A stretch of DNA of 50,420 bases from Deinococcales bacterium (GTDB lineage Bacteria > Deinococcota > Deinococci > Deinococcales > JAAFIG01). The translations under genes were made by a program, and so were the position numbers. Each line of letters begins with the position of its first letter. Within the stretch, counting starts at the first letter, position 1. The stretch covers positions 1 to 50,420 of the forward strand of contig JANYHH010000009.1 in assembly GCA_025359505.1 (NCBI GenBank), written 5' to 3'. Positions 1 to 50,420 of this stretch are shown here, piece after piece. Under the pieces are notes generated by a model. It was not told the DNA's origin. It searched no databases and worked only from the letters and a program-made list of their open reading frames with translations.

Positions 1-2518
1 GTTTCAAGGTTCTGGCTGGAGCGTCACCGAAACCGTAATCGGACGGGACAATGCAGGGCACTGATCTCTGCAAGAGCTTGCAGGTTTTGGGTTGAATCAC
101 TTGCGATGTCCCGTTGGGAAAAAATATTTTCCACTCGAGAACGTACTGACTTGCTGACGTGCCACCCGGGTCATCAATCGTGTAAAACAAGTAAATAAGG
201 GCGCTCGAGCTTGGATGCTGTGAGCCGTCCGTAGGACCAATGATCTTGACCGTGGGTGGTCCACTGGCGGGTTTTGGCACGATGGTCAGGGAAATGGTGG
301 TGGTTGCCTTCAGACCGTAAGCATCAATCCCAGTCAGGCTAATGGTGCGTATTTGATCCGTGGTGAAGACATAATCAAACTCGCAACCGCTACTGGGCAT
401 GGCAGCGTCACTCGGGTTGTTGCTCTTCCAATACAGACTGCTGCAAGGCAACGAACCAAAAATACCGTCGCCGTCAATCGAACTGCCTTTGAAATGCACG
501 CTGGTGCTGTTTGACCAGAGCGGGGTTGGGTCGCTCGGGACGGGCGAATCAATAAAAACTTTGGGCGCAAGATTGATGCCCGTGACCGAAACGCTGGCAC
601 TGGCAGTTGCGCCCTTGTCGTCGGTGGCGGTTGCCGTAAAAATCCGCTTGCCCGGTGTGGCAAAACCTATGCTGATGCTCAGTCCTGTGCCAAGGTCGCC
701 GTCCACGTCAGAAGTCCAGTTGACCGTCGGTGTTGGGCCGTCCGAATCGAGCGCGTTTGCCGTGTAGGTGTTGACTTGCGCGAAGGGGAAGCTCGAGTTG
801 TTGCTGGGCGCGGTGATTTGAATGCTTGGCACGGAATTGGGCGTGCTGTTGAATTCGGCGCTGGGTTTGGTCGCAAAGACCGTGACCTGCGTGAAGTAGG
901 CTTTGGCCCAACTGACCGGAACGTAGACAAATCCGGCATCGCCCCAGCAGTACCCCCACGAGTTCTTGATGATAAAGTACCCGCCGTCCGAGGTTGCCGC
1001 CAAGGTTTTGTAATCGCTCGAGAGGTTTGGGTTTGCTTGAATCTCGTCGTTCGAGACGAAGCCGACCACCTGAACAGCGTGTCGCCCCCAGTTATTGACA
1101 TCTGAAAGTGTGGTCACATAACCCTGACTGTTTGGGTATTTGAAGCCGATTTTCATCAACAGACCCGCAACCATCGGCTGTCCTTTCTTCAGAAACTGAC
1201 GCATCTCGTTTACGGGCAAACCAAAAGCATCGTTGTACCAGTCAAAGATCGTGTTGGGCTTTGATTCTTTAAAACGCTCGCCGCTCGGGGTCGGCATCGT
1301 GAAACCGCAAACACTGAACCCAGTTACGAAAGTGCAAATTTCTTCGAGTTGATGTGAGGCATCTGAGCAGAACTCGGCGTATCCGTTACAGGATTTGGCA
1401 TAAAACTCGAGGTTGGTGTTGTCCACGCGCTGCCAGGACGGGTTGTAATTCCAGGTTTGCTCGAGTGGCAAAGCGTAACTTTGCTCATGAAAATCCTCGG
1501 CTCGGTTGGGCAAGATTGAACCGTCACCGTAGTACCGTGGATCCCATTGCGAAGCGATCTTGCCCCACAAAAACTGTTCAGAGAGGTTCACCCAGCGCCC
1601 CTGTTCGATGGCGATTCGGCTCTCGAGCGCACCAGTCAAAGCGAATCCGCTGCACGTGCCGCGTCTACCCTGTACTTTGACGCTGGTAGCGTAGAACTTT
1701 TGCTTCCACCAAAAATTTTTGTACAAACCATTCGGGCTAAAATCTGTACTGTTGCACGAATCATGATCCAGTCCCTTCCCTGCTCCTTCCTCAAGCGCTG
1801 GCGTGGCTGGGTAATGTTGCGGTTTTGCGTCCGAAGCGACACGTTGCTCGCGCAATTCTGACCTCACCGCAAGTGCATCAGTGAGGACACTCGGGTTCGC
1901 CGCCAGATGCTGACCCAACAGGCGACGCGCATCGAGGATCGTGTCGACACTGGCGTTTGCCAAGCTGTTCGGCGTTGGCAGACCAATGCTCAACGCGTCC
2001 GGCAACGCCGCGAAACTGGCACCGTAGACTTCACGCTGATTGGTCGGATCCAAGTCGCGCTTTCTGGACTCGAGCATGTCGCGGTACAAGCTGGGTTTAC
2101 CATCGGTGACCACCTGAAACGGTCCGCTCTTGCCTTGAATGGTGAGCCGGTAATTCCCATCGGGCAACTGCTCGATGCTCGGGTCATTGAGGTCAGGCTC
2201 GAGCAAGGCTTTGTTGTACGCGGGCGATTGCGCCGCAAGGCGTTTGACTTCAGCGGTATCAATCTGAAATTGAGCATCAGATTTCGCCTTGCGTTCAATC
2301 CGAAGTTTTAATGTGTCCAAGACGAATCCCTCGAGACTCGCTTGGCGTTTGAATTCCTCGGGCGCGACCGTTTTTGCGTCGTCCGGGACCGAACCCCCGA
2401 AGGCATTTTCTGGTTTCAGAATCGGGTCTATGTTGCCTAGTTCGGATTGGCACGCTACCAGATTGATTGACAGGGCGATCAGACTTATGGGGATCAGCAT
2501 GCTGAGAAATCGTTTCAC
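1..2518 (-). CDS. Papain-like (C1A) cysteine protease lipoprotein with Ig/PKD-like domains, C-terminus cut by window edge
   Basis: The frame stays open for 839 codons from a GTG at 2518 to the window edge. The GTG is preceded by a good Shine-Dalgarno (GGAGGT on the minus strand, 2525-2530). The N-terminus is a lipoprotein signal with lipobox LVAC (Cys23), so the product should be anchored outside the membrane. Papain-family landmarks appear in order: oxyanion Gln283 and nucleophile Cys289 in QGRRGTCSGFA, then NLSEQ, His480 in WGRHAVQVVGF, and Asn519 in IKNSWGYCWGDAGF. After about residue 545 come Ig/PKD-like segments (for example TATDDKGATASASV), probably adhesion or spacing modules. The family cleaves peptide bonds; the substrate is unknown. 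The long region before Cys289 may act as a propeptide. It lies 57 bp downstream of the SARP-type regulator gene on the same strand and may be co-transcribed. The catalytic residues are complete, so activity is plausible. Confidence 0.85.
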   Translation of the reverse strand, partial: MKRFLSMLIPISLIALSINLVACQSELGNIDPILKPENAFGGSVPDDAKTVAPEEFKRQASLEGFVLDTLKLRIERKAKSDAQFQIDTAEVKRLAAQSPAYNKALLEPDLNDPSIEQLPDGNYRLTIQGKSGPFQVVTDGKPSLYRDMLESRKRDLDPTNQREVYGASFAALPDALSIGLPTPNSLANASVDTILDARRLLGQHLAANPSVLTDALAVRSELREQRVASDAKPQHYPATPALEEGAGKGLDHDSCNSTDFSPNGLYKNFWWKQKFYATSVKVQGRRGTCSGFALTGALESRIAIEQGRWVNLSEQFLWGKIASQWDPRYYGDGSILPNRAEDFHEQSYALPLEQTWNYNPSWQRVDNTNLEFYAKSCNGYAEFCSDASHQLEEICTFVTGFSVCGFTMPTPSGERFKESKPNTIFDWYNDAFGLPVNEMRQFLKKGQPMVAGLLMKIGFKYPNSQGYVTTLSDVNNWGRHAVQVVGFVSNDEIQANPNLSSDYKTLAATSDGGYFIIKNSWGYCWGDAGFVYVPVSWAKAYFTQVTVFATKPSAEFNSTPNSVPSIQITAPSNNSSFPFAQVNTYTANALDSDGPTPTVNWTSDVDGDLGTGLSISIGFATPGKRIFTATATDDKGATASASVSVTGINLAPKVFIDSPVPSDPTPLWSNSTSVHFKGSSIDGDGIFGSLPCSSLYWKSNNPSDAAMPSSGCEFDYVFTTDQIRTISLTGIDAYGLKATTTISLTIVPKPASGPPTVKIIGPTDGSQHPSSSALIYLFYTIDDPGGTSASQYVLEWKIFFPNGTSQVIQPKTCKLLQRSVPCIVPSDYGFGDAPARTLK

Positions 2519-2575
2519 GTCACTACCTCCGACGCGAAGGGTAGGAAACACGGCGTTGCTCGAGCGTTGCTTGGA

Positions 2576-5500
2576 TTAAATTGTGAGCAGGTCGCGGTTT
2601 TTCTCGAGGAATAACTTTTGTAGTTCGGGGTGATCTTCAAGGCTTGCTGCCATCTCGAGCAGTGATGTTCTGGCGGTTTGGCGGACTTCTTGGGCTTGCT
2701 CGAGGTTGCCATTTGTTTCGAGGGCTTGGGAAAGCGCGACTCGAAGCTCGAGGGCTTCAAGCGGCGGTACACGACCTGACTCGAGTAACTTTGCGGCTTC
2801 TTGCGTTAAGGTTTGGATGTCTGCGCCTAGCCGTGTCGTTGCCTCGAGCCGCAAGGCAATAAGGCGTGACCTGAGTTCGGGATCTGACTCTTGAAGGTGG
2901 GTTTGGATTGTCTCGAGTGCCAATTGCCTTTGACCCAATGCCAGCAACGCCATGCCTTTGAGCCAAGCAACATTGGCATCGTCTTTGCTGTTGGGTTGTT
3001 CGACTTCGAGACGATGCAGCCTATCAAAAGCACGCTTCGGCTCTTTGGCTTTCAAGTCCACAAGCGCCAGCAAAGGCTCGAGACGGTCTTGCAGTCGTGC
3101 CATTTGACCAGCTTCAATCAGTTGACGGGCAGCTTCGAGGTTGATTTTGGCGGCATCAAAGTCGCCCAGTTGAATCAAGACATCGGCAAGATCAATGCTC
3201 GTTTGGGCAAAACTTCGCCCGTTTTTCATTTTGTCTGCAATGCCTTGGGCTTCTTGCAAGAACGTGGTGGCTGCGCCAAGCTCACCCCGCAATCGGTGCA
3301 ATTCCGCAAGGTTGCCCAGGACTGTGCTTTCGGTGGTGTGATGCTGACTTTGGCGGCTTAACACCAACGCTTGCTCGAGTACATCTTTGGCTTTCTCGAG
3401 GTTGGAAGTGATGGTCAAGTAATGTCCGAGGTTCAACAAGCTCGAGATTTCATGGCGGATGCTGCCGACCGCTCGGCTTTGGGTCAGGGCTTGTTCAAAC
3501 CCGAGAAGTGCACTGTTGACATCGCCACTGCTGGCTTGGGCGTAACTGAAATTGATGGTTTGGGTGATCTGTCCAATCTGGTCGTCCAAAAATTCAGCGA
3601 TTGATTTGGCTTGAAGGTGGTATCGCATGGCGTCAATGTAGTTGCCTTGCTCTCGGGCAGATTGCCCAAGCATCGAGTAAATGAAGCCAAGTTGTTTTGA
3701 GGGTTTTAACTCGAGCAACGACAGGGCGGATTTCAAATACGTTTCGGCTTCTTGGGTTTGACCGAGTTTGAACAACACCGCACCGATTAAGGAATCCACT
3801 TCGCAACGTTGGGCGCTTGTCAAGTCAACGCGTGATCGCAGTTGCTCGAGTGGCGATAGCGCATGGTCTTCTGGCGCTGTTTGGCGCAGCAACCTGATTT
3901 GCATGATTCGCAATTCAATCTCGAGGCTTGGATTGTCCAGTCGTGCGACAAGTGGTATCAGGTGTTCAAGTTCGGTTTGCCATTGCCCAAGGTCGCTTAG
4001 CACTGCCAGCAATTGAATTTTGGATTTGCGTATGTTGAAGGCTTCCAGATCGCCCGCGCCATCTTTGAGCGCCAATTGATACTGCTCGAGTGCCTCAGGG
4101 TTGGCATACACTTTTTCTGCCGCCTGTGCCGCCTTCACCCGCCACGGCACAGCCTCAAGCTTCAAGTTAGCTTTCTCGAGGTGATCCGCAATCCGGGCGG
4201 GTGCGCCAAAAGTTTTCTCGAGGCTCGCCGCCAATTTTTTGTGCAGCAATTTCTGGCGCTCAAGCGACAAATTTTCGGCGATGGATGATCGCATCAGGTC
4301 GTGCGCGAATTTGTACCCCTCAGAGAATGGCTCGAGAATTCTGGCTCGAATCGCGGTTTCCAAGCCTTCCAGCCCTTCCCATTCGCTCAGGGCTGTCGCG
4401 CCCTGAAGTGTCTCGAGGCTAAATCCGTCGCTGGTCAGGCTTGCCACCTCCAAAAGTCGTTGCGATGGCGCTCCCAGCCCCCTCACGCGACGCAGCACGG
4501 CCTCGCGGACGCTGGGCGGGATGGGCAGTTCGGCGTAATCGCTGGTGTCACGGTCAAACGGCGTGATCCAAGCGCCGCTCGAGTCCAGCGTCAAGAGTTC
4601 AGTGTCGAACAAATTTCTGATGGTCTCGAGCGCGAAGAACGGGTTGCCGCCCGTGGCACGGTGCAGGCGTTTGGAAAAAAGTGTTGCACCGTCCGCGCCG
4701 GAAAGTCCGCGCACCAACTCGAGTACATCGGTTTCCGCCAGCGCCTCGAGTTCGATCAGCACAGCCTGACCGCTGGCGATGAACTGTTCGATTAGACGTT
4801 CAGTTTCAACCTGCAATTCTCCGCGTCGGAATCCAAGCATCACGTGCCGGCCACTACCAGAGAAACGTTGCAACGCGTGAAAACCCAGCTCGAGGCTGGC
4901 GGCATCAAAAAATTGCAGGTCATCACTGACCAGAGTCGAAACCTCGAGCGTCAGAAGTTCGGCAAACGCCTGAAAGAACCGCAGTCGTTCCTCTGGCGAA
5001 CCCGTGGCTGGCGGTAGCTCGCTGGTTAACTCTGGCACGAGTTTTGAAAGTTCACGCCGTACCCAAGTTGGAATTTCAGTTTTTAACCCTTGCTCGAGCA
5101 TATCCGTGATGCTGCGAGTCGCGGTCGAATACGGCGCGAGGCTGTCACCGGGTCGTCCGGCGCTCTGAAAAAAACTGCCCTTGCTGCTGGCAAACTCGAG
5201 GAGCAACCGCGTTTTGCCCACACCGGGTTCGCCAGAAACAAAAATGATTTGCCCCGCAGTCCAAGCGGCTTCCATTCGCGCCCACACCTCAGCCCTGCCG
5301 ACGAGTGGCGCGGTGCGCGGCAGCAGTAACGCCTGACTCGAAACTCGGGTTTGAGCGCGAGGCATCAGGGTTTGCGCCGCCCGAATCTGCCTTGCCAGTT
5401 CCAACGTTTCTGGCAGCGGCTCGAGCCGGAGTTCGGTGTTCAACATGACCTTGAACCGTTCAAACTGCTCGAGCGCCGCCTCGCGTTCGCCCAGCAGGTA

Positions 5501-6112
5501 ATGCAGCCGCATGATTTCACGGTGCTGACGCTCTTGCAGTTCATCTTGCTCGAGCAGTTTGAGATGCAATTCGAGCGCTCGCCGCCATTCCCCGCGAGTC
5601 TCGAGGCGTTCGGCCAAGTCGAGCATGGCCTTTTTGTGCTGCCGCTCAAAAAACTCGCGTTTGACTTCCAACCACTCGTGAAAGCCGCTCGCGCCTGCAA
5701 GCTCTAAACCCTCCAGCAAGACGCCCTTGTAAAGTCCGAGCGCCGTCTCCGGATCATCTCGAGCGACCGCATCTAGAAACGTTTGAGCGTCGCTCGAGAA
5801 CGGCTCACGCAACCGCAGGTCATCCCCCGCCGATTCGCAACGCCCCCCGAGTTGCGGGGTTTTGGTTTTCATGCGGTGCAATTCACGCCGCAAATTCCGC
5901 CGTGCCGAATCCTCATTCAGATCGCTCCAGAGTAAATCCACCAATTTACTTCTGGAGGTCGAACCTTCGAGCGCCAAATAGGCCATCAGGGCAAGCACTT
6001 TTTTGAACGACAACTTCAATTCTCGGTCATTTAAAACCAGTCGAGCCGAGCCAAAAAAATAGCATTCGAGCGCTTCAGGCGGCGTCATCTCGAAGTATGA
6101 CTCCAGTGACAT
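2576..6112 (-). CDS. SARP-type transcriptional regulator: winged helix, BTAD, AAA ATPase, TPR array
   Basis: This 1178-residue protein has the architecture of large AfsR/LuxR-like SARP regulators. An OmpR-type winged helix lies at about residues 10-95 (ARRNLRRELHRMK is the typical C-terminal helix). A bacterial transcriptional activation domain follows at about 96-245. An NTPase has Walker A GEPGVGKT at 294-301. A long tetratricopeptide-like superhelix fills about 640-1170. Such proteins bind direct repeats upstream of target promoters and may use ATP-dependent oligomerisation. The start ATG at 6112 follows TAATCT by 5 nt with no Shine-Dalgarno, suggesting a leaderless mRNA. The surface protease gene lies 57 bp downstream, so the pair may form an operon with the protease as one target; this is inference. 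The gene is unusually rich in CTCGAG (33 in about 3.5 kb). Confidence 0.85.
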   Translation of the reverse strand: MSLESYFEMTPPEALECYFFGSARLVLNDRELKLSFKKVLALMAYLALEGSTSRSKLVDLLWSDLNEDSARRNLRRELHRMKTKTPQLGGRCESAGDDLRLREPFSSDAQTFLDAVARDDPETALGLYKGVLLEGLELAGASGFHEWLEVKREFFERQHKKAMLDLAERLETRGEWRRALELHLKLLEQDELQERQHREIMRLHYLLGEREAALEQFERFKVMLNTELRLEPLPETLELARQIRAAQTLMPRAQTRVSSQALLLPRTAPLVGRAEVWARMEAAWTAGQIIFVSGEPGVGKTRLLLEFASSKGSFFQSAGRPGDSLAPYSTATRSITDMLEQGLKTEIPTWVRRELSKLVPELTSELPPATGSPEERLRFFQAFAELLTLEVSTLVSDDLQFFDAASLELGFHALQRFSGSGRHVMLGFRRGELQVETERLIEQFIASGQAVLIELEALAETDVLELVRGLSGADGATLFSKRLHRATGGNPFFALETIRNLFDTELLTLDSSGAWITPFDRDTSDYAELPIPPSVREAVLRRVRGLGAPSQRLLEVASLTSDGFSLETLQGATALSEWEGLEGLETAIRARILEPFSEGYKFAHDLMRSSIAENLSLERQKLLHKKLAASLEKTFGAPARIADHLEKANLKLEAVPWRVKAAQAAEKVYANPEALEQYQLALKDGAGDLEAFNIRKSKIQLLAVLSDLGQWQTELEHLIPLVARLDNPSLEIELRIMQIRLLRQTAPEDHALSPLEQLRSRVDLTSAQRCEVDSLIGAVLFKLGQTQEAETYLKSALSLLELKPSKQLGFIYSMLGQSAREQGNYIDAMRYHLQAKSIAEFLDDQIGQITQTINFSYAQASSGDVNSALLGFEQALTQSRAVGSIRHEISSLLNLGHYLTITSNLEKAKDVLEQALVLSRQSQHHTTESTVLGNLAELHRLRGELGAATTFLQEAQGIADKMKNGRSFAQTSIDLADVLIQLGDFDAAKINLEAARQLIEAGQMARLQDRLEPLLALVDLKAKEPKRAFDRLHRLEVEQPNSKDDANVAWLKGMALLALGQRQLALETIQTHLQESDPELRSRLIALRLEATTRLGADIQTLTQEAAKLLESGRVPPLEALELRVALSQALETNGNLEQAQEVRQTARTSLLEMAASLEDHPELQKLFLEKNRDLLTI

Positions 6113-6117
6113 GCTTT

Positions 6118-6123
6118 AGATTA
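6118..6123 (-). promoter_or_regulatory. -10 box TAATCT of the SARP gene (leaderless start)
   Basis: TAATCT on the minus strand ends 5 nt before the ATG at 6112, and no Shine-Dalgarno precedes that ATG. It matches the TANNNT-before-start layout seen at many genes of this window. Confidence 0.5.
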
Positions 6124-6207
6124 CCCGAGAATCAAGATTTGCGTTTTCGGCAGCGCCAACATGTATTGGAGCCACTTATTTTCCGATCGAACACTCCTCT
6201 TTTAAGA

Positions 6208-6392
6208 TCAGTCGGCATGTGCAGCAGGCATATTCGCCACCGCCCCGAGATCCAGCGTCCCCTCGAGCCACGCGTAGCAGTCCCAAGCTTCAATCTCGAG
6301 TGGAACCCGGCGGTCAAGCTTGTCCTCCACGGTGAAGACTGCGAAGCTCTCAACACGCAGCCCGCACCTATTTCGGACTCGAGTCCAGCATC
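6208..6392 (-). pseudogene. Possible C-terminal remnant of an SRAP/HMCES-like protein
   Basis: One minus-strand frame reads without a stop for about 60 codons to a TGA at 6208-6210. It contains VESFAVFTVED followed by RRVPLEIEAWDCYAWLEG. The layout recalls the end of SOS-response-associated peptidases, where a Thr-rich strand is followed by HDRMP and an AWxxWL helix. The key HDRMP motif is not intact here and no start or N-terminal half is visible. It may be a decayed fragment next to the mobile-element remnant, or chance. The stretch otherwise holds only the SARP promoter. Confidence 0.2.
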
Positions 6393-6706
6393 CCCATAAG
6401 CCAACCGCGATTCGAGCTTGGGCAACGTGGCTGACAGCGAACCCCGCCCCCGCTTGGCTCGAGCCAGAGCCGTGGTTGCGCTGGCTGAACGACCTCGATG
6501 AGCGCGGGATCAGCGCGACCGCTGGGCGGCTCGAGGAACGGTTGAAGCGATTGCGCGAACTTTACAGTGTTGGTGAAGCGCAGGCTGAGATCGTCGCTCG
6601 AGCTATCGCTGGCGGCTGGGCCAACTTTTACCCGCCTCGAACCGCACCCACGCAATCCGCACAGCCGCTCTCGAGAACCGATGACCGTTACGGGCGTTAC
6701 CGATGA
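6320..6706 (+). pseudogene. Fragment of a phage/plasmid replication protein (C-terminal part)
   Basis: The last 90 or so residues look like the C-terminus of phage-type replication initiators that precede a DnaC-like loader. A charged amphipathic helix (RLEERLKRLRELY) is followed by IVARAIAGGWANFYPP, resembling the 'AI..GW.GLF' ending of such proteins. The first part, from the TTG at 6320, is low complexity and probably not original coding sequence, so the N-terminal domain is missing. The TGA overlaps the ATG of the next frame (ATGA at 6703-6706), a normal operon junction, which suggests the order initiator-loader was inherited intact. Confidence in the family rests on position and this short motif only. 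Confidence 0.4.
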
Positions 6707-7476
6707 CCGCTCGCACTGGGAAAACAGTGCTGCTCGGCAACATCATCGCCCTGCCGCGAGCGCCGAGCCGCCCACTCGAGATCAGCGACTCGCTACCGCT
6801 CTGCCCTTGCTGTGGCGCACCCGCTTTTGAGGGCGAGTGGCGCGGCGCGTTCGATTTGCACCACACCTGTGATTGTCTCATCGAGCGAGCTACCCGTTAC
6901 GAGCGAGGCGTTCAACATCTCTGGGAGCGAAGGCAGCGCGAACGCCCCAGCTCGAGACGCTACCGCACGTATACCTTTGATACTTCTGAGCGAACCAATG
7001 GCAATACCATTGCACTCGAGGTCGCCACGCAGCTCAAGCTGGGGCGCACGCTGTTTTTGTAGGGCAATCCCGGCAATGGCAAAACGCATTTCGCCTGCAC
7101 CCTTGGCTTTCGAGCACTCGAGCGTGGCTCAGTCGCGTTTTGGAATGTGGCGGCACTGTACACGAGGTTGCGCGAGTGCGTCGCCCACGATCTACCCAAA
7201 CCGAATTTGCTTGCACCTAGCGTGTTGATCCTCGATGACCTCGGCAAAGTCAAAGCTTCGGAGTTCGTTTATGAAACCCTCTACGGCTGCCCCGAGATGC
7301 GCTGGTCGAACGCCAAGACCACGATTCTAACGGCGAACTATAAACCCAGCGTGGTCGCGGATCGCTTGACGCCCGCGGGCTTGGATCAGCAGGCGTCCGA
7401 CGCGATCCTCTCGAGTCTCGTCGCTGGGCACGTGACCGAAATCATCGGCGAGGATCGCCGCGAGGGGCGCGGGTGA
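6703..7476 (+). pseudogene. DnaC/IstB-like helicase loader interrupted by an in-frame TAG
   Basis: The reading frame is continuous from the ATG at 6703 to the TGA at 7476 except for one TAG at 7060-7062. The first part carries a zinc-ribbon pattern (CPCCG then HHTCDC), common in DnaC-like loaders. Immediately after the TAG come Walker A GNPGNGKTHFA, Walker B VLILDDLGK and a sensor-like TANYKP. The stop sits where relatives usually have an aromatic residue before the P-loop, so a single substitution such as TAT or TAC to TAG would explain it. The ATPase half lacks a good independent start, so the gene is probably inactive. In an active element the product would load the replicative helicase. 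It contains CTCGAG at the same high density as host genes, so it is either old in this lineage or came from a relative. Confidence 0.7.
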
Positions 7477-7706
7477 ACACGAGTAACTCAAGCGGTTCGC
7501 GCTGGCTTAACGGCGCTTCGCTCGAGATCGTGTCAGAGAAACTCGGACACAGCCGCCCAAGCTTCACCGCCGATGTCTACCGCCACACCTTCGAGGACGA
7601 ACACGAGGCGGGGACGCTCGAATTATCCCACTTGACTGCTTCCACCCCTCGTGACACCAGTAGACGCATACGACAGAAAACGTCAAATAAACCCTCCAAA
7701 CAGTGA
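7473..7706 (+). pseudogene. C-terminal fragment of a tyrosine recombinase (integrase)
   Basis: The segment GASLEIVSEKLGHSRPSFT followed by ADVYRHTFEDEHE is the end of a phage-type integrase. LGHS holds the conserved His of the active site and the Tyr in DVYRHTF is the expected nucleophile. The catalytic Arg region and the whole arm-binding and core domain are missing. The frame begins with a GTG that overlaps the stop of the loader remnant (GTGA, 7473-7476), so a deletion has probably fused the two. It points toward the 3' end of tRNA-Ala 130 bp away, the classical arrangement for an element integrated in a tRNA gene. I could not find a second copy of the tRNA 3' end that would mark the other att site. 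Confidence 0.65.
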
Positions 7707-7797
7707 CGAGATCCGCTGCTGTACCGACCTGCCCTAAGCCAAGCGCCTCGAGTCGAGTTCGGTAGCAGCATCAACGGATTCTGTGCATCAACGACAA

Positions 7798-7824
7798 GGG
7801 ACGCGATCATTTACTTCGCGTCCC
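7798..7824 (-). terminator. Probable terminator of the tRNA-Ala transcript
   Basis: A perfect 8-bp stem (GGGACGCG / CGCGTCCC) with an 11-nt loop lies 15 nt beyond the encoded CCA end of tRNA-Ala. On the minus strand it is followed by a short T-containing stretch (TTGTCGTT). Confidence 0.55.
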
Positions 7825-7838
7825 TCACGCTATCTTTT

Positions 7839-7914
<76 letters not shown>

Positions 7915-7930
7915 ACGCAGAAGCTCGAGG

Positions 7931-7959
7931 AGTGTAACACCTGCATGTGCAGCTTGCAA
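7931..7959 (-). promoter_or_regulatory. Promoter of tRNA-Ala
   Basis: On the minus strand TTGCAA (7954-7959) and TACACT (7931-7936) are separated by exactly 17 nt. The -10 box ends 16 nt before the mature tRNA 5' end, leaving room for a short leader. Confidence 0.6.
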
Positions 7960-7966
7960 GTCCAGC

Positions 7967-9121
7967 TCAGCGCTGCTCGAGCGGGAGCCAGTGCGCGTCG
8001 TCGGGGCCAATGTAATTGGCGGTTGGGCGCAGGATGGAGTTGTGTCGCGTGTACTCGATGATGCTGGCCGTCCAACCCGCGATGCGCGACAACGCGAAGA
8101 TCGGTGTGAAGTAACTCTTCGGCACGCCGAGGTCGCTGAGCACCACTCCGCTGTAGAAATCCACGTTCGGGTAGATGCCGCGGCTACTCAATCGTGCGAT
8201 CACGACCTCCTCGACGCGCTCGAGCGTCGCGTACTCCAACGATTTGCCGTGTTTTTCGGCTGCAATGGCTGCGTATTCCTTCAGGACGCGGCTGCGCGGG
8301 TCAAAAAACTTGTAGACCGCGTGTCCGACGCCCATGATTTTCTCTTTGCGCTCTAATTTGCCGTTGATGTAGCTTTCAGCGTTTTCCGGGCTGCCGATCT
8401 CAGCAAGCATGTCCATCACCGCTTCGTTCGCACCGCCGTGCAGAGGACCTTTAAGGCTGCCAATCGCGCTGGTGATCGCGCTGTATAAATCCGATAATGT
8501 GCTGGCGGTGGCGATGCCGGTGAAAGTGCTGGCGTTCATGCCGTGGTCGGCTTGCAGGATCAACGCGATGTCAAACAGCCGCGTCTGTTCCGGGCTGGGT
8601 TCAGTGGCGTTGAGCATGAACAAGAAGTTCGCTGCGTGCGTCAAATCGCCGCGCGGCGCAACCACCTCTAGATCATGCTGCGTGCGGTACATCGCCGCGA
8701 TCAGCGTCGGCAGTTGCGCGATCAAGTTGTAGGCTTTCTCCAGCTTCCCCGCTTCAGTCACATCGTCGGCGCGAGGATCGAACATCGCTAAGCTGGAGAC
8801 AGCGGTACGCAGCCCGTGCATCGGGTGCAGCCCCTTTGGGAAGAGTTTGATGACCTCGAGTAAACCAGCGGGAATCGCACGACGGCTTTTGAGTTCATAA
8901 TCCAGCGTCGCCAGCTCTGCACTGGTCGGCAGCCGAGCGTTCAGTAATAAAAATGCAGTCTCTTCGTAAGTGCTGTTCTGGGCCAGTTCCTGAATCGGAA
9001 TGCCGACGTATTTGAGGATGCCCTTTTCGCCATCGATGAACGAGAGCTTGGACTCGGTGAATACCACGCCTTTGAGACCATCCATCACGGCGGGTTTGGT
9101 GGAGATATGCACGTCTTGCAT
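7967..9121 (-). CDS. gltA: Citrate synthase
   Basis: This condenses acetyl-CoA and oxaloacetate to citrate, the entry step of the TCA cycle. The 384-residue product has typical family blocks: GLHPMHGLRTAVS, HGMNASTFT, the catalytic His228 in LKGPLHGGAN, His267 in MGVGHAVYK, and Asp321 in YPNVDFYSG. Its length matches the compact Gram-positive/thermophile class rather than the longer NADH-inhibited type. The ATG at 9121 is chosen because AAGGAG (9131-9136) lies 9 nt upstream; the ATG 30 bases further out has no such site. It has only three CTCGAG sites in 1.15 kb, far fewer than its neighbours. It is monocistronic as far as can be seen. Confidence 0.95.
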   Translation of the reverse strand: MQDVHISTKPAVMDGLKGVVFTESKLSFIDGEKGILKYVGIPIQELAQNSTYEETAFLLLNARLPTSAELATLDYELKSRRAIPAGLLEVIKLFPKGLHPMHGLRTAVSSLAMFDPRADDVTEAGKLEKAYNLIAQLPTLIAAMYRTQHDLEVVAPRGDLTHAANFLFMLNATEPSPEQTRLFDIALILQADHGMNASTFTGIATASTLSDLYSAITSAIGSLKGPLHGGANEAVMDMLAEIGSPENAESYINGKLERKEKIMGVGHAVYKFFDPRSRVLKEYAAIAAEKHGKSLEYATLERVEEVVIARLSSRGIYPNVDFYSGVVLSDLGVPKSYFTPIFALSRIAGWTASIIEYTRHNSILRPTANYIGPDDAHWLPLEQR

Positions 9122-9285
9122 CACTAGAAACTCCTTATAACTCGAGGTCACTGCTGATGGGCTGACTCTCGAGGGGACGCGTGGAGTTTACACCGCACGC
9201 AAAAACGAAATCGGTCACTAGTTGGGTTTTAGCAAATCACCCTTGCCAACCGCAAGCCGCAAACGTTCGTTCCCAGCGCAGATGT

Positions 9286-9885
9286 TCAGCTCGCACTGGC
9301 TTTCAACGCGCCGCTCGAGTGAGCGTGCAGTAGCTGCTCGAGCGCCCGCCCACGATGCGAGATGCTGTGTTTTTCTTCGGTGCTCAGTTCAGCGAAGGTT
9401 TTGTCGAGGCTGGGGATCAAAAACAGCGCGTCGTACCCGAAACCGCCTGATCCGCGTGGCCCCTCGAGCAACTCGCCTTCGACCTCGCCGCGATAGCTTT
9501 CGACGTGACCATCTGGGAACGCGAGGGTTACGACGCTGACGAACTTGGCTTTGCGCGGCAGCGGCGCGTCGCGCAGCAGATCCAGCAAGTACAAATTGCG
9601 CTCCAAATCCGAGTGCAGCGATCCAAAGCGGGCGCTGTAAATGCCCGGAGCACCGTTCAAGGCTTCAACTTCCAAGCCGGAATCATCGGCAATCGCAGCC
9701 GTGCGCGTCGCGTGGCAGATGCCAGCGGCTTTGATCAGCGAGTTCTCCTCGTAGGTCATGCCGTCTTCCATCGGCATCGTCACCCCAAACGGCGCGACGC
9801 CCAGCAGCTCCCAGCCCAGCGGCTCTAACGCCTGTCTGAACTCGAGCAGTTTGCCGGTGTTGCTGGTAGCGACGATCACACGCAC
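9286..9885 (-). CDS. rdgB: XTP/dITP diphosphatase (RdgB/HAM1 family)
   Basis: The enzyme hydrolyses non-canonical purine triphosphates (dITP, XTP) to monophosphates and cleans the nucleotide pool. The 199-residue protein starts VRVIVATSNTGKLLEF (triphosphate-binding loop), followed by AIADDSGLEVEALNGAPGIYSARF with the metal-binding Asp pair, GFGYDALF and SHRGRAL, all hallmarks of the family. The GTG at 9885 is preferred (GTG at 9879 is possible). No Shine-Dalgarno is visible, and TATCTT lies 10 nt upstream, so a short or absent leader is likely. The frame continues open far upstream across the pgm gene, but that extension is antisense shadow, not protein. Confidence 0.92.
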   Translation of the reverse strand: MRVIVATSNTGKLLEFRQALEPLGWELLGVAPFGVTMPMEDGMTYEENSLIKAAGICHATRTAAIADDSGLEVEALNGAPGIYSARFGSLHSDLERNLYLLDLLRDAPLPRKAKFVSVVTLAFPDGHVESYRGEVEGELLEGPRGSGGFGYDALFLIPSLDKTFAELSTEEKHSISHRGRALEQLLHAHSSGALKASAS

Positions 9886-9963
9886 AGTAGCCGCAAAGAT
9901 ACCACGCGCTGCCCTCGAGTCATCCCGAGGGCGTTGGCGCTCGAGGCTGAAAACGACTGGGTA

Positions 9964-9989
9964 GAAAGAACCGTGGCGGCTTGCCACGG
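9964..9989 (-). terminator. Intrinsic terminator after pgm
   Basis: CCGTGGC and GCCACGG form a perfect 7-bp stem with a 5-nt loop (9971-9989). On the minus strand, the direction of pgm, it is followed by TTCTTTC. It separates pgm from rdgB. Confidence 0.55.
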
Positions 9990-10067
9990 CAAGGCCGACC
10001 GCACCGTGCAAAAGCCGTGACAGGTCGCTCGAGCTTAGCCGATTGTCTTCATCTGCTCGAGCCGCTG

Positions 10068-11702
10068 CTACACCTTTCCAAACGCGCTCGTGACAATCTT
10101 CTGCGCTTCCTCGAGCACCGCGTCGCAATGCGCGTCGCTGACGAAGCTCTCGGCGTAAATTTTGTACAGGTCCTCGGTTCCGCTCGGGCGGGCGGTGAAC
10201 CACGCGTTCTGGGTCATGACTTTCAAACCGCCGATTGGCGCGTCGTTGGCGGGTGCTCGAGTCAGTTTGGCGGTGATCGTCTCCCCTGCCAAGGTGGTGG
10301 CCGTGACCAAATCTGGCGTCATCTGACTGAGAATGCGTTTCTGCGCGGCGGTCGCGGGCGCGTCGATGCGCTTGTAGAAGCTGCGCCCGAACTCCGTCTC
10401 TAATCGCTGGTAATGCACGTCGGGCGTCTGCTTGGTGACAGCCGTGATCTCGGCAGCCAGCAAGCCCATGATGATGCCGTCCTTGTCGGTGCTCCACGCG
10501 CCGCCCGCCAGCCGCAAAAACGACGCGCCAGCGGATTCCTCGCCGCCAAAACTCAGCCGCCCCGTCAGCAAGCCGTCCACGAAATATTTGAAGCCGACTG
10601 GCACTTCCTCCAAGCGCCGCTCGAGCCGCGTCGCTACACGGTCGATCATGGCGCTGCTCACCAAGGTCTTGCCGACGCCCGCTTGCAGGTTCCACAGCGG
10701 GCGGTGCTGAAACAGGTAATCGATGCAGACCGCCAAGAAGTGATTGGGGTTCATCAAGCCCGTCGGCGTGACGATGCCGTGACGGTCGGCGTCGGGATCG
10801 TTGCCGATGGCGACATCGAACTGGCTTTCCAGCTCGATCAGCCCCGCCATCGCGCTTGGTGAGCTGCAATCCATGCGAATCTTGCCGTCTTTATCGACGC
10901 GCATGAACGCGAACGCTGGATCAATGCGGGTGTTGACGATCTGTAAATTCAGCTTCCAATGCCGCGCAATCGCCTGCCAGACGGGGAGGCTCGAGCCGCC
11001 CAAGGGGTCAACGCCGATCCGCACGCTCGAGGCGGCGATGCTGGCCATGTCGATCACGGTATCCAGCGCTTGCACGTAAGGCGTGATGAAATCCCAACCC
11101 TCGGCTACCGCCATCGCCGCTGGAAAGCGCATGCGTTTGATCGCGCTCGAGTCGGTCAGCAGCGCGTTGGCACGGTTTTCAATCCACTTGGTGACATCGG
11201 TGTCGGCTGGCCCGCCGTTTGGCGGGTTGTACTTGAAACCACCGTCGCTCGGCGGGTTGTGCGACGGCGTGATGACGATGCCGTCCGCTCGAGCGACGCC
11301 TTGGATGCGGTTGTGCTCCAAGATGGCAAAGCTGATGAGCGGCGTCGGCGTGTAACCTCGTCCCGCGTCGAAGCGCACCTGCACGCCGTTGGCGACCAAA
11401 ACCTCCACGGCGGTCATGAAGGCGGGTTCCGACAGCGCGTGCGTGTCCATGCCGATATAGAGCGGCCCTGACGTGCCGACGCTGGCGCGGTACTCGGCTG
11501 TGGCCTGCGAGATCGCGGCGATGTGCGCGTCGTTGAACGATTCGCTGCTGGACGACCCGCGATGCCCGCTCGTGCCGAACGCCACGAGCTGCGCTGGGTT
11601 ACTGACATCCGGCTGGAGCGCGTAGTAATCCGCAATCAAGCGCGGAATGTTTTCCAGTAACTCAAACGGGGCGGGTTTTCCAGCCAGTGGACTGAGGGCC
11701 AT
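10068..11702 (-). CDS. pgm: Phosphoglucomutase (alpha-D-glucose phosphate-specific)
   Basis: This interconverts glucose-1-phosphate and glucose-6-phosphate and so links glycogen/nucleotide-sugar synthesis to glycolysis. The 544-residue product aligns with E. coli Pgm from its start (AGKPAPFE... versus AGQPAQQ...). It has [16 protein letters not shown] near residue 50, the catalytic phosphoserine region [20 protein letters not shown], the Mg-binding DPDADRHG, and [11 protein letters not shown]. The ATG at 11702 is chosen by that alignment and because TACAAT (11710-11715) lies 7 nt upstream with no Shine-Dalgarno, a leaderless layout. An in-frame upstream extension of 33 codons is rejected. A hairpin terminator follows at 9964-9989. 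Confidence 0.95.
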
Positions 11703-11709
11703 GCGCTGC

Positions 11710-11715
11710 ATTGTA
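11710..11715 (-). promoter_or_regulatory. -10 box TACAAT of pgm
   Basis: TACAAT on the minus strand lies 7 nt before the pgm start codon. No Shine-Dalgarno is present. Confidence 0.55.
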
Positions 11716-12049
11716 GCGGCTCGAGAGCGCAGTGTGGCGGTGACTCGAGGGTCTAGCCAAGGCAACCGCAAAATCAAGTTGACACGCTGAGTCATGCTCA
11801 ACGTAGAAGCGCCGGTCTATTCCAGCACTTCAGTAACGGATCGGTCTGTGAGAGCAGGAGTGCCAACGAGGCAATTTAGAGCGGTATTGAATGAAAACTA
11901 CTTACTGCGGTTGCACAAGTCCTGATTTTGCGGTTGCCTTGCTTCCAAGCACATGTTTCTTCATACCGATTCCATCACCCACTCCTATGCTCTTTTGGTC
12001 GGTGACACCAGCTTTTCTCTTTAAAGTTTCCATATTCGGAGGAATACTT

Positions 12050-12271
12050 ATGGCTCAACACGTAGGAGCGGATCACCACAAACAAGCAGCCGAGCACCAC
12101 CGCCAAGCGGCTGAACACCACAAACACGCTGCCACTCACCACGAAGCCGGGGATCACGCGACTGCCGCCCATCACGATGTGATGGCTCACGCCCACACCT
12201 TGCATGCGGCCCACCACGCGGGCGAAGCAATAAAGCACCACGCGACCGAACACGCCGCTGCTCACAAGTAA
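12050..12271 (+). CDS. Small histidine-rich protein
   Basis: This 73-residue product contains 22 histidines, mostly in HH pairs spaced about seven residues apart (HHKQAAEHHRQAAEHHKHAA), ending HHATEHAAAHK. The heptad-like spacing predicts an amphipathic helix with a His-lined face. Similar short proteins occur widely in bacteria without an assigned role; metal binding (Ni, Zn, Cu), buffering or stress protection are plausible but unproven. It has no signal peptide. The ATG at 12050 is fixed by GGAGGA 6 nt upstream; the frame is open further upstream (from 11891), but that part has a different composition and is not counted. A strong hairpin terminator follows, so it is transcribed alone. Confidence 0.85.
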   Translation: MAQHVGADHHKQAAEHHRQAAEHHKHAATHHEAGDHATAAHHDVMAHAHTLHAAHHAGEAIKHHATEHAAAHK

Positions 12272-12290
12272 ACGCTGATCCCGCACCGAC

Positions 12291-12327
12291 CGCGAAACCG
12301 ACCGCTGCCATAGGGTCGGTTTTCGCG
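12291..12327 (+). terminator. Hairpin terminator after the His-rich gene
   Basis: CGCGAAACCGACC (12291-12303) pairs with GGTCGGTTTTCGCG (12314-12327) with a single bulged base and a 10-nt loop. It begins 20 nt after the stop codon. Confidence 0.65.
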
Positions 12328-12333
12328 TCTCGA

Positions 12334-12363
12334 GTTTACGAAGCTCAGCAGGTTTACGAAGCT
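12334..12363 (+). repeat. Direct repeat GTTTACGAAGCT x2, 18-nt period
   Basis: The 12-mer GTTTACGAAGCT occurs at 12334-12345 and 12352-12363, six bases apart, upstream of the membrane-protein gene at 12512. It could be a pair of operator half-sites, since 18 nt is nearly two helical turns. Function unproven. Confidence 0.45.
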
Positions 12364-12511
12364 AGGAGGGACAGCAAATTCACGCGGCGCACGGTGAGCA
12401 GTCTACTCAGTGTCAGCTCAGAGCCGCATCAGTTAGCGACGGCATCCTACCGACGTAACGGGGCGGGCCAAGCTGCTCGAGATAACCCCCGAAGACACGA
12501 GGAGAGCTACG

Positions 12512-13570
12512 ATGACCAACAATATGAACACTGGGCGCGACCTATCGCTCGAGGGACGCACGCTGAACGGTGTAGCCTTCACCGATTCACTGCACCGCTT
12601 GCATTGGGGTGGCATTCTGGCGGGGACGCTGACGGGCTTGGTGACGTACATCGCGCTGGGCGCGTTGGGCGTGGCCATCGGATTCGGCGCGGCCGCCAAC
12701 CTGTCTGATATTCGCGGTTTGCAGGGCATCGGCATCACAGCCGGAATCTGGCTGGTGCTGTCACTGGCAGGTGCATCGTTTCTGGCTGGTCTGGTCGCAG
12801 CGCGGGCCAGCACCGATCTCAACATGGCGCGTGGGCGCTTCAACGGCGTGATGACCGGCATCGCCATGTGCGCGGTGCTGACACTGGCGACCTTCAGCGG
12901 CCTGAGCAGCCTCGCCACGAACGTCGGTAACGCCGCCAGCAGCGCTGTCGGAACGGCCGTCACCGCAACCGCTGGCGGACTGGCCGCGACGGGCGCAGCC
13001 ACCAACAATGCCGGTGGTCTCGAGGGTTTAGCCAACCGCGTTGGATTGGGAGACGAGTTGCAAGCGCTGCAAAACGGTTTGAACCGCAACGAGATTTCGC
13101 AGATCATCGCCGATGCCTCGCCAGAACTGAACCAGACGCAAGTGAGCGCGGCCGCTGCGACGATCGAGAGCATCATCAACAACGCCTCGCGCAACATCGG
13201 CGGCAACCTGAGCGATGTCTCCAACATCGGCGGCATCGTCACCAAGCAAGCTGACGCGATCGGCGCAGCGCTGCAAGGCGATCAATTCTCGAGCCGCTTG
13301 CAACGCCGTGGTTTAAGCAAAGCCCAAGCCGATGAGGTCGTGACCGTCGTGTCCAAGCGCGTGACCGAACTTCGTCAGCAGGCGCAGCAGACCGCGACCG
13401 CGATTGCCGACACGGCCGCAACCGCTGCAAAGCAAACCGCCGCCGCTGCCGCCAGCGCGATTTGGTTGTGGCTCGCCGCGGTCGGTGTGACGCTGATCGC
13501 CGCGACCGCTGGTGGTGGCTTCGGCGCGACCGATAAGAGCATGGTCAAGGCTGTCGTTCACAACAGTTAA
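12512..13570 (+). CDS. Alanine-rich integral membrane protein of unknown function
   Basis: The 352-residue product has three hydrophobic helices at about residues 32-62, 73-95 and 110-130, then a long soluble Ala/Asn/Gln-rich middle (about 135-320) with coiled-coil character (VVSKRVTELRQQAQQ...), and a fourth helix near 322-345 (IWLWLAAVGVTLIAATAGGGFG). The N-terminal half resembles generic TIGR04086/YqhR-type membrane proteins, but I cannot name a family with certainty. The start has GGAGAG 7 nt upstream. It is flanked by terminators and so stands alone. CTCGAG occurs only three times in it. A role in envelope stress is a guess from its type only. Confidence 0.8.
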   Translation: MTNNMNTGRDLSLEGRTLNGVAFTDSLHRLHWGGILAGTLTGLVTYIALGALGVAIGFGAAANLSDIRGLQGIGITAGIWLVLSLAGASFLAGLVAARASTDLNMARGRFNGVMTGIAMCAVLTLATFSGLSSLATNVGNAASSAVGTAVTATAGGLAATGAATNNAGGLEGLANRVGLGDELQALQNGLNRNEISQIIADASPELNQTQVSAAAATIESIINNASRNIGGNLSDVSNIGGIVTKQADAIGAALQGDQFSSRLQRRGLSKAQADEVVTVVSKRVTELRQQAQQTATAIADTAATAAKQTAAAAASAIWLWLAAVGVTLIAATAGGGFGATDKSMVKAVVHNS

Positions 13571-13592
13571 GCTATTTTCGACCTCAAGCAGC

Positions 13593-13616
13593 AGAGCGGC
13601 CCATCTGGGCCGCTCT
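13593..13616 (+). terminator. Terminator hairpin after the membrane-protein gene
   Basis: AGAGCGGCCCA and TGGGCCGCTCT are perfect reverse complements (11 bp) separated by 2 nt, starting 22 nt after the stop codon at 13570. The T-tail is weak (TCATT). Confidence 0.65.
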
Positions 13617-13718
13617 TCATTGGTTGGCAGGCTCGAGCCGGGAGGGGGGTGACTCGAGCCTGCGTGGGAGCAGTACAACCCTGCGATCTGAAATTCAAAT
13701 GAAACACCGCCATCACGC

Positions 13719-13724
13719 TAGACT
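13719..13724 (+). promoter_or_regulatory. -10 box TAGACT of the MoxR-like gene
   Basis: TAGACT ends 5 nt before the ATG at 13730. The same GCTAGACTGCGCC string precedes rapZ on the other strand (24508). Confidence 0.55.
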
Positions 13725-13729
13725 GCGCC

Positions 13730-14614
13730 ATGCGCCCACAATCCATAGAAGCCACGCTCACCGCGCTCGAGGCTCACGGGTACGTCGCTGAACAAAGCCT
13801 CGCCACGGCCGTTTTTTTGGCGTTGAAACTCGAGCGGCCGCTGTTTTTGGAGGGCGAGCCGGGCGTTGGCAAAACCGAGATCGTCAAGGTGCTGTCAAAA
13901 ATGCTGGGGACGCGATTGATTCGCCTGCAATGCTACGAGGGCTTAGATGTCAGCAGCGCTGTGTACGAGTGGGATTACGCCCGCCAGATGCTCGAGATCA
14001 GGTTACTCGAAGCCAGCGGTGAGCGCAGCGCAACCACCGTGCGCCGCGAGGTTTTCGGGGCGGATTTTCTGGTCAAACGCCCACTGCTCCAAGCGCTCGA
14101 GGGCGACACCGCGCCGGTGCTGCTGATCGACGAGCTGGATCGCGCCGACGAGGAATTCGAGGCATACCTGCTCGAGTTCCTGTCCGAGTGGCAAATCACC
14201 GTGCCGGAGATCGGCACAATTAGCGCAGCGCAACCGCCGGTCGTCGTCATCACCAGCAACCGCACCCGCGAGATTCACGACGCACTGAAACGCCGCTGCC
14301 TGTACCACTGGATCGATTACCCGGATTATCAAAAGGAATTGCGGATCGTCCAGCAAAAAGTCCCCGATGTCCCCGCAAAATTAGCGCAGCAAATCGTCAG
14401 CTTCGTGCAGCGCCTGCGCGACATGGAACTCTACAAAGCCCCCGGCATCGCCGAGACGCTCGATTGGGCCGCGTCGCTGATGGCTTTGGAAGTCACGAGT
14501 TTAGAACCAGCCGCGCTCGAGGATACGTATGGGACGCTCTTAAAATATCAGGACGACATCGTGCGGGCGCGGGCTGCGGCACGAGATTTACTGGCGCAAA
14601 TGCAACCCGTGTGA
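13730..14614 (+). CDS. MoxR/CoxD-family AAA+ ATPase
   Basis: This 294-residue ATPase has Walker A GEPGVGKTE (42-50), Walker B VLLIDELDRAD, sensor 1 ITSNRTRE and an Arg-rich LKRRCLYHW sensor 2 region. It lacks extra domains. MoxR ATPases act as chaperones that assemble or activate metal cofactors or complexes together with VWA proteins. The gene 200 bp downstream encodes such a VWA partner, as in coxD-coxE pairs, but no carbon-monoxide dehydrogenase genes are present here, so the client is unknown. It starts 5 nt after TAGACT without a Shine-Dalgarno. Confidence 0.9.
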   Translation: MRPQSIEATLTALEAHGYVAEQSLATAVFLALKLERPLFLEGEPGVGKTEIVKVLSKMLGTRLIRLQCYEGLDVSSAVYEWDYARQMLEIRLLEASGERSATTVRREVFGADFLVKRPLLQALEGDTAPVLLIDELDRADEEFEAYLLEFLSEWQITVPEIGTISAAQPPVVVITSNRTREIHDALKRRCLYHWIDYPDYQKELRIVQQKVPDVPAKLAQQIVSFVQRLRDMELYKAPGIAETLDWAASLMALEVTSLEPAALEDTYGTLLKYQDDIVRARAAARDLLAQMQPV

Positions 14615-14804
14615 GGCTCGAGGTTTTCCGAACAGCATTTGGGCATGGCTAGAGCGAGAAAATTCGTTGGGTGCATGCCTCGACCCTACCGCAATCGCGC
14701 ACCCCCACGCCAAAAACGTGATGGGTCTCGAGCTTCTTAAAAGTTGAGTTCGGGACGCGATCAATCCGAGCCTCGAGCATCTGCGTTTCTCGTCTACCAG
14801 CGCG

Positions 14805-14810
14805 TAGAAT
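14805..14810 (+). promoter_or_regulatory. -10 box TAGAAT of the VWA gene
   Basis: TAGAAT ends 5 nt before the chosen ATG at 14816, so the VWA gene probably has its own leaderless promoter as well as being downstream of the MoxR gene. Confidence 0.55.
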
Positions 14811-14815
14811 CTCGC

Positions 14816-16045
14816 ATGGATTGGTCGGAACGCTTAACCCGCTCGAGCCAGCACTTGCTGGGTCACGCGGTGCATTTCACTCGAGCGCTGCGCGAGGCGG
14901 GCGTGACCGTCTCGCCCGCGCAGACGGCCGTGTTTGCCGAGAGTCTGAGCGCCGTCAATCTGCTCGAGCCGCGTGAGTTTTGCGATGCGGCGCGGCTGAC
15001 GCTGATTTCTAAGCGCGAGGACTTGGCGCGGTTTGAAGCAGCGTTCACCAAATTCTGGCGTGATCTGGGCTTGGGCGGCGTGCCGGACGAGTTGCTGGGT
15101 AATCTGCGCCTGCCACCGCCGAAGAAACCGAGTCAGCGCCCCGGCGAGGTGCGCGACACGGGCGCACCGAAAAATAGAGACCCGAACGCGAGTCCGCAAA
15201 CCGTCGTGGATCGGGCGCTGACCTTTTCCGTGGACGAGGTGCTGAAAACCAAGCGCTTCGACCGCATGGACGCGGGCGAACTCGAGCAGGCCAAGCGGGC
15301 GATTGAGCGCTTCGAGTGGCGCATTCGTCCCCGGCGCACGCGGCGGCTCGAGGCGGCTGGTCGGCGCGGTGAGCGTCTTGACATGCGCGGTACGGTCAGG
15401 GCAGCGCTGCGTTTGCAGGGCGAGTTCGTGCGTTTGAAGCGCAAATCTTTTGCGAGCAAACCACGAGATATTGTCGTGCTGTGCGATGTCTCGGGCAGCA
15501 TGGAGCGCTTTGCGCGGTTGCTGCTGCACTTCGTCCACGCGCTGACGCAAGGCAGAGTCAAGCACCGCGTCGAGAGCTTTGCCTTTGGCACGCGCTTGAC
15601 GCGGATCACCAAAGCCTTGGAGCGCCGCAGCGTGGACGACGCCTTGCGCGAGGTCGGGGCAACCGTCAACGACTGGTCGGGTGGCACGCGGATTGGTGGC
15701 AGCCTGAACGGTTTCAATCGCGGCGCAGCCAAGCGCGTCTTGGGGCGCGGCGCGGTCGTGCTGCTGATCTCGGACGGTTGGGATCAGGGCGAACCAAATG
15801 TGCTAGCCCGCGCCGTGGAGCGCTTGCAGAAAACCTCGCACCGCCTGATCTGGCTCAACCCGCTGATCGGCACGGCGGGCTTTCAAGCGCAGACTCGAGG
15901 CTTGCTGGCGGCGCTGCCGTTCGTGGATGATTTTCTGCCGATTGACAACCTGAAAAGCCTCGGCGAGTTGGCGCAGCATTTATCGAACTTAGACTCGAGG
16001 CGCGGGGCGCGGCAGTCTGGCGCTGGTCGCATCAAAACCACGTGA
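14816..16045 (+). CDS. VWA-domain protein, CoxE-like partner of MoxR ATPase
   Basis: The product has 409 residues. The N-terminal half is helical and charged, with FSVDEVLKTKRFDRMDAGELEQA typical of CoxE-like proteins. The C-terminal von Willebrand A domain contains the MIDAS motif DVSGS (about 224-228), the Thr site in DWSGGTRIGGSL and LISDGWDQGE. Such proteins work with MoxR ATPases in maturing metalloenzymes or complexes. The ATG at 14816 is used because TAGAAT precedes it and the residues upstream are not family-like. It converges on ygfZ with 9 bp between stops. The 200 bp before it hold only this promoter. Confidence 0.88.
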   Translation: MDWSERLTRSSQHLLGHAVHFTRALREAGVTVSPAQTAVFAESLSAVNLLEPREFCDAARLTLISKREDLARFEAAFTKFWRDLGLGGVPDELLGNLRLPPPKKPSQRPGEVRDTGAPKNRDPNASPQTVVDRALTFSVDEVLKTKRFDRMDAGELEQAKRAIERFEWRIRPRRTRRLEAAGRRGERLDMRGTVRAALRLQGEFVRLKRKSFASKPRDIVVLCDVSGSMERFARLLLHFVHALTQGRVKHRVESFAFGTRLTRITKALERRSVDDALREVGATVNDWSGGTRIGGSLNGFNRGAAKRVLGRGAVVLLISDGWDQGEPNVLARAVERLQKTSHRLIWLNPLIGTAGFQAQTRGLLAALPFVDDFLPIDNLKSLGELAQHLSNLDSRRGARQSGAGRIKTT

Positions 16046-16054
16046 GACTCAATG

Positions 16055-16987
16055 TCAATCAACCGTAGGGGCGTTTCGCCCTGCGAACATGGGTTCGACG
16101 CAAGCCTCGCCTTTTGGCATTGTCTCGAGCACCCGTAAACGCGCCCCGTCTACCTCGAGCACTGCGTCAAGCTCGTTGAGGTCGCGGCGCAGCACGGCTA
16201 GGCCGATGACCCCATCGCTATCTTGCAAATTCGCGCCGAGTTGCCCGACGTTCTTACCGCTTTGCGTGACCGCACCGCCGACAGGCGCGAGCGCCGACAA
16301 CATCACGCGTTGGAGCGCGTAGCGCGTGTTGCCTCGAGCCTCGAGCCGCGCCATGATCTCCTGCCCGATGTAGCAACCCTTCTTGTAACTGACCGCGCCT
16401 TCCAAACCACACTCTTGCGGCAAACGCTCCAAGAACCCATCCAGATAGGCGTCCGGCAGTGCTGCCCGCAGGCGTGCCAGCTCGAGGTCGATGGGGCTGA
16501 GCAGCGCCCCGCGAGCTTTGAAATGCTCCTCGAGCGCGGGCGCGTGGTCGCGCAGCACGTGGATGTCCGCACCACCCGCGAATCCTCGAGCCACACTTGC
16601 GATCAGCAATGTGCCAAAGTCACTGGGCAGCAGTTGCACAGCATCCGTAAACCCAAGGCCGGCGGCGATGTCATGAGACACGTGATAGACGCTGATCTTG
16701 TCGGTGATGTCGCTGAGCTTTACATCATCGAAGACCACGTAGCGTTGCAGCCGCTCGAGCAGCGCTGCGCCCAGACCCGCGTGGGCGTGAATGTAGAGGT
16801 CAGCCTCGCGGCGGTAGATGCGAATGTCGTACTCCACCTGCCCTTTGGCGTTGAGGATCGCGCTGCGGCACATGCCCGGCGTTGGCAGTCCGCGCACGTC
16901 GTTGCTGACCTGCCCATGCACGAACGGCACGCGGTCAGATCCCGTGACGCGCAATGCCGAGCTGGAAATAAAAGCGTAAAAAGCCAT
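16055..16987 (-). CDS. ygfZ: Folate-binding YgfZ/GcvT-like protein (Fe-S cluster maintenance)
   Basis: YgfZ proteins bind tetrahydrofolate and support the synthesis or repair of some iron-sulfur enzymes such as MiaB. The 310-residue protein carries the family signature KGCYIGQE (203-210) with its essential Cys, preceded by an aminomethyltransferase-like fold (VHGQVSNDVRGL, LNAKGQVEYDIRI). The ATG at 16987 lies 6 nt after TACACT and has no Shine-Dalgarno. Its last codons (GRNAPTVD) are encoded by a REP-like palindrome (16065-16084), so the C-terminus may have been altered by insertion of that repeat. Confidence 0.9.
   Translation of the reverse strand: MAFYAFISSSALRVTGSDRVPFVHGQVSNDVRGLPTPGMCRSAILNAKGQVEYDIRIYRREADLYIHAHAGLGAALLERLQRYVVFDDVKLSDITDKISVYHVSHDIAAGLGFTDAVQLLPSDFGTLLIASVARGFAGGADIHVLRDHAPALEEHFKARGALLSPIDLELARLRAALPDAYLDGFLERLPQECGLEGAVSYKKGCYIGQEIMARLEARGNTRYALQRVMLSALAPVGGAVTQSGKNVGQLGANLQDSDGVIGLAVLRRDLNELDAVLEVDGARLRVLETMPKGEACVEPMFAGRNAPTVD
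16065..16084 (+). repeat. REP-like palindrome inside the ygfZ 3' end
   Basis: GTAGGGGCG-TTT-CGCCCTGC forms a short hairpin. Related elements lie at 17773-17800 and 17840-17866. It encodes the last residues of YgfZ on the minus strand. Confidence 0.5.
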
Positions 16988-16993
16988 GCTTGG

Positions 16994-16999
16994 AGTGTA
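16994..16999 (-). promoter_or_regulatory. -10 box TACACT of ygfZ
   Basis: TACACT on the minus strand ends 6 nt before the ygfZ ATG. Confidence 0.5.
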
Positions 17000-17043
17000 C
17001 GTCCAAGCGGTGAAGACAGTGGTCTCGAGCGCGACTCGAGCGG

Positions 17044-17433
17044 CTATTCGCGCTTGGCTTGCGACCCGAAGACGTACCCGAGGGTCAGGGTCAGAATCGG
17101 CAGCAAGGCTTTGAGGATAATCGTGTCAAAGCGCCCCTGCGCGGCGGATTCGTGAATCTGCACCAGTTCGCGGTACGTGTCCAAAGCCCGCTTGGTCGCC
17201 GCCTCGTCCAGCCCCACGAGTTGCGGTGGCTGCGGCGCTTGCAGCAACCAGCCGACGATCAATGGGATGGAGATGACAGCGATCAGCACGCCGATCCCCA
17301 GCGCCGACCAGAGCGCAGCGCGTTGGAGCGGCTCGAGGGTGCGTACCGTGTCGGCGCTGATGTCGCGGTCAACACCGAGGGTTTGCGTCGCCACGTGAGT
17401 CGACGCAGGCTCAGCGCTGACGGGTTCGCTCAA
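17044..17433 (-). CDS. Small two-helix membrane protein paired with an RHH regulator
   Basis: The 129-residue protein has a polar N-terminus, a transmembrane helix at about 41-64 (LWSALGIGVLIAVISIPLIVGWLL), a soluble loop with an alpha-helical stretch (DEAATKRALDTYRELVQIHES), and a second helix at about 105-123 before SQAKRE. No family recognised. The likely TTG start at 17433 overlaps the TGA of the ribbon-helix-helix gene, so translation is probably coupled. The pairing resembles toxin-antitoxin layouts, but a membrane protein of this size and charge could equally be a sensor or transporter accessory. Confidence 0.75.
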   Translation of the reverse strand: MSEPVSAEPASTHVATQTLGVDRDISADTVRTLEPLQRAALWSALGIGVLIAVISIPLIVGWLLQAPQPPQLVGLDEAATKRALDTYRELVQIHESAAQGRFDTIILKALLPILTLTLGYVFGSQAKRE

Positions 17434-17645
17434 GGGATGACCATGCGCGTTTGGCGCGTTGGGTTCTCGGCGTCCTGAAACGCGACCACGATATCGCCGT
17501 CCTTGGTGCGAGCCTCGCGGTCTAAGGTCGAGTACGCCGCCAATGCACGCCGAACGATTTCGACTTTGGTCACGCCGAGCTGCCGCGCAATCGCTTCGAC
17601 GCGCTCGTCGGTCTTGCCACTGAGTTCTACGGACATTCTGGGCAT
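17430..17645 (-). CDS. Ribbon-helix-helix DNA-binding protein
   Basis: The 71-residue product begins MPRMSVELSGKTDERVEAIARQLGVTKVEIVRRALAAYSTL, a clear MetJ/Arc/CopG-type fold: a short beta strand, then two helices. Such proteins dimerise and bind short repeated operator sites. GGAGGAG lies 5 nt before the ATG at 17645. Just upstream are a TATAAA -10 box and three copies of GCGTA in direct and inverted order (17665-17704), which are good candidates for its own operator. It overlaps the membrane-protein gene by 4 bases and is probably the first gene of a two-gene unit that is autoregulated. Confidence 0.88.
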   Translation of the reverse strand: MPRMSVELSGKTDERVEAIARQLGVTKVEIVRRALAAYSTLDREARTKDGDIVVAFQDAENPTRQTRMVIP

Positions 17646-17664
17646 GGGGACTCCTCCGTGTTGC

Positions 17665-17704
17665 TACGCAATTTTATAGCACGAATCTGCGTAGATTTTG
17701 CGTA
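17665..17704 (-). promoter_or_regulatory. Promoter and likely operator of the RHH/membrane-protein unit
   Basis: On the minus strand TATAAA (RC of 17672-17677) sits between TTGCGTA-type repeats: TACGCAA at 17665-17671, AATCT-GCGT-AGATT (a perfect 5-bp inverted repeat, 17684-17697) and TTGCGTA at 17698-17704. Repeated short sites flanking a -10 box upstream of an RHH gene are typical autoregulatory operators. Confidence 0.5.
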
Positions 17705-17772
17705 TCGCTCGAGACGGTAGGAATGGCAAAGGTGCGATTCTCGAGGGTTTCATAAATCGGCGGCCGCTTGTG

Positions 17773-17800
17773 GCAGGGCGAACACAAGGTTCTCCCCTAC
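17773..17800 (+). repeat. REP-like palindrome
   Basis: GCAGGGCGAAC and its approximate complement GGTTCTCCCCTAC form an imperfect hairpin. It has the same GTAGGGG...GCAGGG ends as the elements at 16065 and 17840. Confidence 0.5.
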
Positions 17801-17839
17801 AAAAAACCGTGTCTGACTCGAGCGTTCACCCTGATCCCC

Positions 17840-17866
17840 GTAGGGGCGAGCAGCCGCTCGCCCGTG
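17840..17866 (+). repeat. REP-like palindrome downstream of mqnB
   Basis: GTAGGGGCGAGC-AGCC-GCTCGCCC contains a perfect 8-bp stem. It lies 43 bp past the mqnB stop on that gene's downstream side and may help terminate or stabilise the mRNA. Confidence 0.5.
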
Positions 17867-17908
17867 CAACGCTGAAACAGCATCTCGAGCAACATCCCAC
17901 CTTGAGCC

Positions 17909-18562
17909 TCAGACCAATGCCTCCCAGCCCGTCTCGAGCGCCGTATGCAGCGCGGTCAATGCCGCTCCAATCCGCCACGAAGCGCGGTCGCGCTGTGGCA
18001 GCACCATGTTGGAAATGCCGCGTATCTCGAAGGTTGGAATGCCGTGCAATGCAGCAGCGTGCGCGACGCCCGCGCCTTCCATCGCTTCGCACAGCGCGTT
18101 GGGGTACGCGATTCGCAAGCGCTCGAGCGAGCGGGGGCTGCCCGTGACGGTCTCCAAAGTGAGAATCGCCCCGAGGTGAGCGCTGGCTCTCTGTGCGAAC
18201 ATCCCCGCTTGTGATGCGGCGGGCAGGACGTTATACACGCGCTCTGGCGTCTCGAGCAGCGGGAAGCCCAGCTCCTCCAGTCCAAGTAACCGCTCGCCGT
18301 CTTCTGCGCCCAGCCCCGCGTAGATCAGTTCACTCGAGACGACGACCTCGCCAACATCAGCCGCGCCCCACGGATACGCGCCGCCGATTCCAGCGCTGAG
18401 GATCAAAGTTGGCGGCATCTCGAGAATCGCACGTTGCGTGGCAAGCGCCGCGCCCACCGCACCAATGCCGCTGACCACCACTCGAGCATTGGGAAGCCGT
18501 GGCAGGCGCTCCGCCTCGAGCGCGGTGGCGACGACGATCAGGATGTCTGGCACTACGTACAT
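17909..18562 (-). CDS. mqnB: Futalosine hydrolase
   Basis: MqnB splits futalosine into dehypoxanthine futalosine and hypoxanthine in the alternative (futalosine) menaquinone pathway. The protein of about 217 residues is a nucleoside-phosphorylase-fold enzyme with VVATALEAERLPRLP, GIGAVGAALATQ, LSAGIGGAYP, DVGEVVVSSELIYAGLG and the nucleobase-binding EAMEGAGVAHAAALHGIPTFEIRGISN, all close to the MqnB pattern. The start is uncertain: ATG at 18562 is used, while ATG 18583 and GTG 18553 are alternatives, and all lie in or beside a perfect palindrome (18557-18579). A YdcF-like gene lies upstream on the same strand. No other menaquinone gene is in the window. Confidence 0.85.
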   Translation of the reverse strand: MYVVPDILIVVATALEAERLPRLPNARVVVSGIGAVGAALATQRAILEMPPTLILSAGIGGAYPWGAADVGEVVVSSELIYAGLGAEDGERLLGLEELGFPLLETPERVYNVLPAASQAGMFAQRASAHLGAILTLETVTGSPRSLERLRIAYPNALCEAMEGAGVAHAAALHGIPTFEIRGISNMVLPQRDRASWRIGAALTALHTALETGWEALV

Positions 18563-18579
18563 CCCGATTCTGGATGTAC
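18557..18579. promoter_or_regulatory. Perfect inverted repeat at the mqnB start
   Basis: GTACATCC-CGATTCT-GGATGTAC has perfect 8-bp arms 15 bp apart centre to centre. It covers the probable mqnB start codon region and could be an operator or an mRNA hairpin masking the start. Confidence 0.45.
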
Positions 18580-18583
18580 GCAT

Positions 18584-18665
18584 GTCAAAATCTTGGACTG
18601 CACATGGTTTCTCGCTCTCCTGTACATACTGGCTTCATCCTCAATTTGGAAGTCCAAGTTTTGAC
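18584..18665. repeat. 82-bp segment with near-perfect 15-bp terminal inverted repeats
   Basis: GTCAAAATCTTGGACT (18584-18599) and AGTCCAAGTTTTGAC (18651-18665) are reverse complements except for one extra T. The segment fills the gap between ydcF-like and mqnB genes. It may be a small MITE-like element, an RNA hairpin or a regulatory site. Confidence 0.45.
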
Positions 18666-18678
18666 TCCAATAGATCCT

Positions 18679-19278
18679 TCACAGATTACCGCGCAGCCAG
18701 TTGTCGATGATCGCCAGCGGCTCGCGCAGCCCGTAACGACTGAGCATCTGCCCTCTTGTCCAGCACGGGCTGGCGAGTGCGGGCGAAACCGTGAACTCGA
18801 GGTTTAACTTGCGGGCGATCAGGCCGGCTCGGGGCAGGTGATACGGGTCGGAGACGATCACCGCGCTTCGTAAACCTCGCTGCTTCATCAACTGGCGGCT
18901 GAACTCGAGGTTCTCAAACGTGCTGGTCGCTTTGGTCTCGAGCAACAATGTAGTCGGGTCAGCGCCCGCTTGCAGTGCGATCTTTTGCATCACGGCTGCT
19001 TCGCTCGCGCCGTCTTCGATGTCCACGCCACCACTGAGGATCAGGGTTTTGACCGTGCCCGCTTCGAGCAATTTCACGCCCTGCTGGACTCGAGCCACGA
19101 GGCAGGGATTCCACGCGCCGTTGTGATACACGGCTGCGCCCAGCACGATGGCCACATCGCTCGCCGTCGCGGTCTCGAGCGTGGCTTGGCGACCGACCCA
19201 CGCGAGCAATGCGAGGTAAATCACCAGCGCCAGCAGCGCCGTACCGATCAGAACACGGGGAATCCAGACTCGAGCCAC
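18679..19278 (-). CDS. YdcF/SanA-like DUF218 membrane protein
   Basis: The 199-residue protein has one N-terminal transmembrane helix (about 5-25) followed by a DUF218 domain: AIVLGAAVYHNGAWNPCLVARVQQGVKLL, LSGG and SDPYHLPRAGLIARKL, which line the conserved pocket of the family. DUF218 proteins are implicated in envelope integrity (SanA/ElyC in E. coli). The GTG at 19278 is used because an upstream start would run into the divergent murE gene and overlap its promoter. It shares a palindromic -10 region with murE. Confidence 0.85.
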   Translation of the reverse strand: MARVWIPRVLIGTALLALVIYLALLAWVGRQATLETATASDVAIVLGAAVYHNGAWNPCLVARVQQGVKLLEAGTVKTLILSGGVDIEDGASEAAVMQKIALQAGADPTTLLLETKATSTFENLEFSRQLMKQRGLRSAVIVSDPYHLPRAGLIARKLNLEFTVSPALASPCWTRGQMLSRYGLREPLAIIDNWLRGNL

Positions 19279-19287
19279 AGTGATTTG

Positions 19288-19297
19288 AGGTATACCT
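19288..19297. promoter_or_regulatory. Palindromic AGGTATACCT between ydcF-like and murE genes
   Basis: The perfect 10-bp palindrome AGGTATACCT lies 7 nt before the murE ATG and 9 nt before the ydcF-like GTG. It reads as TATACC on either strand, so it may serve as the -10 element of two divergent leaderless or near-leaderless promoters. Confidence 0.45.
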
Positions 19298-19304
19298 GTT
19301 CCAG

Positions 19305-20762
19305 ATGAGGCTTGTTGAATTACTGGCAAACACTGGACTCGAGGCGAGCGGCGGGGGCGGTAATCCCGAGGTCACGGGCGTGGCGCTCGACTCGAGGTTG
19401 GTGGAAGCTGGCTCTATTTTCTGCGCCGCGCCGGGGATCGCGCTGGCGGGGCGAGCGCCGCTCGACGGTCACGATTTCATCGCGGCGGCTATCGGGCGCG
19501 GCGCGGTCGCCATTGTCGGCTCGAGCGATCTGGATTTGAGCGTGCCGTACATCCGCACCGACAATCCCCGTGCGGCTTGTGCGCGACTCTCAGCCGAGGT
19601 CTGGGGGCGTCCGCAAAACCGCTTGAGCATCATCGGCGTGACGGGCAGCAAAGGCAAAAGCACGACGGTCGCGCTGATTCATCACCTGCTCGAGTCAGCG
19701 GGTATTCGCGCAGCGCGGATGAGCACGATTGGCGTGCGCTTCGCGGGTCACGACGAGTTGCTGCCCGGTCATTTCACCACGCCCGAATCGCCGCAGGTTT
19801 TTGAACTGCTGCACCGCTTCGCGCAAAGCGATTGCACCCACGCGGTGCTCGAGGTGTCGTCGCACGCTCTAGAGTTGGAGCGCGTGACGGGCATTGGGTT
19901 TGATGTCGGCGTGTGGGTGAACTTCTACCCGGACGACCACATCGATTTTCACGGGTCGGAGAGCGCGTATTTCGCAGCGAAACGCAAGTTGCTCGAGCGC
20001 AGCGATTTCAGCGTGCTGAACGCGGCGGAATCGTATTACCCGCAATACAATCTGCCGCACTGGGGCTACGGTGGCTCGAGTGATTGGCGCACCACCAGCG
20101 TCACCGAATCCTCGAGCGGCTTGCACCTCGAGATCGCCTCGCCGCTTGGAAACTTCACGGCGTTTGTGCCGATGATCGGCGCGTTCAACGCGCTCAACGT
20201 GCTCGCGGCGCTGGCAACGGCGGCTCACGTCGGTCTGAGTGTCAGTGAGCTGCAAGCGGGACTGGCGAGTTTCGCGGGCGTGCCGGGACGAATGCAGATC
20301 GTGCAACACAGCCCGTTTCGGGTCGTCAACGATTTCGCGCACACCGGCGTGTCGGTGACAGCCGCCCTCGAGACGCTGCGATCCAGCACGGGCGGGCGGC
20401 TGATCGTGGTCGTCGGCGCGGCGGGGCAGCGCGACCCAGCGCGGCGGGGCGGCATTGCAAACGCGGCCGCTCGAGGGGCTGATCTGACGATTTTCACCGA
20501 GGAAGACAGTCGCACCGAACCCTTGAGCGCGATCTTAGATCAGATGCGAGCAGCGTATCTGGCCGCAGGCGGAGACGCGGCGCAGCTCGAGGTCATCCCA
20601 GACCGCCGCGATGCGATTGTCCACGCTGTGAGCATCGCTCGAGCGGGCGATACGGTCTTGCTGGCGGGCAAAGGACACGAGCGCACGTTGGAGCGCGGGG
20701 AGGAGACGATGGCGTGGGATGAAACGGCCGAGGCTCGAGCGGCGATTGCCAAACTTCAGTAG
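19305..20762 (+). CDS. murE: UDP-N-acetylmuramyl-peptide ligase (MurE family)
   Basis: MurE adds the third, diamino, residue to UDP-MurNAc-L-Ala-D-Glu in peptidoglycan synthesis. The 485-residue product has the Mur ligase fold: ATP-binding GVTGSKGKST (111-120), TTPESP, LEVSSHALELERV, VWVNFYPDDHIDFHGS and GAAGQRDPARRGGIA. At the amino-acid selectivity site, where Dap enzymes have DNPR, it reads EEDSRTEP, so it is probably not a standard Dap-adding enzyme. In Deinococcus and Thermus the residue is L-ornithine, which would fit, but this is inference. The start lies 7 nt after a palindrome. It overlaps the convergent next gene by 7 bp at the 3' end. Confidence 0.9.
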   Translation: MRLVELLANTGLEASGGGGNPEVTGVALDSRLVEAGSIFCAAPGIALAGRAPLDGHDFIAAAIGRGAVAIVGSSDLDLSVPYIRTDNPRAACARLSAEVWGRPQNRLSIIGVTGSKGKSTTVALIHHLLESAGIRAARMSTIGVRFAGHDELLPGHFTTPESPQVFELLHRFAQSDCTHAVLEVSSHALELERVTGIGFDVGVWVNFYPDDHIDFHGSESAYFAAKRKLLERSDFSVLNAAESYYPQYNLPHWGYGGSSDWRTTSVTESSSGLHLEIASPLGNFTAFVPMIGAFNALNVLAALATAAHVGLSVSELQAGLASFAGVPGRMQIVQHSPFRVVNDFAHTGVSVTAALETLRSSTGGRLIVVVGAAGQRDPARRGGIANAAARGADLTIFTEEDSRTEPLSAILDQMRAAYLAAGGDAAQLEVIPDRRDAIVHAVSIARAGDTVLLAGKGHERTLERGEETMAWDETAEARAAIAKLQ

Positions 20763-21508
20763 CGGTTCTTAGGCGCGAACAAGCCCCAGATCGTCGTCAC
20801 CAATGCCAGCACCACACCAGCAATCGCCGTGAACAGCAGCGGATTGGTTTCCAACACGGTTTCGTTCAGCGGCGCGATTTCCCGGCTAGCGTACAGACCG
20901 ACTTGCGAGGTCGGCATCAACACCTCCAGCGCAGTCGGTGGATTCTCGAGCGAGGTCACGAGTTTTAAGGGGCTGGGACTCGCCTGCGGTTTGGCCACGC
21001 CGTCAGCGGTCAACGGATCGTACAAACTGACCAGCGCCCAGTACGTGTAAGCCCCAGCGGGCAAGCCCGTGTCAATCACGATGCTCGCGCCCTGCACAGC
21101 AATTTTCACACCGCTCGAGTCAGGCAGATCGCTCGCGCTGCGTTTGTCGCGCTCAACACTGGCTGTCCACGGGGTGACGCGCACATGGTATTTGAAGCCG
21201 CGATTCGGCGCGGTCTTGAACCCCGTATCCGCCAATGTTTCCGCCCCACCGCGACCCTTGCCCAAGAAAACATCGATCACCGGCAAGCTAAAACCGTTCG
21301 GGGCCGAGTCAGGGTTCTGCACCCGACCAAAGGTCAGACGCAACTCGAGCTTGCCGCCATTGTCCAGCGCCGTGAAGGTGCGTAAATCCATCTGCGCGGC
21401 GTCCGCTCGAGCGGCGGGCAGCGTGTACGCGCCGTCCCCGAAGGGATCGCCTTGCGGGTCGGACACGCTAAAAAGTATCGTTGCCGCTGCGGCCGCCATT
21501 GACACCAT
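20756..21508 (-). CDS. Membrane-anchored protein with glucodextranase C-terminal-like domain
   Basis: The product of about 250 residues begins with a signal-like MVSMAAAAATILFSV, followed by SDPQGDPFGDGAYTLP, the recognisable start of the glucodextranase C-terminal binding-module family (carbohydrate-binding, SLH-associated in relatives). The middle (LELRLTFG, LPVIDVFLGKGRGG, FKYHVRVTPW) fits the same beta-sandwich. A single C-terminal transmembrane helix (about 224-243, LLFTAIAGVVLALVTTIWGLF) then anchors it. The likely role is polysaccharide binding at the cell surface. The ATG at 21508 follows TATACT by 8 nt. Confidence 0.8.
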   Translation of the reverse strand: MVSMAAAAATILFSVSDPQGDPFGDGAYTLPAARADAAQMDLRTFTALDNGGKLELRLTFGRVQNPDSAPNGFSLPVIDVFLGKGRGGAETLADTGFKTAPNRGFKYHVRVTPWTASVERDKRSASDLPDSSGVKIAVQGASIVIDTGLPAGAYTYWALVSLYDPLTADGVAKPQASPSPLKLVTSLENPPTALEVLMPTSQVGLYASREIAPLNETVLETNPLLFTAIAGVVLALVTTIWGLFAPKNRY

Positions 21509-21516
21509 GAACGGCG

Positions 21517-21522
21517 AGTATA
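21517..21522 (-). promoter_or_regulatory. -10 box TATACT of the glucodextranase-C-like gene
   Basis: TATACT on the minus strand ends 8 nt before the ATG at 21508; no Shine-Dalgarno is present. Confidence 0.45.
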
Positions 21523-21660
21523 ACTTCACAGATGACTCGAGGATGAGCGGTCGCTCGAGTCGGGGATGTGACGAGAATCGGATAGCATCTTTACGTCGTA
21601 TCCAACTCGAGACCAGTTTTAGCCCCACCATTCAACAGTCAAGAAAAGCGGAGGTTCTGC

Positions 21661-22215
21661 ATGTCATCGATCATCAAGAAGCTGGTTGCTGCTGCTTTGG
21701 CAGCGCTCGGCGTCTCGTGCGCGTGGATTGGCTCGAGGACTGAGGATATTCCACGGCAAGATTGGCAGGTTCCATTAACCGTTCAACTCAAGCTCTCAAA
21801 AACCGCTGGACTGAGCGCTGGGGAAAGCGTCAACGCTGTCGTCACCCTGAAAAATCGCACAGACCAACCACTCGATCTACTCGTTATCGACGGCGTGTTC
21901 TACGTCACCGCCAGAGACCCGTTTGAACTCTACACTTTAGCTGAAATCGATAGCAACGACCTTGCAGTCAAGCAGTCTGCGAACACGCTGCTGCTTTACC
22001 CATCCCCGAACCTCGAGTATCGGCAGGGGCAAGTGGAAATTGGATTCAAAGCCAATGGAAGCTTCAGTAGTGGTGATCTGCCCGTGACGTTCAGTCGCGC
22101 TGGCACATACTTCGTCAGAGGACTGGTTCGCGCCAAGGTTCAGAATGCTGAAGAAAATAGTGAAGCCGAAGTAATGCTGTACAGCCGCTATGTTGTGGTC
22201 AACGTTAAGAAATGA
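21661..22215 (+). CDS. Lipoprotein with one Ig-like beta-sandwich domain
   Basis: The 184-residue protein has a lipoprotein signal (KKLVAAALAALGVSC, Cys20). The mature part looks like a single beta-sandwich: LTVQLKLSKTAGLSAGESVNAVVTLKNRTDQPLDLLV resembles intracellular-proteinase-inhibitor (BsuPI-like) and similar Ig folds. AGTYFVRGLVRAKV closes it. No enzymatic motif is visible. GGAGG lies 6 nt before the ATG. It converges on yvcK with 33 bp between stops. It is lower in CTCGAG and GC than its neighbours. Confidence 0.75.
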   Translation: MSSIIKKLVAAALAALGVSCAWIGSRTEDIPRQDWQVPLTVQLKLSKTAGLSAGESVNAVVTLKNRTDQPLDLLVIDGVFYVTARDPFELYTLAEIDSNDLAVKQSANTLLLYPSPNLEYRQGQVEIGFKANGSFSSGDLPVTFSRAGTYFVRGLVRAKVQNAEENSEAEVMLYSRYVVVNVKK

Positions 22216-22248
22216 CCGTTTACTCGAGCGCAGCTCGTGGTGAATTCG

Positions 22249-23661
22249 CTACTTGATGACGCGGCGCTGACCGTAATACAAACTCAGTGGGCGACGCAAG
22301 CGCCGGGCGACCATCAAGCGCATCAACGCGGCTGATAAGCGGCGCGGGTCGTGCTGCGCGTCGCCCGCCTGCGTCAGCGGCAGCTCGAGCGGCTGCACGC
22401 CAGCGCTGCGTAACGCGTCCAAGTCGCGGGTGACGAGGGTCGCGCCGACCGCCTCGTAGCGCTGGATGACCTCGAGCGCGATCGGGGCGTTGTTGAGCAG
22501 CACGACATCTGGCACGCGTCCCAGATGCGTGATGATCGCGGTGACGTGGGCGCTAGCGCTCAGCCCGTCGCTCTCGCCGGGTTCGGTCATGACGTTGCAG
22601 ATGTAGACGACGGTGGCTTTAGAGCCGCGAATGGCGGCTGCGAGGTCATTCACCAACAGCGGCGGCGTGACGCTGGTGTACAGGCTGCCGGGCCCGATCA
22701 CGATCAGTTCCGCTTGTCCAATCGCGGCAATCGCTTCAGGCGCTGCGGTGAGTGCCAGCGGCTCGGTGTGCATCTGCCGCACGCGTCGCCCTTTGGTTTC
22801 ACGGTGCAAATTGCTCTCGCCACGAATCCGCGTGCCGTCCTCGAGTTCCGCGATCAACACGGCTGGCTCTAAACTCGCAGGCAGTACGCGGCCGCGCACG
22901 TTGAGGATTTCATTGACCGAAAGGGTCGCGTCCCTGAAACTGCCGCGCTCTTCGGACAAGGTGGCGATGAACAAGTTGCCGAAGGTGTGACCTTCCAAGC
23001 CCTCGCCCCTCGAGAAGCGGTGCAGCAGTAACTTCGCCAGCACGGGGCTGTCGCTGAGCGCGGCGTAGCAATCGGTCAAGTCGCCCGGCGCGGGCATGCC
23101 GAGGCTGGTTCTGAGCCGCCCGCTCGAGCCGCCATCGTCGGTCACGGCGACAATCGCGGTGATGTTTGAAGAAAATTTCTTCAAACCAGATAATAGGTTG
23201 CTCAGCCCCGTGCCGCCACCAATCGCCACGATGCGCGGCCCGCGCCCCAAAGCCCGCAGATTGTAAATTTTCTCTAAGGTCTCCGACGGTGAGGAGTCCA
23301 AGGCACTGAGTAAACTTCGGTTCAAGCCGATCACGCCAACGCCGATCAGCACGAAGCCACTCCCTGCGATCAGTGCCGCCCAGCCCCAGCGCCCGAGGCC
23401 GGTCATTTCGGAGAGTTCGATCAATCTAGCGGTGGTGTTGATGAAGACGTTGCGCTGTGGGCCCACGCGGGCCCACGCGACGAAGCCGAGCAGCAGAATC
23501 GTCAAGCCAACGGCGATCAGCAACACGAAGCGTTTGACGTGCATCCCCGGAACCAACCAACGCCACAAGGACGCCACGAAGCGCCGTCTCGAGCCGCTGG
23601 TCATTGCGGCAACCCAGCGCGTGCCACTCGAAGTATTTTCGCTCGAGCCACGGATTTGCAA
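22249..23661 (-). CDS. yvcK: YvcK/CofD-like gluconeogenesis factor with N-terminal membrane helices
   Basis: YvcK proteins bind UDP-sugars and are needed for growth on gluconeogenic carbon and for normal cell-wall synthesis. The 470-residue frame has two N-terminal transmembrane helices (about 44-64 and 95-117), then the CofD-like core: VAIGGGTGLSNLLSGLKKF, AVTDDGGSSGRLR, LSDSPVLAKLLLHRF, GHTFGNLFIATL, GPGSLYTSVTPPLL, ICNVMTEPGE. The start is uncertain: the TTG at 23661, 4 bp after the rapZ stop, gives the full length, while ATG 23604 or 23547 would shorten the tail but keep both helices. It is the second gene of a rapZ-yvcK operon. Confidence 0.88.
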   Translation of the reverse strand: MQIRGSSENTSSGTRWVAAMTSGSRRRFVASLWRWLVPGMHVKRFVLLIAVGLTILLLGFVAWARVGPQRNVFINTTARLIELSEMTGLGRWGWAALIAGSGFVLIGVGVIGLNRSLLSALDSSPSETLEKIYNLRALGRGPRIVAIGGGTGLSNLLSGLKKFSSNITAIVAVTDDGGSSGRLRTSLGMPAPGDLTDCYAALSDSPVLAKLLLHRFSRGEGLEGHTFGNLFIATLSEERGSFRDATLSVNEILNVRGRVLPASLEPAVLIAELEDGTRIRGESNLHRETKGRRVRQMHTEPLALTAAPEAIAAIGQAELIVIGPGSLYTSVTPPLLVNDLAAAIRGSKATVVYICNVMTEPGESDGLSASAHVTAIITHLGRVPDVVLLNNAPIALEVIQRYEAVGATLVTRDLDALRSAGVQPLELPLTQAGDAQHDPRRLSAALMRLMVARRLRRPLSLYYGQRRVIK

Positions 23662-23665
23662 CGCA

Positions 23666-24508
23666 TCACGCGCCGCCCTCGCCCAATTCCAAATCGCGGT
23701 GCGCGATCGTGACGTGGTACATGCTGAGATCCCGCGCTAAACTTTCAGTGACCGCGATGCTGCGGTGAAAGCCGCCGGTGCAACCCACGGCGATCGCGTA
23801 ATTGCTGCGCCCGCTGCGCTGCGCGGCTTCTAGGTTAGAGGCCGCGAATTCGCGCATTTCACGATAGAAAGCTGTACCTTCGCTCGAGAACACGTGCGCG
23901 GCCACGTCCGGCTCCAAGCCAGAGCGGTCTTTCAAGTCAGCAAGGTAGAACGGGTTCGGCAAGCTGCGAGCGTCCAGCACGAGGTCAGCGTCCCTTGGAG
24001 CACCGTGCTTGAAACCGAAGCTGAACAATGTCACCGCGAAACCCGCGTCCGCGCCGAACAAGCCACGCAGCCGCTCGATCAGGGCCTTACTGCTCAAGCT
24101 CGAGGTGTCGATCAGTGTCTCGGACAATGCGCGAATCTCACCCAGCACGCGGCGCTCTTCAAACAGATCACCCAGCAGCGTCGGTTCGTGCAGCGGGTGC
24201 GAGCGCCGCGTCAAACCGTAACGCCGGATCAGCACGTCGTCATCCGCGTCCAGAAAAACCAGTTCGGGTTTGCTCATGATCGCGCACGCCGCTAGCGCCG
24301 ATTCTAGATCGCCCAAGAAGTGCCGCGTGCGGGCATCAGTGACGACCGCGACCTTGTGTAACCCTCGAGCCTCGCAGCCTTCTAAAAGCGGTAGCCACAG
24401 GCTAGGTGGCAAGTTATCGGCAGTGAAATAACCAAATTCCTCTAAAGCGTGCAAGGCAGTGGTTTTGCCCGCACCAGACAATCCCGAGACAACAACAAAA
24501 CGCTCCAT
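23666..24508 (-). CDS. rapZ: RapZ-family nucleotide-binding protein
   Basis: This 280-residue protein has the P-loop GLSGAGKTTA (9-18) and the C-terminal domain signature SFGFKHGAPRDADLVLDARSLPNPF and AVGCTGGFHRSIAV. In Enterobacteria RapZ tunes glucosamine-6-phosphate synthase through small RNAs; in most other bacteria it sits next to yvcK and its role in cell-wall precursor control is less clear. The ATG at 24508 lies 6 nt after TAGACT, giving a leaderless start. yvcK follows 4 bp downstream, a common Gram-positive and Deinococcota arrangement. Confidence 0.93.
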   Translation of the reverse strand: MERFVVVSGLSGAGKTTALHALEEFGYFTADNLPPSLWLPLLEGCEARGLHKVAVVTDARTRHFLGDLESALAACAIMSKPELVFLDADDDVLIRRYGLTRRSHPLHEPTLLGDLFEERRVLGEIRALSETLIDTSSLSSKALIERLRGLFGADAGFAVTLFSFGFKHGAPRDADLVLDARSLPNPFYLADLKDRSGLEPDVAAHVFSSEGTAFYREMREFAASNLEAAQRSGRSNYAIAVGCTGGFHRSIAVTESLARDLSMYHVTIAHRDLELGEGGA

Positions 24509-24514
24509 TGGCGC

Positions 24515-24520
24515 AGTCTA
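24515..24520 (-). promoter_or_regulatory. -10 box TAGACT of rapZ-yvcK
   Basis: TAGACT on the minus strand ends 6 nt before the rapZ ATG. The flanking string is the same as at the MoxR gene. Confidence 0.55.
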
Positions 24521-24706
24521 GCTCGGAAATAAGTGAGCGCGATTGGGCAACCAGATGAGTCTCGAGTTCAAGACACAGCCCACCCTACAGATGGGTTGAT
24601 TCGCCGACACTCTATTTCGCGCTTCACATTTTACTTCGCCCGCGAGGACAACAGCCCGAGGCTCGAGTTAACATGGCAGGCAGTCGAATATGCTCAAAGG
24701 AGTCCC

Positions 24707-25453
24707 ATGATCCGAGTGACCGTTTGGAACGAAGCCCGTCACGAAGCCAAAAACCCCGTTGTCGCCGCCCACTACCCGCTGGGAATTCACGGCGCGATTG
24801 CCGCCGCTTTTCCCAACGATCAGTTCACGGTACGCACCGCGACGCTTGACCAACCGGAGCACGGGCTAACTCACGATGTCCTCAAAGCGACCGATGTGCT
24901 GTACTGGTGGGGGCATTTGGCGCACGGTGAAGTCAGCGACGAAATCGTGGAGCGCGTCAAGGCTCGAGTCTGGGCGGGCATGGGCTTGGTCGTGCTGCAC
25001 AGTGGGCATTTCAGCAAAATCTTCAAGACCCTGATGGGCACGGGTTGCGATCTCAAATGGCGCGAGGCCAACGACCGTGAGCGGATCTGGACGGTCGCAC
25101 CGGGCCACCCAATAGCGGCTGGACTGCCCGAGTGCATCTTGCTCGAGAGTGAGGAGATGTACGGCGAGCACTTCGATATTCCGACGCCGGATGAGCTGGT
25201 GTTCGTGTCGTGGTTCTCTGGCGGCGAGGTGTTCAGGAGCGGTTGCACGTACCAGCGCGGCGAGGGCAGGATCTTCTATTTTCGTCCCGGTCACGAGACC
25301 TATCCGACGTATTACCATCCGCATATTCAGCGCGTGCTGGTCAACGCGGCGCACTGGGCTGCACCCACCAAAGGCGCGACGCCCGTTTACGGCAACGCCC
25401 AGCCGCTCGAGCCACTGCCTGTGCCGCTGCCTGCACAGAAAGCAGCGCTGTGA
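24707..25453 (+). CDS. ThuA-like (trehalose utilisation) protein
   Basis: The 248-residue product is a type-1 glutamine-amidotransferase-fold ThuA family protein: [72 protein letters not shown], and [31 protein letters not shown] at the end. ThuA homologues take part in catabolism of trehalose-type disaccharides, probably acting on 3-keto sugars. The ATG at 24707 is chosen because AAAGGAG lies 5 nt upstream; the open frame upstream is not family-like. No sugar transporter or dehydrogenase genes are adjacent. Confidence 0.88.
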
Positions 25454-25501
25454 CCCATCAGCCTCGAGCTACCTCGTGCGGGAATTAAACTGAGTTCATT
25501 C

Positions 25502-26968
25502 ATGCTGCCAGATTTTGAACAAGCCGTTGCCACCTTGCTCACCCAGATTGGTGACGCCGACAGCGTGCCGTTGCTGGCTTTAGAGCACGGCGCGAGGGGC
25601 TTGCAGGATCTGGCAGCGCGGCACGGCGCGGTGCAGTTGGGGCGCGTGGCGGGCAGTCTCGCCAGCCTCGCCAGCACCGCGCAGAGCATGAACGCCCCGA
25701 TTTCACTGGCGGTACTGGACGCGACCTTCAAAGCATTGCAACGGGCCGACCCGAGCGAGGATCTGCACGCTTTGGAGGCGACCCTCGAGCGCTTGGAGGA
25801 AGAGTCGTTTCTGTACACCCCACCGCTTGGGGAACTGATCCTCTCCCCCGTCCCCGTCGCGCCAGAGCGCATCAGCGGGGCGCGGCGCGTGTTGAGCGTG
25901 GACGACTCGAGCCTCGTGCGCGGGGCATTGCGGCGGATTTTCGCCGATGCGGGAGCAGAGGTCGACGAGGCGACCAACGGCGCTGAAGCAGTAGAGCGCT
26001 TCAAGGAGATCGGCAAGTACGACCTCGTGCTGCTGGATGTCAACCTGCCCGACACGACCGGCATTGAGCTGCTGCCGCTGCTGCGGGCGCGTTCGACCGA
26101 GGTCGCCGTGGTGATGCTGACTTCGGAGGACGACATCAAAACCGCGATTGACGCGATCCGCTCCGGCGCGGACGGCTTCATTCAAAAGTCAGACCTGCCA
26201 ATCCAAGGCGAGCGCGACGCGTTCTTTTACGCTTTGGAGCAGGCCCGTGAAGCCCGGGCCGGCATCGTCGCCCGTCAGCAGCTCGAGGGCTTGAAAAGCG
26301 ATTTTTACAGCATGGTCACGCACGACCTGAAAAACCCCGCGAACGTCATCGGCTTGGCTTTGGAGCAGCTCGGTGACACCAGCGCCTTCACCGCCGATCA
26401 GCGCCGTGCGGTCGCGGTCGCCTCGAGCGCCGCCAAGGATTTGCTGCGCTTGGTGGTCGAGTACCTCGATTACGCCAGAATCGATGCGGGGTACTTGGAT
26501 TTGGAGCGAGCGCCCAGCGATCTGGTCGCGCTCGTGAAGCACAGCCTCGAGCAGGCGCGGGTACTCTTTAAGAAACGCCATCAGACGGTCGTGGTGAACC
26601 TCCCCGGTATGCTGATTGCCAATCTGGACGCGAACCGCATCGCGCAGGTGCTGGACAACCTAATCGGTAACGCGATCAAGTACACCCCAGAAGGCGGGCG
26701 GATAGAAATTACTCTGACCCAAACCGAATCACTGCTCTGCTTCACCGTGCGCGACAGCGGCAACGGCGTTCACGCGTCGCAACTCGAGCGGCTGTTCAAG
26801 CGCTTCTCGCGCTTGCCGGGCGAATCCAAACGCAGCAGCGGCACGGGGCTGGGACTGGTGATCGTCAAAGCGATCGTCGAAGCCCACGCTGGTCGCGTCT
26901 GGGCTGAGAGCGCGGGCATCGGCGCGGGCAGCACCTTCAGTTTTGAATTGCCGCTCGGTCAAGTCTGA
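25502..26968 (+). CDS. Receiver-domain histidine kinase with N-terminal helical domain
   Basis: The 488-residue soluble protein has three parts. Residues 1-120 form an all-helical region, possibly Hpt-like but without a clear H-x-x-K-G motif. Residues 128-245 form a receiver domain with VDDSS and phosphoacceptor Asp179 (DLVLLDVNLPD). After 255 come a HisKA dimerisation domain with His274 in MVTHDLKNP and an ATPase domain (LDNLIGNAIKYTPEGG, DSGNGVHASQLERLF, SSGTGLGLVIVKAIVEAHAG). No membrane segment is present, so it probably receives its signal by phosphotransfer. The start is 10 nt after TAAACT. No cognate output regulator is adjacent. Upstream lies ThuA-like, downstream the structured repeat. 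Confidence 0.92.
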   Translation: MLPDFEQAVATLLTQIGDADSVPLLALEHGARGLQDLAARHGAVQLGRVAGSLASLASTAQSMNAPISLAVLDATFKALQRADPSEDLHALEATLERLEEESFLYTPPLGELILSPVPVAPERISGARRVLSVDDSSLVRGALRRIFADAGAEVDEATNGAEAVERFKEIGKYDLVLLDVNLPDTTGIELLPLLRARSTEVAVVMLTSEDDIKTAIDAIRSGADGFIQKSDLPIQGERDAFFYALEQAREARAGIVARQQLEGLKSDFYSMVTHDLKNPANVIGLALEQLGDTSAFTADQRRAVAVASSAAKDLLRLVVEYLDYARIDAGYLDLERAPSDLVALVKHSLEQARVLFKKRHQTVVVNLPGMLIANLDANRIAQVLDNLIGNAIKYTPEGGRIEITLTQTESLLCFTVRDSGNGVHASQLERLFKRFSRLPGESKRSSGTGLGLVIVKAIVEAHAGRVWAESAGIGAGSTFSFELPLGQV

Positions 26969-27107
26969 TCCAAAGTCGTCAATTGGCGTTCGCTTAAGTT
27001 GACTGTGGTTCCTCAAATCAGCCGTCCTGACCGTATTGCTTGAGTTACAGCGAATTTTAGATCAATTGAGAATCTACAGGTTTTCAATCAGTCTCGAGGT
27101 GTGGGAG

Positions 27108-27248
27108 TTAGGGTGTTTTGCACAAAGGTTGTCCACAAATTGCCCAGAAGCAATTTGTTCCCAACGTGTGCAATACGCCATTTGTTTCTACTCGCACCGC
27201 TCGAAAATGGTTGACAAAAACGGTCAACCATTTTGAAATCCGCCCTAA
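27108..27248 (+). ncRNA. Structured 141-bp repeat element, copy 1 (possible RNA or MITE)
   Basis: Ends are TTAGGGTG and CGCCCTAA, an 8-bp terminal inverted repeat with one G-T pair. Inside lie a long outer stem (GGTGTTTTGCACA with TGTGCAATACGCC), a nested hairpin AAATTGC/GCAATTT, and a separate 12-bp perfect hairpin AAAATGGTTGAC/GTCAACCATTTT with a 7-nt loop that resembles a bidirectional terminator. The same element occurs at 44002-44142 with 115 of 141 positions identical. No protein is encoded. The strand is a guess, based on flanking gene direction. Confidence 0.7.
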
Positions 27249-27303
27249 GGAGTCAAGAATTCGCAGACGCGCCCGCAGCGGCGTCTCGAGCCATCATCCA
27301 AGC

Positions 27304-27340
27304 AGCGATTCCGAAGCGGTCACACGACTTCTGAATCGCT
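27304..27340. other. Long hairpin upstream of the aroK leader
   Basis: AGCGATTCCGAAG (27304-27316) and CTTCTGAATCGCT (27328-27340) pair over 13 positions with one mismatch and an 11-nt loop. There is no T-tail, so it looks more like an operator or structural element than a terminator. Nothing else is seen between the kinase gene and this site besides the 141-bp repeat. Confidence 0.5.
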
Positions 27341-27375
27341 GAGCCGCGAAAACAAAGGCTTCAGACTGCGCGTTG

Positions 27376-27381
27376 TAGAAT
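27376..27381 (+). promoter_or_regulatory. -10 box TAGAAT of the aroK leader ORF
   Basis: TAGAAT ends 7 nt before the ATG of the leader ORF at 27389, the usual leaderless spacing in this window. Confidence 0.5.
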
Positions 27382-27388
27382 TCGCGTT

Positions 27389-27493
27389 ATGAACTCCTTT
27401 CCTCTGACCGTCGCGCATCTCAACGGCGCGTTACCCCCACCTCGAGACCATTTCACCCTCGAGATGGGAGTGCGCGATGCCCGCCACTGGTGA
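27389..27493 (+). CDS. 34-residue leader ORF overlapping the aroK start
   Basis: MNSFPLTVAHLNGALPPP followed by RDHFTLEMGVRDARHW ends at a TGA inside aroK (overlap 17 bp). It starts 7 nt after TAGAAT, so ribosomes could begin on the very 5' end of the mRNA. The aroK Shine-Dalgarno (GGGAG) lies inside this ORF, so its translation should affect aroK initiation. It ends in Trp-stop, but with only one Trp and two Phe it is not a classical attenuator peptide. It may be a coupling leader or simply an untranslated coincidence. Confidence 0.4.
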   Translation: MNSFPLTVAHLNGALPPPRDHFTLEMGVRDARHW

Positions 27494-28070
27494 ACCGCTG
27501 ATTCACTTGGAGCGGCCGGTTTCTTGGGTGGCACTGGTCGGGTTCATGGGCACGGGCAAATCGCGCATCGGCTGGGAGTTGTCGCGCTCACTGGCCTTAC
27601 ACTTCGTCGATACCGACAAGGTGATTGAGCGGGTCGCGGGCTTGACGATCCAACAGATCTTCGAGGTCTTTGACGAAGCGACCTTTCGCGGTTTTGAATC
27701 CGAGGTCGTCGATCGCTGCGTGGCCTTGGATCAAGCGGTGGTCAGCACGGGCGGCGGGACGTTTACTCGCGCCGACAACCGCGCCAAGCTGCTCGAGCGG
27801 GGCCCGGTGATTGCCTTACGGGCCAGCCCGGAAACGATTTTGGAGCGCACCCGCAAGCACCCACGGGTGCTGCTGCAAGTCCCCGATCCATTGGGGAAAA
27901 TCAACGAGCTGTTGGAGGTGCGTAAACCCTTTTATGACCTCGCCCCGATTCAGGTCAGCACCGATGGGCGGATGCGGCGCGATGTCGTTGCGGAGATCAT
28001 CGCTCGGCTCGAGGCGTGGCGCGACGAGCGCGAGTTTGACGGTGAGGCGTGGCTGCGCGAGCACGGCTGA
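27477..28070 (+). CDS. aroK: Shikimate kinase
   Basis: It phosphorylates shikimate to shikimate-3-phosphate in aromatic amino acid synthesis. The 197-residue protein has the P-loop LVGFMGTGKSRIG, the shikimate-binding VDTDKVIER and FRGFESEVV, the STGGGTFTRADN loop and the lid Arg in TRKHPRVLLQ. It is slightly longer than the usual 170 residues through a C-terminal charged tail. GGGAG lies 6 nt before the ATG at 27477, inside an upstream leader ORF. No aroB or other shikimate gene is adjacent, but trpB-trpA are 9 kb away. A tandem 14-bp duplication covers its stop codon. Confidence 0.93.
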   Translation: MPATGEPLIHLERPVSWVALVGFMGTGKSRIGWELSRSLALHFVDTDKVIERVAGLTIQQIFEVFDEATFRGFESEVVDRCVALDQAVVSTGGGTFTRADNRAKLLERGPVIALRASPETILERTRKHPRVLLQVPDPLGKINELLEVRKPFYDLAPIQVSTDGRMRRDVVAEIIARLEAWRDEREFDGEAWLREHG

Positions 28071-28091
28071 TCTAGAGGGGCTGATCTAGAG
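28065..28091 (+). repeat. Tandem duplication GGCTGATCTAGAG x2
   Basis: GGCTGATCTAGAG occurs at 28065-28077 and 28079-28091 (14-bp period). The first copy contains the aroK stop codon; the second lies just upstream of the next gene's -10 box. Confidence 0.6.
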
Positions 28092-28092
28092 T

Positions 28093-28098
28093 TAAAAT
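28093..28098 (+). promoter_or_regulatory. -10 box TAAAAT of the VOC gene
   Basis: TAAAAT ends 6 nt before the ATG at 28105. Confidence 0.55.
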
Positions 28099-28104
28099 CA
28101 ACCC

Positions 28105-28491
28105 ATGCGTTTTGAACACACGGCGTACAACGTTTCCGAACCAGCCGCCCAAGCCCAGTGGTACGTCGACGCGTTCGGGCTGCGGATCGTCAGAGCAATC
28201 GGCGCTCCGACCTTCACGCATTTCGTGACCGATAGTGAAAACCGTTTGACGCTAGAGTTTTACTCTAACGAACGCGGCCCAATCCCCGATTATCACGGCA
28301 TCAACCAGTGGACGCAGCACATCGCCTTCTCGAGCGATGACTTGAAGGCAGACGCCGCCAAACTCTCGAGCCTCGGCGGGGTCTGGGACGGCACAGTCAT
28401 TGATTTGCCCGGCGGCGATCAGACCGCTTTCGTGCGCGACCCGTGGGGTTTGACGGTGCAATTGATTCAGCGGGTCAAGCCGCTGTACTGA
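28105..28491 (+). CDS. VOC-superfamily (glyoxalase/dioxygenase-like) protein
   Basis: The 128-residue protein is a single vicinal-oxygen-chelate module: MRFEHTAYNVSEPAAQAQWYVDAFGLRIVRAI, then LEFYSNERGPIPDYHGINQWTQHIAFSSDDLKA, ending AFVRDPWGLTVQLIQRV. Metal-ligand candidates are His5, His76 and the Glu/Gln of the last strand. The family includes lyases, dioxygenases and resistance proteins; substrate cannot be inferred. It is leaderless-like after TAAAAT and converges on the Wzz-like gene with 7 bp between stops. Confidence 0.85.
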   Translation: MRFEHTAYNVSEPAAQAQWYVDAFGLRIVRAIGAPTFTHFVTDSENRLTLEFYSNERGPIPDYHGINQWTQHIAFSSDDLKADAAKLSSLGGVWDGTVIDLPGGDQTAFVRDPWGLTVQLIQRVKPLY

Positions 28492-28498
28492 TGAGTCA

Positions 28499-29503
28499 CT
28501 ACTCGAGCATCGGCACGCCACTGGTCGCAACGGACTTGCCTTCGGACTTGACCGATTGCGGATCGCGCAGCGCTTCGTAAATAAACGCCCAGATCACTGA
28601 CAGCAGCAAGCCCAGCACCGCTGCGAGCGCGGTGTAGAGCGCTGGCTTGGGCTGATCGGCCCGCAGCGGCTCGGCGGCGGGCGTCAACTCCTGCAACTGC
28701 ACCGCTTGCCCAACCAGCTTCTCTAACTCGGCAGCATCGCGCTTGAACGGCTCTAAAGCTTCGATCAGCGACTGTGACTGCGCCAAACCAGTGCGTAGCA
28801 TCGCCTCCTGCACGCTGAGCGTGGAATACGCTGGGTTGATGCCTCGAGCGCTCAGTGCCCCGCCAGACTGACCGTTCGCCCCGGTGATCGGGATGATCGA
28901 ATCCAAGGTACGGGTTTCGTTCGGCGTTTTTTTGAGTTCGATTTGCAGCAACCGCAGGTTTTCCTTGGTGTTGACCAGATCTATTCTGGAGCGCGAAATT
29001 AGTGAATCGATGTTGGTGACGATCACGCCGACCACCCGATTTGTGAAGTAATTTTTGACCACCGTTGAAAGTCTGGTCACGTTGTCAAACGATTCGCGGG
29101 GTGTGCCGCCCTTCGCGGTCAGCGTCAGTAGGCCTTTCTTGGCATCGAAAGCAACTTTATAGCGCTCTTGGGGATCATCCACGCCCAGCTCTTTGGTGAG
29201 CGCAGTGGTTTCCAGCAAATTACTGAGTCCTTCGGCTAGGCCCGGCAAGCTTGGCAGATTGCTCAGCAGTTGCCCAGTGACGCTAGAGCCGCCCAGTGAA
29301 CTGGCGTTGGCGCTCAGGGAGAGCGTTACTTTGGAGATAAACGTTTTTGGCAGCACGAGGCAGACCAAAAGAACGATGACGGCAATCGTTGCAGTGAAAA
29401 TCGCAATAAACCGTCCCCAGCGCCGCAGCACCAAATACACGTCACGCAAAGAGAGTTCGTCGCTCGCATAGCCCGCAGATGTTTCAGAGATTCGTTCTCC
29501 CAT
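28499..29503 (-). CDS. Wzz/chain-length-determinant-like membrane protein
   Basis: The product of about 334 residues has the polysaccharide co-polymerase layout. A cytoplasmic start is followed by a transmembrane helix (FIAIFTATIAVIVLLVCLVLP, about 32-52) and an extracytoplasmic helical region with Wzz-type SLRDVYLVLRRWGR just before the helix. A second helix lies near the C-terminus (ALYTALAAVLGLLLSVIWAFIYEALRDP). It lacks a cytoplasmic tyrosine-kinase domain. Such proteins set the chain length of exported polysaccharide. The ATG at 29503 lies 9 nt after TACACT; longer starts are possible. No glycosyltransferases are adjacent. Confidence 0.82.
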   Translation of the reverse strand: MGERISETSAGYASDELSLRDVYLVLRRWGRFIAIFTATIAVIVLLVCLVLPKTFISKVTLSLSANASSLGGSSVTGQLLSNLPSLPGLAEGLSNLLETTALTKELGVDDPQERYKVAFDAKKGLLTLTAKGGTPRESFDNVTRLSTVVKNYFTNRVVGVIVTNIDSLISRSRIDLVNTKENLRLLQIELKKTPNETRTLDSIIPITGANGQSGGALSARGINPAYSTLSVQEAMLRTGLAQSQSLIEALEPFKRDAAELEKLVGQAVQLQELTPAAEPLRADQPKPALYTALAAVLGLLLSVIWAFIYEALRDPQSVKSEGKSVATSGVPMLE

Positions 29504-29645
29504 TATTCCCGTAGTGTAACAACTCAAATCCATTGGATGTGAGAAATCTATTGGTTTCTCGTTCATCACGAGTGAGGAGTTCAAATGAGCTTTCCCGCAA
29601 CTGCTGCTTCAAAATGCAACAGCAAATTCACCGAGATTCAAAGGA

Positions 29646-30494
29646 TCACGTCTCGAGACCGACCAGCTCCAAACCACCTCGGTCGCGTGGCGCGAACCTG
29701 CCCCACGCGTGAATCGGGTCATGCGGCGTGCAGATGATCGCGCTGGCGTGCGCCCACTCTGGCAACCAGCGCTTTTTCAGCTCGAGCGTCGTCACCGGGT
29801 ACAAGTCGTAGCCCATGATGTATGGATACGGCGCGTGAAGAGTGGTTGGCAGCAGATCAGCGGCATAGATCAGCGTCTGCCCGTCAGCCTCGAGCCGCAC
29901 GCCCTGCTGCCCGAGGTTGTGCCCCGGCAACGGGAAGACGCTCAAACCCGGCAGCAGCTCGGCTTCACCGTCCACCACGTCAAATAAGCCGCGCTCGAGA
30001 ATCGGCGCGATGTTGTGCGCGAGGTAACTGGCGCGGTTGCGTTCATGGGTGTGCTCTGCGTCCCACAGCTCTTGGCGCTGCACAATGTACCGCGCATTTT
30101 TAAACGTCGGCTCGAGGAAAGCGTCCGTGTTGCGTCCCGCGTGATCGAAATGCAGGTGCGTGTTGACCACCAAATCGATATCGCTCGGCTCGAGGTTCAG
30201 TGAACGCAAGCAGGAAAAAACCGTCTCGTCGCGCTCGAGCGCGAATTGGGTTTCAAACTTCTGGCCGCTTTTGTCGTCCATGCCGGTTTCGACGAGGATA
30301 TTTTTACCGTTCAACTGAATCAGCAGTGGGTTGATCCGCAATGCAATGCGGTTCAGCGCGTCTGGCGGCGTCAAGCGCTCCCACAGCACCCGTGGCACAG
30401 ACCCGAACATCGCGCCGCCATCCAACCTGAACTGTCCATCGGTCAGCGAGTAGACATCAGCCGAGCCGACACGAAGATGACGAATCCAAGACAT
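29646..30494 (-). CDS. Metallo-beta-lactamase-fold hydrolase
   Basis: The 282-residue protein has the MBL metal site: THLHFDHAGR (metal-binding HxHxDH), PGHNLGQQG, AADLLPT with the bridging Asp, and TPHDP. The arrangement is like the quorum-quenching lactonase (AiiA-type) and related MBL hydrolases, but the substrate is not determined by these motifs. The ATG at 30494 follows TAAACT by 6 nt. It is transcribed divergently from a small frameshifted ORF 20 bp away. Confidence 0.88.
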   Translation of the reverse strand: MSWIRHLRVGSADVYSLTDGQFRLDGGAMFGSVPRVLWERLTPPDALNRIALRINPLLIQLNGKNILVETGMDDKSGQKFETQFALERDETVFSCLRSLNLEPSDIDLVVNTHLHFDHAGRNTDAFLEPTFKNARYIVQRQELWDAEHTHERNRASYLAHNIAPILERGLFDVVDGEAELLPGLSVFPLPGHNLGQQGVRLEADGQTLIYAADLLPTTLHAPYPYIMGYDLYPVTTLELKKRWLPEWAHASAIICTPHDPIHAWGRFAPRDRGGLELVGLET

Positions 30495-30500
30495 GCACGC

Positions 30501-30506
30501 AGTTTA
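30501..30506 (-). promoter_or_regulatory. -10 box TAAACT of the MBL gene
   Basis: TAAACT on the minus strand ends 6 nt before the ATG at 30494. It overlaps the divergent upstream region of the small ORF at 30515. Confidence 0.5.
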
Positions 30507-30514
30507 ATCCCCGG

Positions 30515-30696
30515 ATGCCTGACCAGCCCGCCATCAAGATTGCGACCGACCGCGAACTCAGCCCGGAAACGCGGGCAATGCTCGAGGGAACGCCAGAAGA
30601 CGACGTGCTGACCGATGGAGAGGCAGCCACGCAGCCCAGTCGAGCCTGCGGATTCCCGTGCCGAGCATTCCAGTTTCAGACGTACAGGAAGAGTAG
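30515..30696 (+). pseudogene. Small ORF frameshifted at a broken CTCGAG site
   Basis: From the ATG at 30515 the frame reads MPDQPAIKIATDRELSPET followed by RAMLEGTPEDDVLTDGEA. Near 30639 the string CAGTCGAG occurs; inserting one C to give CAGCTCGAG, the window's ubiquitous palindrome, continues the frame as SSLRIPVPSIPVSDVQEE and a TAG at 30694-30696. The total would be about 60 residues, acidic, with no known family. Without the correction the frame runs on into sequence antisense to the next gene. It may be a real frameshift, a sequencing error, or not a gene. Confidence 0.4.
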
Positions 30697-30720
30697 AGCA
30701 ACCTCGAGTGTGGCTCGAGG

Positions 30721-31986
30721 TCAGTCACCGCTGGCAAACGACGCGGGTTCGCGCATCGTGGAGACGCTGAACGGGGAACGCTCCTGAATCTGATGCGGTG
30801 CGCCGTACTCAGCCAGCAGCTCGAGGAATGGCAGCGCATCGAAAGCCTCTGGGCTGTGCACTCCCGCGCCCTTCCAAGTGCCACTGGCGATCAACTCGAG
30901 CGCCACGACGGGATTCAGCGCCGTCTGCCAGACGACCGCTTGGCAGCCGTACTCGCGCATCGTCGTTGCGTTTTCAGCCACGTGATAGAGGTAAACCTCT
31001 CGCGGTAAGCCGTTCGTGCCGATGCCTTTAATCCACGTGCCCGCGCAAGTCTTGCCGTGCATCCGCTCGCCGAGCTGCGCCGGATCGGGCAATGTCGCCG
31101 CCACCAAGTCCCTCGGGCTGACCAGCGCGTCACCAACGCGAATCTTGCGTGTGGAGTCCAGCCCGAGTTTGTGCAGCGTTTTTAAGACTTCAATGAACTC
31201 GTCACCCAGTCCGTATTTGAAAGTCACGCGGTTGGCGTCCACGTGGCGCGGAATGAACAAAACCTCCTCGTGCTCCACGTTGACGCACTCCAATGGCCCG
31301 ATGCCCTCGGGGAAATCAAAAATTTCTGGTTCACTGAACGGCGCTGTCGTGAACCAGCCGCGCCTGCGTTCAAAAATGATCGGCGGGTTGAGGCACTCTT
31401 CAATCGTCGTCCAGATGTTGAAGGTCGGCGCGAACGCGAAGCCGTCCACGATCAGATTGCCACCGTCTCGCACACCGATCTGGTCTATGTACTGAAACAG
31501 GTGATCGGCAGCGTAACGGGCGAAGACATCCGACAAACCCGGCTCAACGCCCATGCCCGTTAGCGCCAGTTGCCCGTTGGCCTCCCAGACACTGTGCTGC
31601 GCGAATTGCTCGACCCCGAGCGTCTGCCCCATCAACTCGTAAGGTTTTGTGGAGTGCGGCTGTGACAGGTTACACGCCGTGTCGATGTACGTGCAGCCCG
31701 CTCTGAGGGCTGCCGCGAAAATCGGCGGGTTGAACAGCGGCGCACACAAATTGATGATCGCGTCCGCGCTATGGCGCTGCGCGACCTCGTAGACGCTCTG
31801 CTCGCTCGAGGCGTCCACGGTTTCCGCGCAAACCTCCAAACCGCTGTTGGAAACGCTCAGTGCCACCGCCCTAGCTCTATCGAGGTTGACATCGGCAATG
31901 ATGAGCTTGGAAGCAAATTTTCGGCGGGCGATGATCGCAGCGAACGCGCCGCCGACGCCACCCGCGCCGATGACTAGAACGCGCAT
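30721..31986 (-). CDS. Saccharopine dehydrogenase / carboxynorspermidine synthase-like protein
   Basis: The 421-residue enzyme begins with a Rossmann NAD(P)-binding motif VLVIGAGGVGGAFAAIIARR, followed by IIADVNLDRARAVA, NLCAPLFNPPIFAAALRAGCTYIDTACNL, GMGVEPGLSDVFARYAADHLF, and C-terminal DPAQLGERMHGKTCAGTWIKGI and YHVAENATTMREYGCQAVVWQTA. Family members form or cleave saccharopine-type imino-linked products in lysine metabolism or in norspermidine/homospermidine polyamine synthesis. I cannot choose between them. The ATG at 31986 has GAGGT 7 nt upstream inside an overlapping 14-residue leader ORF. No other lysine or polyamine gene is adjacent. Confidence 0.88.
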   Translation of the reverse strand: MRVLVIGAGGVGGAFAAIIARRKFASKLIIADVNLDRARAVALSVSNSGLEVCAETVDASSEQSVYEVAQRHSADAIINLCAPLFNPPIFAAALRAGCTYIDTACNLSQPHSTKPYELMGQTLGVEQFAQHSVWEANGQLALTGMGVEPGLSDVFARYAADHLFQYIDQIGVRDGGNLIVDGFAFAPTFNIWTTIEECLNPPIIFERRRGWFTTAPFSEPEIFDFPEGIGPLECVNVEHEEVLFIPRHVDANRVTFKYGLGDEFIEVLKTLHKLGLDSTRKIRVGDALVSPRDLVAATLPDPAQLGERMHGKTCAGTWIKGIGTNGLPREVYLYHVAENATTMREYGCQAVVWQTALNPVVALELIASGTWKGAGVHSPEAFDALPFLELLAEYGAPHQIQERSPFSVSTMREPASFASGD

Positions 31987-32018
31987 GGGATGACCTCGAG
32001 ATGATTGATGGGTTGCAT
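31974..32018 (-). CDS. 14-residue leader ORF overlapping the next gene start
   Basis: MQPINHLEVIPCAF starts 4 nt after AAAAGGAG and ends in a TAG 13 bp inside the dehydrogenase-like gene. It contains the gene's own weak ribosome site. The layout parallels the leader before aroK. It may couple translation or simply be fortuitous. Confidence 0.35.
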   Translation of the reverse strand: MQPINHLEVIPCAF

Positions 32019-32446
32019 GAAACTCCTTTTGAGTGCGGGCGACGGGTCAAAAGCGGTTGACTCGAGGCTGCGCTAATCGGGAGTCCAGTGAGCATAGAAC
32101 GCAGCATCACGCTGTTCAGACGTGTACATAAGAACTCTTTTCGGAATGAGGCTCGAGGTCAAGCGGTCGGTGAAGACATTGAACGATCCGATAACTGAAT
32201 TAGATGGTACTCGAGAAACTGAGTTCTGTCAAACAAAAATGCCGTCATGCACGCGTAAAAACCACTTTTCGACAATTCATTTTACGATTCTGAAACCTGC
32301 TTCTTTACCCTCGAGTGACTGCGTTCGGCACACTCTTAAGACTCTTGGGTGACGCGTTGGCAACTGGCAAACTTGACGGTGCGATTTTCGAATCTGGCTC
32401 ACGGCAGATGAGAGCGCTCTCATGGGCTATTGCTCGAGAATAGGGC
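32019..32446. other. Long AT-richer intergenic region
   Basis: This 428-bp gap between two divergent genes is less GC-rich than the rest (notably 32120-32330). A plus-strand open frame of 76 codons at 32122 lacks any family resemblance or ribosome site and I do not call it. CTATT and AATAG flank a CTCGAG just before the WD40 gene start (32428-32445). I see no RNA gene, and no clear promoter beyond weak boxes. Confidence 0.4.
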
Positions 32447-34480
32447 ATGAACTGGCGGCGGGTAATGACGATTGCGGCGCTCACGGCGACCATCGCCAGC
32501 GCACAGCCAGCCTTCAAGCCGCTCGAGCTGCTGTGGACGCAGCGTTATTTTGGGCACAGCGACGCGATCACTGCCACCGCAATCACTTCTGATGGGACGC
32601 GCCTCGTGACGGGCGACGCGAGCGGTCAAATCATTGTTTGGGATATCGCCAACACCAGTGCCCTCAGTGGTTGGTCGCAATCAGCGGGCGAGCTGCGAAA
32701 GCTCCAAGTGAGCACTGACGGTCAAACCATTGTTGGGTTGAGCGCCAATAGCGTGTTGGGGGCGTGGGATTTAAAGACGGGCCAGCAGAAAGCAGTTTGG
32801 CCGTACCCATCCATGATTGAAGACTTCGCCGTCAGTCCGAACGGTGCGTGGGTCGTGGTCAGGGCTACTGGCGGAGATGCCTATTTCGGTGCAGACTCGT
32901 TATCGTTGTGCACGCTGGTTTCACCAAGTTGTCAAAGCATCACGTCGGTGTCAACCGCGCCGCTCGAGCAGATCGTGGCGTTCAATGCCGATAACAGTGC
33001 GGCCTACATCGCAGGCAGTCGGCAGACCATCGGGTTGTCGCTCATGACGCGCCGATCTGTGTGGCAGGGTCAGAACATGACGCCAGCATCAGATAAAAAC
33101 GCGTTGCCCTCGAGCATCGCACTCAGCCCCGACGGTCGGCGTTTGCTACGAGCCTCGAGAGATGGTTTAGAAATGCTCGACACGAACAGCGGCGAGGTCG
33201 CAGACGCATTACCCGCGAGCCGACTCGAGCGGGTGTTGCGTTGGAGCGCTGACGGTTCAATGTTTGCCACATTCGGCAGCGGCGCGGTCATCAGCCTTTG
33301 GGATGCCAAAACGCTGGCGGTCACGGCGGTCGTGGATGGCGACGACATGTTGGATTTCGGCAACGAGTCAATCACGACGCTGTGAGACGGCGTCATCATG
33401 CGTTGGGACGCTCGGACAGCGATAGAGCGCGACCGCCTGATCCCAGACCCGCAGAACCGCTCGAAGATCATGCTCGGTGGGCATTACGTTTACAGCACCG
33501 ATGCCACGCGGCTGATCCTGACCGATGCCCGCACGCGCCAGTCACGGGGTTTCGACGGCGGTTTCAGCCCGAGGGACGTGCGGGTGTCACCCGACGGCGA
33601 GCGGATGGCGGTCACAGGCAGCAACGACCTGCGCTTGCTCGAGACGAACAACGGCGCGGAACTGCAACGCTTTCCGAACACACTCTGGAACGCTTACGAA
33701 AGCGCTTGGAGTCCGAACAGTCAATCCATCGCAACGCAGGGCATGGTGCTTGAGGTCAGCAGCGGGCGACGCGTGATGAGCTTTGACGGTTACGCCATTG
33801 AGAAAAAACTCTTCCCAAAGCGACCAATGCTCGATTTCGGGCCCGGTCTGCGCGGTCGGCAGCGCAGCGTCGCGTGGAGTCCAGACGGCACGCAGCTCGC
33901 CAGCGGCTACGAGGCTCGCGGAGTCGGAGTCTGGGACGCCTCGAGTGGCGCGTTGGCCCAGCGCTTGATCGGTCACACCAACTGGGTCTTGTCCGTCGCG
34001 TGGCGACCAGACGGCAACCAACTGGCCAGCAGCGATGGCAGCGGCAACCTGCGTTTCTGGAACCCGGCCCGCAGCGCGTTGGGCACGACCCGCCAAGCCA
34101 GCCGCTCCTTTGTGCGGTCAATTGCGTACAGCCCAGACGGACGCACATTGGCCAGCAGCTCGCAGGAAGGTTGGATCACGCTCTGGGACACCAGCAGTCT
34201 CACCACAATCAAGCGGCTCGAGGGTCACACCAGCGTCACAACGACATTGGCATGGAGTCCAGACGGTCGTCAGCTCGTCAGCGGCTCGAGCGACCAAACC
34301 ATTCGCATTTGGGACGTGTCCAGCGCTCAAGCCATGCAAACCATCGCCCTGCAGGAGGGAACGATTCTCAGCGTGGACATCAGCAAGGACGGGGCGCGAC
34401 TCGTTGCTGTGACGAGGGGCAGCAGCTTGCGATCTTGGGGTCGCGCCGATGTCTCGAGCAGCTTTGGGGGCGGCAAGTGA
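32447..34480 (+). pseudogene. Exported WD40 protein split by an in-frame TGA
   Basis: One frame of 677 codons runs from the ATG at 32447 to the TGA at 34480, interrupted by a single TGA at 33383-33385. The N-terminus has a signal peptide (MTIAALTATIASA-QPAF). WD40-like blades are visible on both sides: DGTRLVTGDASGQIIVWDI, SPDGTQLASGYEARGVGVWD, RPDGNQLASSDGSGNLRFWN, SPDGRTLASSSQEGWITLWD, SPDGRQLVSGSSDQTIRIWD. The TGA replaces the expected Trp in ESITTL[W]DGVIMRWD, so TGG to TGA is the likely change. An ATG at 33398 could restart translation of the C-terminal half, but that part would have no signal peptide. The next gene overlaps the end by GTGA. A sequencing error would also explain it. Confidence 0.75.
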
Positions 34481-36303
34481 AACCTGTCTTGCTGGCACTG
34501 TGGCTACTTCTTCAGGGCGCATTCGCAATAGATTTGAATCAGCTTCAATCGCTCGAGCGTTTAGATCTGCAAAGCGCTGGGCAGTACAACGTCTTAACAA
34601 TGGCGTTCAGTGCCGATGGTCAGCGCTTAGCGACTGTCGCGCCGGGTTATTTCAAACCCGCACAGGTCAGTCTCTGGGACATTGCCAGCGGGCATCGCAT
34701 TTGGCAAACAGCATTTACTGTGGACAACGATAAAACCATCTCAGCGCTACGTTTCACTAGCGACAAGTGGCTTGAGGTCGAAACTCGACTCAATTCAAAT
34801 TACGGTCAGCCAGATGTGCGCTACCGTGCGAACCTCGAGCTTCGCAATGGCAAACCGGTCGGGGCTGCACAGCGCTCGCCGAAATCGCTGAACCAACGGT
34901 TGTCCGAAAAGCTTAAAATTAAGCTCGAGACCTTGGGCGCGAGTGACGCTTCTCAAAACTTGATCGCCTATGCTCGCATCGTGAACGACACCGCAGCAAT
35001 CGTGCTGCTGGACGCCACTACGTTCAGTGAAATCGGTCAGCTCGAGGAGTTGCACGGCGGCGTGACTGCACTGAAGTTCAGCCCAGACGGAACGCAGCTC
35101 GCCGCCGCACGTTCCGATGGGCGCATCAGCCTGTGGGACGTGACGAATCGTCGCAAACGCTACAATTTGCGAGGTCAGCAAAACTGGGCGCAGCTCGAGT
35201 GGAGCGCCGATTCCAAGCGCTTACTGAGTTTCAGCGAAGCGTTAGCCATCGTTTGGAACGCCGAGACGGGCGCACAGCTCAGCCGTTTCGCCAGCAGCGC
35301 TGGCCGCAGCTTGGCATCGGCAACCCTCGAGCCAGCGGGTGGCCGCATCGCACTGAGCTTTGCAGAAGGTGGCATGGCGCTGATGCGTAGCGCTGACAGT
35401 GTAATCACGCAGTACATCGGATTCACTGTCGCTTACAGCGTGTTCTCACGCGACGCGGCGAGATTGTGCGTGATCTCGAGTGATTCGCGGCTGCGCGTGT
35501 ACCGGCGCGGTCGAAACGGTTACGAGCTGCGCGACGAGGTGCTGCTCGAGTGGTCAGTCACGATGCCACCGCTGCTAAGCGCGAACCGTTTGATCCTGCC
35601 ATCGTTTAATTTTGGCGCTAGTGTTTACACGCTCGACACGAGGCTCGTCAAGCAGTACCAAACGCCGACTATCGGCGATGGAAACGGCAATTACATCTTC
35701 ACCATGCTCGAGCCAGACCACGCTTGGATCAACGGGTTTTTGCTTGATCTAAACACTGGAGTAGTCAGTGATATCCGGTTCATCAATTCTAACGGATCCA
35801 GTCCTCGACCCGATTTGGGGAAACTCTTGTACAGCAACGAATCAGCGCTCGTGTTGTCTGACCTGACTGAAGGTAACGACACGCCTTTCTGGACGCGCCC
35901 GTGGATCAACGTTAACCCGAACGTGAATCTCAGGTTGCCAACGTGGAGTCCGTCTGGCGCTCTGCTGGTCGCACCGTGGCTCGAAGACAAAATCATCGTG
36001 TTAGACGCGAGAACGGGCAAAATCAAATCTTTGATCGCCGCACCGTACAGCGGCCCAAGCAGCTCCAAACCAGCGATTGAGGAGTTGACCGTCAGCCCCG
36101 ACGATAAGCTGTTGATTGCCCGTTACAGCTCCAGCACTTGGCGGTATTTCAGCCTCGAGACTCGTAGAGAACTGCCCGCACCGCCCGCGCTTCAAACCGC
36201 GCTCGAGGCGCAGTTCACCCCGGACGGTCGCGCCCTGATGACGACGACGCTCGACGGACTGGAGTTCTGGGGCGTGCCGGGCAAGAACACCTTCGTGCGG
36301 TAA
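34477..36303 (+). CDS. Second exported WD40-like beta-propeller protein
   Basis: The 608-residue protein begins at a GTG (34477) that overlaps the previous stop (GTGA) and has a signal peptide (KPVLLALWLLLQGAFA). WD40 blades are clear in the first half (FSADGQRLATVAPGYFKPAQVSLWDI, FSPDGTQLAAARSDGRISLWDV, WSADSKRLLSFSEALAIVWN) and degenerate later (WSPSGALLVAPWLEDKIIVLDA, FTPDGRALMTTTLDGLEFWG). It is a paralogue of the preceding protein, and both are probably secreted or periplasmic scaffolds. A longer upstream frame is antisense-like shadow. The stop codon abuts that of convergent trpA with no spacer. Confidence 0.85.
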   Translation: MKPVLLALWLLLQGAFAIDLNQLQSLERLDLQSAGQYNVLTMAFSADGQRLATVAPGYFKPAQVSLWDIASGHRIWQTAFTVDNDKTISALRFTSDKWLEVETRLNSNYGQPDVRYRANLELRNGKPVGAAQRSPKSLNQRLSEKLKIKLETLGASDASQNLIAYARIVNDTAAIVLLDATTFSEIGQLEELHGGVTALKFSPDGTQLAAARSDGRISLWDVTNRRKRYNLRGQQNWAQLEWSADSKRLLSFSEALAIVWNAETGAQLSRFASSAGRSLASATLEPAGGRIALSFAEGGMALMRSADSVITQYIGFTVAYSVFSRDAARLCVISSDSRLRVYRRGRNGYELRDEVLLEWSVTMPPLLSANRLILPSFNFGASVYTLDTRLVKQYQTPTIGDGNGNYIFTMLEPDHAWINGFLLDLNTGVVSDIRFINSNGSSPRPDLGKLLYSNESALVLSDLTEGNDTPFWTRPWINVNPNVNLRLPTWSPSGALLVAPWLEDKIIVLDARTGKIKSLIAAPYSGPSSSKPAIEELTVSPDDKLLIARYSSSTWRYFSLETRRELPAPPALQTALEAQFTPDGRALMTTTLDGLEFWGVPGKNTFVR

Positions 36304-37080
36304 TCAGGTCTTGCGGCAACCACTCAAAATCTCCGCCGCCAGCCCCTCGAGCGAGTCTCCCCTGCCCGCCGTGACCACCAATGCACTGCCGACGACCACG
36401 CCGTCCGCCACCTTCGCTACGGATTGCGCGGTGTCGAAACCCGAGATCCCAAAGCCGACCGCGACGGGCTTGTCGGTCACGGCTTTGATGTTCGCAACCA
36501 GCAGCGGCACTTCCTCGGGGATGCCGACTCTCGAGCCGGTCACGCCGGTCACAGACACCGCGTAGATGAAGCCGGTACTTTCCCTTGACACCAACTCGAT
36601 ACGGTCGGTGGTGCTGGTCGGCGCGAGCAGGAAGGTCAGCTTCAACCCGGCTTCTCGAGCCAGTGGGATCAATGTGTCGGCTTCGTCGGGTGGCAGGTCG
36701 GGCAGGATCAGACCATCAATGCCCACCTCGAGTGCCGCGTGAACGAAGCGCTCCTCGCCGATCGACAAAATCGGGTTGTAGTACGTCATCACCATCAGGG
36801 CTTTATCGGTGCGTTGCCTAAGTTCTCGAGCTTGCGCGAACATCCCCATCACGGTCATGCCACCAGCCAGCGCGACCTCGCCCGCTTTTTGGATCACCGG
36901 GCCATCCCCGAGCGGATCGGAGTACGGCATCCCGATCTCGAGTAAATCCGCGTACTCGAGCAATGTGATCGCGTGCTCGAGGAACGCGGCTGGCGTCGGA
37001 TAGCCGGCGGGCAGGTAGCCGATGAAGGCGGCTCGAGATTGGGAGGCGGCGGTGTCAAAAGCGCTTTGAATGCGGTTCAT
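36304..37080 (-). CDS. trpA: Tryptophan synthase alpha subunit
   Basis: TrpA cleaves indole-3-glycerol phosphate and passes indole to TrpB. The 258-residue TIM barrel has the catalytic Glu in LLEIGMPYSDPLGDGPVIQ and Asp in LILPDLPPDEA, plus FIYAVSVTGVTGSR and VGFGISGFDTAQSVAKVADGVVVGSA. The ATG at 37080 overlaps the stop of the GNAT gene (ATGA), so the three genes trpB-GNAT-trpA are translationally coupled. It contains nine CTCGAG copies in 777 bp, in all three codon phases. It abuts a convergent gene directly. Confidence 0.95.
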   Translation of the reverse strand: MNRIQSAFDTAASQSRAAFIGYLPAGYPTPAAFLEHAITLLEYADLLEIGMPYSDPLGDGPVIQKAGEVALAGGMTVMGMFAQARELRQRTDKALMVMTYYNPILSIGEERFVHAALEVGIDGLILPDLPPDEADTLIPLAREAGLKLTFLLAPTSTTDRIELVSRESTGFIYAVSVTGVTGSRVGIPEEVPLLVANIKAVTDKPVAVGFGISGFDTAQSVAKVADGVVVGSALVVTAGRGDSLEGLAAEILSGCRKT

Positions 37081-37556
37081 AGCTTCTCCATCCGTATCAG
37101 TGGGACGCTCGAGTCTTGGATTGGTTGACCGAAGCGGCGATAGCCGAGTGATTCGTAAAGCCTGATGTTATTGGCGCTGCCTGCAGCGGTGAACAACTCG
37201 CACCGAGCGCAGCCCAGCGCGGTCTCGAGCGCCAGAGTCAGCGCCGCGCCGATGCCGCGACCCCTGTGCGCTGGATGGACGGATAGGCGCTCGATCAAGC
37301 CCGTGCCGTCAGCGACGTGACCGCGAATCAATCCGACCAGCGCCCCCTCGAGCTTCGCTTGCAAAAAGGTTTTCACCCTAAACTCCTGCGCGAACGCCGC
37401 AAAGCATTCCTCGAGCGGGGCGAGCTGGTAATCGTCGTGACGGATCGCTTCAGTCATAAACGCCATTTTTTGCAGCGCCAGCGCGTCGGGCAGGTCAGCC
37501 GACTCGAGCGTGACGATCTCGAGCGGCAGGGTCTCGAGGTCAGTGCGTGACTGCAC
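37077..37556 (-). CDS. GNAT acetyltransferase within the trp operon
   Basis: The 159-residue GNAT protein has the acetyl-CoA-binding motif [24 protein letters not shown], followed by [25 protein letters not shown]. It starts at a GTG (37556) lying 17 bp inside the end of trpB and ends overlapping trpA. GNAT enzymes acetylate small amines or protein N-termini; the substrate here is unknown. Being locked between the two tryptophan-synthase genes suggests a link to amino-acid or indole metabolism, but it could be a neutral insertion fixed by coupling. Confidence 0.88.
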
Positions 37557-38772
37557 GGGTGGCTTCCATATCCTCCAGCACGCGCATGACTTCCTGCACG
37601 TCCTTGTCGCCGCGCCCGGACAGGTTGACGACGATCACTTTGTCCTTACCCAATTCTGGCGCTAACGTTCGCAAGTACGCAATCGCATGGGCCGTCTCCA
37701 AAGCCGGGATGATGCCTTCGCACTCAGACAGCAATTTGAAACCCTCGAGCGCTTCGGCGTCGGTGACGGGCACGTACTCCGCCACGCCGCTCTCACTGTA
37801 ATGGCTGTGCTCCGGCCCGATGCCGGGGTAATCCAAGCCCGCGCTGATGCTGTGGGCGGGTGTGATCTGACCGTTTTCGTCTGAAAGCAGGTACATCATG
37901 CTGCCGTGCAGCACGCCGACCTTACCGCCCGCGACGCTTGCGGCGTGCAAGCCAGACTCGACGCCGTGACCGGCCGCCTCGACGCCGATCAAACGCGGGC
38001 GATCCTTCAGGTAGGCATACGGCGCGAAAACGCCGATGGCGTTGCTGCCGCCCCCGACGCAGGCGACGACCGCATCGGGGGTGCTGCGTCCCTCTACCTC
38101 GAGCAATTGGGATTTCACTTCCTCACCGACCACGCTCTGAAAATCGCGCACCATCGCCGGGTACGGGTGCGGGCCAACCACACTGCCCAGCACATAGAAG
38201 GTATCGCGGACATTCGTGACCCAATCGCGGATCGCTTCGTTGGTGGCGTCCTTTAAGGTGCGCGTACCTGATGAAACAGGACGCACTTCCGCGCCCAAGA
38301 GCTTCATTCTGAAAACGTTCAGCGATTGCCGCCGCACGTCTTCCTCGCCCTGATAGACGATGCACTCCAAGCCCATCAAAGCACAGGCGGTCGCGGTGGC
38401 CACGCCGTGCTGACCCGCCCCAGTCTCGGCGATGATGCGCCGCTTGCCCATGCGCTTGGCGAGCAAGACCTGCCCAATGGTGTTGTTGATTTTATGCGCC
38501 CCGGTGTGGTTCAAATCCTCGCGCTTCAAGTAAATCTTCGCGCCGCCCAAGCGCTCGGTCAGATTCTTGGCGAAATACAGTCTCGAGGGTCGCCCGACGT
38601 ACTCGCGCAGGATGGTCTGCAACTCCCCCAGAAACGCCGGGTCTTTTTTGGCGTCTTCGTAAGCGATTCGCAATTCCTCGAGCGCGGGGATCAGCGTTTC
38701 GGGCACGTAACGCCCACCGAAACGACCGTAGCGACCTCGAGCGTTGGGCAGTGGATAAGTTGGGAGAGTCAT
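37540..38772 (-). CDS. trpB: Tryptophan synthase beta subunit
   Basis: TrpB joins indole and serine to form tryptophan with PLP. The 410-residue protein has the N-terminal [18 protein letters not shown], the PLP lysine in [37 protein letters not shown], the phosphate-binding [10 protein letters not shown] and [17 protein letters not shown]. It is a canonical TrpB1 type. The ATG at 38772 follows TAACGT by 6 nt without a Shine-Dalgarno. It is the first gene of trpB-GNAT-trpA. No leader peptide or attenuator is visible upstream. Confidence 0.95.
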
Positions 38773-38778
38773 GCACAG

Positions 38779-38784
38779 ACGTTA
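38779..38784 (-). promoter_or_regulatory. -10 box TAACGT of the trpB operon
   Basis: TAACGT on the minus strand ends 6 nt before the trpB ATG. Confidence 0.45.
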
Positions 38785-38926
38785 CGGCAGCGAGTCGTTA
38801 AAACTCGAGCCTCAAGACTAGACAGGCGTAGTCGAACGGCCATGGCACTTGGTGAGGAACTGACTTGACTCATCATTGATTTGCTCGAGTCCAGCGGTGT
38901 GATGACCATCACGCGGAAGGTGACAA

Positions 38927-38943
38927 AAAACACATAGTGTTTT
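38927..38943 (+). promoter_or_regulatory. Palindrome around the -10 box of the next gene
   Basis: AAAACACATAGTGTTTT has perfect 7-bp arms with a 3-nt centre and contains TAGTGT (38935-38940), which lies 6 nt before the ATG at 38947. A repressor bound here would block the promoter. Confidence 0.5.
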
Positions 38944-38946
38944 CTC

Positions 38947-40686
38947 ATGCGTTTCGATCAATCTTCAGGAAATCTCGGCATTGGACATCGAATTTTTTCA
39001 CTGGTGATTGCCATTATCGCGTTCAGTTTAGCACTGCTGATCTTCAAATTTCCGTTGGATCACTGGTACGAGGCGCACGGTGGTCTTCGAGCGCGTCTGA
39101 TCATCTATGCGCTGGAGTTGTTCTGGGGCCCAATCGGTATCGTCATCAGCAGCGGGTTTGGAGCGTTGATGCTGCTCGTGACGTTTGGTAAAAATACCGA
39201 GCCGAAAGCCGACACGAAAAAACCGCAGCCCGCGCAAAGCCTAGAAAAACGTTCAATGCCCCGCAACACCATTACTGCGTTAATGCCTGCCAGAGCCATT
39301 CAACTCAGTACGGCTGATCTGCAAAGAACCCTTGAGAAACTTCTGCCAGACAGCGCCTCGAGCGCAGAAGTTATTGAACTGCCAGACGGAACCGCGCACA
39401 AACGCTTGGCGCGAGCGCGATTCGGCGATCACGTGGTGCGCTTGGCTGGACTCGACCAACTAATCAGCCAAGCGGTGCAGCTCGAGACGATTGACCACAG
39501 CAGCTTCCCGGCTGCGCTGACTGCACCGCTGCACGATCACCGCGCCCAGATCGGGTTGCAGTACGAGCGCGGGAGTGACGATCCAGCCGTTCAAATGGAA
39601 GTTCTTCATATTCTCGCTTGTGCGCTGCTTAACAACGGACTGCTCGGCGTCGTGGATCAGCAAGCCTGTAACGCGGTTCCCAGCGCCTACTTTGAACAAT
39701 TATTGCGCGAGGGACGCGCAGCACTCGAGTACACGACGGGTTTACCGAGCGAGATTTGCACTGGCACGGTGCAATTTGTGCAACCCGACGCTGCGGTGTG
39801 GTTCGCATCCAGAGGTTTCGAGCGCTTCGGAGCACCCAATTTCGCGGTGAAAGGCGATGCTGATGACGCCCCTCGAGCGCACGAGTTCTTCAACAAACTG
39901 CTCAATTACGTTCATCTCCACAGAGCCAGCGTGGAAGCCGGACACACTACCGAACTCGGTGGTCAGTTAGTGCGCTTTTACGAACCATCGGTCAGCGAAG
40001 GCTTCCTGCGGCACGGCCAGCACACAACGCTGGTGATCGCCGTAGAAAACAAAGCTGAAATTCCGCTCGAGCCACCTACGCGATCCTCAAACGCATCGAA
40101 ACTCGACCCGCGAAGCCTGCCCGTGCCAACGCCGTTAACCGTGCCACGCGCTTCCGGTGAAGAAGTTACGATCACTCTGTTGCTGACTCGAGTATCTTCG
40201 GCACACGTTAAATTGACGAATGCCGAATCGCAGTGGAAGGACGCACATATTTACTTGGCGATTAACTTGATGCACAGTTTGACTGAAACACCCTCAGCCA
40301 GCAAAACCACGAACTTGGACGATGTTTACGATCTCGTCAGAGCCATTGACGTGCTGAGGACACGCGGTTTCAGCCACGAACAGCTCAAGCGGGCTGCGCT
40401 GCAATTTGGTTTGTATTTCGGTGAAATGATCGCGTCCGAACAAAAACTCACTTGGGCCCGTCCGACTGACAATAGCTTTGTGATTCACAATAAAAGAACC
40501 GCGCTCGATACGGTCGCTTTCGTACAAGACATCGTTGCAAATCCAGTGCTGCCAGCCCACAGTTTAATTCCGGTCTTCTTCTTCGCAGCCGATCTCAAAC
40601 ACGTGGACATGCCCGAAACCAGCCTAAAAACAACTGTCTCAAAGGGCGAGGATGTACCGGGATTTCAACTCGGTATGAAAGACTAA
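38947..40686 (+). CDS. Two-helix membrane protein with large unknown cytoplasmic domain
   Basis: The 579-residue protein has two N-terminal transmembrane helices (about 16-37, IFSLVIAIIAFSLALLIFKF, and 55-80, LIIYALELFWGPIGIVISSGFGALMLLVTFG). About 490 residues follow that I cannot assign to a family. That domain has mixed alpha/beta composition with no P-loop, protease or nuclease motif that I recognise. Segments such as FVQPDAAVWFASRGFERFG and LVIAVENKAEIPLEPPTRSS stand out only as ordinary globular sequence. The start follows TAGTGT by 6 nt inside a palindrome, so the gene is probably repressed by a dedicated regulator. Its base use is less GC-rich than its neighbours, which may mean acquisition. 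Confidence 0.75.
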   Translation: MRFDQSSGNLGIGHRIFSLVIAIIAFSLALLIFKFPLDHWYEAHGGLRARLIIYALELFWGPIGIVISSGFGALMLLVTFGKNTEPKADTKKPQPAQSLEKRSMPRNTITALMPARAIQLSTADLQRTLEKLLPDSASSAEVIELPDGTAHKRLARARFGDHVVRLAGLDQLISQAVQLETIDHSSFPAALTAPLHDHRAQIGLQYERGSDDPAVQMEVLHILACALLNNGLLGVVDQQACNAVPSAYFEQLLREGRAALEYTTGLPSEICTGTVQFVQPDAAVWFASRGFERFGAPNFAVKGDADDAPRAHEFFNKLLNYVHLHRASVEAGHTTELGGQLVRFYEPSVSEGFLRHGQHTTLVIAVENKAEIPLEPPTRSSNASKLDPRSLPVPTPLTVPRASGEEVTITLLLTRVSSAHVKLTNAESQWKDAHIYLAINLMHSLTETPSASKTTNLDDVYDLVRAIDVLRTRGFSHEQLKRAALQFGLYFGEMIASEQKLTWARPTDNSFVIHNKRTALDTVAFVQDIVANPVLPAHSLIPVFFFAADLKHVDMPETSLKTTVSKGEDVPGFQLGMKD

Positions 40687-40769
40687 AACAGCGAACGGTC
40701 GTTTACGAGTGAGACCTAGGTTACAGAGCAAACAAAACACCCAAGGCTAGACGGGCGCACGCCAAACAT

Positions 40770-40982
40770 CTACAGCACCTCGAGCAGCAACGTCCCAAGC
40801 GCGTCGCGCAGTTGCGCGTACCCCTGACGGTTTTTCAAGCCTCGCAATGCCAGCACCAGATCATCGCTCGAGTCCACGGGCACGGGATCGAAGTCGTACC
40901 TCGAGAGACCCGAGTAAATGCGGTACGCGCCGATTTTGACCTCGGGGGCACTGCTGTCCTCTTTGACGAACGCTCTGGACAC
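40770..40982 (-). CDS. Small conserved-looking protein starting SRAFVKED
   Basis: The 70-residue product begins MSRAFVKEDSSAPEVKIGAYRI, a start seen in several short bacterial proteins and in GreA-related nucleoside-diphosphate-kinase regulators. The rest (YDFDPVPVDSSDDLVLALRGLKNRQGYAQLRDALGTLLLEVL) looks like a helical fold with no known site. The GTG start at 40982 lies 6 nt after TAGAAT, the standard leaderless layout here. Function unknown. Confidence 0.65.
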   Translation of the reverse strand: MSRAFVKEDSSAPEVKIGAYRIYSGLSRYDFDPVPVDSSDDLVLALRGLKNRQGYAQLRDALGTLLLEVL

Positions 40983-40988
40983 CGCTCG

Positions 40989-40994
40989 ATTCTA
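40989..40994 (-). promoter_or_regulatory. -10 box TAGAAT of the small SRAFVKED gene
   Basis: TAGAAT on the minus strand ends 6 nt before the GTG at 40982. Confidence 0.5.
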
Positions 40995-41144
40995 CCTCCC
41001 ATGCGCTGATATGCAGCGCGTGGCAGCACTCGCGGCGTGGCGGCGTGACCAAACACCCGCCCTCAATGATGTGGGGTGCTACACTTGCCCATCATTCGTT
41101 TTTGACAGCGCGAAATTGTAGCAGCACGATCCCCTAAACCCATT

Positions 41145-41927
41145 ATGGTCTCCTCTCACAAAGCCAACATCATCTTCGGTCACGGCTCGAGCGTCGGGCG
41201 GGTGCGTGAACACAACGAGGATTACCACCGCGTCAAAATGCTGACCTCACCACGCGGGCAACTGGCGTTTTTTGCCGTGGCAGACGGCATGGGTGGCGCG
41301 GCTGCGGGCGAGCGGGCCAGCAAAAGCGCGATCGAGGTCGTGACCAAAGCGGTCAGCGATTACGTCGATTTCATCGCGGCTGGTAACGCGGCCGTGGCGT
41401 TTGAAAAGGCTTTGGAGAAAGCGATCCTCGCCGCCAACCGCAAAATCAACCGCGAGGCTTTAGAGAACCCGCAGTTCAGCGGCATGGGCACGACCCTGAC
41501 GGTTTGCGTCATCATGGAACGCAAGTTGTATTACGGACACATTGGCGACTCGAGAGGCTTTTTAATTCGCAAGGGCGAGCTGACGCAGTTCACCCGCGAT
41601 CACTCGTGGGTCGCGTTTCAAGTCGAGCAGGGCATTCTCACCGCCGAAGAGGCCGAGAATCACCCGAACCGCAACCAACTGATGCGGGCGCTCGGCACGC
41701 GGGCGCAGGTCACGGTCGACATCGGCATTCTGCCCGTGCAGCCGGGCGACGTGTTTTTTTTAAGCAGCGACGGCTTGCACGGCTTCGTTCACGATTTTGA
41801 GTTGCTGAACGAACTCTCCAGACCGAGCGTCAACTTGCACGATGCCATCGAGTACTTCATTGGTTTAGCCAATGCACGAGGCGGCTTAGACAACATCACT
41901 GGGGTCGTCGCGCAGGTGAGCGCGTGA
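41145..41927 (+). CDS. PP2C-family Ser/Thr protein phosphatase
   Basis: The 260-residue phosphatase carries the PP2C (PPM) motifs: VREHNEDYH, AVADGMGGAAAGERAS (metal Asp), GMGTTLTV, GHIGDSRGFLIR, TRDHSWV, and FLSSDGLHGF, ending GGLDNITGVVAQ. It should dephosphorylate Ser/Thr proteins with Mn or Mg. It overlaps the kinase gene by GTGA, so the two form a classic bacterial kinase/phosphatase signalling pair. The upstream 160 bp shared with a divergent small gene hold TTGACA at 41102-41107, a weak candidate -35. Confidence 0.93.
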   Translation: MVSSHKANIIFGHGSSVGRVREHNEDYHRVKMLTSPRGQLAFFAVADGMGGAAAGERASKSAIEVVTKAVSDYVDFIAAGNAAVAFEKALEKAILAANRKINREALENPQFSGMGTTLTVCVIMERKLYYGHIGDSRGFLIRKGELTQFTRDHSWVAFQVEQGILTAEEAENHPNRNQLMRALGTRAQVTVDIGILPVQPGDVFFLSSDGLHGFVHDFELLNELSRPSVNLHDAIEYFIGLANARGGLDNITGVVAQVSA

Positions 41928-44005
41928 CCGGGTTCGTGCTGCTGCTGCTCGTCGTGGTCTGCGTCGTCGGGTTTTACAGCGCCAGAGCCACCCCGACGCT
42001 GCTGAGCCTGATCGTCGGCGGTGTCGGCGTGCTGCTGGCCAGCGGGGCGTGGCTGCTGAATCTAGAACCGAATTACGCGAGCGGAGCCAATGGCACAGCT
42101 CACCCGGAGCGGGCGGTGTCCGCACTCGTCATCAGCGCACTGATTCTGGTAGCGACGCTCGTGCCACTCGAGGTGTACACCGTCAGGAAGCGCCGCAGCG
42201 TCAAACGCAATCAGCAAACCCAGCGTGCGCCGACGCTGGTGGGGCTGGGCGGCAAAGCGGGCAAGCCCGACAGCGTTGGTTTGACGCGTTACGAAGTGCT
42301 CGAGCGCGTCGGGATTGGCGGCATGGCCACGGTCTTCAAGGCGCGACGCAAGGACGATCAACGCTTTGTGGCCCTGAAAATTCCGCAGGATAAATTCGTG
42401 GCCGACGCCCGCTTCGTGCGGCGCTTCCACCGCGAGGCCGAGGTGCTGATGCGCCTCAACCACCCGAATATCGTCAAGGTTTTTGAGCACAGCAACGAGG
42501 GAACCACGCATTTCATTTCCATGGAGCTGATCGAAGGCGAAGCGCTCGAGAACCTGATCGAGACGCGGCGCGTGTCACTGGAGCAGAGCGTGCAGGTGAT
42601 GATTCACACCGCCGACGCGCTGCGCTACATCCATAAGCAAGGCATCATCCACCGCGACATCAAGCCCGGCAACATCATGGTCTTACGCAACGCGCTGAGG
42701 GCCGATAACCCAGCCGGCATCGAAGTCGGCTCGGTCAAACTGATGGATTTCGGCATCGCGGCCGGTAAGGTCTTGACGCGCCTGACCATGACCGGCGCAC
42801 GGGTCGGCACGCCGGTTTACATGAGTCCAGAGCAGGCACGCGGCAACAAGATCGACCACCGCACCGATATCTACAGCCTAGGCTTGGTCTTCTACGAGAT
42901 GGTCACGGGTCAGACCGCCTTCAAAGGCGGCTACGAAGCGGTCGTGCAAGCCCAGATTTTCCAGACGCCAACCCCGCCGCGCCAGCACAACTTGGAAGTG
43001 CCGCAGAAAGTCAACGACCTGATCATGCGGATGATCGAAAAAGACCCGGAGAAACGCCCCAACCTGACCGACGTGATCGAGCAATTGGAAAGCGGCATTC
43101 TGCGGCAGGAAACGAGGCTCGAGGGGCCCGCGCATCTGGTGCTGAGCTTGAACACCCGTAAGGGCCCGCTGCGGATTCTCAGCCTGAGCGGCAATCTAGA
43201 GCACAGCTTCGGGCAGGTCGGCATCGGCAGCGATAAACTACCGATCGCACCCGTAGCGATTGCCTGCGACCCGGATTTTCACATTTACGCCAGCGTCTTT
43301 GAGAACCGCTCTGGCGAAGCGGCCAGCAACATCATCCGCAAGTTTTCCAATGACGGCAAGCAAGTGCTGTCCTTCGGGCGCTACGGCATGAACCCCGGTG
43401 AGTTCCTGTACCCGATGGCCATGGCTGCCAGCCACTGGGGACAGCTTTACATTCTGGATGGCGAGTCGCACACGGTGCAGCGTTACAGCCGCGACGGTGA
43501 GTTTTTAGGCAAATTCGGCAGTCGCGGCAAGGGCTTAGGGCAATTCGATGATCCGAGGGCCATCGTCGCTGGTGCGGACGGGCGCGTGTACGTGCTGGAC
43601 TACGGCAATCGCCGCGTGCAGCGCTTTGACGCGGCCGGCGAGTTCATCCAGCGGTACAGCTTCAAACTGCGCCCGGATAGCAGCGATCTGCGCGTATTGG
43701 ACGGCGTGACCGTTGATTCCACCGGCGTGACGTACATTAGTGACGCCTCCTCGAGCAAGATCAGGACGCTGATTCCGCCCGCTGGCAAGCAGGGCCCGAC
43801 CTTCACGATTGAAGCGTTGACCGGCGAGGATACGACGCAAGTCATGGATCTAGCGGTGGACGCGCAGGGGCATCTGTACGCGGCGCGGCGCGGCGGTCAC
43901 ATCATCCGCAAGTTTACTCCAGACGGCACGTTCGTTGGCAATATTGAAACGTACAACCCGATCCAGAATTTCGCGCTGTTCATCCGCGAGCCAGTCCCCA
44001 GCTAG
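41924..44005 (+). CDS. Membrane Ser/Thr protein kinase with C-terminal NHL beta-propeller
   Basis: The 693-residue protein has two N-terminal transmembrane helices (about 3-20 and 63-82). A complete Hanks-type kinase follows at about 122-390: GIGGMATVF glycine loop, ALKIP with Lys152, HRDIKPGN with catalytic Asp245, MDFGIA, and GTPVYMSPEQARG. From about 405 to 690 an NHL-type propeller repeats: QVLSFGRYGMNPGEFLYPM, EFLGKFGSRGKGLGQFDDP and similar. The kinase before the propeller, with both on the same side of the helices, suggests an intracellular sensor module rather than the usual extracellular one. The stop codon lies at the left end of the 141-bp repeat, so the C-terminus may have been trimmed by its insertion. 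Confidence 0.93.
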   Translation: MTGFVLLLLVVVCVVGFYSARATPTLLSLIVGGVGVLLASGAWLLNLEPNYASGANGTAHPERAVSALVISALILVATLVPLEVYTVRKRRSVKRNQQTQRAPTLVGLGGKAGKPDSVGLTRYEVLERVGIGGMATVFKARRKDDQRFVALKIPQDKFVADARFVRRFHREAEVLMRLNHPNIVKVFEHSNEGTTHFISMELIEGEALENLIETRRVSLEQSVQVMIHTADALRYIHKQGIIHRDIKPGNIMVLRNALRADNPAGIEVGSVKLMDFGIAAGKVLTRLTMTGARVGTPVYMSPEQARGNKIDHRTDIYSLGLVFYEMVTGQTAFKGGYEAVVQAQIFQTPTPPRQHNLEVPQKVNDLIMRMIEKDPEKRPNLTDVIEQLESGILRQETRLEGPAHLVLSLNTRKGPLRILSLSGNLEHSFGQVGIGSDKLPIAPVAIACDPDFHIYASVFENRSGEAASNIIRKFSNDGKQVLSFGRYGMNPGEFLYPMAMAASHWGQLYILDGESHTVQRYSRDGEFLGKFGSRGKGLGQFDDPRAIVAGADGRVYVLDYGNRRVQRFDAAGEFIQRYSFKLRPDSSDLRVLDGVTVDSTGVTYISDASSSKIRTLIPPAGKQGPTFTIEALTGEDTTQVMDLAVDAQGHLYAARRGGHIIRKFTPDGTFVGNIETYNPIQNFALFIREPVPS

Positions 44006-44142
44006 GGCGTTTTGCACAAGGGTTGTTCACAGATCGCCCAGAGGCAATCTGCTCCCAACGTGTGCAAAACGCCCTTCTCTGCTGCTCGTATCACTTGAGA
44101 ATGGTTGACAAAAGCGGTCAACCATTTTGCAATCTGCCTTAG
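44002..44142 (+). ncRNA. Structured 141-bp repeat element, copy 2 (possible RNA or MITE)
   Basis: This copy matches 27108-27248 at 115 of 141 positions without gaps. Its outer stem is perfect over 14 bp (GGGCGTTTTGCACA with TGTGCAAAACGCCC). A nested hairpin AGATCGCC/GGCAATCT and the AATGGTTGAC/GTCAACCATT hairpin are retained. Position 2 of the nested stem changed A-T to G-C relative to copy 1, a compensatory change that argues for structure. The left end CTAG contains the kinase stop codon and the right end is 12 bp before the next gene. Confidence 0.7.
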
Positions 44143-44154
44143 GGAACTCGAGCG

Positions 44155-44733
44155 ATGAGAGACGCATCTAAAACAGCAATGAAACCCTCGAGCCTGCTGA
44201 TCCTCGCCGCTGTCTTGTGCGCCGCGCCGTTGGCGCTGTCACGCAGCGGCTATGAAGCGCAAGCCTATAAAGTCTACAAGCTCGAGCGCGTGCCACAGAG
44301 TACGTTGGCAATGGCAAACTGCCAGATTTGTCACGTGAGCGCCAAGGGCGACGCGCCGTGGAACGCTTTTGGCTTGGCGGTCGGTTTCTGGCGCGGCAAG
44401 AAGCAAGCGATTCAGGACGCGCTCTACAGCGCCCTTCGTTACGGCGGCGACACCGACCGCGATGGCTACCCGGACGCGCTCGAGGTGACGAGCGGCACGA
44501 ATCCCAGCGACCGTGACGATAAGCCGAGTATCAAGCTCGAGGATTTGAAAGCCAAGTTTGACGCGGAGTTTAAAATCACGGTGGACACCGACAAGGACGG
44601 CTATCCCGACGCGCTCGAGGTGTTTGCCGGGACGCTGCCGGGCGATGCGAGCAGCAAACCCGCGATTTCCAAGGACGCGCTCGAGGCGCAGTTGAAAGCG
44701 GCGGGCGGCGTGGAGCTGTTCAAACCGCGCTGA
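44155..44733 (+). CDS. Exported protein with CxxCH heme motif and Ca-type DxDxDG repeats
   Basis: The 192-residue protein has a signal peptide (LLILAAVLCAAPLALS) and one c-type heme site, CQICH, about 60 residues in. Two repeats of DTDRDGYPDALEVTSGTNPSD and DTDKDGYPDALEVFAGTLPGD follow, which match thrombospondin type-3 / EF-hand-like calcium-binding loops. It could be a small monohaem cytochrome or a structural calcium protein. The start at 44155 (or Met9) lies 12 bp after the structured repeat. It follows the kinase gene on the same strand but is probably transcribed separately because of the hairpins. Confidence 0.85.
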   Translation: MRDASKTAMKPSSLLILAAVLCAAPLALSRSGYEAQAYKVYKLERVPQSTLAMANCQICHVSAKGDAPWNAFGLAVGFWRGKKQAIQDALYSALRYGGDTDRDGYPDALEVTSGTNPSDRDDKPSIKLEDLKAKFDAEFKITVDTDKDGYPDALEVFAGTLPGDASSKPAISKDALEAQLKAAGGVELFKPR

Positions 44734-44793
44734 AGCTCAAGTCCTCATCAGCTAAAAACAGAATCATACCCTCGAGTGACCGAGGAGGCTTTT

Positions 44794-45045
44794 ATGATGA
44801 ACACGAACATCCGCGAACACATGATGGTTCACGCCATGGGCGCTGGCAGCATGAACGGTGTGGTAGGCGAGCACATCGGCACGGTCGACCACGTTGAAGG
44901 CGACCGCATCAAACTGACCAAGAACGACTCGCCCGACGGTCAGCACCATTACATCCCGCTGGCGTGGGTCAAATCAGTCGACGGCAACACCGTGCATCTT
45001 TCAAAGGACTCGAGCACCGTGATCGGCGAGTGGCAAGACGCGTAA
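44794..45045 (+). CDS. DUF2171-family small protein
   Basis: The 83-residue protein matches DUF2171: IREHMMVHAMGAGSMNGVVGEHIGTVDHVEGDRIKLTKND followed by DGQHHYIPLAWVKSVDGNTVHLSKD and a final W. The fold is PRC-barrel-like, and the role is unknown though often linked to stress. GAGGAGG lies 4-5 nt before the ATG at 44794 (ATG 44797 would have 8 nt). It stands alone. Confidence 0.88.
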   Translation: MMNTNIREHMMVHAMGAGSMNGVVGEHIGTVDHVEGDRIKLTKNDSPDGQHHYIPLAWVKSVDGNTVHLSKDSSTVIGEWQDA

Positions 45046-45080
45046 AGCAATCGTACTGGCCTGCGTGCAACGCCGGAGTA

Positions 45081-45518
45081 TCACGCGCTCGAGTCGAAAC
45101 GCTCCATGAACCGCAGCGGATGCTCGAGCGGCTTGAAGCCGTACCGCAGGTAGAGTTCGTGCGCGTCGCGGGTGGCGAGCATGAAGCGGCGGATGCCGCA
45201 CAACTCTGGATGCTCAAAGACGGTTTGCATCAGCCATTTGCCGAGTCCCAGACCGCGATGTGACTCGAGGATGTAGACATCGCAAAGATACGCAAAGGTC
45301 GCGTAGTCCGTGACGACTCGGGCGAGTCCAATCTGCGCGTTTGACTGGTAAACGCCAAAGCACAAAGACCCCTCGAGCGAGCGCTGAATCGTCGCCACAC
45401 TGCGCTGATGCGCCCAGTAAGACGTACCGAGGAACGCCACAATCGCCTCGAGTTGCAGCTTTGCTGGATCGGTGCTGATCGCAAACTCACCGCGCTGCCA
45501 CTCGAGGACTTCGCTCAT
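45081..45518 (-). CDS. GNAT acetyltransferase
   Basis: The 145-residue GNAT protein has FGVYQSNAQIGLARVVTDYATFAYLCDVYILESHRGLGLGKWLM (motif A with R-G-L-G-L-G) and MLATRDAHELYLRYGFKPL. It resembles small arginine/aminoglycoside-like or general N-acetyltransferases; substrate unknown. It starts 10 bp after the TTC38-like gene on the same strand, so it is probably the second gene of a two-gene operon. Confidence 0.88.
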   Translation of the reverse strand: MSEVLEWQRGEFAISTDPAKLQLEAIVAFLGTSYWAHQRSVATIQRSLEGSLCFGVYQSNAQIGLARVVTDYATFAYLCDVYILESHRGLGLGKWLMQTVFEHPELCGIRRFMLATRDAHELYLRYGFKPLEHPLRFMERFDSSA

Positions 45519-45528
45519 AAGGCTGCGC

Positions 45529-46944
45529 TCATACCAGCGCCCGCCCAGCCTCGCGGCGCTTCGCGGCTTCGTGCGCGATCACAGCCGCCTTCGCGGTTTC
45601 ACCCAGACCGTTCAGCGCGGCCGCGTGCTTCTGCCAGTTGTACGGGCTGCGCGGACGAGCGTCCATGCGTTCACTGCTCAAATCTCGAGCCAGTGCGTAC
45701 TGCCCGTCTCTGAGTGCCGCCTCGAGCAATGTTTTTAAGACCACATCGCGCTGCGCGTGGCTGCCGCCGAACTCGTGCAGCCGCTGGCGAATCGGGTACA
45801 GATAACGCACGCAAGCGGCGTAATTCCCGCGCCCGAACTCGAGCAGCGCCTTGCAGATCGGCAAGCCGATTTCACGGGTCATGCGGGCGTTGCTGACCGT
45901 TGCGGATGGTGATGTCGCCAGCCAACGCTCGCGGCTGGCAATCAGCTCGAGCGCGTCGGATTCCGCGCCCGCGCCGACGAAACTCATCACGGCGTGCATG
46001 TCATTAAAGGCGTAAAAAGCTGGCTCAATTTTCCCGCGCCAGATCGCGGCTTGCTTCAAAAAGCGCTCTCCCACGGCGCGACCCTCGAGCAGCAACCGCC
46101 AGCACAATGCACTCGAGTCCAGCAGCTCGAGCGCATTGTCGCCTTTGTTGTCTGCGAACAACACCGCGTCGTTGATGGCGAGCGCTCGGTCATCGTCACC
46201 TAACTCCAAAGCAAACAGCGCGTAATGCCACCAGTTGTGCAAGTTGAAGTAATTGCCGCTCGTCCAGTCATCCAAGCGCTCGTCAAAAAAACGCGTCCCT
46301 TCCCCGAAGCGCCCCAGCTCCTCATACGTGTGCGTGACCGCGTGAATCCCCCAGACATCCTTCGGGTTGCGCGTCACGGCTTCCAAACCAACCTCGAGCG
46401 CCCGCGTGTGCTGCCCCATCTCCTCTAAGCCGAAGGCGTGCATCCCCAGCAGGTTGCTGTGATGCAAGTCGTCCGCTGTCCACGCGTGCAGTGCATCCCC
46501 GACGCGGCGCTCCAAGCGCAGCGCGTCACCCGTGAAAAAGTCGATTTGATGCCCGACGATCAACGCCATGACATCCCTCGGGTACGCCTGTGAGATCAAT
46601 TCCAGTGCAATGCTCGCGCCGTGAAAATCGCCGTTCAGAAACGCATCAGCGGCTGACAGATGCAGGCGTTCGCGCTCGAGCAGCTTCCCAAGATCGGTTC
46701 GCGCCAGATACGCGTTCAAGTGGACTCGAGCCGCCACAGCCGCTTTGGCTTCAGTTCCCAGCACACCGATGTACCCCCTAAACGCTTGCGCCAACGCGAA
46801 ATCTCCATCCAGCTCGAGCGCAGACTCAATGCAGCCCGCGATATCGCCCCTGAAATGCACGTAGCAATCGAAGGCTGACTCGAGCTGCTGGACTGCGCCC
46901 GCCTCGAGTGCTGTGGTCGCATTGCCCCACTCGTCCTTGTGCAT
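45529..46944 (-). CDS. TTC38-like tetratricopeptide repeat protein
   Basis: The 471-residue all-helical protein resembles tetratricopeptide repeat protein 38: SAFDCYVHFRGDIAGCIESALELDGDFALAQAFRGY near the start, then GNYFNLHNWWHYALFALELGDDDRALAINDAVLF and HEFGGSHAQRDVVLKTLLEAAL. The conserved WGIHAVTHTYEELGR and NWWHYAL stretches are typical of this family across bacteria and animals. The biochemical role is not established. The ATG at 46944 lies 6 nt after TAGAAT. A GNAT gene follows 10 bp downstream. Confidence 0.88.
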   Translation of the reverse strand: MHKDEWGNATTALEAGAVQQLESAFDCYVHFRGDIAGCIESALELDGDFALAQAFRGYIGVLGTEAKAAVAARVHLNAYLARTDLGKLLERERLHLSAADAFLNGDFHGASIALELISQAYPRDVMALIVGHQIDFFTGDALRLERRVGDALHAWTADDLHHSNLLGMHAFGLEEMGQHTRALEVGLEAVTRNPKDVWGIHAVTHTYEELGRFGEGTRFFDERLDDWTSGNYFNLHNWWHYALFALELGDDDRALAINDAVLFADNKGDNALELLDSSALCWRLLLEGRAVGERFLKQAAIWRGKIEPAFYAFNDMHAVMSFVGAGAESDALELIASRERWLATSPSATVSNARMTREIGLPICKALLEFGRGNYAACVRYLYPIRQRLHEFGGSHAQRDVVLKTLLEAALRDGQYALARDLSSERMDARPRSPYNWQKHAAALNGLGETAKAAVIAHEAAKRREAGRALV

Positions 46945-46950
46945 CACCCG

Positions 46951-46956
46951 ATTCTA
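46951..46956 (-). promoter_or_regulatory. -10 box TAGAAT of the TTC38-like gene
   Basis: TAGAAT on the minus strand ends 6 nt before the chosen ATG at 46944. Confidence 0.5.
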
Positions 46957-47009
46957 GCCGCAACCTGCGCGGCTCGAGCGTAGGCTTCATCTCACTCACC
47001 AAGCCTTGA

Positions 47010-47015
47010 TAGGCT
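47010..47015 (+). promoter_or_regulatory. -10 box TAGGCT of the FAH gene
   Basis: TAGGCT ends 7 nt before the ATG at 47023. Confidence 0.45.
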
Positions 47016-47022
47016 CTCATCC

Positions 47023-47784
47023 ATGAAACTCGTTCGTTTTATCGCCGAAAGTTTCTCACCAATTCCCATGTGGGGATCGCTCGAGGGCGACACTGTTTAT
47101 GGCATTTCCCTACCGACGCTCGGGCGCACTGGTCAGAACTGGCGGCGCAGCAGCCTAAAAATGCTGCCGCCCGCCGCACCCACGAAGATTGTGTGCGTCG
47201 GCCGCAATTACGTCGCGCACGCCGCAGAGTTGGGCAACGAAGTGCTCTCCGAACCGGGTTTATTTTTAAAAGCCCCGAACACGCTCGTGCCGACAAACAG
47301 CACCGTCGCGTACCCCGCGTGGTCGGAAAATTTTCAGTTCGAGGGCGAATTGGCACTCGTCTTAAAGCGCCAAGTCAAAAAAATTACGCCAGAAAAAGCG
47401 CTCGAGACGGTGCTCGGCTACACCTGTGCGCTGGATCTGACCGCCCGCGACAAGCAAAAAAGCGATCTGCAATGGTTCCGCGCCAAAGGCAGCGACGGCT
47501 TCCTGCCGATTGGCCCACACCTCGAGACCGTATTAGACCCCAGCAACGTCCAAGTCACCACTCGAGTCAACGGCGTCACCAAGCAAGACAGCAGCACCGC
47601 GCAGATGATCTACAACGTGCCATTCATCATCAGTTACGTCTCGCAATTCATGACTCTGGAATCGGGCGATGTCATCATCACCGGCACGCCCGAAGGCGTC
47701 GGGCCGCTCGAGCCGGGCGATAAGGTCGAGGTCGAAGTCAGCGGGATTGGCGTTTTGGAGACGATGATTGGCCCGAAGGCATAG
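47023..47784 (+). CDS. Fumarylacetoacetate hydrolase-family protein
   Basis: The 253-residue protein has the FAH fold: KIVCVGRNYVAHAAELG, PGLFLKAPNTLVPTNSTV, FEGELALVLKR (metal-binding Glu residues), ALDLTARDKQK, RAKGSDGFLPIGP, and DVIITGTPEGVGPLEPGD at the end. Members hydrolyse or decarboxylate beta-keto acids in aromatic degradation (for example hpcE-type isomerase/decarboxylase) or act as acylpyruvases. The exact substrate is not shown. Leaderless after TAGGCT. It is the first gene of a tightly overlapped set running to the right edge. Confidence 0.9.
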   Translation: MKLVRFIAESFSPIPMWGSLEGDTVYGISLPTLGRTGQNWRRSSLKMLPPAAPTKIVCVGRNYVAHAAELGNEVLSEPGLFLKAPNTLVPTNSTVAYPAWSENFQFEGELALVLKRQVKKITPEKALETVLGYTCALDLTARDKQKSDLQWFRAKGSDGFLPIGPHLETVLDPSNVQVTTRVNGVTKQDSSTAQMIYNVPFIISYVSQFMTLESGDVIITGTPEGVGPLEPGDKVEVEVSGIGVLETMIGPKA

Positions 47785-48662
47785 TGCTCGAGGTTAGCCC
47801 GTTTCAGCCAGCTCAAAGCACTGACCTCGAGCGGATTGCTCGACTGATCTTCGAGGATTCAGACGCCGCCGCAACCGAGGGCGCAGCCGTGCGGGTCGCC
47901 CACTGGGACGGTGCACTCGTCGGTTTCGCCACGCGCTCCGAGCGCCGGGTTCACCCACACGCCTCGAGCCTGACGATTGGTGTGCTACCCGAGTTTCGCA
48001 ATTTGGGCGTCGGCGGTGCGTTGTGGCAGGCAATGACGGCGACTATGCCGAGCGACCGCGTGTGGCGCGTCGGTCTGAGCGAGGATCGGGAGCTTGGCAA
48101 AGCGTTTCTCGAGCGGCGCGGGTTTCGCGTTGTGCGCCAGACTTGGTTCGCTGCGCTCGAGGTCGCACCTGCAATCAGCCTCGAGCCTGATTTGATCTGG
48201 GCGCAGCCGCCCTCAAAGTCAGTATTGGCAGGTCTCATCCGCGATCATTACATCGCCACGCACGGCATCAACCCGCCTGCTGAAATGAGCCTCGAGACTT
48301 GGCAAGAGCTATTTCTAGACGAGGCGCTGCCCGATTCTGTGCGACTGTTGACACAATCGGGTCAGCCAATCGCCGCCGCTGCGCTCGCACCGAACCTCGA
48401 TAATCTCCCGAACACGCTGGACGTGGCGTTCCTCAGCGTTCGCCCGGATTGGCACGCTCGAGCGCAAGCCCTCGTGCCAGCGCTACTGAACGAACTGTTG
48501 GATGCCGCTCGAGCGCACAGCGCGACACAGGTGATGCTCGAGGTCGACAGCACCGATCCCGTGGCGCTGCACGCCTTAGATCAGTCCACGGTGAAAGGCG
48601 CGTGCTGGCTGACCTTGCAAACCGGCATCCCAGACCCAACTGCCCGTACAATTGCGGGATGA
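47784..48662 (+). CDS. Double-GNAT-like acetyltransferase
   Basis: The GTG at 47784 shares its first base with the last base of the FAH stop (TAGTG). The 292-residue product has a first GNAT domain (LTIGVLPEFRNLGVGGALWQAM, FLERRGFRVVRQTWFAALEV) and a second half (SLETWQELFLDEALPDSVRL, LSVRPDWHARAQALVPALLNELLDAARAHSATQVMLEVDSTDPVAL) that looks like a degenerate second one. The substrate is unknown. It overlaps the next gene at its 3' end. Confidence 0.85.
   Translation: MLEVSPFQPAQSTDLERIARLIFEDSDAAATEGAAVRVAHWDGALVGFATRSERRVHPHASSLTIGVLPEFRNLGVGGALWQAMTATMPSDRVWRVGLSEDRELGKAFLERRGFRVVRQTWFAALEVAPAISLEPDLIWAQPPSKSVLAGLIRDHYIATHGINPPAEMSLETWQELFLDEALPDSVRLLTQSGQPIAAAALAPNLDNLPNTLDVAFLSVRPDWHARAQALVPALLNELLDAARAHSATQVMLEVDSTDPVALHALDQSTVKGACWLTLQTGIPDPTARTIAG
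48647..48652 (+). promoter_or_regulatory. Internal -10 box TACAAT before the MBL gene
   Basis: TACAAT ends 6 nt before the MBL start at 48659 and lies inside the GNAT coding region, suggesting an internal leaderless promoter. Confidence 0.45.
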
Positions 48663-49555
48663 TTGTCCACACTGCCGACCTCGAGCTGATGGGCGCTCCG
48701 GGCGTGGTCGCCGCGTATCTCATCCCCTCGAGCGACGGGCTGATCGTCGTGGACTGCGGGCCCGGCAGCACATTGCCGAAGCTCAGGTCAGCGGTCTCGA
48801 GCCTCGGCTACGACGCGGCGGACATCCGCCATATCCTGTTGACGCACATTCATTTGGATCACGCGGGTGGAGCGGGTCAGTTAGCGCTCGAGACAGGCGC
48901 GACAGTGTACGTGCATCAGCGCGGCGCAGTCCATCTTTTGAACCCAGCGCGGTTGATGCAGAGCGCGACCCAGATTTACGGCGCGATGATGGACACGCTC
49001 TGGGGCGCGTTCTTGCCCGTCAGCGAGGCGCAATTGCAGCCGCTCGAGGGTGGTGAGACGCTGCGGCTCGGCAACCTTGAGATTTGTGTCGCCTACACGC
49101 CCGGTCACGCGGTGCATCACCTGACGTACGCGCTGGACGGTCACGTGTTCTGCGGCGATGTCGGCGGCGTGCGCTTGCAGGGCAGCCCGTACCTGATCGC
49201 GCCGACGCCACCGCCGGATATTGATCTCGAGCTGTGGCGCGAATCGATCAGTAAGCTCAGATCGCTCGAGCCGCACACGCTGTACCCAACGCATTTTGGA
49301 GCGCATTTGGATGCGGCAGCTCACCTCACTAAACTCGAGGCGAGTCTGGACGCGCTCGAGTCGCTGTCGCTCGAGGTGCTGCGGGCAGGCGGTGGGCGCG
49401 ATGAAATCGCGGCGCGAATCGGAGAACACGCGAGGCTCGAGTTGAACAATTCGACGTTTGAAACCAAGTACGCGCTCAGCACGCCGTACCCGATGGCGGC
49501 GGACGGGCTGATGCGCTACTGGAAGAAATATCACCCGCATAGGCTCGAGCCGTGA
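48659..49555 (+). CDS. Metallo-beta-lactamase-fold hydrolase
   Basis: The 298-residue MBL protein has LIVVDCGPGST, THIHLDHAGG (HxHxDH), YTPGHAVHHLTY, FCGDVGG with the bridging Asp, and YPTHFGAHLDA. The pattern fits the glyoxalase II-like or general MBL hydrolase groups. The ATG at 48659 overlaps the GNAT stop (ATGA) and also lies 6 nt after an internal TACAAT. The C-terminal helical extension (LEASLDALESLSLEVLRAGG) is typical of MBL proteins that add a lid. Substrate unknown. Confidence 0.9.
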   Translation: MIVHTADLELMGAPGVVAAYLIPSSDGLIVVDCGPGSTLPKLRSAVSSLGYDAADIRHILLTHIHLDHAGGAGQLALETGATVYVHQRGAVHLLNPARLMQSATQIYGAMMDTLWGAFLPVSEAQLQPLEGGETLRLGNLEICVAYTPGHAVHHLTYALDGHVFCGDVGGVRLQGSPYLIAPTPPPDIDLELWRESISKLRSLEPHTLYPTHFGAHLDAAAHLTKLEASLDALESLSLEVLRAGGGRDEIAARIGEHARLELNNSTFETKYALSTPYPMAADGLMRYWKKYHPHRLEP

Positions 49556-50238
49556 GTGACGCGGATGAGCAGCATCTCGAGATGCTGCTCGAGACGGGCT
49601 TCGGCGCTACCGGCGCGAGTTTCACCGAGAAAGTCTCGAGCGTGGAAACCAAGCTCCCCGCGCCGCTGGTCATGCAACTCAGGGCGGTCTACATCACCGC
49701 GCGGCAGCTCGAGACGGGCGGCACGGTCGATATCAGCTCGTACCGCCAGATGCTGCACTCGAGCGCTGAGCAACTCGAGTTACTGGCACGACCACAAGTT
49801 GCCGTAGCGCCGCAACCAGCCGCGCAGCCCGCCGCACCCACCAAACCTCGAGTCACCCGCACGCCGCGCAGCCCAGCCCCCTCGAGACTCGCGTGGTGGC
49901 TGCACGACACGCGCACGCGCATCCCCGCTCGAGCGCAACGCTTGAGCCGCACGTGGCGGTTGCCGATGGCTGTGTTGGGGTTGCTAATCGGTGCGGGTAC
50001 AGGCTGGATCATCGCTGGCGTCGGCGGCGCGATTGCGCTCGCACTGCTGCTCGCCGTCATTATGCACTCGAGTTACAGCGAAACTACATTGGCTCGAGGG
50101 CTGTGGGCGCAGACCAACGCAGTCGCGGGGTTTTTTGCATTGCTGCGATTGCTGGGAACGGCGGCGCTGGCGGTGCTGAGCATTGTGATCGTCGGGCTGA
50201 TCGTGTTTTTCGTCACGCGATTCTGGAACGTAAGATAA
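49552..50238 (+). CDS. Membrane protein with disordered linker, unknown function
   Basis: The 228-residue protein starts at a GTG overlapping the previous stop (GTGA). Residues 1-78 form a small helical domain (MSDADEQHLEMLLETGFGATG...). Residues 80-110 are Pro/Ala-rich and probably disordered (VAVAPQPAAQPAAPTKPR). Two or three transmembrane helices follow (LPMAVLGLLIGAGTGWIIAG and ALALLLAVIMHS at about 137-172, then FFALLRLLGTAALAVLSIVIVGLIVFFVTRFW at about 194-225). No family recognised. The tight coupling suggests it acts with the upstream MBL hydrolase. Confidence 0.75.
   Translation: MSDADEQHLEMLLETGFGATGASFTEKVSSVETKLPAPLVMQLRAVYITARQLETGGTVDISSYRQMLHSSAEQLELLARPQVAVAPQPAAQPAAPTKPRVTRTPRSPAPSRLAWWLHDTRTRIPARAQRLSRTWRLPMAVLGLLIGAGTGWIIAGVGGAIALALLLAVIMHSSYSETTLARGLWAQTNAVAGFFALLRLLGTAALAVLSIVIVGLIVFFVTRFWNVR
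50231..50236 (+). promoter_or_regulatory. -10 box TAAGAT before the last gene
   Basis: TAAGAT ends 5 nt before the ATG at 50242 and overlaps the end of the previous gene. Confidence 0.4.
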
Positions 50239-50241
50239 GCC

Positions 50242-50420
50242 ATGCGTCACGCGCTCGGATTGCCATTGCCAGACGCAACGCTCGAGACGTGGGCGCGACA
50301 TTTCTGTTTTGAACTCGAGCCGCTGTTTATTGATGCAGTGCTCAAAGCGAAACTCGAGCCGCACGCGTTGGTGATGACTCGAGCTGAGTTTGACGGCTGG
50401 TCGCGCTCGCAGCCGCTCGA
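50242..50420 (+). CDS. Partial unknown gene at the right edge
   Basis: From the ATG at 50242 the frame stays open to the window end (59 codons): MRHALGLPLPDATLETWARH, then a helical-looking stretch rich in Leu-Glu (encoded by CTCGAG). No motif is recognisable in this fragment. It starts 3 bp after the previous stop and 5 nt after TAAGAT. It continues the right-hand operon. Confidence 0.6.
   Translation, partial: MRHALGLPLPDATLETWARHFCFELEPLFIDAVLKAKLEPHALVMTRAEFDGWSRSQPL

What the first reader, a model, noticed from the sequence alone, without database searches (positions are those of the whole stretch)
1..50420. CTCGAG is a highly iterated palindrome across the whole window
I hand-counted 33 CTCGAG in 2581-6120 (one per 107 bp) and nine in trpA (777 bp), against an expectation near one per 3 kb at about 60% GC. 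It is dense in unrelated genes, intergenic DNA and even the mobile-element remnant (about 11 in 6400-7760). Densities vary: gltA has only 3 in 1155 bp. It is used in all three codon phases (in trpA as Leu-Glu, Ser-Arg and Ser-Arg-Ala), so selection or mutation acts on DNA, not protein. This resembles HIP1 (GCGATCGC) of cyanobacteria, which has been linked to methylation. I do not know of a described CTCGAG counterpart in this phylum. Its TCGA core is the TaqI-type site of Thermus, so a cognate methyltransferase is an obvious guess.
Basis: partly seen in the sequence, partly recalled or inferred. Interest (0 to 1): 0.9.

Follow-up and report, generated by a model that had tools for sequence, protein, structure and literature searches.

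The report
Genome-wide flood of CTCGAG sites
A little-studied bacterial lineage related to Meiothermus repeats the six-letter DNA word CTCGAG about every 156 bases, often enough to have altered the make-up of its proteins, which points to an unexplained DNA-level process that is probably, but not provably, tied to DNA methylation.

Summary
The window holds 338 CTCGAG (16 expected from composition, 88 from a third-order model). Its genome holds 27,118 in 4.23 Mb, against 9 of the same-composition word GAGCTC. Exact sites outnumber all 18 one-mismatch words together, 2788 to 2453. The excess is in non-coding DNA and all codon phases, far above a synonymous shuffle (1636 vs 320), and Leu-Glu pairs are over twice expectation. 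It does not depend on GC; it is strongest in families f1 and f2 (g5), weaker in Meiothermus-type genera, and missing from one f2 genome and the Thermus-type genomes. Two Meiothermus phages carry it; two Thermus phages do not. High occupancy with turnover of single sites suggests a position-independent pressure, as for cyanobacterial HIP1, but denser. Methylation is a likely link: Meiothermus-type genomes carry either a relative of the CTCGAG methylase PaeR7I without a XhoI-type nuclease, or a second methylase that replaces it exactly in one genus. Against this, I found no methylase shared by the f1/f2 genomes, where the excess is greatest. New variant of a known kind; mechanism unproven.

The parts
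1..50420 (.). Whole window: 338 CTCGAG sites, on average one per 149 bp, part of a genome-wide excess
   Evidence: count; 27,118 in the genome
2576..6112 (-). Long gene (1178 aa, only weak TPR-protein matches) with 33 sites, phases 29/1/3
6400..7760 (.).
7967..9151 (-). Citrate synthase gene (gltA): only 4 sites
36304..37080 (-). trpA: 9 sites in all three codon phases (5/3/1), read as Leu-Glu, Ser-Arg-Ala, Ala-Arg-Glu and Gly-Ser-Arg
37540..38772 (-). trpB: 5 sites, phases 3/1/1

Best explanation
CTCGAG is a highly iterated palindrome of the HIP kind, held at about 19-37 times the level of its near-misses (f1 and f2 g5) by a genome-wide, position-independent pressure on DNA that resides in the cell. 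SHOWN: it acts on DNA in all codon phases and in non-coding stretches, whatever the GC content; it goes with an excess of Leu-Glu pairs in proteins; occupancy is high while single sites come and go; phages of enriched hosts carry it too (few cases). INFERRED: a CTCGAG-specific adenine methyltransferase without nuclease (PaeR7I-like, or family A, which replaces it) marks the word, and methylation-dependent repair, or weak selection for methylated sites (ln of the site to near-miss ratio about 3.0-3.6), favours new sites and restores lost ones. NOT FOUND: the corresponding enzyme in the window's own family.
For: DNA-level and motif-exact. Graded Leu-Glu excess. Near-equilibrium turnover. Phages. 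Family B is 46-69% identical to PaeR7IM, annotated beside paeR7IR in plasmid pRSB105, and six of its seven genomes have no XhoI-type nuclease hit. In g12, 14 of 18 genomes have family A and the other 4 have B. Within f5, CTCGAG is the top palindrome in 8 of 9 sampled genomes with A or B and 1 of 10 without. No excess of CTTGAG, the product expected from uncorrected 5-methylcytosine decay (182 against 151), which fits adenine better than cytosine methylation.
Against: The strongest cases, f1 and f2, lack families A and C; G000 has only a distant relative of B (25% to PaeR7IM) beside a 307-aa ORF, and no other methylase was found in common. Of 37 sampled genomes without A or B, 14 still have CTCGAG as top palindrome. 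Two of 29 with A or B do not (G039, G082), and Thermus-type G046 has family C without excess. Specificity of family A is inferred only from its complementary distribution. No methylation data were seen. Counts are not corrected for kinship.
Confidence: 0.42

Rival explanations
1. CTCGAG is the recognition site of a conserved protein that is not a methylase: a Chi-like signal that tames a recombination nuclease, a nucleoid protein, or a sequence-aware repair enzyme. Methylases that share the word are incidental.
For: No shared methylase found in f1/f2; phages can gain from carrying host signals of this type (recalled), which fits; genome-wide scatter.
Against: Known Chi sites are asymmetric (recalled), and this is a palindrome; the complementary families A and B, one of them PaeR7I-like, would be coincidence.
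Confidence: 0.27
2. An uptake signal: competent cells prefer DNA with CTCGAG, and recombination spreads it.
For: Related Thermus species are naturally competent (recalled); sites are everywhere.
Against: A 6-bp word once per 156 bp is far denser than known uptake words (recalled); temperate-type phages carry it too.
Confidence: 0.08
3. By-product of restriction avoidance: many palindromes are purged by nucleases and CTCGAG is left because it is protected.
For: In G000 many other palindromes are nearly absent (GGCGCC 0 of 237 expected, CAGCTG 1, CTGCAG 2, GAGCTC 2 of 111 each), and several are low in other f1 and g5 samples.
Against: Protection alone should leave a word near expectation, not at 20 times; non-palindromic near-misses are not elevated; f4 g12 has the excess with GAGCTC at 1.2 times expectation.
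Confidence: 0.05
4. Codon or dicodon bias.
For: Most coding sites are in the Leu-Glu frame (978 of 1636).
Against: Synonymous shuffle gives 320; phases 1 and 2 are 19 and 10 times their shuffled values; non-coding runs are enriched 33-fold.
Confidence: 0.01

Closest known systems
HIP1 (GCGATCGC) and alternate HIPs of cyanobacteria (Elhai 2015, PMC4390886; abstract, section 2.3 and part 1 of section 3.4 read)
   Same: One palindrome over-represented genome-wide, patchy among relatives, associated with methylases of the same word in part of the genomes; a plain 6-mer (GGCGCC) is one of the alternate HIPs.
   Different: Different word and phylum; about 6,400 per Mb in G000 against the 500-2,500 per Mb the paper gives (one degenerate word higher); no matching methylase found in the most enriched family. 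The paper's main text does not contain CTCGAG.
PaeR7I / XhoI restriction-modification (CTCGAG)
   Same: Family B methylases are 46-69% identical to PaeR7IM.
   Different: In six of seven genomes with family B no XhoI-type nuclease is found; in the seventh (G108) the nuclease gene is interrupted by stops. Those systems do not by themselves fill a genome with sites; in two sampled genomes with a XhoI-type nuclease (G012, G014) there is no excess.
Orphan CTCGAG methylase of Nocardia (Blow 2016, PMC4752239; passages only)
   Same: A methylase without nuclease that recognises CTCGAG.
   Different: There the paper describes motif clusters near dnaA; here sites are scattered over the genome with near-exponential spacing.

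Membership tests
HIP-type highly iterated palindrome (general kind) | One palindrome hugely over-represented genome-wide | tested here: met
HIP-type highly iterated palindrome (general kind) | Excess not caused by codons (non-coding DNA and all phases) | tested here: met
HIP-type highly iterated palindrome (general kind) | Methylase of the same word present in the genome | tested here: inconclusive
   PaeR7I-like or family A in 20 of 22 f4 g10-g12 genomes; none recognised in f1/f2
HIP1 itself | Word GCGATCGC, containing CGATCG | tested here: not met
   CGATCG is under-represented in G000 (48 against 111)
PaeR7I/XhoI restriction-modification | Methylase of the PaeR7IM family | tested here: met
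   In G024, G025, G026, G030, G039, G043, G108 only; in G000 only a 25% relative
PaeR7I/XhoI restriction-modification | XhoI-type nuclease (PF04555) | tested here: not met
   4 of 111 genomes: G012, G013, G014, G108; none in f1, f2 or f4
Uptake or Chi-like signal | Uptake preference or recognition by a recombination nuclease | not testable with these tools
   Needs experiments

The most novel reading that the evidence does not exclude
CTCGAG is an old mark of resident DNA in much of this phylum. A CTCGAG methylase, exchanged more than once for unrelated enzymes, feeds a methylation-dependent repair that turns near-misses into sites in every resident molecule, temperate phages included; in f1 and f2 the drive is so strong that it has altered the amino-acid make-up of the proteome.
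Probability: 0.25. Interest if true: 0.9.

Novelty: new variant of a known kind. Interest (0 to 1): 0.75.

Why it matters
Why some bacteria fill their genomes with one palindrome has been open since HIP1. This is a denser, shorter case in another phylum, with a gradient from absent to extreme among relatives, one natural loss (G004), phages that resemble their hosts in this respect, and a cultivated species, M. ruber, whose PacBio reads were public for PMC4671558 (passages seen), so the methylation idea can be tested. It also shows a DNA-level bias strong enough to go with a changed protein composition.

Tried and rejected
Codon or dicodon bias: rejected by shuffle and non-coding counts. TCGA as the unit: rejected. 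Preserved individual sites: not needed at Leu-Glu positions, where non-sites become sites in 50-83% of few cases. An extended motif: G before and C after are also common around near-misses (0.37/0.38 against 0.42/0.45), so this is mostly background. Family D methylase (G000, G003, G030; 64-66% identical) and a C5 methylase group (G003, G005, G006; 59-74%) are shared by some enriched f1/f2 genomes only. L050 of G000 as the CTCGAG methylase: 25% identical to PaeR7IM and next to a 307-aa ORF; left open. Plasmid relatives of family A: 5 neighbourhoods read of 90 records matched; each has an unnamed ORF behind the methylase, and none of these 5 ORFs had a Pfam or NCBIfam match, so specificity stayed unknown. 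IMG/VR pattern scan: 20 contigs; apart from L220 the dense ones look different (L203, L207, L210, L218 have sites piled up in part of the stretch; L213 and L214 are rich in GAGCTC too), and the rest are mild. Papers: ten searches; in the listings I saw, no title or abstract describes a CTCGAG excess in this phylum; the library holds only open-licence papers. A honeybee paper (PMC3903499, passages) reports CTCGAG near CpG; unrelated.

Rows dropped: genomes with under 7 kb fetched (G049, G081, G107) are not in the 66-genome table. That table labels G109 as A+B; one search showed that its second gene is not family B (it still has A). The samples are not random: many stretches were fetched because they hold methylase genes, and most of the G001 sample is such DNA.

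Full report
OBSERVATION. The window holds 338 CTCGAG where composition predicts 16 and a third-order model 88. The genome (G000, 4.23 Mb, 127 contigs) has 27,118 copies, and the reversed word GAGCTC only 9. In 21 stretches (362,623 bp, one 2.9-kb contig being all N) there are 2259 against 111, 144 and 591 from zero-, first- and third-order models; the next most frequent palindrome, AGCGCT, has 354 against 111. In the G000 sequence pooled, exact sites (2788) outnumber the 18 one-mismatch words together (2453). TCGA outside the hexamer is at its expected level.

NOT A CODON EFFECT. In 246 long ORFs there are 1636 sites; shuffling synonymous codons within genes gives 320 (sd 13). By phase: 978/259/399 against 267/14/40. 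Stop-rich non-coding runs (35 runs, 3518 bp) hold 26 sites where 0.8 are expected. Proteins are affected: Leu-Glu pairs are 2.41 times expected in G000, 2.15-2.22 in the other f1 genomes, 2.22 in f2 g5, 1.31 in G001, 1.49, 1.80 and 1.40 in f4 g10, g11 and g12, 1.05 in g13, 1.00 in G004 (40 pairs only), 1.15 in f5 g24 and in the f3/g14 pool, 1.07 in other f5. Spacing is close to exponential (mean 157, median 107), with fewer than expected under 12 bp (41 against 87). None of 2761 neighbouring pairs lies exactly 6 apart, which would create GAGCTC.

DISTRIBUTION. Counts in 111 genomes of the phylum give, per kb, 5.9-6.4 in the four f1 genomes, 7.7 and 6.2 in f2 g5, 3.6 in G001, 0.3 in G004, 1.4-3.4 in the 22 f4 g10-g12 genomes and 0.6-1.1 in the 27 g13 genomes. 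GC does not explain it: the ratio to near-misses is 20 at GC 59% (G000), 19 at 51% (G007), 33 at 49% and 46% (G005, G006), and 37 at 49% (G003); it is 2.5 for G001 in a sample rich in methylase islands, 0.6 for G004 and 1.3-2.2 for eight g13 genomes. Identities: G030's contig of 3,097,457 bp equals the M. ruber DSM 1279 genome size in PMC4671558. G007 has a contig of 159,017 bp, the length of MAG contig JANXTZ010000073.1, Deinococcales bacterium 339R_metabat_219. That G022 is M. silvanus, G108 Truepera radiovictrix and g13 Thermus is recalled from genome sizes, not shown by a call.

DYNAMICS. In rpoB and rpoC of 20 genomes (G002, G003, G005 and G096 partial) the share of synonymously reachable positions that are CTCGAG is 0.51-0.66 in f1, 0.46-0.65 in G001-G003, 0.03 in G004, 0.28-0.39 in five f4 g10-g12 genomes, 0.33 in G008, 0.28-0.33 in f5 g24, 0.10-0.12 in two other f5 and 0.09-0.11 in two g13 genomes. 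Among f1 pairs 64-81% of sites with unchanged amino acids are shared, against 20-34% of comparable dicodons. Leu-Glu positions that are not sites in one genome are sites in the other in 50-83% (4-8 positions per pair); over all phases this is 28-50%, so part of the sharing may be site memory or phase mix. From G001 to G004 only 2 of 14 such sites remain, against 46% of control dicodons.

PHAGES. A pattern scan of IMG/VR returned 20 contigs. One, L220 (10.8 kb read of 60.5 kb; terminase, portal and head proteins), has 6.9 per kb, 18 times its near-misses, and no GAGCTC; its best phage matches are a Thermus phage and two Meiothermus phages, short stretches at 70-73%. Meiothermus phages MMP7 and MMP17 have 2.7 and 2.6 per kb (6.0 and 5.8 times near-misses, CTCGAG the top palindrome); Thermus phage Riverbug has 0.68 per kb (1.5 times) and P23-45 (first 50 kb) 0.12. 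MMP7 and MMP17 are much alike, so this is a handful of cases, not a survey. Phages tend to avoid words cut by their hosts (recalled); these do the opposite.

METHYLASES. Family B (G024, G025, G026, G030, G039, G043, G108) is 46-69% identical to PaeR7IM, annotated beside paeR7IR in plasmid pRSB105. A XhoI-type nuclease occurs in 4 of 111 genomes; in G108 it adjoins family B and is interrupted by stops. Family A (M_Eco57I C-terminal domain) occurs in 23 of 111. In g12, 14 of 18 have A and the other 4 have B; with these totals chance gives this once in 3060 (my arithmetic, kinship ignored; a diverged B could escape the profile). Family A lies near pyk, eno or dnaN in L053, L054, L062 and L063, and near dnaG or V-ATPase genes in several f5 loci (only those of L061 and L062 were named by profile); most neighbour ORFs were not annotated, so a nuclease of unknown type is not excluded. 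Family C, an N6/N4-type methylase, is in 21 of 22 g10-g12 genomes and 1 of 27 g13 genomes, beside trpBA in L099. In the 66 genomes sampled with at least 7 kb, CTCGAG is the top palindrome relative to near-misses in 27 of 29 with A or B and 14 of 37 without; within f5, 8 of 9 against 1 of 10 (Fisher p 0.001); within f4, with A or B 19 of 20 against 3 of 11, with C 21 of 22 against 1 of 9. Exceptions: G039 (B) and G082 (A) are not top; G046 has C without excess; G071 and G073 are top without A, B or C. Relatedness is not corrected for.

THE GAP. Families A and C were not found in f1 or f2; of B only the distant L050 of G000. Hits of PF02384, PF07669, PF01555, PF00145 and PF02086 there were extracted in part. 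For G001 the three distinct listed hits were extracted, and none has a close relative among the proteins extracted from the other genomes; nor is any of G006's five extracted proteins shared by all. Not extracted: several type I subunits, some long and weak hits, and D12 hits of G000 and G003. Other methylase classes were not searched, f1/f2 genomes are 58-97% complete, and G002 (58%) had no hit at all. So f1/f2 may use an enzyme I could not see, unrelated enzymes, or a driver that is not a methylase.

READING. The hexamer behaves like a HIP: one palindrome, genome-wide, DNA-level, patchy among relatives, tied to methylases in part of the clade. Its density, about 6,400 per Mb in G000, exceeds the 500-2,500 per Mb given for most HIPs in PMC4390886 (section 2.3). 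I put 0.42 on a methylation-linked drive or selection and 0.27 on another DNA-binding factor. The ratio of sites to near-misses needs only a weak force per site (ln ratio 3.0-3.6 in f1 and g5).

Noticed in passing
G000 stretches; f1 and f2 g5 samples: Several palindromes are nearly absent in f1 and g5 (GGCGCC, CCGCGG, GCGCGC, GAGCTC, CGTACG, GACGTC), while AGCGCT is mildly raised in G000 (354 against 111). Cause unknown.
   Followed up: partly
L099:7195-8160, L103:7067-7963 and relatives: Family C, an N6/N4-type methylase 63-98% identical over most matches, in 21 of 22 g10-g12 genomes, beside trpBA in L099. Its target word is unknown.
   Followed up: partly
G108:C1:1095688-1096226 (L153, L154): A XhoI-type nuclease gene next to a PaeR7I-like methylase is interrupted by stops.
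   Followed up: no
G012, G014 (f3 g8): Two sampled genomes with a XhoI-type nuclease show no CTCGAG excess (0.9 and 0.6 of near-misses), while three others of the genus are at 2.2-3.7.
   Followed up: no
L156, L157, L158, L159, L160 (plasmids): Plasmid relatives of family A are each followed by an ORF of 248-343 aa without Pfam or NCBIfam match; possibly unnamed nuclease families.
   Followed up: partly
L222:26062-27388: Meiothermus phage MMP17 is annotated with a very-short-patch-repair-type endonuclease beside a D12 adenine methylase; MMP7 has a DUF559 protein and an adenine methylase in the same order.
   Followed up: no
window 37077-37556 (-): A GNAT-acetyltransferase-like ORF lies between trpB and trpA, overlapping both.
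   Followed up: no
L203, L207, L210, L218 (IMG/VR): Viral contigs with CTCGAG piled up in part of the stretch, unlike the even scatter of L220.
   Followed up: no
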